Shown in pieces: positions 1-64,000 of a DNA stretch of 64,000 bases. The position numbers and the translations under genes were made by a program. Position 1 is the first letter of the stretch. Each line of letters opens with the position of its first letter. Below the pieces are notes generated by a model. That model was not told the origin of the DNA. It saw only the letters and a program-made list of their open reading frames with translations, and did not search any database. The stretch is taken from positions 124,001 through 188,000 of the forward strand of contig NZ_JAUPED010000003.1 in the NCBI RefSeq assembly GCF_030552475.1, in the 5' to 3' direction. This DNA comes from Mariniflexile sp. AS56. GTDB lineage: Bacteria > Bacteroidota > Bacteroidia > Flavobacteriales > Flavobacteriaceae.

Positions 1-371
1 TGTTCGAAGCTTTTTTAGTAAAATTCACGGAAAAACGAAATCTATTAATATGGTAACTTGTTATAAATCAATCAAATACAAATCAGTAACATCGCGCAGC
101 GTGTTACCCTCTTGCTTTTCCCCCCCCCTTAGTTTTACAAACACGCATTATATAGAGAATTTTTTATGATAGTGAGAGCTTGTAAGAAGTAACTTCATAT
201 CGGGTGAAACTCTCAATAAATGTTAGCATTGATTAAGTTTATATGGAAATAAATTTGTTTATTGAATAATATTAAAATTAAAGTAAGTCTTTAGTATTAG
301 TTTAAATTGTGCCAAATTTATTATTTTCTTTTTTATAGATTTGTTTAAACACTTAAGTACTCCCTAATTTA
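1..371. other. Intergenic region upstream of the sigma factor gene
   Basis: No reading frame in this stretch looks like a gene, and no RNA gene or clear terminator was recognised. It contains a run of nine C residues at 120-128, unusual in such AT-rich DNA. The sigma gene promoter must lie here, but no convincing -33/-7 pair was found. The gene to the left is outside the window. Confidence 0.5.
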
Positions 372-929
372 ATGAACCTTATACTTGAGGAAATAGCAAA
401 AAAAAACGAAATAGTTTTTAAAAACTTTTTTGACAAACATTATAAAGAATTAGTTTTGTCTGCCAATGGCTATCTTTTTGATAAAGATTCCAGTGAAGAC
501 ATAGTACAAGAAATCTTTATATATATATGGGAGCATGCCGGTAAATTAAATATTGAAACCTCTTTAAAAGGCTACCTCTATACCATGGTAAGAAATAGAT
601 GTTTTAACTATCTAAAATCCATAAAAATTACCGATAATTTTGAATTGTTAGATTTTAATATCAATTTAATCACAGAGCACGTTTTTAATTCTACTTCAGA
701 CGAAGATAAAACCATTGTATATCATCAAATTCTTAAAATTGTTGATACACTTCCTGAAAAAATGCAGCAAGTCGTTAAACTTAAGTTTCTTCATAATTAT
801 AAGTACTCCGAGATAGCTAAGGAACTCGGGATTTCTGTAAATACTGTTAAAACACAGTTGAAAAGAGCAAAATTGAAAATTACAGAAATGGTAACAGTTA
901 TACTTGTTTTGCTTGAAATAAATCAGTAA
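372..929 (+). CDS. ECF-type RNA polymerase sigma-70 factor (FecI-like)
   Basis: A 185-residue cytoplasmic sigma factor of the extracytoplasmic-function class. Region 2 lies at about residues 10-78 and includes a DIVQEIFIYIW helix. Region 4 lies at about 125-172 and carries a helix-turn-helix with YSEIAKELGISVNTVK. The length is normal for the family. It is followed after 126 bp by a FecR anti-sigma factor and then by a SusC with an STN domain, the standard Bacteroidota arrangement in which substrate binding at the receptor releases the sigma factor through FecR. It most likely drives the fecR-susC-susD genes downstream. The family call is firm; the target genes are inferred from context. Confidence 0.93.
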   Translation: MNLILEEIAKKNEIVFKNFFDKHYKELVLSANGYLFDKDSSEDIVQEIFIYIWEHAGKLNIETSLKGYLYTMVRNRCFNYLKSIKITDNFELLDFNINLITEHVFNSTSDEDKTIVYHQILKIVDTLPEKMQQVVKLKFLHNYKYSEIAKELGISVNTVKTQLKRAKLKITEMVTVILVLLEINQ

Positions 930-994
930 AAATTAATATTCGTTGATTTAAAATCATTGAATTTGATTTTTTTTTGAAAAAAAAGTATTTTTTT

Positions 995-1052
995 GTCACC
1001 CATTATTATCTTTTTGTTGTCTTAATGTTAAAGCATTGTAATACAAGACAAC
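995..1052 (+). promoter_or_regulatory. Candidate ECF-sigma promoter / inverted repeat upstream of fecR
   Basis: The sigma-fecR gap contains GTCACCC at 995-1001, then about 15 bp further on GTTGTCTTA from 1016. The spacing would suit an ECF -35/-10 pair. GTTGTCTT (1016-1023) is also one arm of an 8-bp perfect inverted repeat with AAGACAAC (1045-1052), ending three bases before the fecR start codon. Either a promoter or a regulatory site is plausible; the assignment is inference. Confidence 0.35.
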
Positions 1053-1055
1053 TAA

Positions 1056-2183
1056 ATGGAATTCAAATTAATTATAAAGAAACTAAATAACACCCTTTCT
1101 GAAGAAGATGCCACTATTTTTCGGGAATGGTATAATGAGTCCGACCTTCATAAAGCATATTTTAAGAAGGTGCAGGAAAATTATCATGATGAAACTTTTT
1201 TAATAGATATTGAAAAAGGTTGGAAAGCAGTAGAAAAGAAAATTAGGCCGGTTGCCGTTAAGAAAACCAGTTATTTAAAGTATGCTGTTGCAGCATCTAT
1301 TGTGTTATTAATTTCTATTACTTTTTTAATTAAAAAGGAAAAGATTGAAGAAGTTGTTAATCCAATAATCACTAATAATAATATTCAAATAGGAACAGAT
1401 AAAGCAACTTTAACCTTAGAGGATGGTACTCTTGTAGCTTTAGAAAAAGGGAAACAATACATTTCTGATAATTTAGAGAGTAATGGTGAAGAATTAATTT
1501 ATAAAGCACCAAATACATCCAAAAAGGAAATTGCCTATAATTATTTAACCATTCCAAGAGGCGGACAATATCATATTGTGCTATCAGACGGAACTAAGGT
1601 TTGGTTAAATTCAGAATCTCAAATAAAATATCCAGTTACTTTTTCAGATGGGGAAACCAGACAAATTGAATTAGTTTATGGTGAAGCTTATTTTGATGTG
1701 TCGCCAAGTACAGATCATAATGGCACAAAATTTAAAGTACTAGCAGAATCACAGGAAATAGTGGTTCTAGGTACCGAGTTTAATATTAGTGCTTATAAGG
1801 ACGAAAAAGCAATTTACACGACTTTAATAGAAGGAAAAGTGGCAGTAACAAACGGTAAAGCCAATACTGTTTTAAGTCCGAGTCAGCAATCAATTATTGT
1901 AAAAGAAAAAAATGGTATAAATGTAGTTAAAGCAGATGTTTATTCAGTGACTTCTTGGAGAAAGGGCGTTTTTAGCTTTGATAATATGCCTCTAGAAAAT
2001 ATAATGAAAGTTTTAGCAAGATGGTATGATGTAGAGATAATATTTGTTGAATCTAATTTAAAGGAAGAGCGCTTTACAGGAGTTCTAAGAAAAAATCAAA
2101 ATATAGAAGATATTTTAAATTCAATTCAAACCACTAATAATATGGCCTATGTAATAAATAACAACACAATAATTTTTAAATAG
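1056..2183 (+). CDS. FecR family anti-sigma factor
   Basis: A 375-residue single-pass inner-membrane anti-sigma factor. The N-terminal cytoplasmic part (about 1-75) would bind the sigma factor encoded just upstream. One membrane helix follows at about 78-95 (AVAASIVLLISITFLI). The periplasmic FecR domain lies at about 160-260 (TIPRGGQYHIVLSDGTKVWLN), and the C-terminal DUF4974-type domain at about 305-375 would contact the STN domain of the SusC partner. Length and domain order are typical of Bacteroidota FecR proteins. The neighbours support a surface-signalling circuit: SusC-STN, FecR, sigma. Confidence 0.93.
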   Translation: MEFKLIIKKLNNTLSEEDATIFREWYNESDLHKAYFKKVQENYHDETFLIDIEKGWKAVEKKIRPVAVKKTSYLKYAVAASIVLLISITFLIKKEKIEEVVNPIITNNNIQIGTDKATLTLEDGTLVALEKGKQYISDNLESNGEELIYKAPNTSKKEIAYNYLTIPRGGQYHIVLSDGTKVWLNSESQIKYPVTFSDGETRQIELVYGEAYFDVSPSTDHNGTKFKVLAESQEIVVLGTEFNISAYKDEKAIYTTLIEGKVAVTNGKANTVLSPSQQSIIVKEKNGINVVKADVYSVTSWRKGVFSFDNMPLENIMKVLARWYDVEIIFVESNLKEERFTGVLRKNQNIEDILNSIQTTNNMAYVINNNTIIFK

Positions 2184-2193
2184 AAAAAGAAAA

Positions 2194-2238
2194 GGGAATT
2201 GAGGCTCGAATATCTCACCAAACAAACCTCTGTTTCCC
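2194..2238 (+). promoter_or_regulatory. Possible leader hairpin between fecR and susC
   Basis: GGGAA plus GAGG (2194-2204) can pair with CCTC plus TTCCC (2227-2238), with a small internal loop and a 22-nt apical loop. No U-tract follows, so it is not an obvious terminator. It could influence susC expression relative to fecR. Weak evidence. Confidence 0.2.
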
Positions 2239-2281
2239 CTAAACATTAATTAACTAATTTATTAATTAACACAACAAATTT

Positions 2282-5200
2282 ATGAAAATTAAATTAACCA
2301 ATGTTCTTTCCCTAAAAAGAAAAAACGTGCTAAACATTATTATGAGAACATTTATATTCTTGTTTTGTTCCACTGTTTTTAGCTTTTCTTCAGGAGATGT
2401 TTTTTCTCAAAACGTAAAAGTTCAAATTGACTCAAACAAAACCATAACCATTGATGAGGTCTTTAATATTATTAAACAGCAAACAGATTTTAATTTTATC
2501 TATAAGTCGGATATGTTTAAAGACTATCCAAAAGTGAATGTAAAAAAAGGGAACATTAGTGCCAATAAATTATTGGAACAAAGCCTTTCAAAAGGAAATT
2601 TCAATATCGATATTTCTGGAAAACAAACGATAATAATTAGTGAAAATTCTAATGTAGAAGCACTAGCAGAAATTACAGTTAAAGGGCAAGTTGTTGATAA
2701 AAATGGTTTGTCGATACCTGGTATTACTGTATATGTTACCAACCAAAAACCTCAAGGGCAAGATGTAAATCGTGATTTCATTGTAAGAGGAACTACTACT
2801 GATATAGATGGAAACTTTTCGTTAGTTGCTGAAGTGGGCTACTATTTAGTTGCGTCAGGAATGGGCTATGAAGTTTTTGTTCAAGCAGTAACAAATCAAA
2901 CTGTTTATAAAATTGTACTTAAAGAAAGAATAAGTGCATTAGACGAAGTTCTTGTTGTGGGATATGGTACTAAATCTAGAGAAGAAATATCATCGGCAAT
3001 TTCTTCGATTCAAAGTGAAGATATTGCAAAAAACATAATAGGTCAAACTAGTTTTGACAGATCATTATCGGGCTTGGTGAAAGGTGTTAATGTAAGAGCC
3101 ACTTCTGGAACTCCGGGGGCTGGTATAGATATAAATATTAGAGGTAATACGTCTCCCTTTTCAGGTAGTGACAACAATCCTTTATTTGTAATAGATGGTG
3201 TCCCTTTCCAAGCCAATCCTGTTGCAAACCGAGGGGATGACACTACATTTACTACTATTCAAAATCCATTACTATCTATAAACCCAAACGATATAGAAAG
3301 TATGGATGTATTAAAAGATGCTGCAGCTACCTCTATTTATGGTTCTCGTGGAGCAAACGGGGTTATTATTGTAAACACTAAAAAAGGTAAAAGAAATCAA
3401 AAAGCCAGTATTAGTTATTCAACTTCTGTAACAATGTCTGAGCCAATTAAACAGGAAGATTTTTTAAATGCTTCTGAGTGGAAAGAACATGTGGATACTT
3501 ATTTTACAAACACGTTTAATGCTATACCAAGTGGTATTGTAGGTGCTGCAACTGTATCTGGATTTTCAGATATGGTAAATATTGGCCCTGGCTCTACTTA
3601 TGGCGGATTAAAAGATGAGTATTTTGGATCAGGAAACACAAACTGGGGAGATGAAGTATACCGCTCTGCAGCATATACACAAAAGCATAACCTATCTATT
3701 AGAGGTGGAAATAATAAATCTTCTTACTCAGTTTCTGGAGGATATACAGACCAAGAAGGATTAATTAAAAAGGATGTTTTTAAACAATACAATTTAAGAT
3801 TAGGGCTAGATAATACACTGAGTAAAACCTTCACAACGGGTACTAATTTAAATTTAAATTACTCAAAAAGGGCTTATGGATCTGCAGGTTTTGATGGTTT
3901 TCGTGGGAATGTATTAAACGCAAGACCAGACATTCCTGTATTTAATGAAGACGGTACACCTTCAAGGCTTGTTGGATCATACTTTGGTTTTCCTTCTGTT
4001 TTAGCTTCTCCATATGCAACATCTACACTTCAAAACAATACAACTAAAGCATATAACGTATTAGGAAATGTTTATGTTAAAGCTAATATTAATGAACACT
4101 TAAGTGTAAAGGCAGACGTTAATGGATCGTTTGCATCGACTGATAGTTACTTATATACTCCAAACACTGTGGTTGGTTTTGAAATACCTTTATTTGGAAT
4201 TTTTCCATCATCCGATAGTTCTTTTGCTTATGATAGTCACGCTACAAATATAAATCTGACAACAGATTTAACAGCAAATTATACGAATAGTTTTGGTAAA
4301 CACAACGTAAATGGCCTTATTGGTTATTCATGGGCAAGATTTAGTAGAGAATCTACATTTACTTTTTTACAAGGTTTCCCAGATGATATTGTATTAACTA
4401 ATGCTTCAAATGCCAATTCAGCCAGTACAGATTCTTCTATCTTAGAATCAGGTTTAAATTCGTTCTTTGGTAGAGCGTCTTATAATTACAATTCTAAGTA
4501 TTTTGTAACAATGACTCTAAGGTCTGATAAGTCTTCTAAATTTGCTCCTGGAAACCAAGAAGCTTTTTTCCCTTCTATAGCAGCAAGTTGGAACATAGCA
4601 AGAGAACCTTTTTTAGAAAACTCTAGTGTAATTAATCATTTAAGATTAAGAGCCAGCGCAGGAGAAACAGGAAGCACTAACCTTGGTAGTTATGATTATT
4701 TACAAGGGTTTAGACGTGGTTCTAGAGAAAGAGGGCTCTATGTAGGTAATGGAGCTATAGGCTTAACAAATAGGTTAGCAAACGATAATGCTAGTTGGGA
4801 AACCACAGCAGAGGTTAATGCTGGTTTAGATTTTAGAATATTAAATAATCGCCTTCGTGGTAGTGTAGATATCTATAACAGAAAAACTACTGGAGCCCTT
4901 GTAGGAACACCTATACCCTTAGAAGGTGGATTAAGTACTTTTACAAGTAATTTTATAGATATGACAAACCGAGGTTTCGAATTTGAAATAGGTGGAGACA
5001 TTATAAAAACGGATGATTTCACTTGGGCAACTAGTATAAATATATCGCAAAATAAAAACAAAATAGATAAGTTAACTGCTGCATTTACTGAAAACGCAGG
5101 GTCTAGTTTTGTTGTTGGTAAAGAGATTAGTTTAATTCGTGGTTATATTGTAGAAGGTATTTTTCAAAATGAGGGTGAAATTAACAACCTTAATGCAAGT

Positions 5201-5830
5201 GCTCCAAGTGGTGCTTATAGCACCATAGGACAGGTTGTACCTGGAGATTATAGATACGCAGATATAAATGGTGATAATGAAATTACTATTGAAGATAGTT
5301 ATGCTATTTTAGGAAGTGCTCAACCAGACTTTTTTGGAGGGTTTAATTCTACAATTGCCTATAAAGGTTTTGAATTAGCTGCTTTTTTCAATTTTTCTTC
5401 AGGAGCAGAAACAAGTTTAGCTTCAGATCTTCTTTCAGGGGGAATAAACCCAGACCCTCGTATAAATATACCTAGAAGGTTTAGTGCAGAAAATAGATGG
5501 TCTCCAACAAATACAGATGCGACATTAGCACAATTAGTTTATAGAGGAGGCAATGATGTAAACGTAAGACCATCATCTGTAAATATTTATGACGCCTCTT
5601 TTATTCGTTTAAAAAACATTCAATTAACATATAATTTACCAACAAATATTGTTAAACGCATTGGTATGGCTAATGCATCCGTATTTATTTCTGGCACAAA
5701 TTTAGTCACTTGGGACAAGAACTTCCCTGGGCTAGATCCAGAAAATACATCAACAACATCTGCTACATTTGGGGGTTATAATTACCCTAATTCAAAATCT
5801 TTGTCTATGGGTATTAATCTTAACTTTTAA
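2282..5830 (+). CDS. SusC/RagA TonB-dependent receptor with N-terminal STN domain
   Basis: A 1182-residue outer-membrane active importer. After a signal region (about 1-45) comes an STN secretin/TonB short domain (about 45-115, including ITIDEVFNIIKQQTDFNF), which in this class contacts FecR in the periplasm. Then follow a carboxypeptidase-regulatory-like domain (about 133-215), the plug (LDEVLVVGYGT to GSRGANGVIIVNTKKGK, about 222-345) and a beta-barrel ending in aromatic-rich strands with terminal NLNF. It forms a SusCD pair with the gene 10 bp downstream. The STN domain separates it from the two SusC proteins of the polysaccharide locus, which lack one. The substrate is unknown; the neighbouring peptidase and thiol genes suggest peptides. 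Confidence 0.95.
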   Translation: MKIKLTNVLSLKRKNVLNIIMRTFIFLFCSTVFSFSSGDVFSQNVKVQIDSNKTITIDEVFNIIKQQTDFNFIYKSDMFKDYPKVNVKKGNISANKLLEQSLSKGNFNIDISGKQTIIISENSNVEALAEITVKGQVVDKNGLSIPGITVYVTNQKPQGQDVNRDFIVRGTTTDIDGNFSLVAEVGYYLVASGMGYEVFVQAVTNQTVYKIVLKERISALDEVLVVGYGTKSREEISSAISSIQSEDIAKNIIGQTSFDRSLSGLVKGVNVRATSGTPGAGIDINIRGNTSPFSGSDNNPLFVIDGVPFQANPVANRGDDTTFTTIQNPLLSINPNDIESMDVLKDAAATSIYGSRGANGVIIVNTKKGKRNQKASISYSTSVTMSEPIKQEDFLNASEWKEHVDTYFTNTFNAIPSGIVGAATVSGFSDMVNIGPGSTYGGLKDEYFGSGNTNWGDEVYRSAAYTQKHNLSIRGGNNKSSYSVSGGYTDQEGLIKKDVFKQYNLRLGLDNTLSKTFTTGTNLNLNYSKRAYGSAGFDGFRGNVLNARPDIPVFNEDGTPSRLVGSYFGFPSVLASPYATSTLQNNTTKAYNVLGNVYVKANINEHLSVKADVNGSFASTDSYLYTPNTVVGFEIPLFGIFPSSDSSFAYDSHATNINLTTDLTANYTNSFGKHNVNGLIGYSWARFSRESTFTFLQGFPDDIVLTNASNANSASTDSSILESGLNSFFGRASYNYNSKYFVTMTLRSDKSSKFAPGNQEAFFPSIAASWNIAREPFLENSSVINHLRLRASAGETGSTNLGSYDYLQGFRRGSRERGLYVGNGAIGLTNRLANDNASWETTAEVNAGLDFRILNNRLRGSVDIYNRKTTGALVGTPIPLEGGLSTFTSNFIDMTNRGFEFEIGGDIIKTDDFTWATSINISQNKNKIDKLTAAFTENAGSSFVVGKEISLIRGYIVEGIFQNEGEINNLNASAPSGAYSTIGQVVPGDYRYADINGDNEITIEDSYAILGSAQPDFFGGFNSTIAYKGFELAAFFNFSSGAETSLASDLLSGGINPDPRINIPRRFSAENRWSPTNTDATLAQLVYRGGNDVNVRPSSVNIYDASFIRLKNIQLTYNLPTNIVKRIGMANASVFISGTNLVTWDKNFPGLDPENTSTTSATFGGYNYPNSKSLSMGINLNF

Positions 5831-5840
5831 TTTATAAAAA

Positions 5841-7277
5841 ATGAAAAATATAATATATATAATAGTATTCGCATTCTTTATTAGTTTAAGTAGTTGCAGT
5901 ATAGATAACGTTGAACCTAAAAACGTGTTACTGGAAAGCAATGCAATCACCAATGAAACTACCGCACTAGGTATATTAAATAGAATATATAATTCTGGTC
6001 TCAGAAATAGTATATATGGAAGAGATATTGGCGGTGGTGCTGGTGTCGCAATAGTTGAAAATATATCATTATCTAGTCTGGAAATAGAACTACTAACACC
6101 TTCAACATCGTTTACTGCATTTAACACAAACAATGTTTTAAATAATGAGGGTTTACTTCAGCAAGTATATGTAGATCTATATTTTAATATTAACCTATCT
6201 AATTATTTTATTGAGTTAGTAGAGCGTGGTGATGCTAATGTAAATGATTCAAGAAAAAATGAATTATTAGCAGAAGCTAAATTTTTTAGAGGTTTATCTC
6301 ACTTTTCCCTACTACGCATCTTCGGTCAATTTTATGATGTAAACTCGCCATTAGGCGTTGTTGTAAGTACGCAACCCATTAGAAGTAATACCTCATTTCC
6401 AAGAAACAGTGTACAAGAAACTTATGATGCCATTATTGCCGACTTACAATTTTCTGCAGATAATGCCCCTACAGGTAGAGCTCATTATTATGTAAGTGCT
6501 ACTACTGCACAAGCTTTATTAGCAAAGGTTCAATTAAACATGGGCGATTATACTAATGCAGCTCTAAATGCCCAAGCCGTTATAAGCAATACAGATGGAT
6601 ACCTACTTGAGCCTACTTACTCAGGTGTATTTAATGATAGATGGGGAGCAGAAACCTTACTTGCTGCATATGTAGATATTGATATTGAAGGTGCGCAAGC
6701 ACACAACTTCGGAAGAAACACTTTTGGACCATCTACATTATTCCGCACTTTAGCGGATGAGCAAGATGGCCTGAATAGTGATGGAAGTACTGATAATGCA
6801 ACGGGTTATGACCCAAGATATTCTTTAGGTTTTTATTTAGATCCAGCAAACCCAACTATTTTAATTGGTAAATATCCATTTGATGGTACATTTGCTGGAG
6901 GTGAAGGAAATGCTATAAAGACATTACGTATGGCAGAAATCTATTTAATATATGCAGAAGCAGAAGCAAGACGAGATGGAGGATCTTTAGCTAATGCTTT
7001 AGCTCGAGTAAACGAAATTAGAAATAGAGCTGGAGCAAGTGTAACTCCAAGAGTATTGTCAGACAAAGCAACTTTATTAGAAGATATAAGAATAGAGAAA
7101 ATGCTAGAATTATATTGCGAAACTGGAGAAAACTGGTATGATTTAGTTCGTTATGATAGATTGGGAGATATTGATGCAAGTGCATTAAAACCATCCATAT
7201 CATCTGTAAATAAATTAATTTTCCCTATTCCTAATGCTGCAATAATAGGAAATACGGAATTGGTTCCAAACCCATAA
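5841..7277 (+). CDS. SusD/RagB family surface substrate-binding lipoprotein
   Basis: A 478-residue lipoprotein that caps the SusC barrel on the cell surface and binds substrate. The lipobox is near residue 20 (LSSC). The tetratricopeptide-like SusD fold is recognisable from AEAKFFRGLSHFSLLRIFGQF (about 145-165) and from the C-terminal RMAEIYLIYAEAEAR and ENWYDLVRYDR motifs. The start lies 10 bp after the SusC stop. It is shorter than the two SusD proteins at 38.6 and 41 kb, in line with a different substrate. A terminator follows directly. Confidence 0.94.
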   Translation: MKNIIYIIVFAFFISLSSCSIDNVEPKNVLLESNAITNETTALGILNRIYNSGLRNSIYGRDIGGGAGVAIVENISLSSLEIELLTPSTSFTAFNTNNVLNNEGLLQQVYVDLYFNINLSNYFIELVERGDANVNDSRKNELLAEAKFFRGLSHFSLLRIFGQFYDVNSPLGVVVSTQPIRSNTSFPRNSVQETYDAIIADLQFSADNAPTGRAHYYVSATTAQALLAKVQLNMGDYTNAALNAQAVISNTDGYLLEPTYSGVFNDRWGAETLLAAYVDIDIEGAQAHNFGRNTFGPSTLFRTLADEQDGLNSDGSTDNATGYDPRYSLGFYLDPANPTILIGKYPFDGTFAGGEGNAIKTLRMAEIYLIYAEAEARRDGGSLANALARVNEIRNRAGASVTPRVLSDKATLLEDIRIEKMLELYCETGENWYDLVRYDRLGDIDASALKPSISSVNKLIFPIPNAAIIGNTELVPNP

Positions 7278-7293
7278 TATTAAATTTTTAAAA

Positions 7294-7332
7294 AAATCAA
7301 CTCTTAGTAATGTAAGAGTTGATTTTTTTTTA
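7294..7332 (+). terminator. Rho-independent terminator after susD
   Basis: A perfect 13-bp stem (AAATCAACTCTTA with TAAGAGTTGATTT, six-base loop) is followed by a run of Ts. It ends the sigma-fecR-susC-susD transcript and implies a separate promoter for the lipoprotein genes that follow. Confidence 0.9.
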
Positions 7333-7480
7333 ACTAAGCTATTTTAAATAGCCTAGTAATTTTTATCGCTTACATCTTTTAGGGAGTTATTCTACAATTA
7401 TCTTTTAACTAGATTTTAACAATAGTTACTAAGGGTATTTCTTCTATTTCTACACTTATTGTATATAACATGCACACCAA

Positions 7481-8353
7481 ATGAAAAAAATAATTGCATT
7501 ACTAGTTTTAAGTTTAACCATAATTAGCTGTAATACATCCTCCAAGAAACAAGATTTATCTTATGCGTATACAGGTGTAAATTGGGATAAATATGAAGGG
7601 CACACTGTAGAAATTTCAGTTTTGGATAGTACTGTTGCACGTGTACATGCTGTAACAGAGACAGTATTCATAAAAAATGGCGCCTTCAAAATAGCTGATA
7701 CATTAAAACAAATACGAAATGCCTATTTCGGATTATATACCCCTAAAGGAGATTTTGTATACAAACAAGAATTTATTTTAGAACCTGGGAGTCTAGAATT
7801 TAATCTAAAAGAAGGCAACGAAAAATCAACAATATCTGGAGGTAAATACAATGATATTATCTACACTTCATTTCTTTCTAATACAGACTACAACTTAAAG
7901 AATAAAACATTTTCTGATTATAGCAAAACACTTACTCAAGAAAGTTTTCAGGTAGATAGTGTAAGACAGAAATACAGTAAGCTATCCAAAATAGTACAAG
8001 ATTTAAAAAAGGAGCATTATCTAAATATTTATAACAACAAAACAGATTCTATAACTAGTTTATTAGCATTTAGTAAACTTGGTTATACAGATGAAATAGA
8101 ACAATTTTTAGATGTACTAGAGAAACAGTTCGGAAAAGGTAATCCGGAAATTTATTTAGCACGCAACACATATAAAATGATTCGTAAAAGTAAAACGATG
8201 ACAAAAAGTGTAGGTGTAGGCAGTGTTATTAAAGATTTCTCTTCTAAAAATTTAAAAGGAAAAACATTTAAACTTTCTAATGTTTTAAAAGAAAACAAAT
8301 ACGTAGGAGGCTCAGAAGAAGCTTTTGTAAAACTAGACGAATTATTAAATTAA
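7481..8353 (+). CDS. DUF4369/TlpA-like lipoprotein lacking its thioredoxin fold
   Basis: A 290-residue lipoprotein (lipobox LTIISC near residue 17). The N-terminal half resembles the DUF4369 domain that precedes thioredoxin folds in Bacteroidota TlpA-like proteins. At about 245-275 it begins the thioredoxin linker (VIKDFSSKNLKGKTFKLSNVLKENKYV), the point where a WxxWCxxC strand and helix should follow. Instead it passes straight into GGSEEAFVKLDELLN, which looks like the normal last helix. About 90-110 residues carrying the redox motif are missing, in frame, with the junction near 8303-8311. It is probably a non-redox binding remnant or a decaying paralogue of the next gene. Confidence 0.75.
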   Translation: MKKIIALLVLSLTIISCNTSSKKQDLSYAYTGVNWDKYEGHTVEISVLDSTVARVHAVTETVFIKNGAFKIADTLKQIRNAYFGLYTPKGDFVYKQEFILEPGSLEFNLKEGNEKSTISGGKYNDIIYTSFLSNTDYNLKNKTFSDYSKTLTQESFQVDSVRQKYSKLSKIVQDLKKEHYLNIYNNKTDSITSLLAFSKLGYTDEIEQFLDVLEKQFGKGNPEIYLARNTYKMIRKSKTMTKSVGVGSVIKDFSSKNLKGKTFKLSNVLKENKYVGGSEEAFVKLDELLN

Positions 8354-8364
8354 AAATAAAAAAT

Positions 8365-9747
8365 ATGAAAAACACATTTATAGTAATTGCATTAGCTCTA
8401 ATGAGTCTATCATGTCAAAATAAAGAGGCAAAGACCATTAATTATAATATTCTATCCGGAAATATAGGTAGTACTAAAGGGGGTGAATTAAATATCAGTT
8501 CATTAAATGGGTTTAAAAAAACCATAAATGTTACGGATACAGGATTTTTTTCGGATACTCTTTTTATTCCCGAAAACGGCTTATATAATATACGTTTTGA
8601 ACAAGTTAGGTTTGCTCCATACTTGTCTAAAGGTGGTAACGTTCAGTTAAATGTTGATGCAAAAAAACCTGCAAGCACATTAAAATTATCTGGAGATAAT
8701 ATTGCATTAAATAGTTATTTCGCATATAAAGCTAGTAAGAACTCAGAATTCATGATGAATAGAGAAACTAGTTATAATGTAGACGAAAGCGACTTCGAAA
8801 TTAAAATAAATAATTTCAGCAAAGACTTAGAACAGCATTTAGAAGCAGTAAAGGATATTCCAGAAGGCATTAAAGTTAAAGAGTTGCGGGCTATCAATTT
8901 TGGAAGGTTGGCTAAAAAAAGCAATTACGAATTTATGTATGGCCACCTTAATAAAAATAGAGATTTTAAAGCATCTGATGCTTTTAAAGGAGAGCTATCT
9001 AAGATTTCTTTTGATAATGGAGACGACTATTTGTATTCTTCAGATTACCAACAAATGGTAAGCAACAATATTAGAGAAAAAGCATTTAATTATTATGAAA
9101 AGGACTCTCTGCCTTATCCAGAAGCCGAAGCCCAGGCAATTACTGAAATTAATAATGAAACAATAAGAAATGTAGAGCTGTATAAAAGTTTCTCCATGCA
9201 GTTAACCAGGTCTTCAGACAAGGAAACAGATTTAAACAAATTTTTAAGCGCCTCTACTAATGAGGCTCATAAAACAAGCATAAAAGAATTGTTTGAATCT
9301 TTAAAAGTCTTGGATAAAGGGCAACCTTCTCCGAAATTTGAGAATTTTGAAAATTATGCAGGAGGAACAACTTCTTTAGATGATTTAAAAGGGAAATATG
9401 TATATATAGATGTTTGGGCTACTTGGTGTGGGCCTTGTAAAGCTGAAATTCCTTTTTTGAAAAAAATTGAAAAACAATACCATGGAAAAAATATACATTT
9501 TGTAAGCCTTTCTGCAGATAAACAAAAAGATAAAGACAAATGGAAAAAAATGATTGCAGATAAGGAATTAGGCGGTATTCAATTAATATCGGACAACGAC
9601 TTTAACACGCCATTTGTTAACGATTACAAGATCATGGGAATCCCTCAATTTATCCTTTTAGATCCAGAGGGTAATATAGTAAGAGCGAATGCTCCTAGAC
9701 CTTCAGATGCTAAACTGATAGAATTATTTGATAAATTAAAAATTTAA
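8365..9747 (+). CDS. TlpA-like thiol:disulfide oxidoreductase lipoprotein
   Basis: A 460-residue lipoprotein (lipobox LMSLSC near residue 17). A long N-terminal region related to DUF4369 is followed by a C-terminal thioredoxin-like domain (about 320-460). The active site is WATWCGPC with Cys355 and Cys358, and the cis-proline lies in MGIPQF. It probably reduces disulfides in the periplasm or on the outer membrane. It starts 11 bp after the truncated relative and lies just upstream of a secreted peptidase and of DsbD, which could supply its electrons. The redox role is solid; the specific target is unknown. Confidence 0.9.
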   Translation: MKNTFIVIALALMSLSCQNKEAKTINYNILSGNIGSTKGGELNISSLNGFKKTINVTDTGFFSDTLFIPENGLYNIRFEQVRFAPYLSKGGNVQLNVDAKKPASTLKLSGDNIALNSYFAYKASKNSEFMMNRETSYNVDESDFEIKINNFSKDLEQHLEAVKDIPEGIKVKELRAINFGRLAKKSNYEFMYGHLNKNRDFKASDAFKGELSKISFDNGDDYLYSSDYQQMVSNNIREKAFNYYEKDSLPYPEAEAQAITEINNETIRNVELYKSFSMQLTRSSDKETDLNKFLSASTNEAHKTSIKELFESLKVLDKGQPSPKFENFENYAGGTTSLDDLKGKYVYIDVWATWCGPCKAEIPFLKKIEKQYHGKNIHFVSLSADKQKDKDKWKKMIADKELGGIQLISDNDFNTPFVNDYKIMGIPQFILLDPEGNIVRANAPRPSDAKLIELFDKLKI

Positions 9748-9812
9748 TTAAAGAACCAACTTTTTATTTATAACAGAAGCGCCAGTTTAAGGTGACTTAT
9801 AATAAGATATTT

Positions 9813-12623
9813 ATGACTCTAAAAAAACAAATTAAGACTACTATATTTTTGCTTTCAGTTGCAATTACGGTACAGTCTGTGAGTGCTCAAAAAAGCAACT
9901 CTAAGTTCACGAAAGTGCAAGAATTAGGTGGTATTCAAGAGTATTTATACCAACCGAATGGAATGAATTTATTATTGGTGCAAGATAATTCTGCACCAGT
10001 AGTAACAGTTCAAATTGTTTATCGTGTAGGTTCTAAGCATGAAGTACCTGGAAATACAGGTTCCACTCATTTACTGGAGCATCTAAACTTTAAAGGAACT
10101 CCTACTTTTAATAAACGAAAAGGAAATTCTATTTTTGGTGTGTTACAAGGTATGGGTGCTGAAATGAATGCCACTACATGGTATGACAGAACAAACTACT
10201 ACGAAACTATTCCGAGTGATAAAATTGAAACGGCGCTGCATATAGAATCTGATAGAATGCGTAATTCGTTATTACTAAAAGAAGATAAAGACGCTGAAAT
10301 GACCGTAGTTCGAAATGAATTTGAACGTGGCGAGAATAATCCCAACAGTTTATTAAGCAAGGAAATTTGGGCAACTGCTTATATGGCACATCCTTATCAT
10401 CACAATACAATTGGGTGGCGTTCTGATATTGAAAATATGCCAATTGAAGTGCTAAGAAAATTTTACAATACCTACTATTGGCCAGACAATGCCACTTTAA
10501 CTATTATTGGTGATTTTCAAAAAGAGAACCTATTTGATCTAGTTGATAAATATTTTTCTAAAATCACTAAGGCACCACACGATATGCCTCAGCCGTATAC
10601 GACGGAGCCAGAACAATTTGGAGCCAGAAGAATTACAATCAATAAACCAGGGCAACAAGCCATAGTTTCAATAGCTTATAAAATTCCAGGACGATTGGAT
10701 AATGACTACCCAGCTTTAAATGTTTTAAGTGAAATCTTAGGAAGCGGTACATCATCAGTTATTAATAAAACATTTGTTGATAATGGAATTGCTCTTTTTG
10801 GATATACTAGTGCGTCTGACTTTAAAGAAGTAGGGTTATTTAATATTTCATTAGGCTTTACAGCAGATAAGAACCACCAAGACATTAATTCACAAATGTT
10901 AGCAATGGTTGAAAAAGTAAAAAAAGAGGGTGTACAACAATCAGATATAGATAGAATTGTAGCTAAACTAAATGCTGAAACGATTTTATCTAGAGATGGT
11001 TCTGGTACTATTGCAAGCCAACTTAACGAAGCAATTGCTGGTGGTGACTGGAAAGATTATATCACTGGAATTGAAAGATTAAGTAAAGTAACTGCTGAAG
11101 ATGTAAAACGTGTAGCTAATACTTATTTAAAGGACGACCAGAGTACCACAGGTTATTTTGTACCACAAGTTCCTGGTTCAAATCAACAAAATGGAGCAAG
11201 TGCGTCGAATTTTACGGATAGTAACAATAAATATTTTTACAGAACACCAGAGGTAGAAGCACATGATTTTGATTCAAATTCTCAAAATGTATCTTCTAAT
11301 TTGAGTAATGCAGAAACTACATCTGCTTATGAAACAATTGAAGTTTCGGCAAAAGGAGATAAATTCGAAAGAAAACAAGTAGCTGGAATTGATGTGATTA
11401 CTGCTAAAACTGGAGCGCAGGATTTTGTGACCGTAAGTGCAAGTTTTCCAATAGGAAGTTATTTGAACTCTAAAGGAAATGAAACTGTACCAGGTTTGAC
11501 TACGCAAATGTTAAGCAAAGGAACCACAAAGAATGACAAGTTTAAATTTTCTGAGAAATTAGAGAAGCTTGGTGTTTCAATTAACGTTAATGCATCAACT
11601 TATAAGGTTTCTATTGGGTTCAAATGTCTAAAGAAGGATGTTGCTACAGTTATGGCCTTATTATCTGAGGAACTTAGAAATCCATTGTTTGATGCCAAAG
11701 AGTTTGAACTTTTGAAAGATCAATATAAAAACAGCTTAAAACAAGCCATGACAGATCCAGGAACTCAAGGTTCAATAGCTCTTTCACAAGCACTTTATCC
11801 TGTAGGTCATCCAAATTATAGTACAAGTATAGAAGAAACTATTAAAAACATAGAAGCAGTTACTATTGAAGATTTAAAACGCTTCCATAAAACTTATTTT
11901 GGTCCAGCAGGGATGCATTTAGTGGCAGTAGGTGATGTAGACACAAAGGAAATCTACTCATCTGTTAGCAATGCTTTTAAAGGTTGGAAAGGTGGCGTAA
12001 TAGATAAAGCTACTTTTAAAGAGGCAACTAAGGCTAATGCTTTGACAAAAGTGGTGACAATACCGCAAAAACCAAGTGCTCAAATGTATATTGGTCAATA
12101 TACTGGTATTGAAAGAAAAGACAAAGATTTCATGCCGTTTTATATAGGAACAAATATTTTAGGTGGTGGTTTCTCAGGAAGATTAATGCAAACAGTAAGA
12201 GATCGTGATGGTCTAACTTATGGAATTAATGCAAGTCATTCAGGACATACAAATACTGGTGGTTATTGGAATATTGGAGCAACTTTTAATCCAACATTGT
12301 TCCAAAAAGGATTAGATGCAACGATGGTAGAAGTTAAAAATTGGGTTAATAATGGTGTTACAGAACAGGAATTAGCTGATAATAAAACCAACCTTACTGG
12401 GAGTTTTAAAGTAGGATTATCTACAACTGGTGGTTTAGCAGGAGCTTTGTTAAGTTTTGTTGAACGTGGTTTAGAACCGAGTTATATCGACCAATATTCA
12501 AAAGATATTGAAGCGGTAACGCTGCAACAAGTAAATTCTGTAATCAAAAAGTATATTGATTTAGATAAATTAATAATTATAAAAGCAGGTTCATTAAATG
12601 AAAATGGTCAGCCTTTACAATAA
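9813..12623 (+). CDS. Secreted M16 (insulinase/pitrilysin) family zinc metallopeptidase
   Basis: A two-domain M16 peptidase of 936 residues, exported by an N-terminal signal (TTIFLLSVAITVQSVSA). The inverted zinc motif HLLEH is at residues 86-90, and the third ligand is in the VVRNEFERG helix about 75 residues later. The second M16 half (from about residue 510) lacks HxxEH and ends with the R/Y-containing DRDGLTYGI segment typical of the inactive half. I prefer ATG 9813 to the in-frame GTG at 9792 because the signal peptide then starts with MTLKKQ. Members cut oligopeptides inside a closed chamber. Next to a SusCD pair this suggests peptide processing. Confidence 0.93.
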   Translation: MTLKKQIKTTIFLLSVAITVQSVSAQKSNSKFTKVQELGGIQEYLYQPNGMNLLLVQDNSAPVVTVQIVYRVGSKHEVPGNTGSTHLLEHLNFKGTPTFNKRKGNSIFGVLQGMGAEMNATTWYDRTNYYETIPSDKIETALHIESDRMRNSLLLKEDKDAEMTVVRNEFERGENNPNSLLSKEIWATAYMAHPYHHNTIGWRSDIENMPIEVLRKFYNTYYWPDNATLTIIGDFQKENLFDLVDKYFSKITKAPHDMPQPYTTEPEQFGARRITINKPGQQAIVSIAYKIPGRLDNDYPALNVLSEILGSGTSSVINKTFVDNGIALFGYTSASDFKEVGLFNISLGFTADKNHQDINSQMLAMVEKVKKEGVQQSDIDRIVAKLNAETILSRDGSGTIASQLNEAIAGGDWKDYITGIERLSKVTAEDVKRVANTYLKDDQSTTGYFVPQVPGSNQQNGASASNFTDSNNKYFYRTPEVEAHDFDSNSQNVSSNLSNAETTSAYETIEVSAKGDKFERKQVAGIDVITAKTGAQDFVTVSASFPIGSYLNSKGNETVPGLTTQMLSKGTTKNDKFKFSEKLEKLGVSINVNASTYKVSIGFKCLKKDVATVMALLSEELRNPLFDAKEFELLKDQYKNSLKQAMTDPGTQGSIALSQALYPVGHPNYSTSIEETIKNIEAVTIEDLKRFHKTYFGPAGMHLVAVGDVDTKEIYSSVSNAFKGWKGGVIDKATFKEATKANALTKVVTIPQKPSAQMYIGQYTGIERKDKDFMPFYIGTNILGGGFSGRLMQTVRDRDGLTYGINASHSGHTNTGGYWNIGATFNPTLFQKGLDATMVEVKNWVNNGVTEQELADNKTNLTGSFKVGLSTTGGLAGALLSFVERGLEPSYIDQYSKDIEAVTLQQVNSVIKKYIDLDKLIIIKAGSLNENGQPLQ

Positions 12624-12702
12624 AATCCCTCATCTTTCTCAGTACGTCTTGCCATGTAAATATTTTGAATTAGTTAATCAAAAAAAAAAAGAGGAAGATG
12701 AA

Positions 12703-12732
12703 AAAAGTGTTATTCATTCGAATAACACTTTT
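12703..12732 (+). terminator. Perfect hairpin between the M16 peptidase and DsbD-alpha genes
   Basis: A 13-bp perfect stem (AAAAGTGTTATTC with GAATAACACTTTT, four-base loop). Only four Ts follow, so it could be a weak or partial terminator after the peptidase gene, or a processing or attenuation element ahead of the DsbD-type genes 30 bp downstream. Confidence 0.55.
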
Positions 12733-12762
12733 AAAAATAAAAAACAACTTAAAATTAACACT

Positions 12763-13209
12763 ATGAAAAAAGTTATTCTACTACTTGCCTTATTTGTTTT
12801 TGCAATAGGTAATTCTCAAATTTTAGAGCCCGTAAAATGGTCCACAAAAGTGGTTAAAATATCAAAAACAGAATATGAATTGATTGCTACGGCAACAGTT
12901 GATGCTAACTGGCATTTGTATTCTCAAACAGTACCAGAAGGAGGTCCTATCGCTACTGCTTTTTCTTTTAAAAGTAGTGCTAATTACTTGAAAAAAGGGA
13001 ATACAAAAGAGGAAGAAGGGCATACAGTTAATGATCCGATTTTTAAAATGAAAATAAAATATTTCAGTAACAAAGCTTCGTTTAAGCAACGCATTCAATT
13101 GAAAAACAAGGCACCATTTAAAGTAAATGGGGTAGTTGAGTTTATGGTTTGTGATGATACTAGATGTTTGCCACCGACAGAAGTAGATTTAGTTTTCAAT
13201 ATAAAATAA
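12763..13209 (+). CDS. Stand-alone DsbD N-terminal (alpha) domain protein
   Basis: A 148-residue exported protein that matches only the periplasmic alpha domain of DsbD. The start at 12763 gives a clean signal peptide (MKKVILLLALFVFAIGNSQ); longer in-frame starts only add a low-complexity leader. It keeps the cysteine pair in [16 protein letters not shown] that accepts electrons from the membrane domain. It is clearly related to the alpha domains of the two full DsbD proteins at 13229 and 20607. It could act as an extra soluble electron carrier between DsbD and periplasmic thioredoxins. The assignment is firm; the role as a shuttle is inferred. Confidence 0.85.
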   Translation: MKKVILLLALFVFAIGNSQILEPVKWSTKVVKISKTEYELIATATVDANWHLYSQTVPEGGPIATAFSFKSSANYLKKGNTKEEEGHTVNDPIFKMKIKYFSNKASFKQRIQLKNKAPFKVNGVVEFMVCDDTRCLPPTEVDLVFNIK

Positions 13210-13228
13210 TAGAATTAAAGTGTTCAAA

Positions 13229-15196
13229 ATGAAAAAACTTATTTTTTTATTCTCGTTACTGTACATCACATTTGGTAGTGCCCAAGTTGTTAACCCTGTA
13301 AAATGGGCTACTTCTGTTGAGAAATTGGCAGAGGGGAAGTACAAATTAATTGCAAAAGCTAGCATAGAACCGGGTTGGCATTTGTATTCTCAAAATGTTC
13401 CTGATAATGGTCCTATAGCTACTACTTTCATGTTTGATGACGCTGATGGCGCTTTTAAACTCAAAGGAAATACCACTGAAGAAGAAGGGCATAAAGTGGA
13501 TGATCCTATCTTTGGAATGGAAATTAAGTTTTTCGAAAAAACGGCAACTTTTGAGCAAATAGTAGAAGTAGCTGGCGATAAAGCAACCTTAAATGCTACC
13601 GTTGAATTTATGGTATGTGATGACTCTCGATGCTTGCCGCCAACCGAAGTTGATTTGCAGTTTAATCTTTTTGATAAAAACACTTCGCCTAAAGTGGCTA
13701 GCTCTAATACACAGAAAGATTCAGCAATTTCAAATACTTCCGATTCAAAATCAAGCTCTAAAAATGGACTTTGGGGCATATTCTTTATCGCTTTCTTTTC
13801 AGGATTTGCGGCTTTGTTAACTCCGTGTGTGTTTCCTATGATTCCTATGACGGTAAGTTTCTTTACCAAGCAAAGTAAAACAAAAGCAGCAGGCATAAAA
13901 AATGCTATTATATATGGATTATCAATTATTGTAATTTATGTGTTATTAGGCATTTTGGTTAGTTTAATATTTGGAGCAGATGCTTTAAATGCCTTATCTA
14001 CCAATGTATGGTTTAATATTATATTTTTCATATTGTTATTAGTTTTTGCTACATCATTTTTAGGTGCTTTCGAAATTATGTTACCAAATTCTTGGGCAAA
14101 CAAAGTAGATTCTCAAGCAGATAGGGGAGGTTTAATTGGTATATTTTTTATGGCATTAGCACTGGCTATTGTTTCATTTTCTTGTACGGGTCCTATTGTT
14201 GGAACCTTACTTGTTGAGGCTGCAGCAGGCGGAAGTCAAGTAGGACCAATTATAGGTATGCTTGGGTTTTCATTAGCCATAGCCTTACCATTTGCTTTAT
14301 TTGCTGCTTTTCCTGGGTGGTTAAATTCTCTTCCAAAATCTGGAGGTTGGTTAAACACAGTTAAAGTAGTTTTAGGCTTTTTAGAATTAGCATTAGCATT
14401 TAAGTTTTTATCAAATGCAGATTTGGTTTTACAATTACATTGGTTAGAACGCGAAGTTTTTATCGCTATTTGGATTGCCATATTTGGAGCTTTAGCTTTT
14501 TATCTTTTCGGAAAAATACAATTACCACACGATTCGCCATTAACTCATATTTCTGTAGGTAGATTAGGTTTAGGTTTATTGGTTATGTCGTTTACAATAT
14601 ATATGATTCCTGGTCTTTGGGGAGCTCCACTTAATTTTATAAGTGCATTTCCGCCTCCACAGCATTATAGTGAATCGCCTTATGGTGTTGGGTTTACACA
14701 ATTGGGATCTGCTTCAGCCAATCATGAAACAATTCCAGAAGGTGCGCATTTAATGCCTCCGCATGATATATTGGCTTTCAATGATTATGATAAAGGTTTA
14801 GCATACGCAAAAAAAGTTGGTAAGCCTGTAATGATAGATTTTACGGGGCATGCCTGTGTAAATTGTAGAAAAATGGAGCAAAATGTTTGGGTAAAACCGC
14901 ATGTTTTAGAAAAGCTTAAAAACGATGTTATCCTAATTTCTTTATATGTCGATGATAAGCGGCCATTGTTGGAAAGTGAAGTTGTAGACTCTAAACTTAA
15001 ACCTGGTAAGAAGTTAAAGTATATAGGGCAGAAGTGGAGCGAATTACAAACCATAAAATATAAAGCTAATACGCAACCGATGTATGTACTCATGGATCAT
15101 AATGAAGAGAATTTGATTGATCCCGTAGCATATACTCCAGATATAGAAGAATACAATACTTGGTTAAAAAAGGGTATATCAAATTTTAAAAAATAG
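13229..15196 (+). CDS. dsbD: Thiol:disulfide interchange protein DsbD (copy 1)
   Basis: A 655-residue three-domain electron transporter. It has a signal peptide, an alpha domain with the CDDSRC cysteine pair, and a transmembrane domain of eight predicted helices with the redox cysteines in [12 protein letters not shown] and [10 protein letters not shown]. The thioredoxin-like gamma domain has CVNC at Cys543/Cys546. It passes electrons from cytoplasmic thioredoxin to periplasmic acceptors. ATG 13229 is preferred to GTG 13220 because it gives a standard signal peptide. The residue two before the gamma CxxC is His541, where copy 2 has Trp (GHACVNC versus GWACVNC). The same-strand aminotransferase follows after 56 bp. 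Confidence 0.93.
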   Translation: MKKLIFLFSLLYITFGSAQVVNPVKWATSVEKLAEGKYKLIAKASIEPGWHLYSQNVPDNGPIATTFMFDDADGAFKLKGNTTEEEGHKVDDPIFGMEIKFFEKTATFEQIVEVAGDKATLNATVEFMVCDDSRCLPPTEVDLQFNLFDKNTSPKVASSNTQKDSAISNTSDSKSSSKNGLWGIFFIAFFSGFAALLTPCVFPMIPMTVSFFTKQSKTKAAGIKNAIIYGLSIIVIYVLLGILVSLIFGADALNALSTNVWFNIIFFILLLVFATSFLGAFEIMLPNSWANKVDSQADRGGLIGIFFMALALAIVSFSCTGPIVGTLLVEAAAGGSQVGPIIGMLGFSLAIALPFALFAAFPGWLNSLPKSGGWLNTVKVVLGFLELALAFKFLSNADLVLQLHWLEREVFIAIWIAIFGALAFYLFGKIQLPHDSPLTHISVGRLGLGLLVMSFTIYMIPGLWGAPLNFISAFPPPQHYSESPYGVGFTQLGSASANHETIPEGAHLMPPHDILAFNDYDKGLAYAKKVGKPVMIDFTGHACVNCRKMEQNVWVKPHVLEKLKNDVILISLYVDDKRPLLESEVVDSKLKPGKKLKYIGQKWSELQTIKYKANTQPMYVLMDHNEENLIDPVAYTPDIEEYNTWLKKGISNFKK

Positions 15197-15252
15197 ATAA
15201 TTCCTAATTCCTAACTAATATCAACTAAAAAATAATTTGAGTTTAAAATCTT

Positions 15253-16764
15253 ATGATTAAGTCTGAAACAAAAGAAGCAATATCAAATTCAAACCCATCG
15301 CGTTTAGAAACTTATTTTAAGAGCTTTAGGGATAATATTATAGGTAATAATCAAGAATTTGAATCACCTTATGGAAAGCAAAAAGTTTTATATGCAGATT
15401 GGACAGCCAGTGGCAGATTGTATAGACCCATTGAAGAAAAACTGCTTAATGAAATAGGTCCTTATGTTGCCAATACGCATACAGAAACATCAATTACAGG
15501 TAGTGTGATGACACATGCATATCACGAGGCAAGAAACATTATAAAAAATCACGTAAATGCTTCAAAAGACGATGTTTTAATTACAGTTGGAACAGGAATG
15601 ACAGGTGCTATCAATAAGTTTCAGCGTATTTTAGGCATCAAGGTTAATGAAAACTTAAAAAGCCATACACAAGTTCCAGAAGAATTAAGACCTATTATTT
15701 TTGTGTCTCACATGGAACACCATTCCAACCAGACTTCGTGGTTAGAAACAATTGCAAGAGTAAAAGTGATTCCCTCCAACGAACATGGGCTCCCTTGTTC
15801 AAAAAGCTTAGAAAAACTGATTGACGAGCACAAGGATTGTCCGATAAAAATTGCAGCTATTACAGGCTGTTCCAACGTAACGGGTATTCAAACAAACTAT
15901 TACGAAGTGGCAAAAATCATGCATCAAAACAATGGATTATGCTTTGTTGATTTTGCGTGTTCTGCACCTTACGTAAATATAGACATGCATCCGGATAATG
16001 AAGAAGAATATTTAGATGCAATTACCTTTTCTCCACATAAATTCTTGGGAGGACCAGGGACTTCAGGTGTGTTAATATTCAACAAGAAATTATATAAGAA
16101 TGTAGTACCCGATAATCCTGGAGGCGGCACCGTAAGTTATACAAACCCATGGGGCGACCATGATTATATAGATGACATAGAAACTCGTGAGGATGGGGGT
16201 ACACCGGGTTTTCTTCAGGCAATTAGAATAGCACTTTCTATTAAATTGAAAGAAGAAATGGGTGTGCAAAATATTTTAGACAGAGAACATGAATTAATTG
16301 CTTTAATTTTTGAAAGACTTAAAAACATTAAAAACCTAAGAATATTAGCTCCAGAACACACCAACAGATTAGGTGTGTTTTCATTCTATATTGAAAGTGC
16401 ACATTACAATTTAATCGTAAAATTGTTAAATGATAGGTTTGGTGTGCAAACTCGTGGTGGTTGTTCTTGTGCGGGTACTTACGGGCATTATCTTTTAAAA
16501 GTAGATGAACCCACTTCAAAATCTATTGAAAAGAAAATTCTAGAAGGTTGTTTGGTAGAACGCCCAGGCTGGATACGTATGTCAATACACCCAACTATGA
16601 CGAATGCCGAAGTTGAATTTATTTGTGATGCCGTTGAATTAGTTGCTAAAAATTTTAATACTTGGGGTAAAGATTACGGCTATGAAACTTCAAAAAACGA
16701 ATATATTCATCATTCTAACTTAGATACAGAAAGTGAAATTATAAAAAATTGGTTTAAGCCCTAA
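15253..16764 (+). CDS. Class V aminotransferase, cysteine desulfurase-like (copy 1)
   Basis: A 503-residue PLP enzyme of the cysteine desulfurase/selenocysteine lyase type with no signal peptide, so cytoplasmic. The PLP lysine is Lys263 in SPHKFLGGPGTSG. The C-terminal domain carries TRGGCSCAG with Cys404 and Cys406 where SufS-type enzymes hold their sulfur-accepting cysteine. No Suf or Isc assembly genes are nearby, so it is unlikely to be the housekeeping enzyme. Following dsbD, it may release sulfur from cysteine gained by peptide breakdown. A nearly identical copy lies in opposite orientation at 17055-18575. The class is certain; the exact reaction is not. Confidence 0.85.
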   Translation: MIKSETKEAISNSNPSRLETYFKSFRDNIIGNNQEFESPYGKQKVLYADWTASGRLYRPIEEKLLNEIGPYVANTHTETSITGSVMTHAYHEARNIIKNHVNASKDDVLITVGTGMTGAINKFQRILGIKVNENLKSHTQVPEELRPIIFVSHMEHHSNQTSWLETIARVKVIPSNEHGLPCSKSLEKLIDEHKDCPIKIAAITGCSNVTGIQTNYYEVAKIMHQNNGLCFVDFACSAPYVNIDMHPDNEEEYLDAITFSPHKFLGGPGTSGVLIFNKKLYKNVVPDNPGGGTVSYTNPWGDHDYIDDIETREDGGTPGFLQAIRIALSIKLKEEMGVQNILDREHELIALIFERLKNIKNLRILAPEHTNRLGVFSFYIESAHYNLIVKLLNDRFGVQTRGGCSCAGTYGHYLLKVDEPTSKSIEKKILEGCLVERPGWIRMSIHPTMTNAEVEFICDAVELVAKNFNTWGKDYGYETSKNEYIHHSNLDTESEIIKNWFKP

Positions 16765-16954
16765 ATTTAATTTGTATCTTTATATAATTAAAAGCAAATA
16801 AATTTTGCCTTTAAATAGTTCTTTTTGATTTTAGTGTGCAATTCGGTGAATCATATTAAATTAAGAGTGTTTAAAATGCTGAAAAACAATTAGTTACAGA
16901 TTGTTAAAAAATCCTGTCATCCCGACAACAAACCTAATTTAGACTTTATTGAAA

Positions 16955-16990
16955 AACGCTGTTAATTTTATAATTAGCAGCGTTTTTTAT
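16955..16990. terminator. Bidirectional terminator between the convergent aminotransferase copies
   Basis: AACGCTGTTAATT pairs with AATTAGCAGCGTT with one G-T mismatch, flanked by As on the left and Ts on the right. It can therefore terminate both converging transcripts. It marks the centre of the inverted duplication. Confidence 0.85.
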
Positions 16991-17054
16991 TTGATTTCGT
17001 GCTATTTTGAAACTATTTTGTTGAAATTAATGGCTTAGCGAATAAAGTGATTTA

Positions 17055-18575
17055 TTATTTAAACCAATCCTCAATAATTTTACGTTCTGTATTTAAGTTA
17101 GAATGGTGTATATATTCGTTTTTTGAAACATCATAGGCGTAATCTTTACTCCAATAAAGGTGGTTCGCAGCAACCTTTTTAATAGCTTCGCATATAAATT
17201 CTACCTCACTATTCGTCATAGTTGGGTGTATAGACATCCGTATCCAACCTGGGCGCTCTACCAAGCAACCTTCCAGAATTTTCTTTTCTATTGATTTTGA
17301 AGTAGACTCATCTACATTCAGAAGATAATGCCCGTAAGTCCCTGCACAAGAGCACCCTCCACGGGTTTGTACCCCAAATTGGTCGTTTAATAATTTTACG
17401 ATTAAATTGTAATGGGCATTTTCAATATAGAATGAAAATATCCCCAATCTATTTGTGGATTCTGGAGCTAATATTTTGAGGTTCTCAATGTTTTTAAGTC
17501 TTTCAAATATAATAGCATTCAATTCATGTTCTCTATCTAATATGTTTTGCATACCCATTTCTTCTTTCAACTTAATGGAAAGTGCAATTTTAATGGCTTG
17601 CAGAAAACCGGGTGTGCCACCATCTTCTCGGGTTTCAATATCATCAATATAATCGTGGTCGCCCCAAGGGTTGGTATAGCTTACCGTACCACCTCCAGGA
17701 TTATCGGGTACTAAATTTTTATATAATTTTTTATTGAACACTAATACGCCTGAAGTACCAGGGCCACCCAAAAATTTATGCGGTGAAAAGGTAATGGCAT
17801 CTAAATATTCTTCTTCATTTTCAGGATGCATGTCTATGCTGAGATAAGGTGCAGAACAGGCAAAATCAACAAAGCACAAACCATTGTTTTGATGCATAAT
17901 TTTGGCTATCTCGTGGTAAGGTGTGCGAATGCCTGTTACGTTGGAACAGCCTGTAATAGCAGCAATTTTTATAGGGCAATTTTTATGGTCTTGAATCAGT
18001 TGTTCTAAACTATCAAGACAAGGTAAACCCTCTGCATTTGATGGGATGACCTTAACCTTTGCAATAGTTTCCAACCAAGATGTTTGGTTGGAGTGGTGCT
18101 CCATATGCGACACAAAAATAATAGGACATTTATCCTCTGGAACTTGGGTGTGTTCTTTTAAATTCTCATTTAATTTAATTCCCAAAATGCGCTGAAACTT
18201 GTTAATGGCGCCCGTCATTCCGGTGCCAACCGTAATTAAAACATCATCTTTTGAGGCATTCACATGTTTTTTTATAATGCTTCTGGCATCGTGATACGCA
18301 TGCGTCATCACACTACCTGTTATAGAGGTCTCTGTGTGTGTGTTGGCTACAAAAGGCCCAATATCATTTAAAAGTTTATCTTCTATAGGTCTGTATAATC
18401 GGCCACTTGCGGTCCAATCGGCATAAATAATTTTTTTCTTTCCGTAAGGCGATTCAAATTCCGTGTCAATGCCAACAATATGCTGTCTGAACGGTGCAAA
18501 ATAGGATTCAAGAGAAGACGTGTTTTCTTCTGAATTTGAAGCGTTTTTTTTTAATAAATTACTAACGAAGCCCAT
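17055..18575 (-). CDS. Class V aminotransferase, cysteine desulfurase-like (copy 2)
   Basis: A 506-residue paralogue of the enzyme at 15253-16764, on the opposite strand. Most of the chain is identical by eye, including SPHKFLGGPGTSG (PLP lysine) and TRGGCSCAGTYGH (cysteine pair). Differences cluster in the first 30 residues and at the extreme C-terminus. It follows dsbD copy 2 on the same strand after 73 bp that contain a terminator-like hairpin, so it may be made at a lower level than that dsbD or have its own promoter. Function as for copy 1: a cytoplasmic PLP enzyme probably acting on cysteine or a related thiol amino acid. Confidence 0.85.
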   Translation of the reverse strand: MGFVSNLLKKNASNSEENTSSLESYFAPFRQHIVGIDTEFESPYGKKKIIYADWTASGRLYRPIEDKLLNDIGPFVANTHTETSITGSVMTHAYHDARSIIKKHVNASKDDVLITVGTGMTGAINKFQRILGIKLNENLKEHTQVPEDKCPIIFVSHMEHHSNQTSWLETIAKVKVIPSNAEGLPCLDSLEQLIQDHKNCPIKIAAITGCSNVTGIRTPYHEIAKIMHQNNGLCFVDFACSAPYLSIDMHPENEEEYLDAITFSPHKFLGGPGTSGVLVFNKKLYKNLVPDNPGGGTVSYTNPWGDHDYIDDIETREDGGTPGFLQAIKIALSIKLKEEMGMQNILDREHELNAIIFERLKNIENLKILAPESTNRLGIFSFYIENAHYNLIVKLLNDQFGVQTRGGCSCAGTYGHYLLNVDESTSKSIEKKILEGCLVERPGWIRMSIHPTMTNSEVEFICEAIKKVAANHLYWSKDYAYDVSKNEYIHHSNLNTERKIIEDWFK

Positions 18576-18592
18576 AATATGAATTGGTTTTT

Positions 18593-18622
18593 AAAAAGCC
18601 CTTTTGTGTTGAAAAAAGGGCT
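18593..18622 (-). terminator. Terminator-like hairpin between dsbD copy 2 and aminotransferase copy 2
   Basis: On the minus strand, AGCCCTTTT pairs with AAAAGGGCT across an eight-base loop and is followed by four to five Us. It lies in the 73-bp gap after dsbD copy 2. The equivalent 56-bp gap in copy 1 has no such hairpin, so the two modules may be expressed differently. Confidence 0.7.
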
Positions 18623-18648
18623 CCGAAAAGTTAAATTTGATGGCTAAC

Positions 18649-20607
18649 TTATTCTTTTTCAAACTTCTTAACGCCGGTTTGAAGCCATGAAAGGTATTCC
18701 TCAACATTTGGTGTATAGCCTACAGGATCGAGTAAATTGTTTTCATTATGATCCATTAGTACATAAAACGGTTGCGAGTTAGCTTTGTATTTTAAGGTTT
18801 GCAATTCACTCCATTTTTGACCAATATACTTCAGTTTTTTTCCTGGTTTTAACTTGGACTCTGTGATTTCATTAGCCTCTAGAGGGCGTTTATCATCTAC
18901 ATACAAGGAAATTAAAACCACATCGTTTTTAAGGATGTTTAAAACTTCTGGCTTAGGCCACACGTTTTGCTCCATTTTTCTGCAGTTTACACAAGCCCAA
19001 CCAGTAAAATCAATCATGACAGGTTTGCCCACTTTTTTAGCGTAAGCCAATCCTTTATCATAATCGTTAAACGCTAAAATATCGTGTGGTGCTAATAAAT
19101 GCGCGCCATCTGGCAGCCCTTCATGCGTTTCTAAAGCAGAGGCTGTTCCTAATTTTGAATACCCGACACCATACGGTGATTCGCTATATTCTAAAGGTGG
19201 TGGGAAGGCGCTTATTAAATTTAATGGTGCGCCCCAAAGTCCTGGAATCATGTAAATTGTGAATGATAATACAACAAGTCCTAAACTTAAACGTCCCACA
19301 GATATATGTGTTAATGGAGAGTCATGCGGAAGCTGTATTTTTCCGAAAAGGTAAAATGCCAATGCTCCAAAAATGGCAATCCAAATGGCTAAAAATACTT
19401 CGCGTTCTAATAAATGTGCTTGTAATACTAAATCGGCTTGTGATAAAAACTTGAATGCTAAGGCTAATTCTAAAAACCCAAGAACCACTTTTACCGTATT
19501 TAACCAACCACCAGATTTTGGTAATGAGTTTAACCAACCCGGAAATGCTGCAAATAAAGCAAAAGGTAAAGCGATGGCTAATGAAAAACCTAACATGCCA
19601 ATAATGGGCGCCAAACCACCTTTTGATGCTGCTTCCACTAATAGGGTTCCTACAATAGGCCCTGTGCATGAAAAAGATACAATGGCTAAGGCCAATGCCA
19701 TGAAAAAGATGCCTATAAGGCCGCCGCGGTCTGCTTGTGAATCTACTTTATTGGCCCATGAATTGGGTAGCATAATCTCGAATGCTCCTAAAAAGGAAAC
19801 TGCGAAAACTACTAAAATTATAAAGAAAACAATGTTGAACCACACGTTGGTTGCCAGTGCGTTTAAAGCATCGGCACCAAAAATACCTGTTACTGCCGTT
19901 CCTAAAAGCACATAAATAACGATGATACAAATACCGTAAATGATGGCGTTTTTTATTCCAACGGCTTTGTTTTTACTTTGTTTAGTGAAGAAACTCACCG
20001 TCATGGGAATCATGGGGAACACGCAAGGTGTTAATAAAGCTGCAAATCCTGATAAAAAAGCGATGAAGAAGATGGACCAAAGGCCTTCTTGTGAATATTC
20101 CTTTTTTGTAGGTTGCTCACCATTTTCAACAACCTCGATACTGTTTACGCTGGCTTTATCGGTTGATAGATTAAAAACCAAATCAACTTCGGTTGGTGGT
20201 AAGCAACGGGAATCGTCGCATACCATAAACTCAACCACACCATGAATGCTGGTTAGGCCATCTTCTACTTTTACTTTTTGTTTGAAGGTCGCTGTGTTTT
20301 CAAAAAACTTAATCTCCATGCCAAAAACAGGGTCATCTACCGTGTGACCTTCGTCTTCTGAAGTGTTTCCTGAAGTTTTAAATTGTCCTGCGCTATCATC
20401 ATACGTAAATGTTGTTGGGATGGGCCCATCTTCTGGAACGTTTTGTGAATATAAATGCCAACCTGTTTCAATGGTTGCTTTTGTGATTAAAACATACTCG
20501 GTGTCCGATTGTTTTTCAACGGATGTTGTCCATTTTACGGGGTCTAGAATTTGGGCGTTTCCTAACGTAATGGAAAATAAGGTTAGTATGAGGATTAACT
20601 GTTTCAT
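18649..20607 (-). CDS. dsbD: Thiol:disulfide interchange protein DsbD (copy 2)
   Basis: A 652-residue DsbD with the same architecture as copy 1. The signal peptide is [18 protein letters not shown]. The alpha domain has [14 protein letters not shown], the membrane domain has [12 protein letters not shown] and [10 protein letters not shown], and the gamma domain has CVNC at Cys539/Cys542. The position two before the CxxC is Trp537, as expected for the family. The membrane domain is nearly identical to copy 1; the alpha domain and the linker before the first helix differ most. It is divergent from the HTCS gene, with 425 bp between them. It moves reducing power from cytoplasm to periplasm. Confidence 0.93.
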
Positions 20608-21032
20608 TTAGGTCTAATTTGTAGTCTTTTTTTCTATTAAATAAAATGTACTTCTATTGTAATAGCGAAACTAACTAAAATAGATGTTTTTTACGGAAAA
20701 CGAATGCGCTTTTAACAAGAAAATATGATGTTTTTAACATGGGGTTTTAAATAAAACGAGTAGCTTGCTTACTTTATCAGATTAATTATTTTGTAACCTT
20801 TTTGGATAATTTGATTATTACTTTCAGATAAAATGAAAAGTGGGGATCTTTGATTTTGTTTTAAAATTTTCAAAAGGGCATGTCATTTTGTAATAAAATG
20901 AACATTTTTCGCATCTAATCCCTTAAAAAGGTATGTAATCGATAAGTAGTTAATTTCATGATGAAAAGCCTGATATGCCATATGATTTAATTTTAAATTT
21001 GTTAATATTGTAACTCTCAAAAAAAGCATGGA
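20608..21032. promoter_or_regulatory. Divergent intergenic region between dsbD copy 2 and the HTCS gene
   Basis: This 425-bp gap must contain promoters in both directions. A -7-like TAATATTG lies at 21003-21010, 22 bp before the HTCS start, but no matching -33 was found. The tandem repeat shared by the five PUL promoters is absent, so the regulator does not appear to control itself through that site. No small gene was seen. Confidence 0.4.
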
Positions 21033-24000
21033 ATGAACAAGAGTTTTTGTCTTATAATTTTAAGTTTTTATAGCAATTTTATTTTTGGTCAGTTTACTAA
21101 TCTTAAGTTCGAAAACCTTAATACAGATAAAGGGTTATCTAGTAGCACGTGTTTAGAAGTGTTTCAAGATAGCCAGGGTTATTTGTGGTTTGGAACTATT
21201 GACGGCCTTAATAAATACAATGGGTACGAATTTGAGATATTTAGACCCATTTTAAAGGATACCACATCTATTAGTAATAATAGAATTAACACGATTCAAG
21301 AAGATAAACAGGGTAACCTTTGGATAGGAACCAATAACGGATTAAATTTTTTTAATACGAATACCAAGATCTTTAAACACGTTATTCTCTATAACGAGCC
21401 TGTAAAATCGTTGAACCCAAAGAAAATTATAAACACCCTTTTTTATGATAAGGAAGAAAACGAACTGTGGGTAGGTACCAGTAGTGGTTTAGTTAAATTA
21501 ATTTTAAATAAAAACACAAGCGATCTTTCAAACTTAAAAACGAAGCAGTATGCTTTTAAATTTAATAATTTAAATAGCCTGGATAATGATAATGTTAATT
21601 CGATTGAAAAAGATGAAGACGGTTCTATTTGGGTTGGGACTAATGGACAACATTTAAATAAATACAACGCCAATACAGACCTGTTTCAAAGGGTTTTAAT
21701 AAAAAATAAAATTCCTTATGAATTTAATCACATCCCTAAACGTCTTTTTATAGATTCAGATAATGATTTTTGGATTGGGAACGATGCGTCAAATATTGTT
21801 TTATGGAATAGAGGAACGAACACCTTTAAACATATTTCTGTAACAAAAAAAAGTGTTCCTTTTTACACCTTGTATCAAGATTCTTTAGGTTTGGTGTGGA
21901 TTGTGACAGACGGCGCTGGGATTTTTATTTATGATAAAGTAAATGATATAGTACGCAATATAGTAAACGATCCTTCAGACCCATTTTCACTTCCTGGGAA
22001 CCAAGTGTCTGATGTTATTGAAGATAAAGACGGCATTTTTTGGTTAGCAACCTATGATGAAGGTATATGTAAATTAGATATAACTAAGTCAAATTTTGGG
22101 CATTACTACTACAAAAAAGGAACGGAAAATGGTTTAAATGAGAAAAAAGTACAATCTGTACTGCAAGATTCTAAAGGACGTATATGGATAGGAGCTTATA
22201 ATGGTGGTTTAAACTTGTTTGATGAAAAAGACAAGACTTTTAAGTCTTTTGGTCATAACCCAAATAACCCGAAGTCTTTGAGTTCTAATAGAATGATGTA
22301 TACGTTTGAAGGTGCCGACGGAGATATTTGGGTGTGTACTTTAGATGGTGGCTTAAATAAATTCAATCCAGAATCCTATACCAGTCAACGTTTTTTTCAT
22401 AATGAGTCTGATGATTCAACGATTGGTCAAAATTCTGTCTGGACGGGTGTTGAGGATAAAAAAGGGAGAGTTTGGTTAGGCCTAAGAGATGAGGGGTTAG
22501 ATTTATTTGACGTAAAGAATAATAAGTTCCATCATTATAAAATAGGAAATAGTAATACTGAAGGCTTATTAAGTAATTTTGTTTTTTCGTTATTTATTGA
22601 TTCCAAGGAAAGGCTTTTAGTAGGGACATCTTTAGGTTTAAACTATATTAATCTTAAAGATTTAAGAAAGGAGTTTCCTGAAGAAATTAAATTTAATGAT
22701 GTTAATATAGATGGTATTACAGGAAACCGAATAAACTACATTGAAGAAGATCATTTACATAATATTTGGTTAGGTACCGATATAGGTATCTATAAATTAG
22801 ACTCAAACCTTAATTTAATAAAATCTTATTTCACACAAGATGGCTTACCTAATAATTTAGTTACAGGAATAAAAGAAGATTTAGGTCATAATTTTTGGAT
22901 TACAACACGAAGTGGTTTGTCCTTTTTAAACCCTTCTTCCAATCAATTTAAAAATTTTAATACACACGATGGTATTCAAGGTCTGGAATACCAAAGTAAA
23001 TCGATAGAACGCACCAAGGATGGACGTATTATTGCAGGAGGTATTAATGGATTTAATATTTTCAACCCCAATGACATTGCTATTACGTCATCAATAAAGC
23101 TGCATCCTAAAATTGCTGGGTTAAAAATTAATAACAAATACATTTATGTTAACGATAAAATAAATAGCAATTTTACTTTAGATAAGCCAATTTCTGAAGT
23201 GGAAAATATTGTTTTAAATTATGATCAATCTAATTTATCCTTCGATTTTATTGCACTCCATTATCAAAACCAGGAGCAAGTTAAATATGCTTATAAAATG
23301 GAAGGTCTTAACGACCAATATATTGATGCTGGATCGAATAGAATTGTAAACTATTCCAGTTTGCCACCAGGTTCGTATACCTTTAAAGTGAAGGCTTCGG
23401 CAGTTGGCGATTGGGATCATGCTCCAGAATCTAGCGTGAGCATTACAATAAAATCACCACCATGGAAAACGTGGAGCGCTTACACTGTTTATTTTGTAAT
23501 ATCCATTGTGTTGTTGTACTATTTACAGAAGTACTATACCAATAGGGTTAAAGGTGAAAAGGAACGCGAATTCGACCAAATGAAGTTGGAGTTTTTTATA
23601 AATGTTTCACACGAATTTAGAACGCCATTAACCTTGATATTAAATCCTTTAGAGAAGTTAATGACGGGTATTAATGATGCTGAAGTTGTTAAAACATCGG
23701 CCACGTCTATCCAACGTAGTGCGAGACGTTTATTGTACCTGGTTAATCAATTACTAGATTATAGAAAAATGGAAGTTGGTATGGCGCCGCTTCAATTACA
23801 AAAGGGAGACATAGTTAAATTTAGTGACGATATTTTCGCTCTTTTTAAGGGAGTGGCTTCTAAGAAAGGGATTGATTATGTCTTTACCTCTGCCACTAAT
23901 GAATTGTTTTCGTTTTTTGACTTTGATAAAATTGAAAAAATACTAACCAACTTAATCTCAAATGCCATAAAGTTTACTGAAAGTGGTGGTGAAATTAAGG

Positions 24001-25202
24001 TCTCAATTAATAAATACACAGAAAAGAATAAAAAGTTAAGTTTCCTTACCCAAGATAGTAGGAAATTAGAAAGTTATATTGAAATAGTTGTAGAAGATAC
24101 CGGTATTGGTCTTGACAAAGAACAACTTAAAAAAATATTTTCACGTTTTTATAATGTCGATCCTAATAAAACGGGTACAGGTATTGGTCTTAATTATACC
24201 AAAGGTTTGGTGGAAATTCATGGAGGTGAAATTTTTGTTGAAAGCCAGTTTGGTAAAGGGACTAAATTCGTGGTTAGAATTCCGTTTAATAAAACGGCGG
24301 AATCCAGTGTTATTACAACAGTGAAGGATGAATTTTTGATAAACTCAATGAAATCTGTGGAGTATGATATGCTTATATCTGATGCGACTCAAGATTATGA
24401 TGAGAAGGAAGATGCATCCAACAAAGGTAATTTGCCAAAATTATTGATAGTAGAAGATAATAAAGAGCTAAGGGATCATTTAAAAAATGAACTGAAAGGG
24501 CGCTATAAAATCATTGAAGCAGTAAATGGAGAAGATGGTCTGGAAAAAGTTTTAAAATACTATCCAGATATAGTGGTTAGTGATGTTATGATGCCAAAAA
24601 TGGATGGTTTCGAATTATGTAAAAAAGTAAAATCGGAGTTTGAAACCTGTCACATTCCTGTTATTCTATTAACGGCACGGGCATTAGAAGAAGATAGAGT
24701 AGAAGGTTACAATACGGGTGCCGATGGCTATTTAGGAAAGCCTTTTAATATGAATGTTTTAAAGGCTAGAATTGGTAATTTACTAGAATCCAAACGCATT
24801 ATTAGAGAGAAATTCTCCAAATTAGGGGCTGTTATTACTCCAAATGAAGTGACGAGTAACTCTATAGATGAAGCTTTTCTTGAAAAAACAACCAAAGTAA
24901 TTTTAGATAATATTAGTGATATCGATTTTAAATTGGAGCATTTATTAAAAGAAATAGGCATTGGTAGATCTCAGTTTTATAGAAAAATACAATCTATAAC
25001 AGGGCAAAATCCAAGTAATTTTATACGGACTATTAGGTTGAAATATGCTTCAGATTTGTTACTAAAAGGGGCTTATACCATTAAGGAAGTTACCCACATG
25101 TCAGGGTTTAATTCCGCGGCATATTTTGGTAAAACATTCCGTGAATTGTATGATATGACGCCAAGTGAATATGTGGAACATAATAAGGTCGATGAGTCTT
25201 AA
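21033..25202 (+). CDS. Hybrid two-component system (HTCS) regulator of the polysaccharide locus
   Basis: A 1389-residue one-protein signalling system. A signal sequence is followed by a periplasmic sensor of repeated two-component propeller blades (about 25-740, many copies of DxxGxxWxGTxxGL) and a Y_Y_Y domain (about 745-810). One membrane helix lies at about 815-832. The histidine kinase has the phospho-acceptor His860 in NVSHEFRTPL, with an ATPase domain containing NLISNAIKF. The receiver has Asp1184 in VVSDVMMPKMDGF, and an AraC-type DNA-binding domain ends the protein (about 1285-1385). Such proteins sense an oligosaccharide and activate the adjoining PUL. It probably binds the tandem repeats upstream of 25377, 33479, 35260, 46001 and 46471. 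Confidence 0.96.
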   Translation: MNKSFCLIILSFYSNFIFGQFTNLKFENLNTDKGLSSSTCLEVFQDSQGYLWFGTIDGLNKYNGYEFEIFRPILKDTTSISNNRINTIQEDKQGNLWIGTNNGLNFFNTNTKIFKHVILYNEPVKSLNPKKIINTLFYDKEENELWVGTSSGLVKLILNKNTSDLSNLKTKQYAFKFNNLNSLDNDNVNSIEKDEDGSIWVGTNGQHLNKYNANTDLFQRVLIKNKIPYEFNHIPKRLFIDSDNDFWIGNDASNIVLWNRGTNTFKHISVTKKSVPFYTLYQDSLGLVWIVTDGAGIFIYDKVNDIVRNIVNDPSDPFSLPGNQVSDVIEDKDGIFWLATYDEGICKLDITKSNFGHYYYKKGTENGLNEKKVQSVLQDSKGRIWIGAYNGGLNLFDEKDKTFKSFGHNPNNPKSLSSNRMMYTFEGADGDIWVCTLDGGLNKFNPESYTSQRFFHNESDDSTIGQNSVWTGVEDKKGRVWLGLRDEGLDLFDVKNNKFHHYKIGNSNTEGLLSNFVFSLFIDSKERLLVGTSLGLNYINLKDLRKEFPEEIKFNDVNIDGITGNRINYIEEDHLHNIWLGTDIGIYKLDSNLNLIKSYFTQDGLPNNLVTGIKEDLGHNFWITTRSGLSFLNPSSNQFKNFNTHDGIQGLEYQSKSIERTKDGRIIAGGINGFNIFNPNDIAITSSIKLHPKIAGLKINNKYIYVNDKINSNFTLDKPISEVENIVLNYDQSNLSFDFIALHYQNQEQVKYAYKMEGLNDQYIDAGSNRIVNYSSLPPGSYTFKVKASAVGDWDHAPESSVSITIKSPPWKTWSAYTVYFVISIVLLYYLQKYYTNRVKGEKEREFDQMKLEFFINVSHEFRTPLTLILNPLEKLMTGINDAEVVKTSATSIQRSARRLLYLVNQLLDYRKMEVGMAPLQLQKGDIVKFSDDIFALFKGVASKKGIDYVFTSATNELFSFFDFDKIEKILTNLISNAIKFTESGGEIKVSINKYTEKNKKLSFLTQDSRKLESYIEIVVEDTGIGLDKEQLKKIFSRFYNVDPNKTGTGIGLNYTKGLVEIHGGEIFVESQFGKGTKFVVRIPFNKTAESSVITTVKDEFLINSMKSVEYDMLISDATQDYDEKEDASNKGNLPKLLIVEDNKELRDHLKNELKGRYKIIEAVNGEDGLEKVLKYYPDIVVSDVMMPKMDGFELCKKVKSEFETCHIPVILLTARALEEDRVEGYNTGADGYLGKPFNMNVLKARIGNLLESKRIIREKFSKLGAVITPNEVTSNSIDEAFLEKTTKVILDNISDIDFKLEHLLKEIGIGRSQFYRKIQSITGQNPSNFIRTIRLKYASDLLLKGAYTIKEVTHMSGFNSAAYFGKTFRELYDMTPSEYVEHNKVDES

Positions 25203-25241
25203 AAATTAGAAATATAAGGGTGTGTCTTGTCTGTTAAGCAC

Positions 25242-25310
25242 AAATGGGCATTGATTTATTTTAAATGGTTCATGGTTTATACAAAACCAATTCAAGTATT
25301 TTTATAATTG
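25242..25310 (+). promoter_or_regulatory. PUL promoter A: tandem 21-bp repeat plus -7 element
   Basis: Two direct repeats begin at 25242 (AAATGGGCATTGATTTAT) and 25263 (AAATGGTTCATGGTTTATAC). TATAATTG at 25303-25310 starts exactly 40 bp after the second repeat. The flavobacterial -7 consensus is TAnnTTTG. The same layout with the same spacing occurs before 33479, 35260 and 46001. Likely HTCS operator and promoter of the GH88 operon. Confidence 0.7.
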
Positions 25311-25376
25311 TAGTATAGGTTATATTTTGTAAGTATCTTACTAAATGTATATGTTTCAATTATAAAAAGTTACAGC

Positions 25377-26597
25377 ATGAAGGTTTTTAAAATTATTTTA
25401 TCAAGTGTTTTAGTTTCTTTCCTTTTAATGAATTGTGGTAAAGGAAAAAATGAATCGACTAAAGCAAATTCAGAAAGTGTACTCGATCAAAATGTTGTTA
25501 AGATAAAACGCGTTTTAAAGTCTTTGGATAGTGCCGATCGTTTCGCTAGAAATATTCCCAAGGGACAACAGCACTGGAAAACCGTAGGTGTTAAAGATTG
25601 GTGTAGTGGTTTCTGGCCAGGTGTTTTATGGTATGCTTATGAGCATTCAGGAAACGATTCTATAAAAAAAGCAGCCGAAAAATTTACAGCACCCATAAAA
25701 ACAATTGCTTTTTCTCCAGCAGAAGATCATGATATTGGGTTTATGGTGTACTGCAGTTATGGTAATGGCTATAGATTAACAGGAAATGAAGCTTATAAAG
25801 AGGTGATGTTGGCTGCGGCCGATACCTTAGCCACTTTATACAACCCCATAGTAGGTGCCATTCAGTCTTGGCCTTCAAAAAAAAATAAATACCCACACAA
25901 CACCATCATTGATAATATGATGAATTTGGAGTTGTTATTTTGGGCTTCCAAAAATGGTGGTGATAAAAGCCTTTATGACCTTGCTAAACGTCATGCCGAA
26001 GTAACCATGAAACATATTGTGAGACCAGATAGCGCCGTGTATCATTTAGGTGAATTTAATGATAAAACAGGTGCGTTTATTAAAGGCCATACACACCAAG
26101 GTTATGCCGATGAGTCTATGTGGGCTCGAGGGCAAACCTGGGGCATTTATGGTTTTGCAGTCGCTTATAGAGAAACGGGTGAACAGGCGTTTTTAGATAC
26201 GTCTATCAAATTGGCCGACCATTTTTTAAACAGGTTACCAGAAGATGGTATTCCTTTTTGGGATTTTGACGATCCACGTATCCCGAACGCCCCTAAAGAT
26301 GCCTCTGCAGCTGCTATTGCGGCTTGTGGTATGTTTGAAATTGCTAATATAATTTCAGATGAAAAGTTAAAAGCTAAATACAATAATGCCGCTAAAAAAT
26401 TCGTAGAAATTCTTTCTTCTGATACTTATTTAAGTGGAAAGGCTAATGATGCTTTATTGTTGCATTCAACAGGACACCATCCTAAAGGTTCAGAAATTGA
26501 TGTGCCTATTATCTATGCCGATTATTATTTTATGGAAGCATTATTGCGACTAGAAAAACTGGAGGCATCCACTAGTAATATTGGTAAAAGTCACTAA
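25377..26597 (+). CDS. GH88 unsaturated glucuronyl hydrolase, lipoprotein (copy 1)
   Basis: A 406-residue (alpha/alpha)6-barrel enzyme that removes the 4,5-unsaturated uronic acid left at the non-reducing end by polysaccharide lyases. The lipobox is near residue 20 (LLMNC). The two catalytic aspartates typical of the family are visible as Asp119 in HDIGFMVYCSYGNGYRL and Asp179 in IIDNMMNLELLFWA. It heads the first PUL operon, 174 bp after the HTCS gene, under promoter A. A close paralogue lies at 33479. GH105 is a related family, but the motifs and length fit GH88. The presence of lyases in the same locus supports the role. Confidence 0.9.
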   Translation: MKVFKIILSSVLVSFLLMNCGKGKNESTKANSESVLDQNVVKIKRVLKSLDSADRFARNIPKGQQHWKTVGVKDWCSGFWPGVLWYAYEHSGNDSIKKAAEKFTAPIKTIAFSPAEDHDIGFMVYCSYGNGYRLTGNEAYKEVMLAAADTLATLYNPIVGAIQSWPSKKNKYPHNTIIDNMMNLELLFWASKNGGDKSLYDLAKRHAEVTMKHIVRPDSAVYHLGEFNDKTGAFIKGHTHQGYADESMWARGQTWGIYGFAVAYRETGEQAFLDTSIKLADHFLNRLPEDGIPFWDFDDPRIPNAPKDASAAAIAACGMFEIANIISDEKLKAKYNNAAKKFVEILSSDTYLSGKANDALLLHSTGHHPKGSEIDVPIIYADYYFMEALLRLEKLEASTSNIGKSH

Positions 26598-26610
26598 AAG
26601 ATAAGATACT

Positions 26611-27477
26611 ATGAGACATTTTAGAATCTTACTGTGTGCATGTGCTTTATTAATCACGCCTCAATTTTTTTACGGACAAACCATTCCATATAGCATAGGG
26701 AGAATTGTAGTGAGTTCTGATGGGAATGAACACGATCATGACGATTGGGCAGCAACGCCCTTTACATTAGCTCTATTGGCTGCTCAAAACTTGCAAGATA
26801 GCCTAACGGTTTACACCTTTAGTGATCATATTTGGGGGAGTAATCACAATAAAAGTGATGGTAAAAAGCAAATGCTTATAAGTGCTTTAGAGGGCAAAAA
26901 GATATTTCAATTTAAAAAATCTAATTTTATTGAAGCGGTTCAAGATTCCACGAAAGCCATAAACGCTATAACTGCCGAGATTGATAAATCCAGTAAAAGC
27001 AATCCTTTAACTATTATTGCAGCAGGCCCTATGCAGGTTGTTGGAAGTGCTATTCATCATGCCGATGCGACTAAACTGAAATTCGTCCGTATTATTTCGC
27101 ATTCAAACTGGAATGATAGACATTCTGATAAACCATATGAATGGGAACAGCATTCCGGTTGGACTTGGGATGAAATCAAAGAAAAATTTGAATCCAAAGG
27201 ATTGATTGTAGACAGAATAGTCGATCAAAATGGAGGTGAAGATTATGAAGGAATGAAAGCACCTAGACATATGTTCGATTGGATTAAAACATCACCCATT
27301 CGTAATGGTTCTTCAGAAACTCAAAAACAATTGGATTGGCTTTATGAAAGACAACTTACTTGCATCAAAAAAGGAGATTTTGACCCTTCAGATGCTGGTA
27401 TGATTATCTATTTACTCACAGGTAAACAAAAAACCAACCCATATGATGCTAAAACGATTATTGAAAACCGTTTTTGA
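26611..27477 (+). CDS. Secreted nucleoside-hydrolase-like protein
   Basis: A 288-residue protein with a signal peptide ending near FFYGQ. The N-terminus has VVSSDGNEHDHDDWAATPF, which recalls the DxDxxxDD calcium-binding loop of the inosine-uridine nucleoside hydrolase fold. TIIAAGPMQVVGSAI also fits the TxxxxGP(L/M)TNxA segment of that fold. It lies 13 bp after GH88, between carbohydrate enzymes and under a PUL promoter, so cleavage of an N- or O-glycosidic bond in the polysaccharide is more likely than nucleoside salvage. It does not match a CAZyme family I can name. The fold assignment is moderate; the reaction is unknown. Confidence 0.6.
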   Translation: MRHFRILLCACALLITPQFFYGQTIPYSIGRIVVSSDGNEHDHDDWAATPFTLALLAAQNLQDSLTVYTFSDHIWGSNHNKSDGKKQMLISALEGKKIFQFKKSNFIEAVQDSTKAINAITAEIDKSSKSNPLTIIAAGPMQVVGSAIHHADATKLKFVRIISHSNWNDRHSDKPYEWEQHSGWTWDEIKEKFESKGLIVDRIVDQNGGEDYEGMKAPRHMFDWIKTSPIRNGSSETQKQLDWLYERQLTCIKKGDFDPSDAGMIIYLLTGKQKTNPYDAKTIIENRF

Positions 27478-27532
27478 TTAGTGATTTTAATTACTTTTAG
27501 TAGACAACATGTTCAACTAAACCAAATTTTAA

Positions 27533-28282
27533 ATGAAAAAAACACGAATAATGCATCTGCTTATAGTGTTACTATCGATGTCTTTAATTTACTGTAAAGC
27601 ATCAAAATCTATAGAGACTAGACCTGTTGTAATTCTAAATAAAGGTGTTGGTGGTAACACAACCGCCGATTTATTAAAAAGATTACAAGTAGATGTTATA
27701 GATGAAAAACCAGATTTGGTAATACTCATGATAGGTACTAACGATATGTTGAATTCAAGAAAAATGATTTCTTACGAGACTTATAAATCGAATTTAACCC
27801 GCATTGTAAATACGATCAAAAAGAATAAATCTGAAGTTTTATTAATGGGGTCTCCCACAGTAGATAGTGTGTATTTATTTGAAAGACACGACAAGAATTT
27901 GTTTAAAGAAACTCCCAATAAAAAAATTGATACGGCCATTGACATGGTGAAACAAGTAGCCATCGAACAAAACGTGCTGTTTTTTAATTTAAATCAATCC
28001 TTTAAGACTAAAGAGTTACCCAAACATAATGAAGATTTATACATTAGAAATCCTAAGAACAGTAATGCGAAAGATGGGGTGCACCCAACGCCTTTAGGCT
28101 ATAAATTTATAGCGGAAGAACTTTATAACTTCCTTTCCAAAGAAGGTCTAGTCCATAAATATACTAAAATAATTTGCTTTGGCGATTCCATTACAAAAGG
28201 TTCTGGTGCAAAAGGAGGAGGGACTGTAACGGGAGAAAACTATCCGTCCTTTTTAAATAAAATGATTAATAATTTAAATTAA
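27533..28282 (+). CDS. Circularly permuted SGNH/GDSL hydrolase, probable carbohydrate esterase
   Basis: A 249-residue lipoprotein (SLIYC near residue 21). The SGNH blocks appear in a rotated order. Block II glycine (NKGVGGNT) is at about 36-43, block III Asn70 is in IGTND, and block V Asp181/His184 is in DGVHPTPLGY. Block I with the catalytic serine comes last, at Ser219 in FGDSITKG. In normal SGNH enzymes block I is first. The C-terminal segment also carries GGTVTGENYPSFLNKMI, which normally follows block I. No second GDS motif exists near the N-terminus. It is probably an acetylesterase acting on the PUL substrate. The catalytic set is complete, so it is likely active. Confidence 0.85.
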   Translation: MKKTRIMHLLIVLLSMSLIYCKASKSIETRPVVILNKGVGGNTTADLLKRLQVDVIDEKPDLVILMIGTNDMLNSRKMISYETYKSNLTRIVNTIKKNKSEVLLMGSPTVDSVYLFERHDKNLFKETPNKKIDTAIDMVKQVAIEQNVLFFNLNQSFKTKELPKHNEDLYIRNPKNSNAKDGVHPTPLGYKFIAEELYNFLSKEGLVHKYTKIICFGDSITKGSGAKGGGTVTGENYPSFLNKMINNLN

Positions 28283-28293
28283 TTACATTGAAA

Positions 28294-28320
28294 AAATAGC
28301 AAGCAATGGCTTTGCTATTT
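28294..28320 (+). terminator. Possible weak terminator after the SGNH hydrolase gene
   Basis: AAATAGCAAGC pairs with GCTTTGCTATTT with one bulge. No U-tract follows, so termination would be partial at best. The rest of the 138-bp gap holds a degenerate PUL-type repeat and TATAATTA at 28343-28350, too weak to call a promoter. Confidence 0.35.
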
Positions 28321-28420
28321 ATAATCAATAAGCTCTTGATATTATAATTACTTACTAAAAGGCTTCTTTTCGAGTACATGAAAAAAAAATAACTGAAGTC
28401 CTTCAAATTAATTTTATAAA

Positions 28421-30937
28421 ATGAATTATATCAAATTAAAATCCAAAAAATTATCAAAGCATTTACTTATAGGTGCCATGTGTTCTTTCATAACAGCCAT
28501 CAGTTTTGCAAATTCTAAACCATCAAAAGGTGTTTTAAGTAGTTCTTTGCAAACCCAGTCAGCTAAGGTTAACGAAACCATAACTTATAGTTTTCAGTTT
28601 AAAAATGTTAAAAGTACTTCGGAAACCTACTATTTAAGTCTGCGAAACCCTCGAGAATTGGCTTGTGAAAATATTCTGAGTGATTCTAAAATCAGTTTAG
28701 AACCTCATGCAGTGCATCATGGTACGTTAAAGGTTATGATAAGCGATAGAATGTCATTGGGTAGCCATGAAGCGAGTGTGGTTGTGGTTAAAAATGAATT
28801 GGGAGATGAATTAGAAACTTTAGAGTTCATTTCAGTACGGTCAAAACCACATCCGTTTTTGTTAGTAACCGATGATGTATTTGAAGAAGCAAAACAGAAG
28901 ATAGCGCAATACGATTGGGCAAAGCAAAATTTAGATAACATGCTTAAACAACTTGATGGTTTCAAGTTTCCTCTGCGTGAAATTATTACCAAACCACGCC
29001 CAACAAAAGTGTGGTCTAGTTTAAATTATAGTGCTAGTGATGGTGAAAAAGCCTTTCAGTTGGCATTGGCCTATAAGTTAACAGGAAAGGAAGCTTATAA
29101 AAATAAAGTGATTGCTTTAATAAAAGCCGTTTGCGATAAAGAACAAGGTTATTTATCTATTGGGGCAGCCACTAATGGGGTGCAAGTGCACGAGGGGAAC
29201 TTCTTTCTGTTTTTATCGGCGGCCTGCGATATAGTTTATAACGAGCCAGAACTTTCTACAACAGATAAAACAAATATAGAAGCTAGCTTCCGTTATTATT
29301 TAGAATTGAATAAAAAGCACATGGATGGTTTGGGTATTATGAATCACCAAGCTAGTGCTAATGCAGGAGCTATATTTGTTGCACTGTTTTTACAAGATAT
29401 TCCAGAATTGGAGTATTTAACAGAAGCGGATGGCGGAATGGCAGACCAAATAGGCAAAGGTGTTATGGCAGATGGCTGGTGGTTTGAAGGTACAGCCAAC
29501 TATTGTTATTTGGTAGTACAACGTTATTCTTTGGTAGCACAAGCTTTTGAAAATTACGGAATGGATTTATACCACAGACGCTTTCCTGTTAAATTTAAAA
29601 GTAGAGATTTTGATAACGTGAAAGAAGGTTTTGCGGGTATGAAATTTGATAATTGGGGACCTACCGGGAAAAATACACGGGGTCTGGAAGATATGGTAAC
29701 ACCCTATGTGCCTTTTATGGATGAAAATGCTTATTTGGTATCTACCAACGATTCCGACTTAAAGGAGCCGAATGAATTTTATGAATTAGCATATCGTGAA
29801 TATAAATTAGACAATTTAGCTTGGGTAATTAGTAAAACAAAACGAGAATCGTGGGTGTCTTTAATGTATGGCGTTCCAGAATTACCTGAAATCGAAGATC
29901 CAAGAACTGGATCCGATTATAGAGAAAATATAGGCTTAGTTGCATTACGCTCACAAAAAGAGGTTAAAACCCCAGAAAATCAAATTCAAGCTTATGTGAA
30001 ATATGGAACACATGGTGGTTGGCATGGTCAATTTGACCGCGCAAGTTTGGTGGCTTTAGATCGTTATGGGCATAAATATTTTGGAACCGAAATGGTCTGG
30101 TTTGGTTATGGCAATCCTGGATATAAAGAATGTGTGCAAACTTCTGCAACTCACAATATGGTTGTGGTAGATGCTTTACAACAAGAAGCCGTTCCGTCAG
30201 AGCAGTTGCTTTTTTATAAAGGCGATATCATGCAAGCATCGGTCGTAGAAACCAATGCGAGATGGCGCAAAATACCAAGTTGGAATGCAAATAAGTTTCC
30301 GCCATGGGATGATACCGATTATGAGCCTGATATGAACCCTATTCAACAAAGACGTTTGTCTATTGTTACAGATGATTATGTGATTCTTGCCGATTATATG
30401 AAATCAAACCAAAAACACACGTACGATTGGTTGATACATCCTGTCGGTTTTTCATCCATTGAAGGTGCTAAAAAGAAAGGTGCTGTTTTAGATAAATTAA
30501 GTACAGTCAATGATTCACCTTATAAATATTTTGAAAAAGCCCAATGGTATACATCAAAAAAAGGCACGAAGGTTCAGTTTGATGAAAACGGAATGAAACT
30601 AGATGTGCATACGCTTTGGCCAAGAAAAGCTGAAGTTTTAATAAGTAATTACCCCAACGGAGGGAAACAACGCGATATTAGAAATAATCCAAACCGAAGA
30701 ACCTATGGGGTTCGTGTACATGATAAAGAAGCTGTTTTTCTTAGTTTGATAGAACCTTATAAAGGAACCTCGGCCATAAAAAGCATGTCATCTTCATCTG
30801 AAAATACTATTACAGTTGAATTACAAGATGGTCGTATACAAACATTAAGCATTCAAAACTTGAAGGGTGATGTTCCGCAGGTGAAAATTATCGAAATGGT
30901 TCAAGGGAAGGTTTCAAAAACCGAATCAACCAATTAA
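28421..30937 (+). CDS. Heparinase II/III-type polysaccharide lyase (first of three)
   Basis: An 838-residue secreted protein. A beta-sandwich-like N-terminal region (about 30-140) is followed by an alpha-helical toroid (about 145-460, with GLGIMNHQASANAGA) and a beta-sheet heparinase II/III-like domain (about 500-830, with THGGWHGQFDRASLVAL and TSATHNMVVVDAL). The layout and the H/N/Y-rich motifs fit lyases that cleave uronic-acid polymers by beta-elimination. Products would be trimmed by the two GH88 enzymes. I cannot assign a CAZy family. Its best-matching partner in the locus is not obvious: the other two heparinase-type proteins resemble each other more. Confidence 0.75.
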   Translation: MNYIKLKSKKLSKHLLIGAMCSFITAISFANSKPSKGVLSSSLQTQSAKVNETITYSFQFKNVKSTSETYYLSLRNPRELACENILSDSKISLEPHAVHHGTLKVMISDRMSLGSHEASVVVVKNELGDELETLEFISVRSKPHPFLLVTDDVFEEAKQKIAQYDWAKQNLDNMLKQLDGFKFPLREIITKPRPTKVWSSLNYSASDGEKAFQLALAYKLTGKEAYKNKVIALIKAVCDKEQGYLSIGAATNGVQVHEGNFFLFLSAACDIVYNEPELSTTDKTNIEASFRYYLELNKKHMDGLGIMNHQASANAGAIFVALFLQDIPELEYLTEADGGMADQIGKGVMADGWWFEGTANYCYLVVQRYSLVAQAFENYGMDLYHRRFPVKFKSRDFDNVKEGFAGMKFDNWGPTGKNTRGLEDMVTPYVPFMDENAYLVSTNDSDLKEPNEFYELAYREYKLDNLAWVISKTKRESWVSLMYGVPELPEIEDPRTGSDYRENIGLVALRSQKEVKTPENQIQAYVKYGTHGGWHGQFDRASLVALDRYGHKYFGTEMVWFGYGNPGYKECVQTSATHNMVVVDALQQEAVPSEQLLFYKGDIMQASVVETNARWRKIPSWNANKFPPWDDTDYEPDMNPIQQRRLSIVTDDYVILADYMKSNQKHTYDWLIHPVGFSSIEGAKKKGAVLDKLSTVNDSPYKYFEKAQWYTSKKGTKVQFDENGMKLDVHTLWPRKAEVLISNYPNGGKQRDIRNNPNRRTYGVRVHDKEAVFLSLIEPYKGTSAIKSMSSSSENTITVELQDGRIQTLSIQNLKGDVPQVKIIEMVQGKVSKTESTN

Positions 30938-30946
30938 AAAAATCTA

Positions 30947-33238
30947 ATGAAAAAAATCGTTTACATTATAACATTTTTAAGTGTTTTAATAAGTGAATCA
31001 CAAGTTGTAACCCAAATTAATTGGCCTGAATTTATGGCACAACACGATTTGGTTTGGGAAGAAATACCGAAGCAATGGAATGAAGGTGCCTTTGTTGGTA
31101 ATGGTCAAGTTGGGATGATGGTTTATGCAAATTTAGATGATAACCGATTGGACTTTCATGTGGGGCGTCAAGATGTAACCGATCACCGTAAAGCTCCCAA
31201 TAAAAAAACATCGATGAATGTTAAAGGTGCTAATCTATTTGATTATTCACGTCTGGACATTGGGCGGATGGTGTTGCGCCCCGTTGGAAAAATTTTAGAT
31301 ATGAAATTTCGTCAAGATTTATGGAATGCGGAAATTAGAGGAACGATTATCACAGATTTGGGTGAAATTACGCTTAGAGCATTTACACCTTATGACCGCA
31401 TGTTGAATGTGATTGAGGTGACTTCAACGGAAACAAGAGCAAATCAATCTGTAAATTATAAATGGGAATGGTTACCTGGTTTACCTATTTCACCCCGTAT
31501 TATTGCCAAACCAGAGACTTTGAAAACTAATGAATATCCACTTAATCCAAAACCAGAATTAAAAACTATTGATGGTGTTCAAGTTTGCGAACAGTCTTTA
31601 TTGGCTGGTGGTGATTATGCAACAGCCTGGTCTAATAAAGATTCAAAAAACAACAGTTCTACCATGTATATTGCTGTTGCAAATGAAATCCCTGCAAGTC
31701 ATGTTTCTGGAAAAGTAGCTGCGAAAATAGTAGTAGATGCTGCTTCGGTTTCACTGAAAACTTTGGAAGAAGCACATAGAAACTGGTGGCATACTTATTT
31801 TCAAAAGTCATTTTTATCGGTACCAGACGGTCGTATGGAGTCTTTTTACTGGATTCAAATCTATAAAATGGCGGCTTGTTCACGTGCTGATGGTCCTGTA
31901 TTAGATTTGTTAGGCCCTTTTTTGAAAAACACCAGTTGGCCAGGGTTGTGGTGGAATTTAAATGTACAATTAACGTATTGGCCTTTTAATGCGAGTAACC
32001 ATCTTGATATTGCGGAAAACTTCATCACATTAATTGATGATAATTTCGATTTCATGTTGCCTAATAAAAGTGGTAAGAACTTTGGAGATTTCGCCTGGGC
32101 GATGCATAACTATTGGTTAATTTATAGATATAAAGGGGATGAGGTCGCTATTCGAGATAAATGGATGCCAAAAGCGAAGCAAATAGCCAAGGTGTATGAA
32201 TCTAAAATGATTAGAAATGCCGAAAATAAAATAGAGTTAACAGATATGGGCTCGCCGGAATATGGCGGTTTTAAAGCCTTTCCAAATACAAACTATAATC
32301 TCGCTTTGGTGCGCTGGTTGTTAAATACCTTAGTAGAAACGAGTGAAACCTTTCAATTAAACACCGTTGAAGTAAAAAAGTGGAAAGGCATTTTATCTGA
32401 TTTGATTCCATATCCAGAAGATGAAAATGGATTAATGATTGCTAGCAACCAACCTGTGGATATATCACATAGGCATTATTCGCATTTACTTGGTCTGTAT
32501 CCTTTATTTCAATTAAATCCAGATGATGCTAAGGTTAAAGAACTGGTGGATAAATCGGTGGTGCATTGGCATAAAATAGATAATAGTAAAGGTTTAGTGG
32601 GCTATTCTTATACGGGGGCAGCTTCTTTGTATGCCGCTTTAGGACGTGGAAATGATGCCAACCAGATGCTTCAACAGTTTCTAGATGGTGATATTCAAAG
32701 TGCGATGTTGTTGCCTAATACGTTTTATATGGAGGGGCATGGACGTAACCCAGTTATTGAAACACCGCTAAGTGCCGCATCAAGTATTTTGGAGTTGTTT
32801 ATTCAAAGCTGGGGAGAAAAAATTCGTGTATTTCCTGCGTCTCCAGATAGTTTTGAAGCTGTCAGTTTTAAGGAACTAAGAGCAGAGGGCGGTTTTTTGG
32901 TGAGTGCTTCTCGTAAAAATGGTCTAACAGAATTTGTGGAAATTGAAAGTCTAGTTGGTAGTTCATGTACTGTGAAGATTAGCGATTGGAGTGAGGCTGT
33001 GCAAATTTCCGAAGGACGCCACATTGATATTATTAAAGTAGGAAGTGATGAGTTTCGAATTAATCTCAAAAAAGGGGAGCGCATTACCATGGCATCAAAT
33101 AAATCTACAAAAGCTGAAATTCGAGTTATTCCACACCCCGCGGATGAAATCAATTTATATGGTGTAAAACAAGGAAAATCATATACAGAGGTTTATGAAT
33201 ATCCAGTGCCTTCTTTTAATTTACCAGAAAAAAAATAA
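30947..33238 (+). CDS. GH95-like (alpha/alpha)6 glycoside hydrolase
   Basis: A 763-residue protein with a signal peptide. The N-terminal region (EEIPKQWNEGAFVGNGQVGMMVYANL) matches the start of GH95 and DUF5703-type proteins. It is followed by an all-helical catalytic-type domain with WWNLNVQLTYWPFNASNH, SHRHYSHLLGLYP and a C-terminal beta domain. The segment that in GH95 fucosidases reads roughly IDGNFG is here YMEGHGRNPVIETPLS, so the catalytic set differs and the specificity may too. It starts 9 bp after the lyase gene. alpha-Fucosidase or alpha-galactosidase activity is possible given GH29 downstream. Confidence 0.6.
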   Translation: MKKIVYIITFLSVLISESQVVTQINWPEFMAQHDLVWEEIPKQWNEGAFVGNGQVGMMVYANLDDNRLDFHVGRQDVTDHRKAPNKKTSMNVKGANLFDYSRLDIGRMVLRPVGKILDMKFRQDLWNAEIRGTIITDLGEITLRAFTPYDRMLNVIEVTSTETRANQSVNYKWEWLPGLPISPRIIAKPETLKTNEYPLNPKPELKTIDGVQVCEQSLLAGGDYATAWSNKDSKNNSSTMYIAVANEIPASHVSGKVAAKIVVDAASVSLKTLEEAHRNWWHTYFQKSFLSVPDGRMESFYWIQIYKMAACSRADGPVLDLLGPFLKNTSWPGLWWNLNVQLTYWPFNASNHLDIAENFITLIDDNFDFMLPNKSGKNFGDFAWAMHNYWLIYRYKGDEVAIRDKWMPKAKQIAKVYESKMIRNAENKIELTDMGSPEYGGFKAFPNTNYNLALVRWLLNTLVETSETFQLNTVEVKKWKGILSDLIPYPEDENGLMIASNQPVDISHRHYSHLLGLYPLFQLNPDDAKVKELVDKSVVHWHKIDNSKGLVGYSYTGAASLYAALGRGNDANQMLQQFLDGDIQSAMLLPNTFYMEGHGRNPVIETPLSAASSILELFIQSWGEKIRVFPASPDSFEAVSFKELRAEGGFLVSASRKNGLTEFVEIESLVGSSCTVKISDWSEAVQISEGRHIDIIKVGSDEFRINLKKGERITMASNKSTKAEIRVIPHPADEINLYGVKQGKSYTEVYEYPVPSFNLPEKK

Positions 33239-33339
33239 GCAAATTTCACTAGAATAATTATGTAGCTGGTCTTGCTTAAAAAAGCATAAATTTTTAAGTA
33301 AGAAAAGGTTTGGCCTGTAAACAGTGGGTTTTTAGCCTA

Positions 33340-33408
33340 AAAAGGGTTTTAATTTATTGAAAATGATTCATAGTTTATATCAAAAAAAAGGAAGTGTTTA
33401 TATACTTG
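33340..33408 (+). promoter_or_regulatory. PUL promoter B: tandem repeat plus -7 element
   Basis: Half-sites begin at 33340 and 33361 (AAATGATTCATAGTTTATAT). TATACTTG at 33401-33408 is 40 bp after the second half-site, as at promoter A. The downstream half-site is much better conserved than the upstream one. Drives GH88 copy 2. Confidence 0.68.
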
Positions 33409-33478
33409 CATAGTAACATGTAGCTAGAATTTAGATATGTGTTTTTAAAAATTTGTAGAACAAAAAGATAGATATTAT

Positions 33479-34708
33479 ATGAGAATTTTTAAACTTACTT
33501 CAGTGGTTATTTGTATAGCGTTCCTGTTATCTTGTAATAATCAAGACAAAAAGAAAAGTGGAGATACCGCTATGGTAACTGCAAAAACAAATGAAGAGGT
33601 CGTACTTGATAAAAGTGTAGCTAAAATTAAAAGTGTTTTAGGAAGTTTAAAGGAAGCGGATAGTTTTCCTAGAAATATTACTAAAGGAAAAAAGGAATGG
33701 AATAAAGTAGGCGTTAGAGATTGGTGTTCTGGTTTTTGGCCTGGTGTTCTTTGGTATGCTTATGAATTTTCGGGTGATGAAGCTATTAAAAAAGGGGCTG
33801 AGAAATTTACAGAACCTTTAAAAACAATCGCTTATACACCAGCAGATAATCATGATATTGGTTTTATGGTATACTGCAGTTATGGTAACGGATATAGATT
33901 AACAGGTAATGAAGAATACAAAAAAATATTACTTGCTGCTGCTGATACGTTAGCAACACTTTACCATCCAAAAGCGGGAACTATTTTGTCATGGCCAGAA
34001 ATGAAACATAAATTTGGACATAACACCATTATTGATAACATGATGAACTTAGAGCTTTTATTTTGGGCAGCTAAGAATGGTGGCGATAAAAAATTATATG
34101 ATTTAGCTAAGAGTCACGCAGATGTTTCAATGAAATATTTGGTACGTCCAGATTATTCTATTTATCATGTGATTTCTTTTGATGATAAAACAGGTGAATT
34201 TGTTAAAGGTGCTACCCACCAAGGATACGCAGACGAGTCTATGTGGGCCAGAGGTCAAGGTTGGGGAATCTATGGTTTCGCCATGTCTTATCGCGAAACA
34301 GGAGATGAAGCCTACCTTAAAACATCTCAAAAATTGGCAGACCATTTTATAGCACGTTTACCAGAAGATGGTATTCCTTACTGGGATTTTGATGATCCTA
34401 AAATTCCAAATGCACCTAAAGATGCTTCGGCAGCAGGTGTAGTTGCTTGTGGAATGTTAGAGTTGTCTGAGCAGTTGGAAGATAAAACCTTAAAAGAAAA
34501 GTATTTTAAAGCAGCAAAAGCATTAATTACACAATTAGGGTCTGATGCTTATTTTAGTGGTGATACCAATGATGCCCTGTTGTTACATTCTACAGGACAT
34601 TATCCTAATAATTCAGAAATAGATGTGCCTATCATTTATTCCGATTATTACTTTATGGAAGCCTTATTAAGATTGAAGAAAATAGAGAGTAAAAATATAG
34701 AGAGTTAG
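33479..34708 (+). CDS. GH88 unsaturated glucuronyl hydrolase, lipoprotein (copy 2)
   Basis: A 409-residue paralogue of the protein at 25377, with lipobox LLSC near residue 19. The catalytic aspartates are Asp126 (HDIGFMVYCSYGNGYRL) and Asp186 (IIDNMMNLELLFWA). The two copies differ in the substrate-facing segment after the second aspartate (RPDYSIYHVISFDD here, RPDSAVYHLGEFND in copy 1), which may reflect different sulfation or linkage preferences. It has its own operator-promoter and its own terminator, so it is a single-gene transcript. It releases unsaturated uronic acid from lyase products. Confidence 0.9.
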   Translation: MRIFKLTSVVICIAFLLSCNNQDKKKSGDTAMVTAKTNEEVVLDKSVAKIKSVLGSLKEADSFPRNITKGKKEWNKVGVRDWCSGFWPGVLWYAYEFSGDEAIKKGAEKFTEPLKTIAYTPADNHDIGFMVYCSYGNGYRLTGNEEYKKILLAAADTLATLYHPKAGTILSWPEMKHKFGHNTIIDNMMNLELLFWAAKNGGDKKLYDLAKSHADVSMKYLVRPDYSIYHVISFDDKTGEFVKGATHQGYADESMWARGQGWGIYGFAMSYRETGDEAYLKTSQKLADHFIARLPEDGIPYWDFDDPKIPNAPKDASAAGVVACGMLELSEQLEDKTLKEKYFKAAKALITQLGSDAYFSGDTNDALLLHSTGHYPNNSEIDVPIIYSDYYFMEALLRLKKIESKNIES

Positions 34709-34752
34709 TTTGTTATTTTAGTTAGTTTATGAAACCTAGTTTCATTTTGAGT

Positions 34753-34788
34753 AGCCCCTTAAAATTTATTTTAAGGGGCTTTTTTTTT
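34753..34788 (+). terminator. Rho-independent terminator after GH88 copy 2
   Basis: A perfect 12-bp stem AGCCCCTTAAAA / TTTTAAGGGGCT with a four-base loop is followed by eight Ts. The rest of the 551-bp gap to susC is described in the promoter C and leader entries; nothing else was recognised. Confidence 0.95.
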
Positions 34789-35004
34789 GCGTAAAAGGAA
34801 TGTTTGGGATTTGGTTATTAGTTTAGAAAAAAAACAAGCATTAGATGGACGAGGGGGTGTTTTTGTCTGTCGTGTTATTTTACCATGTTAGTGTGAATTT
34901 ATTGATTTGTAGGTGAAGTACTCTAGACATAAGTAGTTTTCAGTTGTAAGAAACGGTAATGGCATGCGTGTGAAATAAACTATTTTTTCTAGAATTTGAA
35001 GTAA

Positions 35005-35073
35005 AAATGAGTCATAAATTAAATAGAATGGCTCATAAGTTACATTAAATACTTGTTATTATTTATAAAATTG
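35005..35073 (+). promoter_or_regulatory. PUL promoter C: tandem repeat plus -7 element before susC-1
   Basis: Two direct repeats begin at 35005 (AAATGAGTCATAAATTAA) and 35026 (GAATGGCTCATAAGTTAC), with 15 of 21 positions shared. TAAAATTG at 35066-35073 is again 40 bp after the start of the second repeat. Transcription would begin near 35080, giving an untranslated leader of about 180 nt. Confidence 0.68.
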
Positions 35074-35082
35074 CATCAGAAA

Positions 35083-35116
35083 TTCTAATCAATAGTTTGA
35101 AAGCTATTGATTAGAA
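35083..35116 (+). promoter_or_regulatory. 5'-terminal hairpin of the susC-1 mRNA
   Basis: A perfect 13-bp stem (TTCTAATCAATAG / CTATTGATTAGAA, eight-base loop) begins only a few bases after the transcription start predicted from promoter C. No U-tract follows. A hairpin at the very 5' end commonly protects an mRNA from decay. Confidence 0.6.
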
Positions 35117-35150
35117 AATTGTCATTATTAACATTATAACAAATAAAGCT

Positions 35151-35210
35151 ATGATTAAAGAAGCACACATTAAAAATTTCAAACCTGGTCCGATTAAAAG
35201 GATGAGGTAG
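35151..35210 (+). CDS. Possible 19-codon leader ORF upstream of susC-1
   Basis: The frame reads MIKEAHIKNFKPGPIKRMR and stops 49 bp before the susC start codon. Its 3' half is more GC-rich than the rest of the leader and can fold (CCT-TCC with GGA-AGG). It could be a leader peptide that couples translation to susC expression, or the DNA may simply encode RNA structure. No ribosome-binding site is obvious, as is common in this phylum. Confidence 0.3.
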   Translation: MIKEAHIKNFKPGPIKRMR

Positions 35211-35259
35211 TCCGGAACTTAATTTCAATCTAAATTATTTATAACAAAAAAATGTATTT

Positions 35260-38200
35260 ATGTATAAAAGTAGTAAATTAAAAAAGTTGTCTATGAAGCC
35301 AGTTATGTTATTGGCTTTATGGTTGAGTTTTTCATTTAGCGGGGTATATGCGACTACAGCAGCTCCAGTAGATGATCAAAACAAAACAGTAACGGGTACA
35401 GTCGTGAGTGCTGATGATAGTATGGGGATTCCTGGTGTAAACGTTATGGTAAAGGGTACAAGTATTGGTGCTGTTACAGATTTTGATGGAAACTATTCTG
35501 TTAATGTACCATCAAACGCTAGCGTTTTAGTATTTTCTTATTTAGGGTATGTAACGCAAGAAATAACAGTAGGTGGTAACAATACTGTAAATGTTTCTTT
35601 AAAATCAGATCTTACAGCTTTAGATGAGGTTGTAATTGTTGGTTTTGGTACACAGAAGAAAGCAACCCTAACAGGTTCGGTAACCCAAGTAAAGGGAGAA
35701 GATATAATGAGAGGTAAGGGGTCGTCAAGTGCTGCCTTAGCTTTACAAGGAGAAGTTCCTGGATTGGTGATTACTCGTACTTCATCGCGACCAGGAAACG
35801 AAGGAACTGGTATTCAAATTCGTGGAGATATTTCAGTAAATGGAATTAGTCCATTAATATTGGTAGACGGTTTAGAAATACCAGAATGGCAGCTATCTAC
35901 AATAAATGCAAATGATATTGAGAGTTATTCTGTGTTGAAAGATGGTGCAGCGGCTATTTATGGTACAAAAGCAGCAGGAGGTGTTATATTGGTTACTACT
36001 AAGAAAGGTAAACAAGGTAAAATGAAAATTAGTTATTTAGGAGAAACTCAAGTGAATTTTTCTGGAGATATGCCTGTTGCTGGTATGCAAGAATGGGGTC
36101 AATTATATTTACAGACGCTTAATAATGACACCTTCTCTTATTTAGATAACAATGGTGCAACACAACAATCAACAGGGACGCTTAGACTTGGGTTAACTAG
36201 AGAAAATTACGAAGCAATTGCTAATGGTACATTTCCTGTAGCACCAGATACCTTCTTTCTGGGTAGTAAAGAGCATCGTTTTGCTGATGTTGACCAGTTT
36301 GATGCTGTATTTGGGACTACAATATCTAAAAGACATAACCTGTCCGCATCTGGAGGAAACGAAAACGCTACGTATAGAACCTCTCTTGGTTATGCGAATG
36401 AACGTTCTCCAATAGATTTTGTTTATGATGGGGCTAAGAAATATAATTTTCGAACCAACCTTACTTATAAAGTAAATGATTTAATAAAAACGGAATTTAA
36501 TATATCATACGATAATCGAGTTGTAGATGAGCCTACTCTAGGTGTTGGTGAATCGATAAATGACATGAATATTTTTCCTTTGTATAACCCACAAGGTCAA
36601 TATTATGATATTTTTGGAGGAAACAATATCCTTTCTAGATTAGATGAGGGAGGACGTACCGTTACTGATGAGAAAATATTCCGTTTAGGTGCTAAATTAA
36701 CCTTAGATTTAGATAAGTACGCTAAAGGTTTGTCTCTTACTTATTTTGGTAATATGAGTTCACGTAATGGTCTTAGAACAGAAAGAAAGAAGTCTGTAAC
36801 TAATTACGATTGGTTTGGAGACAGTAGCCAAGGAGTAAGTAATAACACCTTATTGAACTCTTATGTTAAACTGTATGAAACTCAGGTGGATTTTCAAAAT
36901 CATGTTGTTCAGGCTAATTACGACCGTTCATTTGGAAAACATAATGTATCGGCCTTAATCGGGTTTACAGGAGAGGAACAGCAGTCGAATAGGTATTATA
37001 CTGCCCGATCAAACATGGCGTCTGATGGTTTAGATGACATTAATACAGGTGATATTACCACACAAGTTACAGGAGGTTCTCCCAATAATTCAAATGGTAC
37101 TAGGTTTAATTCTGGAGCAGATGCTATAGGACTTGTATCGTATATTGGAAAAATAAACTATGACTTTGATGGAACTTTTCTTTTAGAAGCTTTGGGTCGT
37201 AGAGATGGTTCTTCTCGTTTACACCCAGATTTTAGGTATAAAAACTTCTATGCAGGTTCAGCAGGTGTTAATTTACATAAATTAGATTTTGTTGATAATT
37301 TAGATGTTTTCGACAATTTAAAATTATACACGTCGTATGGTGAAACTGGTTCTGTAACTGGTATTGGAGCTTATGATTATATTTCTGAAATAAACACTGG
37401 TTCAAGTATATTTGGAGCAGATCCGTCACAAAGTAACACAGCCTGGATTGGTAGTTTAGTATCTACAGATCGTACATGGGAGCGTGTTGCAACAACCAAT
37501 TTTGGAGTTGACTTTTCTGTGTTAGATCGTCGTTTAGGTGGTGTGGTAGAGGTTTTTAATCGTAAAAATAACGATATGTTAATTTCTATTACTTACCCTC
37601 AAGTACTAGGAGCTACAGCGCCTAAAACCAATAGTGGTGATTTTACCAGTAATGGTTGGGAAGTTTCTTTAAACTGGAAAGATCAAATAGGAGACTTTAA
37701 GTATAGAGTAGGTGTAATGGTTTGGGATAGCAAGAGTGAGATAACCCGTATGGATGGTTCTACTTCTATTTCTCCTGGAGAAAATAGAACTATTGAAGGA
37801 AGGCCTCTTAATTCCATTTTTGTATACAAAACAGATGGTTTTTTACAAAATGATCAAGAAGTACTAGATTATTATAATGACCTTGGGTTTATTGACCAAG
37901 CAGATCAAACTAAAATGAAGACAGGATCATTAATTCCTGCTTACAGAACTCTAAATCGTTTAGTGCCAGGTAGTGTAAAACGTGTAGATGTTAGCGGTGA
38001 CGGAAATATTACTACAGATGACTTGGTTTATTTTGGTGATGCCAATGCTCATAACAGCTTTGGTATCAATCTTGGCTTTGAGTATAAAGGCTTTGATTTT
38101 AGCGCATTCTTTCAAGGTGTTGGAAAACAAAATATTGTTCGTACACAAACATTGGCTTATCCTTGGCGTCGTTGGTGGCAAAACCAAAATATTTCTTATA

Positions 38201-38541
38201 TAAATTCATCGTGGACTCCTGAAAACACAAATGCAGAACAACCAGTAATTTCTATGAACGGACAAAGAAATAACTGGAATTACGGTCACATTAATGATGT
38301 GAATGTAATTAAAGCAAAATATTTAAGAGCTAAAGTACTTTCATTAGGGTATAGTATACCATCTACATTTCTTGAAAAAGCAGGTATTGAAAGACTTCGA
38401 TTATCTATAACTGGTAATGATTTATTTGTTATTTCTAACGTGAAGGATGGATTAGACCCTGAATCACAAAGCAATGCCATAAGTGGAAATATAGTACCAT
38501 TCACCTCTACATTGTTGTTTGGTTTAGAGCTTAACTTTTAA
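35260..38541 (+). CDS. SusC-like TonB-dependent receptor (PUL pair 1)
   Basis: A 1093-residue outer-membrane importer. A signal peptide (to about residue 32) is followed by a carboxypeptidase-regulatory-like domain (about 43-125, KTVTGTVVSADD to NVSLKSDL), the TonB box and plug (LDEVVIVGFGTQKK, about 128-245), and a beta-barrel ending in LELNF. No STN domain, so control is by HTCS rather than a sigma factor. The N-terminal domain is closely similar to that of SusC pair 2, but the barrels differ widely, as expected if the two pairs take up different oligosaccharides. SusD follows after 20 bp. Confidence 0.95.
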   Translation: MYKSSKLKKLSMKPVMLLALWLSFSFSGVYATTAAPVDDQNKTVTGTVVSADDSMGIPGVNVMVKGTSIGAVTDFDGNYSVNVPSNASVLVFSYLGYVTQEITVGGNNTVNVSLKSDLTALDEVVIVGFGTQKKATLTGSVTQVKGEDIMRGKGSSSAALALQGEVPGLVITRTSSRPGNEGTGIQIRGDISVNGISPLILVDGLEIPEWQLSTINANDIESYSVLKDGAAAIYGTKAAGGVILVTTKKGKQGKMKISYLGETQVNFSGDMPVAGMQEWGQLYLQTLNNDTFSYLDNNGATQQSTGTLRLGLTRENYEAIANGTFPVAPDTFFLGSKEHRFADVDQFDAVFGTTISKRHNLSASGGNENATYRTSLGYANERSPIDFVYDGAKKYNFRTNLTYKVNDLIKTEFNISYDNRVVDEPTLGVGESINDMNIFPLYNPQGQYYDIFGGNNILSRLDEGGRTVTDEKIFRLGAKLTLDLDKYAKGLSLTYFGNMSSRNGLRTERKKSVTNYDWFGDSSQGVSNNTLLNSYVKLYETQVDFQNHVVQANYDRSFGKHNVSALIGFTGEEQQSNRYYTARSNMASDGLDDINTGDITTQVTGGSPNNSNGTRFNSGADAIGLVSYIGKINYDFDGTFLLEALGRRDGSSRLHPDFRYKNFYAGSAGVNLHKLDFVDNLDVFDNLKLYTSYGETGSVTGIGAYDYISEINTGSSIFGADPSQSNTAWIGSLVSTDRTWERVATTNFGVDFSVLDRRLGGVVEVFNRKNNDMLISITYPQVLGATAPKTNSGDFTSNGWEVSLNWKDQIGDFKYRVGVMVWDSKSEITRMDGSTSISPGENRTIEGRPLNSIFVYKTDGFLQNDQEVLDYYNDLGFIDQADQTKMKTGSLIPAYRTLNRLVPGSVKRVDVSGDGNITTDDLVYFGDANAHNSFGINLGFEYKGFDFSAFFQGVGKQNIVRTQTLAYPWRRWWQNQNISYINSSWTPENTNAEQPVISMNGQRNNWNYGHINDVNVIKAKYLRAKVLSLGYSIPSTFLEKAGIERLRLSITGNDLFVISNVKDGLDPESQSNAISGNIVPFTSTLLFGLELNF

Positions 38542-38561
38542 TTAAATAAAAAATCAAGAAT

Positions 38562-40439
38562 ATGAAAAATATAAATATAAACTTGAAGTCTATATTTCTA
38601 ACAATACTACTTTCAGGGTTTATACTGAATAGTTGTGAGGAATATTTAGACCAAGATCCGCAAGATTCTGTTACAGAAGCAGTGTTCTTTGAGACAGTTG
38701 AACAATTTGAAAATGCTTCAAATTATTTCTATACACGTTTAGGTTATGAGAGTATAGAAGAAGGTCATGATTTGTCAGGAAACTATACAACACCAGATTA
38801 TGGACAAGGTCTTATAACGCCAGTTGACTCTGACGATGTTTGGAAAAACAATTACATCTATCTTAGAGCTCCTAATCAATTAATTGAAAAAGCAGTTGAT
38901 TATTCAGGGGAGCAATCAGAAATTGCTCCATCTGTTGGAACAGCTTATTTCTTTAGAGCTTGGCATCATTTTATTTTGCTAAAACGTTTTGGAGGTGTAC
39001 CTATTGTAACACGCTCTCTTGATGTTTCTTCAGAAGAAGTTTATGCAGCAAGAAATAGCCGTTATGAAGTGATATTTCAAATTTTATCAGATTTAGATAT
39101 GGCTATTGCAAAATTACCTTCTGCTAATAGTGTCGTGCAAGGAAAAATTTCTACAGATGCGGCAAAAGCCTTTAAAGCACGTGTACTGCTTTATGAAGCA
39201 ACTTGGGATAAATATGTTGGAGAAGCGACAGATGGTGATGGAACAAGTACAGGAGCTGGATCTGCGAAACCTGCGGGATATCCTTCTGTAACAAGTATGT
39301 TAACTAGCGCGAAACAATTATCATTGGAAGTCATGAATAATCCTGCTTTTAAATTGTGGGATCAACGTGGTACTGCATGTGGAGATGATCATCTATTCTA
39401 TCTATTTAATTTAGAAGAAGGATCAAACCCTGCAGGCTTAACAAAAGGTGATAATCAAGAATTTATAATCCAAGCTGTTTATGATTTTACTTTAAGAAAT
39501 CTTAACAAAAATAATTCTCATGCTAAACCTGTTACCCCATCAAGAAAAATGATGGATATGTATTTATGTGCCGATGGGTTACCTGTGCAGCATTCTGCCG
39601 TGTTCCAAGGGTATCAAAATATGGTTGATGAATTCCAAAATCGTGACTTACGTTTAAAAAGTTTCGTTTATGAACCTTTAAAAGAATATTGGGGACGCGG
39701 TGGTAGTATTGATGGCGGTGGTGCTCAATACGATAAAACATTTGCTACAGCAGGAACTGGTTTTGATTACCGTTACGTACCACAGCTGCAAAGCAATGGT
39801 GGAGGACGTAATGTTGGATATCAAGGGCGTAAATTTGTTTCAGAACAAAAAGATAGAGACGGAAATTCAGCCTCTCCAAACTGGCCATTACTTCGTTTAG
39901 CGGAAGTTATGTTAATTTATGCAGAAGCTACAGTTGAATTAGGAAATGGAGCCATTTCTGATGCTGATCTTGATCTTTCAATTAACAAAATTAGATTCCG
40001 TGCAGGTGTAGCCCCTTTAACTAATGCCTTAATCGCACCATTCTCAGATTTAACTATGTTAGGTGAAATACGCAGAGAACGTGCTTTAGAGTTGGATGGA
40101 GAAAACCAACGTTTCGATGATTTAATGAGATGGAACATTGCAATACAGGAACTTAATAGGGACGTTTGCTTAACTTATATAGCAGGAAGAGAGTACGAAA
40201 CTGCAGATAATCCAAAAGTGCCTGGAACTAAAATTTGGAAGGCAAGTGGTTTTCCTTTAGGATTAACAACTGCTGAACAAAGCCCTTCGACATATGCTGG
40301 TATTGCTACAACTAAAGTAGGAGCTTTAAAGTTGGATGTTGCTGGTAATCGTAACTGGACACTGGCACGTTATTTAAGCGGTATTCCAAATGATGAGATT
40401 AAATTAAACACAGCTTTAAAACAAAACCCAGGTTGGTAG
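38562..40439 (+). CDS. SusD-like surface glycan-binding lipoprotein (PUL pair 1)
   Basis: A 625-residue lipoprotein with lipobox ILNSC near residue 25. SusD features include AYFFRAWHHFILLKRFGGVPIVTRSLD (about 128-155), RNSRYEVIFQILSDLD, the LPLLRLAEVMLIYAEATVELG helix and GEIRRERALELDGENQRFDDLMRW. It lies 20 bp after its SusC and is followed by a terminator. It binds oligosaccharide at the cell surface and delivers it to SusC. Same general type as the SusD at 40990, sharing its domain order but with many differences. Confidence 0.95.
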   Translation: MKNININLKSIFLTILLSGFILNSCEEYLDQDPQDSVTEAVFFETVEQFENASNYFYTRLGYESIEEGHDLSGNYTTPDYGQGLITPVDSDDVWKNNYIYLRAPNQLIEKAVDYSGEQSEIAPSVGTAYFFRAWHHFILLKRFGGVPIVTRSLDVSSEEVYAARNSRYEVIFQILSDLDMAIAKLPSANSVVQGKISTDAAKAFKARVLLYEATWDKYVGEATDGDGTSTGAGSAKPAGYPSVTSMLTSAKQLSLEVMNNPAFKLWDQRGTACGDDHLFYLFNLEEGSNPAGLTKGDNQEFIIQAVYDFTLRNLNKNNSHAKPVTPSRKMMDMYLCADGLPVQHSAVFQGYQNMVDEFQNRDLRLKSFVYEPLKEYWGRGGSIDGGGAQYDKTFATAGTGFDYRYVPQLQSNGGGRNVGYQGRKFVSEQKDRDGNSASPNWPLLRLAEVMLIYAEATVELGNGAISDADLDLSINKIRFRAGVAPLTNALIAPFSDLTMLGEIRRERALELDGENQRFDDLMRWNIAIQELNRDVCLTYIAGREYETADNPKVPGTKIWKASGFPLGLTTAEQSPSTYAGIATTKVGALKLDVAGNRNWTLARYLSGIPNDEIKLNTALKQNPGW

Positions 40440-40489
40440 TAGATATATAAAAAGATAATTTTAGAATTATTTTGAGTTAGTCACTCATA

Positions 40490-40524
40490 AAAGCAGTTGT
40501 AGTTTTTCTACAACTGCTTTTTTT
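40490..40524 (+). terminator. Rho-independent terminator after susD-1
   Basis: AAAGCAGTTGTAG / CTACAACTGCTTT, a 13-bp perfect stem with a five-T loop and a following T-run. It ends the susC-1/susD-1 transcript. The 40525-40901 stretch to the opposing terminator has no gene I can support. Confidence 0.93.
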
Positions 40525-40901
40525 GTTAACAGTTGCAGATTGCATTTGAAAACTTATGAATTATATTTAGAATGGTGTTGAAGAGATTGAACTTGTTTAT
40601 TGTCGTTTCACATTATGTTGAGTCCTTCTGCTTTTAGTATTTGAGTATGTTTCGGATTTTTTATTGGTAGTTTCAGGATGAAAACTTTGAGAATAAGTTA
40701 AATAATGGTGTGTTAAGTAAACTGGCTTAATTACTATTAATATTAGTTTTTAAGGATGTAATGATGTTGTTTAATCTTAGTTTAAGTTTATCTAGTTTGT
40801 GGATAGTTCATGCTCCTATTAGGCGAGTTTATGGTTGTTGTACTTTAGTAAGGATTTTAGTAGTTCATAATACTTTATAATAAAAAAGTATTATGGTGTT
40901 T

Positions 40902-40942
40902 AAAAAAAAAAAACAGCTGTAAACTTAGATAGTTTACAGCTG
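40902..40942 (-). terminator. Rho-independent terminator after susD-2 (minus strand)
   Basis: CAGCTGTAAACT / AGTTTACAGCTG, a 12-bp perfect stem with a five-base loop. On the minus strand it is followed by about twelve Us. It ends the susC-2/susD-2 transcript. Confidence 0.93.
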
Positions 40943-40989
40943 CTTGAATACTAAAATGGACTAACTCAAATAATTTTAGTATACTTTAA

Positions 40990-42762
40990 TTAATAGCCTG
41001 GGTTTTGTAACAAGTTATCATTTGTATTGAATAAAGACGTTGGTAATGGGTGTAAATAATTGTTTCTATCAAAGTTACGTACAGATTCTGGCTCTAATAA
41101 AATACATCTTCTTGGACCTACGGCTGTTGTTGCTGTTTTTTCTCCATAGATATAAGAACCAGGTGTATAAAGCGCGGTATTTCCTTCGTAGGCCGTACCT
41201 TCTATAACAGCACCAAAAATATCTTGATTGAGTTCTTGTTCAGCAAGACCCCAACGGCGTAAATCATTATATCTGGAATTCTCAGCATAAAGTTCAATCG
41301 TACGTTCTCTTCTAATTTCTGTTTTTAGGTCCATACCATTTAGAGTTAAAAAGGTATTGTTCATTGCAGGTAGTCCAGCTCTTTCTTTTACTAGGTTTAT
41401 CGATTCGTTCATTTGTGCATCGGTTAGCCCTCCATTTAACTCATACAAAGCTTCGGCATAAGTTAAATATACTTCAGCTAAGCGTATGTATGGTAAATCT
41501 GGAGATTCTGTATAAGAATCTCTGTATACAGGCCATTTCCAAGACACGAATTTTGAATTATAATAACCGTAGTTTTCTTGTCCTGTTAAAAGTACTGAGC
41601 CGTCTTCTGGTATTTCATGGGTTGCATTATTGGTGAAATAAGCACGCATTCTGTAATCACGGTTTTGGTATTCGTCGGATGCATTTGTATAACCTTGGAA
41701 TCTTGGCGACTTATCTATTGGTAAGCCATCATCTGCTAAAAACAGGTCTATCATTTTTCTTGAAGGTAGTAACCTTCCTACTGATGTGTGACTTAATAAA
41801 GCTCTACCTTGTCTTAAAAGGAAATCGTATTTACCATAAAAGATATATTCGTTATTTGAAGACTTGTCTAATCCAGCTGGGTTCGATTCACTATCCTCAA
41901 GCATAAATAAGTAATAAGAACTCATGTTATCTAACACATCATTATGGTTCCAAAGTTCGAAACCACCTTGATCCATTACTGTTTTGGATGCTGTTACCGC
42001 TTCTTGTAAATATAAGTCGATGTTGGCTGCATCAAAGCCTGTACTACCCGCTCCAGAAGCAACACCGTCACCATCTGTAGTAATGCCTACATATCTCATC
42101 CAAGTAGCTTCATGCAGAAGGATTTTAGCTTTAAAAGCCATAGCTGCCCATTTGCTGATTTTACCTTTGTCTGTAGAACTAATATCTTGCTCACGAGGTA
42201 AGCCTGCGATGGCATCATTTAAATCGGTTAAAACTTGAGCCACTACTTCGTATCTACTGTTTCGTGGGCTATTGGCTTCTTCAGAATCAACATCTAGCGA
42301 TCGAGTTACGATGTTAACACCTCCAAAACGTTGTACTAAAGCGAAATGATGATAAGCTCTAAAAAACTTAGCGACTGCTACATATTCTGAAATATCGCTA
42401 GCATCACCACTGAAATTAGCAGCTCTTTCAATTAAAAGATTGATGTCGCGAAGTGCTGTATAAGCATCGTTGTAAAAATCATCAGTTACGGGAGCAAAAG
42501 AATCACCTCGACTGTAAGTTTGAATAGGTGAATCTTCTTTGTAACCTGTTAAATCTGAAGCATGATCGAGAAAATCTCCCAATGCCGTCCAAGGTAATAA
42601 ATCGGTGTAAAACTTATTAGAGCCTGTTTTGAAATGCTCAATTTCGGTGTAATATACTGCGTCCGTAATTTTACCTGGTGGGGTTAAATTTATAAAATCC
42701 TCTTCACAAGCTGTAAAGAATAGCATGGCGCAGGGCAGTATTATATATATTAATTTTTTCAT
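40990..42762 (-). CDS. SusD-like surface glycan-binding lipoprotein (PUL pair 2)
   Basis: A 590-residue lipoprotein with lipobox FFTAC near residue 19. SusD motifs are AKFFRAYHHFALVQRFGGVNIVTRSLD, RNSRYEVVAQVLTDLNDAI, LPYIRLAEVYLTYAEALYEL and TEIRRERTIELYAENSRYNDLRRWG. It follows its SusC after 41 bp on the minus strand and converges on SusD pair 1. It is related to that protein, which supports an old duplication of the SusCD pair inside the locus. Confidence 0.95.
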   Translation of the reverse strand: MKKLIYIILPCAMLFFTACEEDFINLTPPGKITDAVYYTEIEHFKTGSNKFYTDLLPWTALGDFLDHASDLTGYKEDSPIQTYSRGDSFAPVTDDFYNDAYTALRDINLLIERAANFSGDASDISEYVAVAKFFRAYHHFALVQRFGGVNIVTRSLDVDSEEANSPRNSRYEVVAQVLTDLNDAIAGLPREQDISSTDKGKISKWAAMAFKAKILLHEATWMRYVGITTDGDGVASGAGSTGFDAANIDLYLQEAVTASKTVMDQGGFELWNHNDVLDNMSSYYLFMLEDSESNPAGLDKSSNNEYIFYGKYDFLLRQGRALLSHTSVGRLLPSRKMIDLFLADDGLPIDKSPRFQGYTNASDEYQNRDYRMRAYFTNNATHEIPEDGSVLLTGQENYGYYNSKFVSWKWPVYRDSYTESPDLPYIRLAEVYLTYAEALYELNGGLTDAQMNESINLVKERAGLPAMNNTFLTLNGMDLKTEIRRERTIELYAENSRYNDLRRWGLAEQELNQDIFGAVIEGTAYEGNTALYTPGSYIYGEKTATTAVGPRRCILLEPESVRNFDRNNYLHPLPTSLFNTNDNLLQNPGY

Positions 42763-42803
42763 TTGGATATATTTTATTTTTTATTAAACGCTAATTAATG
42801 GGG

Positions 42804-45800
42804 TTATAATGATAGTTTTATACCAAAAGCCCAAGTACGCATGAATGGATAAGCACTGGCGTTAGAATTGGCCTGTGATTCTGGATCGTAACCATCTTTT
42901 ACAGAAGTTAATTCGAATAAATCATTTCCTGAAAAGTAAAGTCGTAGCGTATTAATTGGTGTATTCCCGATTTTTAAGTCTTTTATATTGTACCCAACAA
43001 TAAGAGATTTCAATCGGAGGTACCTGTTATTTTGAAGCATGAAATCTTTATCTTGGTAATTCCATTCCGCTAAGGTACTATTTGTAGTTAATCTTGGGAA
43101 TTCTGCGTTCGGTGTTTCTTCTGTCCATGTGCGTCCTAACCAAGTACTAGATTGGTTTTGCCACACTCTAATAAATGGTCGGCTGAAATACCCCGTTCTT
43201 AGTACATTGTGGTCTATCGCTCCTTGGAAAAAGGCACTCACATCGAAATTTTTATATTTTGCATCTAAATTTAAACCGTAAACATAATGCGGTGCAGAAT
43301 CGCCTTTATATACTAAATCTTTAGTATCAATAACTTTATCTCCGTTGGTATCTACAATACGTGTATCTCCTGGACGTAAAGCCGCAGCTGAAGTTTGTGA
43401 AGGTAAATTTCCACCAGGATTAAGACTGTTGTAATACTCGGTTACTTCTGCTTGGTCTTTAAAATAACCAGCAGTTTCCCACATGTAAAATGGATTAATT
43501 GGTTGTCCAGTAATGTTTTCACCATCACTTGAGCTGTTTAGTCCAGCGACAATCGATTCAGCCCCTTCGTATTTGGTTATTTCGTTTCTAGAATCACTCA
43601 TGTTAGCGCTAATTCCAAGATCAAAATCTCCAACTTTATCTCTCCATCCTAACATAACTTCCCAACCGTTAGTTTGAAAACTTCCTATATTGGTAAATGG
43701 AGCTTGTGGAGCAACAATTGGGTTAATAATACCTTTAAGTAGCATGCCTTTATTGTCTTTCTGAAAAATGTCTACCGAACCAAATAGTTTGTGGTTAAAT
43801 AATTTAAAATCTACTCCAACTTCTTTGGAGATAATACGTTCCCAAGTCGTGGTTAAACTGAATAAATCGCTAGCACTAGAGGTGGCTTGTAGAGCTGCGC
43901 TAGTTCCAAATATTGTTGTTCCATTTAAACTAACAGTAGATAAGTAGCCGAAATTATCAATACCTGATGTACTTCCTAACTCACCGTAACCACCTCTTAT
44001 TTTTAAGAAGGATACGATGTCGCTATCTTTTAAGAAATCTTCTGAGCTTAGTACCCAACCACCAGAAACACTTGCGTAGTTAGACCATTTTTTACCATCG
44101 GCAAATCTTGAACTTCCGTCACGTCTGCCTTGTAATTCAAATAAGTATTTACCTTTGTAGTCATAGTTTAAACGACCGATATAACCGTAAGATCCCCAAG
44201 TGTTTCCACCACCTTCTGTTTGAATGGCTTGATCAGTAGCACCTAAATCTAAATCGTATACTCCGTAATCAACAAAACCATTTCTTCTAGCTCTAAGACC
44301 TTTAGATGTGTTTATATCTGCTTCGATTGCTAATAGTCCTGAAACGTTATGATCTCCAAAACTATTACTATAATTTAAAGCGCCTTTGTAGTTCTTGTAT
44401 GTAATACGGCCTGTTTCTTCTTCAATATACGATTGGCTATTAATTTGAGCCGGAGCTACATCTCCAAACCAGTTGTAAGTTGGTACTGTTAATTGGTATA
44501 TTTGATTTTCAGTATTTTGTTCACTAACCGCATAAGATCCTGTTATACTTAAATTATCGGTTAATTTGTATTCTGCTAATGCCGATATTTTAACCTGCTT
44601 CGCTATTTTGTTTTCACGACCACCATCAATAACTCTGGCTACAGAGTTTCTAGCGCCGGCAATATTACCTCCGAAGTTCCCGTACCATTGTCCTAAAGAG
44701 TTTCTAGAAGCAAAAATAGGAGGATCGTAAGTTGTAGCTTCACGATCTAAACCTCCAGAAGGACCTGAAAATTTAGTATGAAAATAGGTTACGTTAGTGC
44801 TTATTTTTAACCTTTCAGAAACGTTAACTCCATAATTTAATGAGAAATTGTAACGGTCTTTACTGTCGTCTGCAACTTTTAATCCACCTACATTTTCATC
44901 ATATCCAGCAGCAATACGGAAGTTGCTTTTATCGCTACCACCAGAAATACTAATGTTTTGTTGTTGAGAATAGGAATTACCGAACATTTCATCGAATCTG
45001 TTAGAATCACTAATGTATACATCTCCCAAAGCATTCGGGAAATTATAGATACCTTCTTCTCCAGCAGCAAATCTTTCTAAAGTTTCAGTTCCTCCCCAAG
45101 GTCCAAAATTTGGAGATGCATCTTGAGATGTTGCGGCTAACCATAGCGCTCCCCATTCTTTCATGGTAGGTGTTGGTGGGCGAATACCTATTGTTCCAAC
45201 ACGCAAAACAGAACTTACGTCTACTTTAATTTCTCCTTTTCCTTTTTTAGTGGTAACCAAAATAACACCACCAGCAGCACGTGAACCATAAACAGATGCC
45301 GATCCGCCTTTTAATACACTGATAGATTCAATATCATTAGGGTTCATATCGTTAAAAGACGATGCGTTTATTGCAGGAATACCGTCGATAACCACAAGCG
45401 GCTCTATGCCGTTAATCGAACTTGCACCACGAATAAGGAAATCTACACCTTCGTCACCTGGACGTGATGATGTACGAGATACAACTAAGCCAGGAGTTCT
45501 ACCTTGAAGCGCTAAAGCAGGGCTTCCAACAGCCAAGTCTTCAAAAACCTCAGACTTAATTTGCTCAATAGAGCCTGTTAAGGTTTCTTTTTTTGCTGTA
45601 CCATAACCAACAACCACTACTTCATCTAAAGCTTGAAGGTCTGATTTTAAAGATACATTCAATGAAGTATTGTTGCCTACAGTAATTTCTTGAGTTACAT
45701 ACCCTAAATAAGAAAAAACTAATACGCTTTGATTTGAAGGTACATTAACAGTGTAATTACCATCAAAATCGGTTACCGCACCATTTGATGTTCCTTTTAC

Positions 45801-46001
45801 AATAACGTTTACTCCTGGAATACCCATATTATCATCGGCACTTACTACTTGTCCAGAAATAGTTTTGTTTTGTTTAATGTCTGTAATTTTAATAGGGTCT
45901 GCGTACGCATGCGTAGCAGAAGCACATATTAAACAGCCTACTACCCAAAATAGGCTTACGAATTTTTTCAGATTTAACTGATTGTGGTTTAGTTTAGTCA
46001 T
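42804..46001 (-). CDS. SusC-like TonB-dependent receptor (PUL pair 2)
   Basis: A 1065-residue outer-membrane importer. The signal peptide ends near ASATHAYA. A carboxypeptidase-regulatory-like domain (about 47-130, KTISGQVVSADD), a plug with LDEVVVVGYGTAKK and YGSRAAGGVILVTTKKGKG, and the barrel follow. No STN domain. The first 130 residues resemble SusC pair 1 far more than the remainder does. It is transcribed leftwards from a divergent region shared with the 46471 operon, where a PUL-type operator faces each way. Two SusCD pairs suggest a substrate that yields two structurally different oligosaccharides. Confidence 0.95.
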   Translation of the reverse strand: MTKLNHNQLNLKKFVSLFWVVGCLICASATHAYADPIKITDIKQNKTISGQVVSADDNMGIPGVNVIVKGTSNGAVTDFDGNYTVNVPSNQSVLVFSYLGYVTQEITVGNNTSLNVSLKSDLQALDEVVVVGYGTAKKETLTGSIEQIKSEVFEDLAVGSPALALQGRTPGLVVSRTSSRPGDEGVDFLIRGASSINGIEPLVVIDGIPAINASSFNDMNPNDIESISVLKGGSASVYGSRAAGGVILVTTKKGKGEIKVDVSSVLRVGTIGIRPPTPTMKEWGALWLAATSQDASPNFGPWGGTETLERFAAGEEGIYNFPNALGDVYISDSNRFDEMFGNSYSQQQNISISGGSDKSNFRIAAGYDENVGGLKVADDSKDRYNFSLNYGVNVSERLKISTNVTYFHTKFSGPSGGLDREATTYDPPIFASRNSLGQWYGNFGGNIAGARNSVARVIDGGRENKIAKQVKISALAEYKLTDNLSITGSYAVSEQNTENQIYQLTVPTYNWFGDVAPAQINSQSYIEEETGRITYKNYKGALNYSNSFGDHNVSGLLAIEADINTSKGLRARRNGFVDYGVYDLDLGATDQAIQTEGGGNTWGSYGYIGRLNYDYKGKYLFELQGRRDGSSRFADGKKWSNYASVSGGWVLSSEDFLKDSDIVSFLKIRGGYGELGSTSGIDNFGYLSTVSLNGTTIFGTSAALQATSSASDLFSLTTTWERIISKEVGVDFKLFNHKLFGSVDIFQKDNKGMLLKGIINPIVAPQAPFTNIGSFQTNGWEVMLGWRDKVGDFDLGISANMSDSRNEITKYEGAESIVAGLNSSSDGENITGQPINPFYMWETAGYFKDQAEVTEYYNSLNPGGNLPSQTSAAALRPGDTRIVDTNGDKVIDTKDLVYKGDSAPHYVYGLNLDAKYKNFDVSAFFQGAIDHNVLRTGYFSRPFIRVWQNQSSTWLGRTWTEETPNAEFPRLTTNSTLAEWNYQDKDFMLQNNRYLRLKSLIVGYNIKDLKIGNTPINTLRLYFSGNDLFELTSVKDGYDPESQANSNASAYPFMRTWAFGIKLSL

Positions 46002-46050
46002 AAAAAATCTTTTAAAAAGTTCTTAAATTTGTGTTAATAATTTATATCAA

Positions 46051-46119
46051 CAAGGTTATAAAGAAATGCTTTTGGAGGGTCTAACTTATAACTCAAAACC
46101 TATTAATTATCGTCCTTTA
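46051..46119 (-). promoter_or_regulatory. PUL promoter D (minus strand) before susC-2
   Basis: Read on the minus strand, half-sites begin at 46119 (TAAAGGACGATAATTAAT) and 46098 (TTTTGAGTTATAAGTTAG). TAACCTTG at 46058-46051 starts 40 bp after the second half-site, the same spacing as promoters A to C. The half-sites are more degenerate here. This and promoter E account for most of the functional sequence seen in the 469-bp divergent gap. Confidence 0.55.
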
Positions 46120-46371
46120 TCATGTATTTGTAGGTTTTATCTTTCTTTAGATGTGGTTGAATTTTGGTTTTTTTAGTCGTTTTTAGTTTATGGTGAGTGT
46201 TACTTTATTTGATGCTTTCTATTTTGGTTATTTATTGATTTTAAGCAGGATATTTTGAGTAAAACAAAGTGAATTAAAAGGTGGAGAGTAATCTGGTGCT
46301 TTTTGTTTTTTATTTAGTAGAAAGGGAGGTTGTTACGGCTAATTATTAATTATTAATAGTAATTATGGGTA

Positions 46372-46439
46372 AAATGGTTAATAGGTTATAGATATTGAGC
46401 AATAATTTAGGTTCTTTTTTATAGGTATCTTATAGATTG
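46372..46439 (+). promoter_or_regulatory. PUL promoter E before the 46471 operon
   Basis: Direct repeats begin at 46372 (AAATGGTTAATAGGTTATAG) and, 21 bp later, at 46393 (TATTGAGCAATAATTTAG). ATAGATTG at 46432-46439 lies 39 bp after the second repeat, one base off the spacing of the others. It would start a transcript of at least eleven genes with a very short leader. Confidence 0.55.
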
Positions 46440-46470
46440 CAATAGAATTTGGATAACCCTGTTTTTAAGA

Positions 46471-47574
46471 ATGAAAAAAAGTAAAAACCATATATTATTT
46501 TTAATTTGTTTTGTAGCTGCGCTAAGTAGTTTTTCACAAAATGATATCAGTAATCGTTTAGATGCTGCCCCCGTTAATGGTGGTTTAGCCATGGATAATT
46601 ATTGGGTTTGGGGAAGTTCTGTGATAAAAGGCGACGATGGAAACTACCACATGTACGCTTCGCGATGGCCTCAATTTTTGCCATTTCATCCTGGTTGGAT
46701 GGTGGCTTCAGAAATTGTACACGCCACTTCAAAGACACCCGAAGGCCCGTACACATTTGCCGATGTTTCATTAGGAGCACGTGGTGCACAGTATTGGGAT
46801 GGGCGCTCATGTCATAATCCAAAAATTGTTAAATATCAGGATACCTATATTTTGTATTACATGGGGTCTACACACCCGTTTGAAGAAGTCACAGAAACCA
46901 ATGTGAGTCAGTTCGATTTATCAAGTAAATGGTGCACAGCAGGGCGTTGGGGTAAACGTATTGGAGTCGCTACTTCCAAAAGCCCTAACGGACCTTGGGA
47001 ACGCTTAGATACTCCTATTTTAGATGTGAAACCAAATTCGTATTATAGTTTCTTAACGTCCAATCCGTCTCCTTTAATTAAAGAAGATGGCTCGGTCGTT
47101 TTGCTATTTAAAGGTAGAAGTTATGCTGAAGATGGTATCAAACAAAGCGACATGAGTATTGGAGTTGCTACCGCAGATTCTTATAATGGAAAATATACAG
47201 TGGTAGGAACAGAACCTTTGTTTTCTATGGAACGTTTTGGAGAAATTGAAGACCCTCACTTATGGAGCGACGATTCTGGGTTTCATATGGTAGCTAAAGA
47301 CCAAAGAGGTGCTATTACAGGGCATGGAGGAGATGGCCTTTTAGCACATTCTAAAGATGGTATACATTGGGAAGTTGATGAAAACCCCAGAGCATATACT
47401 AAAACCGTTAAGTGGGATAATGGTAAAACAATCAATCAAGGACAGTTAGAGCGTCCCTTTGTTTTTGTTGAAAACGGAAAACCGACCCATATTTTCTTTG
47501 CAACCATGGATGGTCCTGGAGGTTTTAGTAATGGTACAAAAACATGGAATATGGTGATTCCATTAAAAGATTAA
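46471..47574 (+). CDS. GH43-like five-bladed beta-propeller glycosidase
   Basis: A 367-residue secreted protein (signal peptide to about residue 22, SSFSQ). Blade-like repeats end in H/Y-M/V-Y strands: GDDGNYHMYASRW, YQDTYILYYMGS, EDGSVVLLFKGRS and DSGFHMVAKDQ. The EIEDPHLW motif matches the Glu-Asp-Pro segment found in GH43, GH32 and GH117-type propellers. The first-blade aspartate is not in its usual context (NYWVWGSSVIKGDDG), so the exact family is uncertain. It is the first gene of the long rightward operon and probably removes a side chain or terminal sugar from the polysaccharide. Confidence 0.6.
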   Translation: MKKSKNHILFLICFVAALSSFSQNDISNRLDAAPVNGGLAMDNYWVWGSSVIKGDDGNYHMYASRWPQFLPFHPGWMVASEIVHATSKTPEGPYTFADVSLGARGAQYWDGRSCHNPKIVKYQDTYILYYMGSTHPFEEVTETNVSQFDLSSKWCTAGRWGKRIGVATSKSPNGPWERLDTPILDVKPNSYYSFLTSNPSPLIKEDGSVVLLFKGRSYAEDGIKQSDMSIGVATADSYNGKYTVVGTEPLFSMERFGEIEDPHLWSDDSGFHMVAKDQRGAITGHGGDGLLAHSKDGIHWEVDENPRAYTKTVKWDNGKTINQGQLERPFVFVENGKPTHIFFATMDGPGGFSNGTKTWNMVIPLKD

Positions 47575-47622
47575 TTTAATTTTAAACTAAATATTTTATT
47601 ATAACTAAATACATAAGCTAGA

Positions 47623-48948
47623 ATGAACAAAAAAATATTATTATGGTCTATTACCGCAGCACTTGCAGGTTTTTTATTTGGATTTGATGTGGTTGTAATC
47701 TCGGGAGCCGATAAAAAACTTCAAGCTTTATGGGGGTCATCAGATGCTTTTCACGGTTGGATTGTTATGGGAATGGCGCTTTGGGGTACCGTAATTGGGG
47801 CTATGTTTGGAGGTTATCCAACAAATAAATATGGTCGTAAAAATACATTAATTGCTATTGGAGTCTTGTTTGCGGTTTCAGCAATAGGTTCTGCTTTATC
47901 AAATGATCCTTATGTATTTGCTTTTGCGCGTTTTATTGGAGGTATTGGTGTTGGTGCATCAACCATTGCAGCACCTGCTTATATTTCTGAAATAGCTCCT
48001 GCTAAAGATAGAGGGCGCTTAGTAGCCTTGTATCAATTTAATATCGTTTTCGGTATTTTAATTGCCTTTTTGTCTAATTTTCTGTTAAGTGGTATTGGCG
48101 AACATGCTTGGAGATGGATGTTAGGGGTGGAAGCTATTCCTGCCGTATTGTATATTTTGTTTGCATTGAAACTGCCTAAAAGCCCAAGATGGTTATTGTC
48201 GCAATCTCGAGAAGAAGAAGCTCGTGATGTTTTGAAAATGATCGATCCCAATGCGAATGTTGAAGAACAAATAGCAGAGTTTCAAAGTCATTCACATAAA
48301 AATGATAAAACTGAAACCATTTTCATCAAAAAATATAGATTTCCATTAACATTGGCTTTTTTAATTGCCTTTTTTAATCAATTATCAGGTATTAATGCAT
48401 TCTTATATTATGCTCCACGTATTTTTGAAGAAGCTGGATTGGGAGAAAGTACCGCTTTGTTAAGTAGTGTTGGTATTGGTATTACAAATTTAGTATTCAC
48501 ATTATTAGGAGTGTTTTTAATTGATAAATTAGGAAGAAAAACATTAATGTATTTGGGGTCTGTGGGGTATATTATATCTTTAGGGTTGGTATCTGCAGCC
48601 TTTTTCTTGGGTTGGACCGGAATGGCAGTGCCTATTTTTCTATTCTTATTTATTGCAGCACACGCTATAGGGCAAGGCGCTGTAATATGGGTATTTATAT
48701 CTGAAATATTCCCAAATCATTTAAGAGCTTCAGGACAATCTTTTGGAAGTTCAGTGCATTGGGTATTAGCAGCACTTATTCCATCTCTAATCCCTTTCTT
48801 GTTTAGTCATCCTATGATTGGTGCAGGCGTTGTATTCTTGATTTTTGCAGGTATGATGGTATTACAATTATTATTCGTTGCATTCATGATGCCTGAAACT
48901 AAAGGTAAAACGTTGGAAGAGTTGGAAGATATTATGATAAAGAAATAG
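47623..48948 (+). CDS. Major facilitator superfamily sugar porter
   Basis: A 441-residue inner-membrane protein with about 12 predicted helices. Signatures of the sugar porter family are present: GGYPTNKYGRKNTL, the central PKSPRWLLSQ, QLSGINAFLYYAP (the QLSGIN sugar-binding motif of helix 7), DKLGRKTLM and the closing PETKGKTLEELE. It would import the monosaccharide or a small sugar released in the periplasm, probably with protons. Its place in the operon between a glycosidase and an esterase links it to the same substrate. It is not of the FucP family, so fucose is not specifically implied. Confidence 0.93.
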   Translation: MNKKILLWSITAALAGFLFGFDVVVISGADKKLQALWGSSDAFHGWIVMGMALWGTVIGAMFGGYPTNKYGRKNTLIAIGVLFAVSAIGSALSNDPYVFAFARFIGGIGVGASTIAAPAYISEIAPAKDRGRLVALYQFNIVFGILIAFLSNFLLSGIGEHAWRWMLGVEAIPAVLYILFALKLPKSPRWLLSQSREEEARDVLKMIDPNANVEEQIAEFQSHSHKNDKTETIFIKKYRFPLTLAFLIAFFNQLSGINAFLYYAPRIFEEAGLGESTALLSSVGIGITNLVFTLLGVFLIDKLGRKTLMYLGSVGYIISLGLVSAAFFLGWTGMAVPIFLFLFIAAHAIGQGAVIWVFISEIFPNHLRASGQSFGSSVHWVLAALIPSLIPFLFSHPMIGAGVVFLIFAGMMVLQLLFVAFMMPETKGKTLEELEDIMIKK

Positions 48949-48971
48949 TAACCAAAAACAATCTTAAAAGC

Positions 48972-49793
48972 ATGAAAAGAGTTATAGGTTTTATTGGTGT
49001 TTTCTTTTTAACACTCACACTGTTCGCATCAAATATCGATACCCTTGTGGTGTATAGTAACGCTATGCAAAAAGATATAAAGAATGTGGTTATAACTCCC
49101 AGTTCTTATAAAAAGAAAGGGGTTCCTTATTCTGTAGTATATCTGCTTCATGGGGCAGGAGGCGATCACAAAGCGTGGTTAGGGAAAGCGCCAGATATAA
49201 AAGCCTATGCAGACCAATACAATGTTATTGTAGTGTGTCCAGACGGCCATAAAACCAGTTGGTATTTTGATAGCCCTGTAGATGCAAACATGCAATATGA
49301 AACCTATGTTTCAAAAGAATTGGTCTCAGAAATAGATAAATCATTTAACACTAAAGCCGATAAAAAACACAGAGCCATTACAGGCTATAGCATGGGTGGT
49401 CATGGTGCTTTGTATTTGGCGTTTAGGCATACGGATATTTGGGGTGTTGCCGCAAGTATGAGCGGTGGACTAGATATTAGAGGCTTTCCTTTACAATGGG
49501 AAATAGCCAAAAGATTGGGTGTTTATGGTGAAAATCCTGAAACATGGGATCAGAATACCGTTATTAATTTAGTGCATTTACTTAATGGTAAAAATTTAAA
49601 ATTTCTGTTTGATTGTGGTATCGATGATTTCTTTTACGATGCCAACGTGAGACTTCATAAAAAGCTTTTAGAGCAAAGAATTCCGCATGATTATATAGAA
49701 CGTCCAGGGGCTCATACCAATACGTATTGGGCGAATTCTATAAAATATCACATGTTGTATTTTAATGATTTTTTTAATTCGGAAAATAAATAA
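48972..49793 (+). CDS. Secreted esterase of the CE1/esterase D type
   Basis: A 273-residue alpha/beta-hydrolase with a signal peptide (FLTLTLFAS). The nucleophile elbow is GYSMGG with Ser140. The oxyanion strand is VVYLLHGAGGDHKAW, and a late Asp (GIDDFF) and His (PGAHTNTYW) complete a likely triad. The fold and motif spacing match the putative-esterase family that includes feruloyl and acetylxylan esterases (CE1). The gap to the transporter is 23 bp, and only 3 bp separate it from the sulfatase. A role in removing ester groups from the polysaccharide is inferred. Confidence 0.85.
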   Translation: MKRVIGFIGVFFLTLTLFASNIDTLVVYSNAMQKDIKNVVITPSSYKKKGVPYSVVYLLHGAGGDHKAWLGKAPDIKAYADQYNVIVVCPDGHKTSWYFDSPVDANMQYETYVSKELVSEIDKSFNTKADKKHRAITGYSMGGHGALYLAFRHTDIWGVAASMSGGLDIRGFPLQWEIAKRLGVYGENPETWDQNTVINLVHLLNGKNLKFLFDCGIDDFFYDANVRLHKKLLEQRIPHDYIERPGAHTNTYWANSIKYHMLYFNDFFNSENK

Positions 49794-49796
49794 TTT

Positions 49797-51272
49797 ATGA
49801 GTTTTAATATAATAAAAGGAATAGTACTTATCACCTGTTTATGTTGTTTTTCATGTAAAACTGAAATAAAAAAAACAACCGAAACGAATGCGAGTGTGCA
49901 AGCGTATCAACCTAATATTATCGTGCTTTTATGTGACGATTTAGGGTATGGCGATTTATCATCTTTTGGGCATCCTATTATAGAAACTCCACATCTAGAT
50001 AAGCTAGCCTCAACTGGTATTAAATTAACTAACTTTTATTCAACAGCACCCGTATGTTCACCATCGCGTGTTGGTTTATTAACAGGAAGAAGTCCGAACA
50101 AAGCCGGTGTGTACGATTTTATTCCGGGGTATAAAAAAAGTCCTGACAATAGAGATTTAGTACATATGCAAGCACATGAAGTAACCATTCCAGCCTTGTT
50201 AAAAACGGTGGGGTATGAAACGTGTTTGGTAGGGAAATGGCATTGTAGTTCTAGATTTAATTCTAAGGAACAGCCACAGCCTAACGACTTTGGTTTCGAC
50301 CATTGGTTTGCAACACATAATAATGCAGCTCCTAGTCATAAAAATCCAAAAAATTTTGTTAGAAATGGCGAAGATGTAGGTGAGATCGAAGGTTTCAGTA
50401 GTCAAATAATCGTTGATGAAGCCATTCAATGGTTGGATAAAAAAGAAGGAAATAAGCCCTTTTTCTTGGAAGTAGCTTTTCATGAACCGCATGAACCTAT
50501 TGCATCACCAGAAGAGTTGGTGCAAAAATATTTACCAAAATCTGAAAATAGAGAACAGGCAGAGTATTTCGCCAATGTTGAAAATGTAGATTTGGCTGTG
50601 GGGCGGTTAATAGCGTATTTAGAATCTAAGAATATAGATAATACCTTAATAGTATTCACTTCTGATAATGGTCCAGAAACCTTTATGAGATATTCCAGGG
50701 CTAAGCATTCGTACGGCTCGCCAGGTGAATTAAAAGGGATGAAACTTTGGACCAACGAAGCAGGGTTTAGAGTACCATGTATCGTGAATTGGTTAGGGAA
50801 GGAAACCTTTACAGGTACCTCAGAACAAGTGGTTTCTGCACTCGACTTTTTACCAACATTTTCCGAATTAGCTGGTGTTAAATTACCAGAACGAACTTTG
50901 GATGGCGAATCGTTTGCTTCTTTTTTAAATTCAGGAGAATTTCAACGTAGTAAACCATTAATCTGGGCATTTTACGATGCTATTAATGACCGTCGTGTTG
51001 CAATGCGTGAGGGTGATTGGAAAATTATGGGACGCTTGGTTGCAGATAATGAAACCTTGCCAAACATTCATAACTTATATGATGGTAATGAGGATTTTGT
51101 GAAAAATGCAAAGCTTACCGATTTCGTGCTATTCAACTTGAAGCATGATATTAGTGAATCGGAAGACGTGTCTAAATCGAAACCGGAAGTTTTCAAAAAA
51201 ATGAAAATAGAGTTTGAGGCACAGTATAAAAAACTATTGAACGAAAGCCATATTTGGGTTCGTAACGAATAA
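49797..51272 (+). CDS. S1-family sulfatase, lipoprotein
   Basis: A 491-residue formylglycine-dependent sulfatase with lipobox CCFSC (Cys20). The maturation motif is CSPSRVGLLTGR with Cys87 as the residue converted to formylglycine. Metal ligands are visible as Asp47-Asp48 (LLCDDLGYGD) and the later FTSDNGPE. It hydrolyses sulfate esters on the polysaccharide, in the periplasm or on the outer membrane. Formylglycine maturation needs an anaerobic or aerobic maturase, not encoded in this window. The subfamily cannot be assigned by eye. It resembles arylsulfatase A-like members more than the second sulfatase does. Confidence 0.93.
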   Translation: MSFNIIKGIVLITCLCCFSCKTEIKKTTETNASVQAYQPNIIVLLCDDLGYGDLSSFGHPIIETPHLDKLASTGIKLTNFYSTAPVCSPSRVGLLTGRSPNKAGVYDFIPGYKKSPDNRDLVHMQAHEVTIPALLKTVGYETCLVGKWHCSSRFNSKEQPQPNDFGFDHWFATHNNAAPSHKNPKNFVRNGEDVGEIEGFSSQIIVDEAIQWLDKKEGNKPFFLEVAFHEPHEPIASPEELVQKYLPKSENREQAEYFANVENVDLAVGRLIAYLESKNIDNTLIVFTSDNGPETFMRYSRAKHSYGSPGELKGMKLWTNEAGFRVPCIVNWLGKETFTGTSEQVVSALDFLPTFSELAGVKLPERTLDGESFASFLNSGEFQRSKPLIWAFYDAINDRRVAMREGDWKIMGRLVADNETLPNIHNLYDGNEDFVKNAKLTDFVLFNLKHDISESEDVSKSKPEVFKKMKIEFEAQYKKLLNESHIWVRNE

Positions 51273-51291
51273 TGATATTAAAAAAAATCTA

Positions 51292-53280
51292 ATGCGATTT
51301 TTGAGCCATTTTAGTAGTATAAGTTTTATGAATATTTTGATTGTTTTCGTGCTATTTGCTTCGTGCAATTCAGCAGAAACGATTCAAGTAAAATCGCCTA
51401 ACGGAAAAAATGTATTTAGTTTTTTACCAGAAAGTGGCATGGGGTTTTCAGTGGCTTATAATGGGCAAGAAGTTATTGCGCCTTCTTTAATAGAACTTAT
51501 TTCAAACGATATCAGCTTTAATGGGAAGTTGTCCATATTAAAGGTTGAAAAGACCATGGTTGAAAACGAATGGAACTCTAATTTTAGCGAATTAAGTAAC
51601 ATCCCAGATCATTACAATCAACTAAAAGTGTATTTAAAAATAGACGATACTCAGGTTAGTGTAATTTGTAGAGCCTACGATGAAGGTGTTGCGTTTGCTT
51701 ATGAAATTCCAAAGCAAAATAATATATCTAAGATTGGCTTGGATGAGAAAATACATTACAACTTCAAAGAAGATTATAACGTGTGGTCTACGCCAAAACG
51801 TGCCCCAAGAGTTTTAACGGCACAAGGGGAATACAGAAGAATCCCGATGACTCAGTTAGAAGCGGGGTGCGAACGCCCCTTGTTAATTGAAATTAATGAT
51901 AGTGTAAAAATAGCCTTAGCGGAAGCGAAGTTAGTTGATTATGCTAGGTTGAGTTTTGATAAGGGTACATCATCCCAATACAGCATTTTATCCACATTAG
52001 ATGGTAAAATGGGTGAACAAAAACAAGACACAGTGAGTGGAGCTATTATAGCAGAGCGAAAAGAATCAGGTGATAAGGTACACAAGAAACTACCGTTTCA
52101 ATCACCATGGCGCGTGGTTATGATGGGAAAAAATGAAAGTGAATTATTAGCCAATAATTATATCATTCAAAACCTAAATGACCCCTCGGAAATAGACGAT
52201 GAATCTTGGATTAAACCAGGGAAAGTATTGCGAGAAACCACATTAACAACACAAGGAGGTTTGGCAGCTATCGATTTTGTAGTAGACCATAACATGCAAT
52301 ATGTTTTGTTTGATGCCGGTTGGTATGGTAATGAAATGGATAACGCCTCAGACGCGACAACCATTACTCTAGATCCCAAACGCTCCAAAGGCCCTTTTGA
52401 TATTGAAACCATTACCAAATACGCCAAAGAAAAAGGCATTGGGGTTATTTTATATGTAAACAGAAGAGCTTTAGAAAAGCAATTAGATGAAGTGTTGCCA
52501 CTGTTTAAAAAATGGGGTGTTTCTGGAGTAAAATATGGTTTTGTAAGAGTGGGCGACCAAGATGCTACAGCTTGGATGCATGAAGCGGTTAAAAAAGCAG
52601 CCAAGTACGGCATGATAATAGATATTCATGATGAGTACAGACCTACTGGATTTTCAAGAACCTATCCAAATCTTTTAACTCAAGAAGGAATTCGTGGTGA
52701 CGAAGAAACGGTGCCTAATGTTCATACATTAAAAACCATGTTTACACGTATGTTGGCTGGAGCAGCCGATAATACGGTGTGCTATTACAGTACACGAGTT
52801 AACCAAATGGGTTCGCATGCATCGCAATTAGCAAAAACAGTGTGCCTTTTCAGTCCGTTACAGTTTTTATACTGGTATGATAAACCTGCAGCTTCTCCTG
52901 AAAAATTGGATGGTTTATGGGGAGATACCAGACATATTGGTAACGAACCCGAGTTAGAGTTTTTTAACAAAGTACCTACTACCTGGGATGAAACGAAGGT
53001 GTTGCATGGAGAAATTGGCGAATTAGGTGTTATAGCACGTAGAAAAGGTGCTGATTGGTTTGTAGGTGGTATTATCGGAGATACCGAGCGTCAAGTTACT
53101 ATCGATTTTTCATTTTTAAAAGAGAATGAGGTATACCAAGCAAAGGTTTATACCGATGATGACACAGTAAACACGCGTACCCATGTTCAAATTGAAGAAA
53201 TAGAGTGTACTAAAAAATCAATATTAAAATTAAAAGTAAAAAGCAATAACGGATTTGCGATTCATATTGTGAAAATATAA
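51292..53280 (+). CDS. GH97 family alpha-glycosidase
   Basis: A 662-residue lipoprotein (VLFASC). The N-terminal beta-sandwich (about 28-270) begins with the GH97 hallmark SPNGKNVFSFLPESGMGFSV. A (beta/alpha)8 barrel follows (about 280-570), with VLFDAGWYGNEMD and HDEYRPTGFSRTYPNLLTQEG, and then a C-terminal beta domain. At the position where retaining GH97 alpha-galactosidases carry the Asp nucleophile (KxDF), this protein has Lys-Tyr-Gly416-Phe. That matches the inverting branch typified by SusB. An internal ATG at 51328 is an alternative start. It suggests an alpha-linked hexose in the substrate. Confidence 0.88.
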   Translation: MRFLSHFSSISFMNILIVFVLFASCNSAETIQVKSPNGKNVFSFLPESGMGFSVAYNGQEVIAPSLIELISNDISFNGKLSILKVEKTMVENEWNSNFSELSNIPDHYNQLKVYLKIDDTQVSVICRAYDEGVAFAYEIPKQNNISKIGLDEKIHYNFKEDYNVWSTPKRAPRVLTAQGEYRRIPMTQLEAGCERPLLIEINDSVKIALAEAKLVDYARLSFDKGTSSQYSILSTLDGKMGEQKQDTVSGAIIAERKESGDKVHKKLPFQSPWRVVMMGKNESELLANNYIIQNLNDPSEIDDESWIKPGKVLRETTLTTQGGLAAIDFVVDHNMQYVLFDAGWYGNEMDNASDATTITLDPKRSKGPFDIETITKYAKEKGIGVILYVNRRALEKQLDEVLPLFKKWGVSGVKYGFVRVGDQDATAWMHEAVKKAAKYGMIIDIHDEYRPTGFSRTYPNLLTQEGIRGDEETVPNVHTLKTMFTRMLAGAADNTVCYYSTRVNQMGSHASQLAKTVCLFSPLQFLYWYDKPAASPEKLDGLWGDTRHIGNEPELEFFNKVPTTWDETKVLHGEIGELGVIARRKGADWFVGGIIGDTERQVTIDFSFLKENEVYQAKVYTDDDTVNTRTHVQIEEIECTKKSILKLKVKSNNGFAIHIVKI

Positions 53281-53306
53281 GTATATAATAACACCAAAAT
53301 AAAATC

Positions 53307-54974
53307 ATGAATAAAAATTTAACTGTTTTAAAATTAGTGTCTGTATTTTTCTTAATGGGAATGATAGCTTGTAAATCAAGGGATGCTAAAGTTGTTAAAA
53401 AGGAGTTACCTAGTCAGCGACCTAATATTATTTTTATGATGTCCGATGATCATGCGTATCAAGCGATTAGTGCTTACAGCGATCATTTAATTCAAACACC
53501 TAATATTGACCGTATCGCAAATGAAGGTATCAAATTTACCAATGCCTGTGTTTCAAATTCTATTTGTGCACCATCAAGGGCTACTATTTTAACCGGTAAG
53601 CATTGTCATATACACGGAAAAGTGGATAACGTATTTCCTTTTGATGAATCGCAAGTAACGTTTCCGCAGTTAATGCAAGAAGCAGGATATCAAACAGCCA
53701 TGTTTGGAAAGCTGCATTTTGGTAATAATCCGAAAGGCATAGACGAATTTAAAATTCTTCCAGGGCAAGGACAATATTACAATCCAGATTTCAATACGAA
53801 TGAAGGAAAAATTACCGTTGAAGGTTATGTTACAGATATCATCATGGATATGACAATTGACTGGTTAGAAAATAGAAGACAAGAAGATAAGCCTTTTATG
53901 TTATTCTCGATGCAGAAAGCACCACACAGAGAATGGCTGCCAGCACCACGCCATTTTAAAGAATATACTAAGAAAACGTTCGTAGAACCTGAAACTTTGT
54001 TTGATGATTATGAAGGACGTGGTTCAGCTGCAAAAACAGCCGAAATGAATCTTTTAACACATATGAACTGGGCAGGAGATTCAAAACTGTATCCAGAAAT
54101 GATGGCAGAATTAGGCATTGAAGATATGTCTGGTTGGGATTTGGAAGCTTTTGAGCGTGAAGTTGGTAGAATGAACCCAGAGCAACGTGCCGTTTGGGAT
54201 TCTGTTTATAGACCTATGATGGAAGACTTTAAAGTGAAGTACCCAAAAATGAACGAAACAGAATTAATGAAATGGCGTTACCAACGTTACATGCAAGATT
54301 ATTTGGGTTGTATCGCTTCTGTTGATGAAAATGTGGGGCGCTTGTTAGATTATTTAGAAGAAACGAAATTAGATGAAAACACCATCATTATTTACACTTC
54401 AGATCAAGGCTTTTATTTAGGGGAACATGGTTGGTTCGATAAACGTTTTGTTTACGATGAATCATTTAAAACACCTTTATTAATCAAATGGCCAAATGTT
54501 ATTAAGCCAGGAACAACAAATACTGAAATGGTTCAAAATCTTGATTTTGCTCAAACCATTTTAGAAGCGGCGCATATAGTACCACCTTCAGATATGCAAG
54601 GTGAAAGTTTAATCCCGTTATTAATTGGTAATGATTCGGAATGGACGCGCGATGCTGTGTATTATCATTATTATGAATACCCAGGAATTCACATGGTTAA
54701 AAGGCATTATGCCATCATTACTCAAGATTATAAATTAGCTCATTTTTACTATGATGTAGATGAATGGGAACTTTACGATCGTAAAAATGACCCTCAAGAA
54801 ATGAAGAACGTTGTTAATGATCCTGCGTATGCCGATGTGGTTGTAAAACTAAAAAAACAACTGGTAGAATTGCGAAAAGAATATGGAGACAGTTCACAGT
54901 TAGATCAAGAAATACTTAGAAAATATCTAGAGGCAAAAAATAATCCAGATATCGAAACGGTACCACTTCATTAA
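53307..54974 (+). CDS. S1-family sulfatase, lipoprotein (second)
   Basis: A 555-residue sulfatase with lipobox GMIAC (Cys22). The maturation motif is CAPSRATILTGK with Cys87, and Asp47-Asp48 (MMSDDH) bind the metal. YTSDQGFYLGEHGWFDKR and the C-terminal ELYDRKNDPQEMKN segment (DUF4976-like) are typical of larger S1 enzymes related to glycosaminoglycan 6-sulfatases. It differs strongly from the other sulfatase in length and sequence, so two sulfate positions are probably attacked. It lies in the operon 26 bp after GH97. Confidence 0.93.
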   Translation: MNKNLTVLKLVSVFFLMGMIACKSRDAKVVKKELPSQRPNIIFMMSDDHAYQAISAYSDHLIQTPNIDRIANEGIKFTNACVSNSICAPSRATILTGKHCHIHGKVDNVFPFDESQVTFPQLMQEAGYQTAMFGKLHFGNNPKGIDEFKILPGQGQYYNPDFNTNEGKITVEGYVTDIIMDMTIDWLENRRQEDKPFMLFSMQKAPHREWLPAPRHFKEYTKKTFVEPETLFDDYEGRGSAAKTAEMNLLTHMNWAGDSKLYPEMMAELGIEDMSGWDLEAFEREVGRMNPEQRAVWDSVYRPMMEDFKVKYPKMNETELMKWRYQRYMQDYLGCIASVDENVGRLLDYLEETKLDENTIIIYTSDQGFYLGEHGWFDKRFVYDESFKTPLLIKWPNVIKPGTTNTEMVQNLDFAQTILEAAHIVPPSDMQGESLIPLLIGNDSEWTRDAVYYHYYEYPGIHMVKRHYAIITQDYKLAHFYYDVDEWELYDRKNDPQEMKNVVNDPAYADVVVKLKKQLVELRKEYGDSSQLDQEILRKYLEAKNNPDIETVPLH

Positions 54975-55008
54975 TAAAAAATAAGTAAAAAATAACAGTG
55001 TAGAGTCC

Positions 55009-57678
55009 ATGAGCTTTAAAAAAAGAATAACAGTATTAACCTTGATTTTAGTAGGCGTTTATAGTTATGCTCAAACCGCAGGACAGCATCCTCAGGTTTT
55101 TGCAGGTGCTAAAGATAGAGCTGAAATTTTAGCTAAAATTCAAACGGAAGATTGGGCAAATACCTCTTGGAATACGTTGTTAGAAAGCATCGATACCTAT
55201 GTGAATCGTCATGTGGAAGATCCTGAGTGGATTGTGTCTCGATTAGCCATGTATTGGAAAGATGGAGCGCGTTTTACACAATGTTATATTAAAGATCAAA
55301 GATGGGATTATGGTAAAGGCAATGCGCCAGTACCAACAGTGCGTTTACCGGGTATGCGTACCTGGAACGATTACGTGAATGTCCCTTTAGAAGATAGGAT
55401 TCCTTATAACGAATCTGGCGATTTGTTAGGAGTGAGCCGTTCAAGTGCCGATAAAACACCCGTTTTAATTCCCTATAAGGAAACGGGGCACATGATTCGT
55501 TCTAATAATACCGATATTTTAGCCTTGGCGGAAAAATCGGCTTTTGCCTATTACGTCACTCAAGATGAGAAATATGCGAAGTTTTCAGCGGATATTTTAT
55601 GGACTTGGTTGTTGGGTACTTACTATATGCAACCACCTCTAGATCCAAAAGAATCTACAAAAGGTCCCGGAGGTTATGCTCCTGGTGGGATAATGGGATA
55701 TTATGATTATGAAGTGATTCATGATGATAGACAAGATTACGCCGCAGCGACTTATGATTTTATTCATGATTATATGAATGAAAATCCACATAAGCATTTA
55801 AATACCATTGGTAAAAACACAACTGAAGTAGCAGGTGAAGTCTTTAAACGTTTTATTGAAATAGGTTTAGTACGTGGTAACAGTCGTGGTAATTGGAATG
55901 TAAACCGATACCGCCATATTATGAACAGTATTTTGGTATTAGAACCTAACACGTTTTATAAAGACGGAAAGGGGCGTGAATATTATATTCCGTTTTACAC
56001 GGAAAAAACAACGAAATACCACGAGGCTTTACCAGATATCATGAAAAATTACAATTCGGAAACTGGTTTATGGCCAGAATCTCCAGGTTACGCATCTGGA
56101 ATGATTCCGTTTGTTTTAAACATGGGCCTTAAATTATACAAAGCAGGTGTTAACACTTTAGGTGGAAACCCGATGATTTCAAAAGCGGCCATGGCCAATT
56201 TAGGTTGGTTGGATGCACGCGGAAACTTGGTGGTTTTTGGCGATATGCGTGGCGGCCCTTCAGATGTATCGTCGTTTGAGTCGTTGTTAACTTATGCGAC
56301 TTGGGAAGGCGATATGGAAACTGCTAAAAAAATGGCCACAGTAGTTCGTAAAAACATAGCATCAGGGCATTATGATAGAAATGCTTCAGATTGGCAAGGT
56401 ATTATTTTCAACCAACCATTACCAGGATCTGGAAGTGATTTACCGTTTCATATGGCAGCGTACTCGCCATTTCATAAACATCTGATTATGAAAAACGGAA
56501 ATGATGAAAACAACGGATTAATGTTCACGCTATATGGTGGAAAAAGTAAATCACATTTATCTGAAAACGGATTGGCAATGCAGTTCTACGGAAAAGGCTG
56601 GGCTATGGCGCCAGATGCTTCTGCTTACGAATCGTATTGGTCTGCAGATGCACCTTACCACCGTGGCATTATGGGGTCGAATACCATTGTTCCAGGATAT
56701 AGAGTTGGGGATATAACCGTTAATGCTATGGATCCATCAGTTGATACGAAGGCTGGATTATATAACAGCTTTGAAACGTCGAAGCATGTGTCATTTGCAG
56801 ATGTTTCAGCAGATGAAAAACGGCGTTTAGTAGCGATGGTTCGCACCTCGGAAACTACGGGATATTATGTAGATGTTTTTAGATCAGACCAATCGAATAA
56901 CGATTATATACATCACAATTTAGGAAATACTATGGTACTGAAAAGTGCTTCAAACACCCCATTAAGTTTAAATACGGTGAATGATTTGGGGGTAAAGTAT
57001 GATAAAAATTATGCATTCTTCAAAAATAAAAGAAAAATAAACCATACAGAAGATTTTAATGCAACGTGGACCACAACTGCGGTAGCACCCGCATTAAACG
57101 TGAATATGTGGATGATGGGGCAAAACAACAGAGCGCTTTATGTGGTTGATGCACCGCCTACTACACTTCGTAATGATTTGACTCCTGGTGAAGTAAATAA
57201 AAGCCCAGAAACAACGCCTACCTTAATTGTTAGACAAAATGGAATTAACGGAGCAAAACACCCTTTTGTGTCTGTTTTTGAAACCTATGAAGACGGAAAA
57301 AAATCAATAAATGAAATATCTAATTTTGGAACTGGCCCAGAATTTGTATCCTTAAAGGTTATATCACAAAATAGTACGCAATACATATTTAATGCTACTA
57401 ATGATTATGTATATCAAACTGTAAACAGATGGAAGTTTAATGGCAATTTTGCTGTTATTTCTGAAAAAAATAAGGCGTTTGAATACATGTATTTGGGCAA
57501 GGGAAAGCTCCTCCAAAAAGGAAACTATAAAATGGAAGCAGTTAATGGGACCATTTCAGCGGAGTTAAAATTTGAAGGAGGTAAATATTATTATTCCTCT
57601 GATAAACCCGTCTTAATTCAACTTGATAAAGGTCGTTCGAAGGAGTATCCTGCAGGTTACGGCATTGAAATTAAATAG
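55009..57678 (+). CDS. Heparinase II/III-type protein (second), lyase or related enzyme
   Basis: An 889-residue secreted protein (signal to about residue 22, YSYAQ). An alpha-helical toroid (about 30-480, with GNWNVNRYRHIMNSILVLE and TGLWPESPGYASG) is followed by heparinase II/III-like beta domains (about 490-885). The first histidine segment reads KSHLSENGLAMQFYGKGWAMAPDAS. Where most relatives have AHNTVVVDG, this protein has MGSNTIVPG, so a usually conserved His is Ser. It is related along its length to the next gene. It may be a lyase with altered residues, or act like the dehydratases reported among relatives in ulvan loci. Confidence 0.72.
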   Translation: MSFKKRITVLTLILVGVYSYAQTAGQHPQVFAGAKDRAEILAKIQTEDWANTSWNTLLESIDTYVNRHVEDPEWIVSRLAMYWKDGARFTQCYIKDQRWDYGKGNAPVPTVRLPGMRTWNDYVNVPLEDRIPYNESGDLLGVSRSSADKTPVLIPYKETGHMIRSNNTDILALAEKSAFAYYVTQDEKYAKFSADILWTWLLGTYYMQPPLDPKESTKGPGGYAPGGIMGYYDYEVIHDDRQDYAAATYDFIHDYMNENPHKHLNTIGKNTTEVAGEVFKRFIEIGLVRGNSRGNWNVNRYRHIMNSILVLEPNTFYKDGKGREYYIPFYTEKTTKYHEALPDIMKNYNSETGLWPESPGYASGMIPFVLNMGLKLYKAGVNTLGGNPMISKAAMANLGWLDARGNLVVFGDMRGGPSDVSSFESLLTYATWEGDMETAKKMATVVRKNIASGHYDRNASDWQGIIFNQPLPGSGSDLPFHMAAYSPFHKHLIMKNGNDENNGLMFTLYGGKSKSHLSENGLAMQFYGKGWAMAPDASAYESYWSADAPYHRGIMGSNTIVPGYRVGDITVNAMDPSVDTKAGLYNSFETSKHVSFADVSADEKRRLVAMVRTSETTGYYVDVFRSDQSNNDYIHHNLGNTMVLKSASNTPLSLNTVNDLGVKYDKNYAFFKNKRKINHTEDFNATWTTTAVAPALNVNMWMMGQNNRALYVVDAPPTTLRNDLTPGEVNKSPETTPTLIVRQNGINGAKHPFVSVFETYEDGKKSINEISNFGTGPEFVSLKVISQNSTQYIFNATNDYVYQTVNRWKFNGNFAVISEKNKAFEYMYLGKGKLLQKGNYKMEAVNGTISAELKFEGGKYYYSSDKPVLIQLDKGRSKEYPAGYGIEIK

Positions 57679-57691
57679 TTAAAAAATAGAA

Positions 57692-60502
57692 ATGAGATTG
57701 AAAATGACAATGAAATCTTTAGTTATATACATAATGGTTTTTATGTTTTTTGGTTCCACCTTAATGATGGCGCAAGAAACAGGGCATCCTAGAATTTACG
57801 CAACCAATGCGTCTAAAAGCGATTTTTTAGAAAGTATTAAAAAAGTAGCTTGGAAGCAGCGTTTGGTAGATGAAAAGGTTGAAAAGCTTGAAAAATATTT
57901 AAAGTATGTCGAAAATGACCCAACTTGGTTGGTGTCCAGATTACAAATGAACTGGAAAACGAAGCACGATAAAGTGTTTCTAAAAGGCGGAAACTTTCAT
58001 CATTCTGAAGGAAACGCACCAGTGCCTACGGTTCGGTTTTCTGGAACTAGAGATTGGGCTACAGAATATTCAGCTCCTAAATTAGAAGATATTGAACCCT
58101 ATTTTGACGACCCACGGGGTTATTATTTAGCAGATAAGAAAACGAAGGTTAAGGAATGGGTACACCCATCAAAAATCGGGCATGCTATTGAAGGTACCAA
58201 TCGCCATATTATGAGTCTGGTTGAAGACGCCGCTTTTTTATATTGGGTAACCGGTGATAAAAAATATGCTGAGTTTGCAAAACCTGTGTATGATACCTAT
58301 ATAGAAGGTATGTATTATAGAGACGCACCTATCGATTTAGAAAATGGAAACCAACAACGTATTTCTGGACTGGCTACTTTTGAGGTGATTCATGAAAAAA
58401 TCCTTATTAGTCTTATAACCACTTATGATTTTTTGCATGATTATTTTAAACAAGAAAAATTAAACCTAGATCATAGTGCTGCTGTATTTCAAAAATGGGG
58501 CGATCAAATAGTGAACAACGGGATACCAGATAATAACTGGAACTTGTTTCAAGCGCGATTTTTAACCTATGTTGCCTTGGTTTTAGAGCGTGATAACGCT
58601 TATAAAAACGGGAAAGGGCGTGAGTATTTTCTAGACCGTACGTTTGATACTTCAACAGAAAGACAATTATCCATCAACGAATCTTTATTGGTTTATGATC
58701 AAGAAACGGGTATGTGGCCCGAATGTGCATCGTATTCCGTGCATGTTATTACTACTTTACTTAATATTTTCACCTTATTAGATAACGCGACCAATAATAA
58801 TGAACTTTCTAATTTTCCAATTATAGAAAAAGCTGCTCTGTCATCTTTTCAGTATTTGTTTCCTAGTGGGTACACCGTTGGTTTTGGTGATTCAAACCAT
58901 AAACCGCTACCACCAGAAAACTTTGAATTGTTAATTTCAAATTACAGAAAGTATCAAAATGAAGAAAAAGAAGGCATCATTTCTGGGTTATTAGATCAAA
59001 TGATTGCTAAAGGCGAGTATGAGCGAAAAGCAGACGATTTGTTTCAATTGTTTTTCTATGTGAATGAATTAAAAGCTTCAGAGAAAAATGAAAATGGTTT
59101 AGAAAAATTAACTTCACCCACATTTTATGCTTCTAACGTGAGTATGTTCAACCAAAGATTAGGTGCTGGAAACGATGCTATGATGGTATCTACAGCAGGT
59201 TCTTATGGAAATCATTCCCATGTAAATGGTATTTCTATGGAGTTATTTGCCAATAAGTATGTGTTAGGCCCAGATATGGGAAAAGGCTCTAGTTACTGGC
59301 ATACAGACCACAGAGAGTATTATTCTAGATTCCCTGCGCACAATACAGTTGTGGTTGATGGTATTTCAGATTATAATGCCATGCGTGGTTACCACCCCTT
59401 TAAGCTAGAAAATTATTTCCCAGAAGTGAGTGTAACACCAACTTTTGATAAGTTAACCTATTCAAAAGTGTCTTTTTTCGAACCGAAAGCACAAGCAGAC
59501 CAACAACGGTTTACTGCTATTATAAAAGGGAAAGCCTCTAAAGGGTATATTTTAGATGTGTTTAGATCTAAAAAGCAAGAAGCAGGAAAGCAGCGTCATG
59601 ATTATTTTTACCATAATTTAGGACAGTCGCTTGACATTTTAGACTCCAATTCCAAAGCACTTCAGCTTACTGCTACCAACGATTTTGGTAGTAAACAAGG
59701 CGATTTAAAGGCATACGATTATTTAACTGATAAAAAGAAGGTTGAAACTTCTAAAGATGTTCAAGCACTTTTTAGACTAAGAAGTAAAGGTGAGCCAGAT
59801 AATTTAATGAAAGTTTGGTTAAAAGGAAGTGAGAATCAAAGTATTTATACGGCTTTAGCTCCAAAAGCGAATGTACTTAAAAAGGGTGGCGGTACAGCAC
59901 CTGCTGATGTAGTAGGTGACCCTATTCAAACTTTAATTGTAAAACGAAATGAATCAGCCTGGGAAAACCCTTTTGCTATGGTTTTTAATCCTTATTTTGT
60001 AGGAGAAGAAAACCCTATAAGCCATGTGGGATTTTCAAATTTTAAAGAAAACCCAAGTACTCAAGTTATTAATGTGACATTAAGTGATAACAGCATCGAT
60101 CAAATTATTTTGAATACCACTGAAGAAGATGTGGTTGAAAAAGAAGGTTTATATCAAAAAGGATTGGTGTCCGTTACAAGAAAATCAAAAGGAATCGAGA
60201 ATTTAGATTATTTCTTTATTTCTGGTATGTATAAATATATTCAAAATGGCTGGGAAGTATTTACATCTGGTGTGCCTGTAACATTATCTGTAGAACGCTT
60301 AGATAACACATTCGTTATAGAAAGTGATGGTGCTGTTGTAATACGTGCTCCTTTTTTAGACGGAAAAACATCGGCTGAATTAAGAGTCTATGAAAACAGT
60401 GAATTGGTAGCGACTAGACAAGGTCAAATAAATCGCTCGAACCCAGAACAGTTGGAATTCCGACTATCAAAAGCATACAGCAAAGTATTAATTGTATTTT
60501 AA
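57692..60502 (+). CDS. Heparinase II/III-type polysaccharide lyase (third)
   Basis: A 936-residue secreted protein (signal to about residue 29, TLMMAQ). It has the same two-part layout as its upstream neighbour. Shared signposts include DPTWLVSRLQMNWKT, GNAPVPTVR, DNNWNLFQARFLTYVALVLE and TGMWPECASYS. It keeps the typical active-site region: GNHSHVNGISMELFANKYVLGPD and YYSRFPAHNTVVVDGIS. It is therefore the more canonical of the pair and probably cleaves a uronic-acid polymer by beta-elimination. The start lies 13 bp after the previous stop. The tandem pair arose by duplication but has diverged greatly. Confidence 0.76.
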   Translation: MRLKMTMKSLVIYIMVFMFFGSTLMMAQETGHPRIYATNASKSDFLESIKKVAWKQRLVDEKVEKLEKYLKYVENDPTWLVSRLQMNWKTKHDKVFLKGGNFHHSEGNAPVPTVRFSGTRDWATEYSAPKLEDIEPYFDDPRGYYLADKKTKVKEWVHPSKIGHAIEGTNRHIMSLVEDAAFLYWVTGDKKYAEFAKPVYDTYIEGMYYRDAPIDLENGNQQRISGLATFEVIHEKILISLITTYDFLHDYFKQEKLNLDHSAAVFQKWGDQIVNNGIPDNNWNLFQARFLTYVALVLERDNAYKNGKGREYFLDRTFDTSTERQLSINESLLVYDQETGMWPECASYSVHVITTLLNIFTLLDNATNNNELSNFPIIEKAALSSFQYLFPSGYTVGFGDSNHKPLPPENFELLISNYRKYQNEEKEGIISGLLDQMIAKGEYERKADDLFQLFFYVNELKASEKNENGLEKLTSPTFYASNVSMFNQRLGAGNDAMMVSTAGSYGNHSHVNGISMELFANKYVLGPDMGKGSSYWHTDHREYYSRFPAHNTVVVDGISDYNAMRGYHPFKLENYFPEVSVTPTFDKLTYSKVSFFEPKAQADQQRFTAIIKGKASKGYILDVFRSKKQEAGKQRHDYFYHNLGQSLDILDSNSKALQLTATNDFGSKQGDLKAYDYLTDKKKVETSKDVQALFRLRSKGEPDNLMKVWLKGSENQSIYTALAPKANVLKKGGGTAPADVVGDPIQTLIVKRNESAWENPFAMVFNPYFVGEENPISHVGFSNFKENPSTQVINVTLSDNSIDQIILNTTEEDVVEKEGLYQKGLVSVTRKSKGIENLDYFFISGMYKYIQNGWEVFTSGVPVTLSVERLDNTFVIESDGAVVIRAPFLDGKTSAELRVYENSELVATRQGQINRSNPEQLEFRLSKAYSKVLIVF

Positions 60503-60515
60503 ATTGAATATAAAA

Positions 60516-61400
60516 ATGATAAAGTATTTAACAATAACATGCCTCGCTTTTTTAACGATAACACAAGTATTTAGTCAGAATACAAGTGCTAAAAAAGAAA
60601 CACCTCCAAAAGAAGTTGTTTATAAAGAGATTAATGGAACGAAATTAAAACTGAGTTTTTACTACCCAGAATCATTTAATAAAAATGAAAAGTATCCCAC
60701 AATGATTTTCTTTTTTGGTGGTGGATGGAATGGAGGAACCACGGCCCAGTTTAACGATCAGGCAACCTATTTTGCGTCTCGTGGGCTTATTACCGTGTTA
60801 GCAGATTATAGGGTTAAAAATAAACATAAAACAACACCGTTTGATGCTGTAAGAGATGCCAAATCGGCCATGCGATTTTTAAGGATTCATGCGGATGAAT
60901 TTTGTGTTGATTCCAATAAAATTATAGCATCAGGAGGTTCTGCAGGGGGGCATTTAGCAGCTGCAACCACGATGTTACCAGAATTAAATGAAGCTGGTGA
61001 AGACCTATCCATTAGTACAAAAGCTAATGCCTTGGTACTGTTCAATCCTGTTATTGATAATGGCGAAGGTGGTTATGGTTATGAACGCATTGGTGACCGT
61101 TATTTAGAAATTTCGCCTATGCACAACATAACAAAAGGGGCACCTCCAACTATTTTCTTTTTAGGAGATACTGATAAATACGTTCCTGCGGAAACAGGTC
61201 GTGTATTTAAAACCAAAATGGAGGCTGTTGGTAGCCGATGTGATTTGTTTATTTATAAAAATCAAGAACATGGTTTTTTTAATAAAGGAAAACAAAAAGG
61301 TAATACCTATTATTTAGAAACGCTATATGAAGCAGATGTATTTTTAGAATCTTTAGGATATTTAAAAGGAAAACCAACGATTAAATTAGACAAGAAATAG
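60516..61400 (+). CDS. Secreted alpha/beta-hydrolase (BD-FAE/HSL-type esterase)
   Basis: A 294-residue esterase with a signal peptide (MIKYLTITCLAFLTITQVFS). ATG 60516 is chosen over an in-frame TTG at 60492 because it gives a normal signal and avoids overlap with the previous gene. The oxyanion motif is FFFGGGWNGG, the nucleophile elbow is ASGGSAGGHLA, and Asp (LGDTDKYVP) and His (QEHGFF) complete the triad. Such enzymes deacetylate sugars. Together with the CE1-type esterase and the permuted SGNH protein it makes a third probable esterase in this PUL, suggesting a heavily acylated substrate. Confidence 0.88.
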   Translation: MIKYLTITCLAFLTITQVFSQNTSAKKETPPKEVVYKEINGTKLKLSFYYPESFNKNEKYPTMIFFFGGGWNGGTTAQFNDQATYFASRGLITVLADYRVKNKHKTTPFDAVRDAKSAMRFLRIHADEFCVDSNKIIASGGSAGGHLAAATTMLPELNEAGEDLSISTKANALVLFNPVIDNGEGGYGYERIGDRYLEISPMHNITKGAPPTIFFLGDTDKYVPAETGRVFKTKMEAVGSRCDLFIYKNQEHGFFNKGKQKGNTYYLETLYEADVFLESLGYLKGKPTIKLDKK

Positions 61401-61401
61401 T

Positions 61402-63762
61402 ATGAGAAAACTAAGCTTTTTATTAGTAATAGTGACTGTGTTTATGTCATGCGCTGCGATGACTAAAACCATCGATATTTATGTGTCGAAACAAGATGTA
61501 ACAGACCCTGATGGGAGTAAAGAAAAACCTTTTTCAAGTGTAGAAGCGGCTATTAGTAAAGCAACCGAATTAAAAGTATTGGATGCAGACGCTCAAATTA
61601 TAATAAATATTTTACCTGGCGACTACCATCTTTCAAAAGCCATTCAAATACCAAATTCTTTAAGTGGTCTCACTATAAAAGGAACTAGTGCATCTGAAGT
61701 TAGTATAAAAGGTTCAAAGTTATTAGTGACTGAATGGGAAAATTACAACGAGACTATTTTTGTTACCACAGTAGCTCAAGATTTAGATTTTGATCAATTA
61801 CTCATAAACGGACAACCACAAATACTAGCGCGTTATCCTAATTATAATGAAGACGCTCAATATTGGCAGGGCTACGGAGCTGATGCTATTTCTAAAGAAC
61901 GCATTGCGACATGGGAAAACCCGAAAGGTGCTTATTTTCATGCCTTGCACGGAGGGAAATGGGGTGGATTTCATTATGAAATCTCTGGAGTAAATGAAGA
62001 TGGAACGGCTATTTTAATAGGTGGTCAGCAAAACAACCGAGGCTCAAAACCGCACGCGGAATATCGTATGGTAGAAAATGTGTTTGAAGAGTTAGACAGT
62101 CCGGGGGAATGGTTTTTAGATAAGAAGACTCATAAATTATATTATTGGCCAGCAAAAGGAATTACAGTTAGTGATGCTAAAGCAGAAGTATCTGTTCTTA
62201 AAGATTTAATTCAAGTGGTTGGTACTTTAGAGAATCCTGTAAAAAACATTAGCATAAGTAACATCAAGTTTGAGAATACCAAACGCACTTTTATGGACGA
62301 TTTCGAACCTTTATTGCGAAGTGATTGGAATATATATCGTGGTAGTGTTGTCTTTTTTGAAGGTACAGAAAACTGTAAAGTAGAAGCTAATGAGTTTACC
62401 AATTTAGGAGGAAACGTGATCATGGCTAGTAAATACAATAAAGGTCTAGAAATTACGGGTAATTACATACATGATTGTGGTGCGAGCGCCATTTCTTTTG
62501 TGGGTGATGCATCAGCAGTGCGATCGCCTGCCTTTACCTATAAAGAATTTGTTCCTGTAGCAGAAATGGACACGGCTGCTGGACCTAAAAACGAATTGTA
62601 CCCACGTGCATGTTTGGTTGATAATAACTTAATACACCGTATTGGGCGTGTTGAAAAGCAAACAGCAGGTGTGCAAATTTCGATGGCGATGGATATTACC
62701 GTAAGCCATAACAGTATTTATGATGTGCCAAGAGCAGGGATTAATATTGGCGATGGTACTTGGGGTGGCCATATTTTAGAGTTTAATGATGTTTTTAATA
62801 CCGTACTAGAAACTAGCGACCATGGGTCGTTTAATTCTTGGGGTAGAGATCGCTTTTGGCATCCAAACCGTCGTATTATGGATAGCTTAACTACGGCAAA
62901 CCCAGATATGCCTAAATGGGATGCTATAAAAACGACCATTATTAGAAACAATCGTTTTAGATGTGACCATGGTTGGGATATCGATTTAGATGATGGCTCA
63001 TCAAACTACCATATTTATAATAATTTATTATTGAATAACGGACTGAAATTACGTGAAGGTTTTAATCGTGTGGCCGAAAATAATATTATGGTAAACAACT
63101 CCTTGCATCCACATGTTTGGTTTGAAAACAGTGAAGATGTTTTTAAACATAATATTGTACAAAAAGGCTATCAAGATGTAAGGTTGTTAGGTTGGGGTAA
63201 AGAGTTGGATTATAACTTATTTCCAAATGAAGTATCCATGATGCAATCTCAAATTTATGATAGAGATAATAATAGTGCGTATGGTGATCCATTATTCAAG
63301 GACCCTGCGCATTTAGATTTTTCTGTTGCTGAAAATTCACCTGCATTAAAAATAGGTTTCAAAAACTTCCCGATGGACCAATTTGGAGTGCAAAAGGAAA
63401 GTTTGAAAAAAATAGCCAAAACACCCGAGGTTCCTGTAATAAAAGAGGCTTCAGAAAATAAAAGCAGCCCCGAAGTAGCTTGGTTACGTAATAATATTAA
63501 AAGCATAGATTCAGAACAAGAACAATCGGCTTATGGTCTTAATACCCCAGAAGGCGTTATTGTATTAAAGGTTTGGGATGGAAGTCCAGCGGTTCAAAAT
63601 AACGGTATTAAAAAAGGAGATGTTATTCTTCAAGCGGCAGGTAGAAAAGTTAAAAATGTTCAGGAGTTTTTCAAAGTAAATGTTGAAAATAAAACCGATA
63701 AATTAGACTTGGTTATCATGAGAAATCAATCAGAAAAGAAAATTACTATAAACACTAAATAA
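61402..63762 (+). CDS. Right-handed beta-helix protein with C-terminal PDZ domain (possible GH141-like)
   Basis: A 786-residue lipoprotein (VFMSC near residue 17). The N-terminus (IDIYVSKQDVTDPDGSKEKPFSSVEAAI) is the usual entry of DUF1565-type parallel beta-helices. Rungs with N-rich turns run to about residue 640 (VDNNLIHRIGR, ITVSHNSIYDVPRAGINIG, DHGSFNSWGRDRFW). A domain inserted at about 150-260 includes GEWFLDKKTHKLYYWP. After a linker, residues about 700-786 form a PDZ-like domain (GVIVLKVWDGSPAVQNNGIKKGDVILQ). The helix resembles GH141-type fucosidases, but I cannot prove the family. The stop abuts the GH29 start. Confidence 0.7.
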   Translation: MRKLSFLLVIVTVFMSCAAMTKTIDIYVSKQDVTDPDGSKEKPFSSVEAAISKATELKVLDADAQIIINILPGDYHLSKAIQIPNSLSGLTIKGTSASEVSIKGSKLLVTEWENYNETIFVTTVAQDLDFDQLLINGQPQILARYPNYNEDAQYWQGYGADAISKERIATWENPKGAYFHALHGGKWGGFHYEISGVNEDGTAILIGGQQNNRGSKPHAEYRMVENVFEELDSPGEWFLDKKTHKLYYWPAKGITVSDAKAEVSVLKDLIQVVGTLENPVKNISISNIKFENTKRTFMDDFEPLLRSDWNIYRGSVVFFEGTENCKVEANEFTNLGGNVIMASKYNKGLEITGNYIHDCGASAISFVGDASAVRSPAFTYKEFVPVAEMDTAAGPKNELYPRACLVDNNLIHRIGRVEKQTAGVQISMAMDITVSHNSIYDVPRAGINIGDGTWGGHILEFNDVFNTVLETSDHGSFNSWGRDRFWHPNRRIMDSLTTANPDMPKWDAIKTTIIRNNRFRCDHGWDIDLDDGSSNYHIYNNLLLNNGLKLREGFNRVAENNIMVNNSLHPHVWFENSEDVFKHNIVQKGYQDVRLLGWGKELDYNLFPNEVSMMQSQIYDRDNNSAYGDPLFKDPAHLDFSVAENSPALKIGFKNFPMDQFGVQKESLKKIAKTPEVPVIKEASENKSSPEVAWLRNNIKSIDSEQEQSAYGLNTPEGVIVLKVWDGSPAVQNNGIKKGDVILQAAGRKVKNVQEFFKVNVENKTDKLDLVIMRNQSEKKITINTK

Positions 63763-64000
63763 ATGAAAATGAAATCTTTAAAAAAAATGCTATTATTTGC
63801 ATTGGTAGTTATGCTTAATGCCAATCTTGGGTTTGCTCAAAGCAATCCTAAAGCAAAAAAACTGTCAGATAACGAGCGCATGGAGTGGTGGAGAGATTCC
63901 AAGTTTGGAATGTTTATTCACTGGGGAGCGTATTCCATAATTGGTGGTGAACGCGATACTAAAATTGCTGGAGGTGGTGCTGAATGGGCCATGGATAAAT
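63763..64000 (+). CDS. GH29 alpha-L-fucosidase, N-terminal part (cut by window end)
   Basis: The first 79 codons of a secreted enzyme. The signal peptide runs to about residue 26 (NLGFAQ). NERMEWWRDSKFGMFIHWGAYSI is the start of the GH29 catalytic barrel; the RxxKFGxFxHWGxYS motif is characteristic. The start codon follows the previous stop directly, with an alternative ATG two codons later. The catalytic Asp would lie beyond the window. It indicates alpha-linked fucose, or less often alpha-L-galactose, in the substrate. Specificity cannot be judged from the fragment. Confidence 0.88.
   Translation, partial: MKMKSLKKMLLFALVVMLNANLGFAQSNPKAKKLSDNERMEWWRDSKFGMFIHWGAYSIIGGERDTKIAGGGAEWAMDK

Follow-up and report, generated by a model that had tools for sequence, protein, structure and literature searches.

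Introduction

The half-sites I1 and I2 of the E. coli araBAD promoter are spaced by 21 bp. In the parts of PMC7408454 that deal with this promoter an AraC-type dimer is described as using half-sites in direct repeat, of which the lower overlaps the upstream promoter element. For the Bacteroidota, the section and passages on HTCS motifs in Ravcheev et al. 2013 (PMC3878776) give predictions for 16 Bacteroides HTCSs, with direct repeats of 21 bp on average; they state that motif similarity tracks the similarity of the HTCS DNA-binding domain, and sites unlinked to the regulator were reported there too.

Here we describe repeats next to an HTCS gene in a window of 64,000 nucleotides (the whole stretch of DNA that was analysed) from Mariniflexile sp. 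AS56. They resemble the Bacteroides thetaiotaomicron motifs in the part of PMC3878776 cited above, being direct repeats of about 21 bp upstream of PUL units, but they belong to the Flavobacteriaceae, have other letters and occur as 24 sites in one 143-kb block; the fixed distance to the -7 element found here is without mention in that section and those passages. This kind of site architecture was already known from gut Bacteroides and what is new is the size of the regulon, the promoter spacing and the comparative test. The repeats are like I1 and I2 in their direct-repeat arrangement and may be so in the placement of the lower half-site, whereas AraC, as treated in the same parts of PMC7408454, is a soluble sugar-binding regulator acting at a sigma-70 promoter with a -35 element and the present system has a membrane HTCS, a Bacteroidota -7 element and no visible -33. 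In the araBAD comparison the sites here would be centred near -52, as judged from the position of the -7 element.

The HTCS gene and five repeats in the window

The HTCS regulator gene (21033..25202, + strand) encodes 1389 aa. Pfam matches above cut-off were the Reg_prop sensor repeats, Y_Y_Y, HisKA, HATPase_c, Response_reg and HTH_18, so that sensor repeats, HisKA, HATPase, receiver and AraC-type HTH, the combination that defines the HTCS family, are found in a single chain. The HTH_18 match covers residues 1306-1381, and residues 1206-1209 are the CHIP of an interface motif that PMC11253607 describes.

Downstream of this gene lie five putative operators, each with two half-sites at a 21-bp offset and with a half-site consensus of about AAnTGAAYnATAATTTATA. 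S1 (25242-25283, +; half-sites starting at 25242 and 25263) is upstream of the GH88-type gene 25377 and is kept in two same-genus genomes, and S2 (33340-33381, +), upstream of the GH88-type gene 33479, was found both by the scan and by same-genus comparison. The matrix scan also gave S3 (35005-35046, +) upstream of the susC-like gene 35260, S4 (46078-46119, -) upstream of the susC-like gene 46001 on the minus strand and S5 (46372-46413, +) upstream of gene 46471. Two conserved sites about 21 bp apart are therefore present upstream of PUL units, as expected of a direct-repeat operator.

The five sites were aligned by hand and the register of S4 was chosen with the -7 distance in view; the leave-one-out scan was made without the -7 element. 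For each site, a matrix of 19-bp half-sites was built from the remaining four and run at the fixed 21-bp offset over 127,922 window positions, and each held-out site was outranked only by training sites. All five tandem repeats claimed in the earlier note were thus present, each scoring above every non-site position of the window. The weakest held-out site was S4, with 15.6 vs. 13.8 for an overlapping S3 register, 10.2 for an S1 register and 9.1 for the best unrelated place. With the five-site model S1-S5 scored 28.7-39.9, while the best score among the positions listed for window 1-25241 was only 6.4 (at 5818), and the earlier proposal that the repeat is missing from the redox region and ahead of the HTCS gene holds.

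Distance to the -7 element

Predicted -7 elements were found downstream of each repeat: TATAATTG for S1 (25303..25310, +), TATACTTG for S2 (33401..33408, +), TAAAATTG for S3 (35066..35073, +), TAACCTTG for S4 (46051..46058, -) and TATAGATTG for S5 (46431..46439, +). A distance of 40 bp had been claimed for four sites and about 39 bp for the fifth; it is exactly 40 bp in S1-S4 when counted from the start of the second half-site, and in S5 the TTG is 1 bp nearer. Within the whole genome, where 24 sites were counted (see below), a -7 element with at most one mismatch was found at +45 in 17 and at +44 in 3, as compared to an average of 0.84 at other offsets; four of the 24 had no such element at +44 or +45. 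In relatives, 52 sites were picked by the repeat alone with the window matrix and the -7 element played no part in the choice. Counted from the start of half-site 2, the TTG was here at +45 in 40 sites, at +44 in eight and at neither in four. The half-site consensus of these sites leans to the window matrix, since they were found with it.

TTTG was observed 17-27 bp upstream of the -7 element in 2 of 40 sites, so that the second half-site would occupy the place of a -33 element, although -33 boxes may be rare in the family anyway. According to PMC7366714 a -33 motif could not be identified in Flavobacterium johnsoniae generally, and for this reason the missing box argues only weakly for class II activation. 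The fixed 40-bp step and the absent -33 box suggest how HTCSs may contact the Bacteroidota RNA polymerase.

A -7 element at a fixed distance could also be expected if the repeat were the upstream part of a special sigma-factor promoter and no regulator site. This is very improbable, as there are two equivalent copies, two helical turns apart, that extend to about 60 bp above the -7 element, the -7 elements match the housekeeping type described in PMC7366714, and repeated sites track one HTCS ortholog in 299 genomes (see below); we therefore rejected it.

A predicted regulon of 143 kb

The genome scan proposed in the earlier note was carried out, and the genome model gave at least 24 sites over 143 kb (149242-292307) of contig C23, which holds the window. 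All 24 strong matches form one cluster that starts 39 bp past the HTCS stop codon. The best match outside them had E=0.27 with a model that includes these sites; with a model without any site from this genome, 20 of the 24 still ranked before the first match elsewhere. As 150 or 21 candidates were scored per genome in the model searches, the site counts are lower bounds. Of 36 matches, 24 were counted, nine were overlapping or opposite-strand registers and three were separate weak places (129818, 304201 and 351954), the latter two within reading frames; the match at C23:304201, outside the 24, scored 24.9 with the window matrix.

The earlier note took the five sites to define the regulon; they come first among the 24 of the contig, and the predicted regulon is about 5-fold larger than the window could show. 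That sites flank every PUL unit with room for a promoter was too strong: between S1 and the last site of the contig, 32 gaps precede a reading frame and span 90 bp or more. A site is present in 24 of them and missing from eight, including a gap of 138 bp in the window, ahead of 28421.

Judged from these matches, 24 copies of one DNA address appear to switch on a 143-kb cluster for the use of a sulfated, fucose-rich sugar polymer. Compared by gene content, the cluster is similar to the mixed ulvan/fucoidan PUL of Maribacter dokdonensis 62-1 as presented in the PUL passages of PMC8072126, both bringing together GH29, GH95, GH97, GH141, lyases, sulfatases, kduI and genes of fucose catabolism. The text of PMC8072126 has no occurrence of HTCS, and its passages on the PUL do not treat operators. 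Co-regulation in such clusters is often deduced from gene neighbourhood, whereas here the promoter sites set the predicted regulon and its edges. One sensor, 24 promoters, one 143-kb block and an exact DNA address would make an unusually large and clean HTCS regulon.

Another regulator might bind the repeats, alone or jointly, most plausibly a paralogous HTCS encoded on contig C9, which is 57% identical over its length. Its C-terminal domain is about 70% identical with few residue differences in the recognition-helix regions, and its own locus has two window-matrix matches (scores 15.6 and 12.3). However, the sites cluster beside the present HTCS and not by the paralog, and the repeat at the paralog locus has the half-site 3' end AAGTTGGA instead of AATTTATA. 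A domain scan of C23:187-312 kb matched no other transcription regulator among 60 proteins, nine of the 69 reading frames (six of them crossing stretch borders) being outside the scan. We consider binding by another regulator unlikely, and the adjacent HTCS is the preferred candidate.

Co-occurrence with the HTCS ortholog

We scanned 299 genomes with a model made from the sites of this genome only, and counted as orthologs HTCSs with 54% identity or more. At least two matches were found in 13 of 13 sampled family genomes with the ortholog (14 of 14 in another count), as compared to none of the 285 genomes without it; the motif thus occurs together with the orthologous HTCS. A single match (E 0.003 or less) was seen in 11 of these 285, vs. 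about 0.9 expected. One site-carrying genome (G002) has an ortholog that reads with one internal stop. In a control set of 13 genomes whose HTCSs reach only 33-38% identity there was one strong match (G209, E=9.4e-6) and the remaining matches had E 0.0048 or more; 10 of the 13 had at least one match at E 0.1 or less. Both recognition-helix regions are nearly constant within the operator-sharing clade and different in HTCSs of 33-41% identity. In two same-genus genomes the operators are conserved and the flanks have diverged, and the relatives likewise keep the repeat spacing and the -7 distance while their flanks diverge.

The AT-richness of the sites and the poor first half-sites of some (S2 and S4) would fit a chance likeness in AT-rich intergenic DNA. 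The probability of this is negligible given the leave-one-out ranks over 127,922 positions, the clustering in the genome, the conservation in relatives and the 14/14 vs. 0/285 split, and we rejected it.

Taken together, the clustering beside the HTCS gene, the co-occurrence with its ortholog and the spacing kept in relatives support the earlier reading of the repeats as HTCS operators. They very probably are operators of the adjacent HTCS, which would recruit RNA polymerase at about 24 promoters over 143 kb. An inducing glycan would be sensed by the HTCS, which would then phosphorylate its own receiver domain, and a head-to-tail pair of its AraC-type domains may then bind the two half-sites, which are separated by two helical turns. 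The lower of these would lie at the position of a -33 element, its start 40 bp from a TAAmATTG-type -7 element. In this way RNA polymerase carrying the housekeeping sigma factor of the Bacteroidota could be brought to a promoter that lacks a -33 box, in a manner resembling class II activation by AraC. One HTCS would in this way act at about 24 promoters throughout 143 kb of one catabolic cluster.

HTCS loci outside the clade

A first set comprised 493 promoters from HTCS loci that do not belong to the ortholog clade, with 161 TAnnnTTG anchors and 1651 lag-by-position cells. The cells richest in strong matches were those for lag 21 at positions -60 and -59 relative to the -7 element (5 anchors each), which is the geometry of the window. 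TAnnnTTG at +40 to +46 was found in 5 of 41. A second, independent set (351 promoters, taken from 60 other HTCS stretches) did not reproduce the -7 distance: none of 32 had an exact TAnnnTTG at +40 to +46. The distance is therefore not claimed for all HTCSs. A single geometry for all Bacteroidota HTCSs, with half-sites 21 bp apart and the lower one replacing the -33 at a fixed -7 distance, is a tentative and rather doubtful proposal; by this geometry one sensor would here control a 143-kb pathway that extends from secreted enzymes to the catabolism of sugars. If true, sequence could be used to identify PUL promoters and regulons throughout the phylum. The top cells of the independent set were lag 22 at -45 (by count) and lag 25 at -77 (by mean), with lag 21 at -58 among the next. 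Lag 21 was prominent again in this set, with 33 regions having at least 12 of 16 matches vs. 5-22 at other lags.

Tandem repeats at five promoters

The window, which spans C23:124001-188000 of the 4.65 Mb AS56 draft genome, encodes a complete hybrid two-component system regulator (HTCS) at 21033-25202 (+). Tandem 21-bp repeats had been claimed at five promoters downstream of this gene, and we placed all five exactly (S1, 25242-25283 (+); S2, 33340-33381 (+); S3, 35005-35046 (+); S4, 46078-46119 (-); S5, 46372-46413 (+)) and aligned them as ten half-sites. All ten share a G at half-site position 5, a T at 11 and 15 and an A at 17. In scans of both window strands with the matrix from any four sites, the held-out fifth ranked above all non-site positions, and with the five-site model the sites scored 28.7-39.9, followed by 12.8 for an overlapping register of S3 and then 9.5. 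The proposed fixed distance to the -7 element was seen in S1-S4, where the element begins 40 bp from the start of half-site 2, but in S5 the TTG is 1 bp closer. Directly downstream of the S3 promoter, in what is presumably the leader of the susC-like gene at 35260, folding predicts a perfect 15-bp hairpin (35083-35117).

Sites along contig C23

The earlier note had called for a genome scan with a site matrix, and this was done with a profile built from 40 sites of relatives and none from AS56. Because the window matrix had served to collect these relatives' sites, finding S1-S5 again is no independent result; the further sites are independent. The results showed that the best 21 rows (20 places), S1-S5 among them, all fall on C23 between 149,243 and 275,691, and the first match elsewhere in the genome had E=0.06. 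Four more sites ranked lower (E 0.1 to 4), giving 24 sites between 149,242 and 292,307, all on the + strand except S4. When the sites were included in the model, all 24 were found at E ≤0.0014 and the best match outside had E=0.27. Every site lies in the gap that precedes a reading frame, and one of them overruns the frame's first ATG by 14 bp. A -7 element with at most one mismatch places its TTG at +45 from the start of half-site 2 in 17 of the 24 and at +44 in three, as compared to a mean of 0.84 at other offsets. The claim that every unit with room for a promoter carries a site stood only in part: of the 32 gaps of 90 bp or more between S1 and the last site, 24 hold one and eight do not. 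The tandem at C23:250108-250155 (L268, 4108-4155) is almost palindromic and matched the operator model in either orientation (E 1.2e-4 and 1.5e-4).

Sites in relatives follow the HTCS ortholog

When 635 kb around 13 HTCS orthologs were scanned, the five-site matrix matched 63 places with a score above 8; 60 of these, including all of the best 42, were intergenic. With six named loci (L009-L014) added and a cut-off of >14.2 for non-overlapping sites, TTG was at +45 in 40/52 sites, at +44 in 8/52 and at neither in 4/52. Column information from 44 aligned sites, four of them from the window, was low beyond the half-sites, climbed at TTnT 4-7 bp ahead of the -7 element and was high in TAAmATTG; TTTG 17-27 bp upstream of the -7 element occurred in only 2/40 sites. 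Gene order near the orthologs is rearranged from genome to genome. Equivalents of S1 and S2 with TTG at +45 are present in two genomes of the same genus (HTCS 83% and 81% identical), and the flanks around the S1 equivalent have diverged.

Orthologs (at least 54% identity) were found in 14 of 299 sampled Flavobacteriaceae genomes, AS56 included; the copy in G002 has one internal stop in its reading frame. The remaining HTCS matches listed were at most 38% identical, save the paralog in AS56 itself (57%), and among named records the closest HTCSs (50-58%) belong to Maribacter and Flavobacterium. A model from the 24 AS56 sites only was run on the family sample at E ≤0.003, the samples of the ortholog and site searches being taken as identical because size and handles agree. 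At least two matches occurred in exactly the 14 genomes with an ortholog, and 11 others had a single match. Leaving AS56 out, this is 13/13 genomes with an ortholog vs 0/285 without, which supports the proposal that the repeats are operators of the adjacent HTCS. Adding relatives' sites to the model returned the same 14 genomes, with eight single matches at E ≤0.001, and G134, of the same genus and without an ortholog, gave no site match. At E ≤0.1 there were at least 20 matches in G173 and at least 14 in both G121 and G014, and as few as three in other relatives.

Seven operator matches in G014 (C1:2268050-2309656) lie ~1.4 Mb from its only ortholog-grade HTCS, which suggests that this regulator also controls a second cluster, unlinked to the first. 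A single strong match (E=9.4e-6) was observed at G209:C1:3391755-3391794, in a genome without the ortholog.

Promoter geometry and specificity

With the -7 element taken to be centred at -7, sequence positions would put the HTCS dimer near -52, resembling AraC at the araBAD promoter, centred at -52.5 (PMC7408454). The 21-bp repeat generalises beyond the clade, as it was also found in HTCS loci outside it; one set of such loci also showed the exact -7 distance, which was not replicated in the next.

Within the ortholog clade, alignments show almost no variation in two recognition-helix regions, GRSQFYRKI and GFNSxAYF; these regions differ in the more distantly related HTCSs that were aligned, and slightly in the AS56 paralog on contig C9. 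A repeat in the paralog locus (L089, 14566-14607, minus) has the 21-bp spacing and TTG at +45 of the C23 sites, and its half-site 3' end reads AAGTTGGA vs AATTTATA in the C23 operators. These very few sites hint that the operators of the two paralogs may have diverged, insulating one from the other.

Taken together, the sites are well supported as putative HTCS operators of a kind already described, as Ravcheev et al. 2013 (PMC3878776) report HTCS operators as direct repeats averaging 21 bp. Among the papers listed in searches of a partial library, none dealt with such operators in Flavobacteriaceae. Ravcheev et al. also describe a locus with a single HTCS (tags BT0977 to BT1030), hence large single-HTCS loci are not new; that the putative C23 regulon is unusually large is our own judgement.

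Genes of the putative regulon

Downstream of the HTCS gene the window encodes two GH88-type proteins, two SusC/SusD pairs, a GH95-type protein, two sulfatases, GH97, a heparinase II/III-type protein and GDSL-type and other esterases, along with proteins that resemble alginate lyase, GH43 and GH141 below the cut-off. Past or across the window end are a GH29 fucosidase, GH95, GH31, GH39, two more SusC/SusD pairs, four alginate-lyase-type proteins, a heparinase-type protein, four sulfatases, two SASA esterases, CBM6 proteins and type IX-sorted proteins. The likely substrate is a sulfated algal glycan with fucose and uronate (compare PMC8072126). Below the site at C23:275633 runs a series of genes (C23:275749-291812; L269, L270) with Pfam families altronate/galactarate dehydratase, SDRs, FAA hydrolase, amidohydrolase, FMN dehydrogenase and KduI, which by these families looks like oxidative L-fucose and uronate catabolism. 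The control exerted by the HTCS may therefore extend from the capture of glycan into central sugar catabolism.
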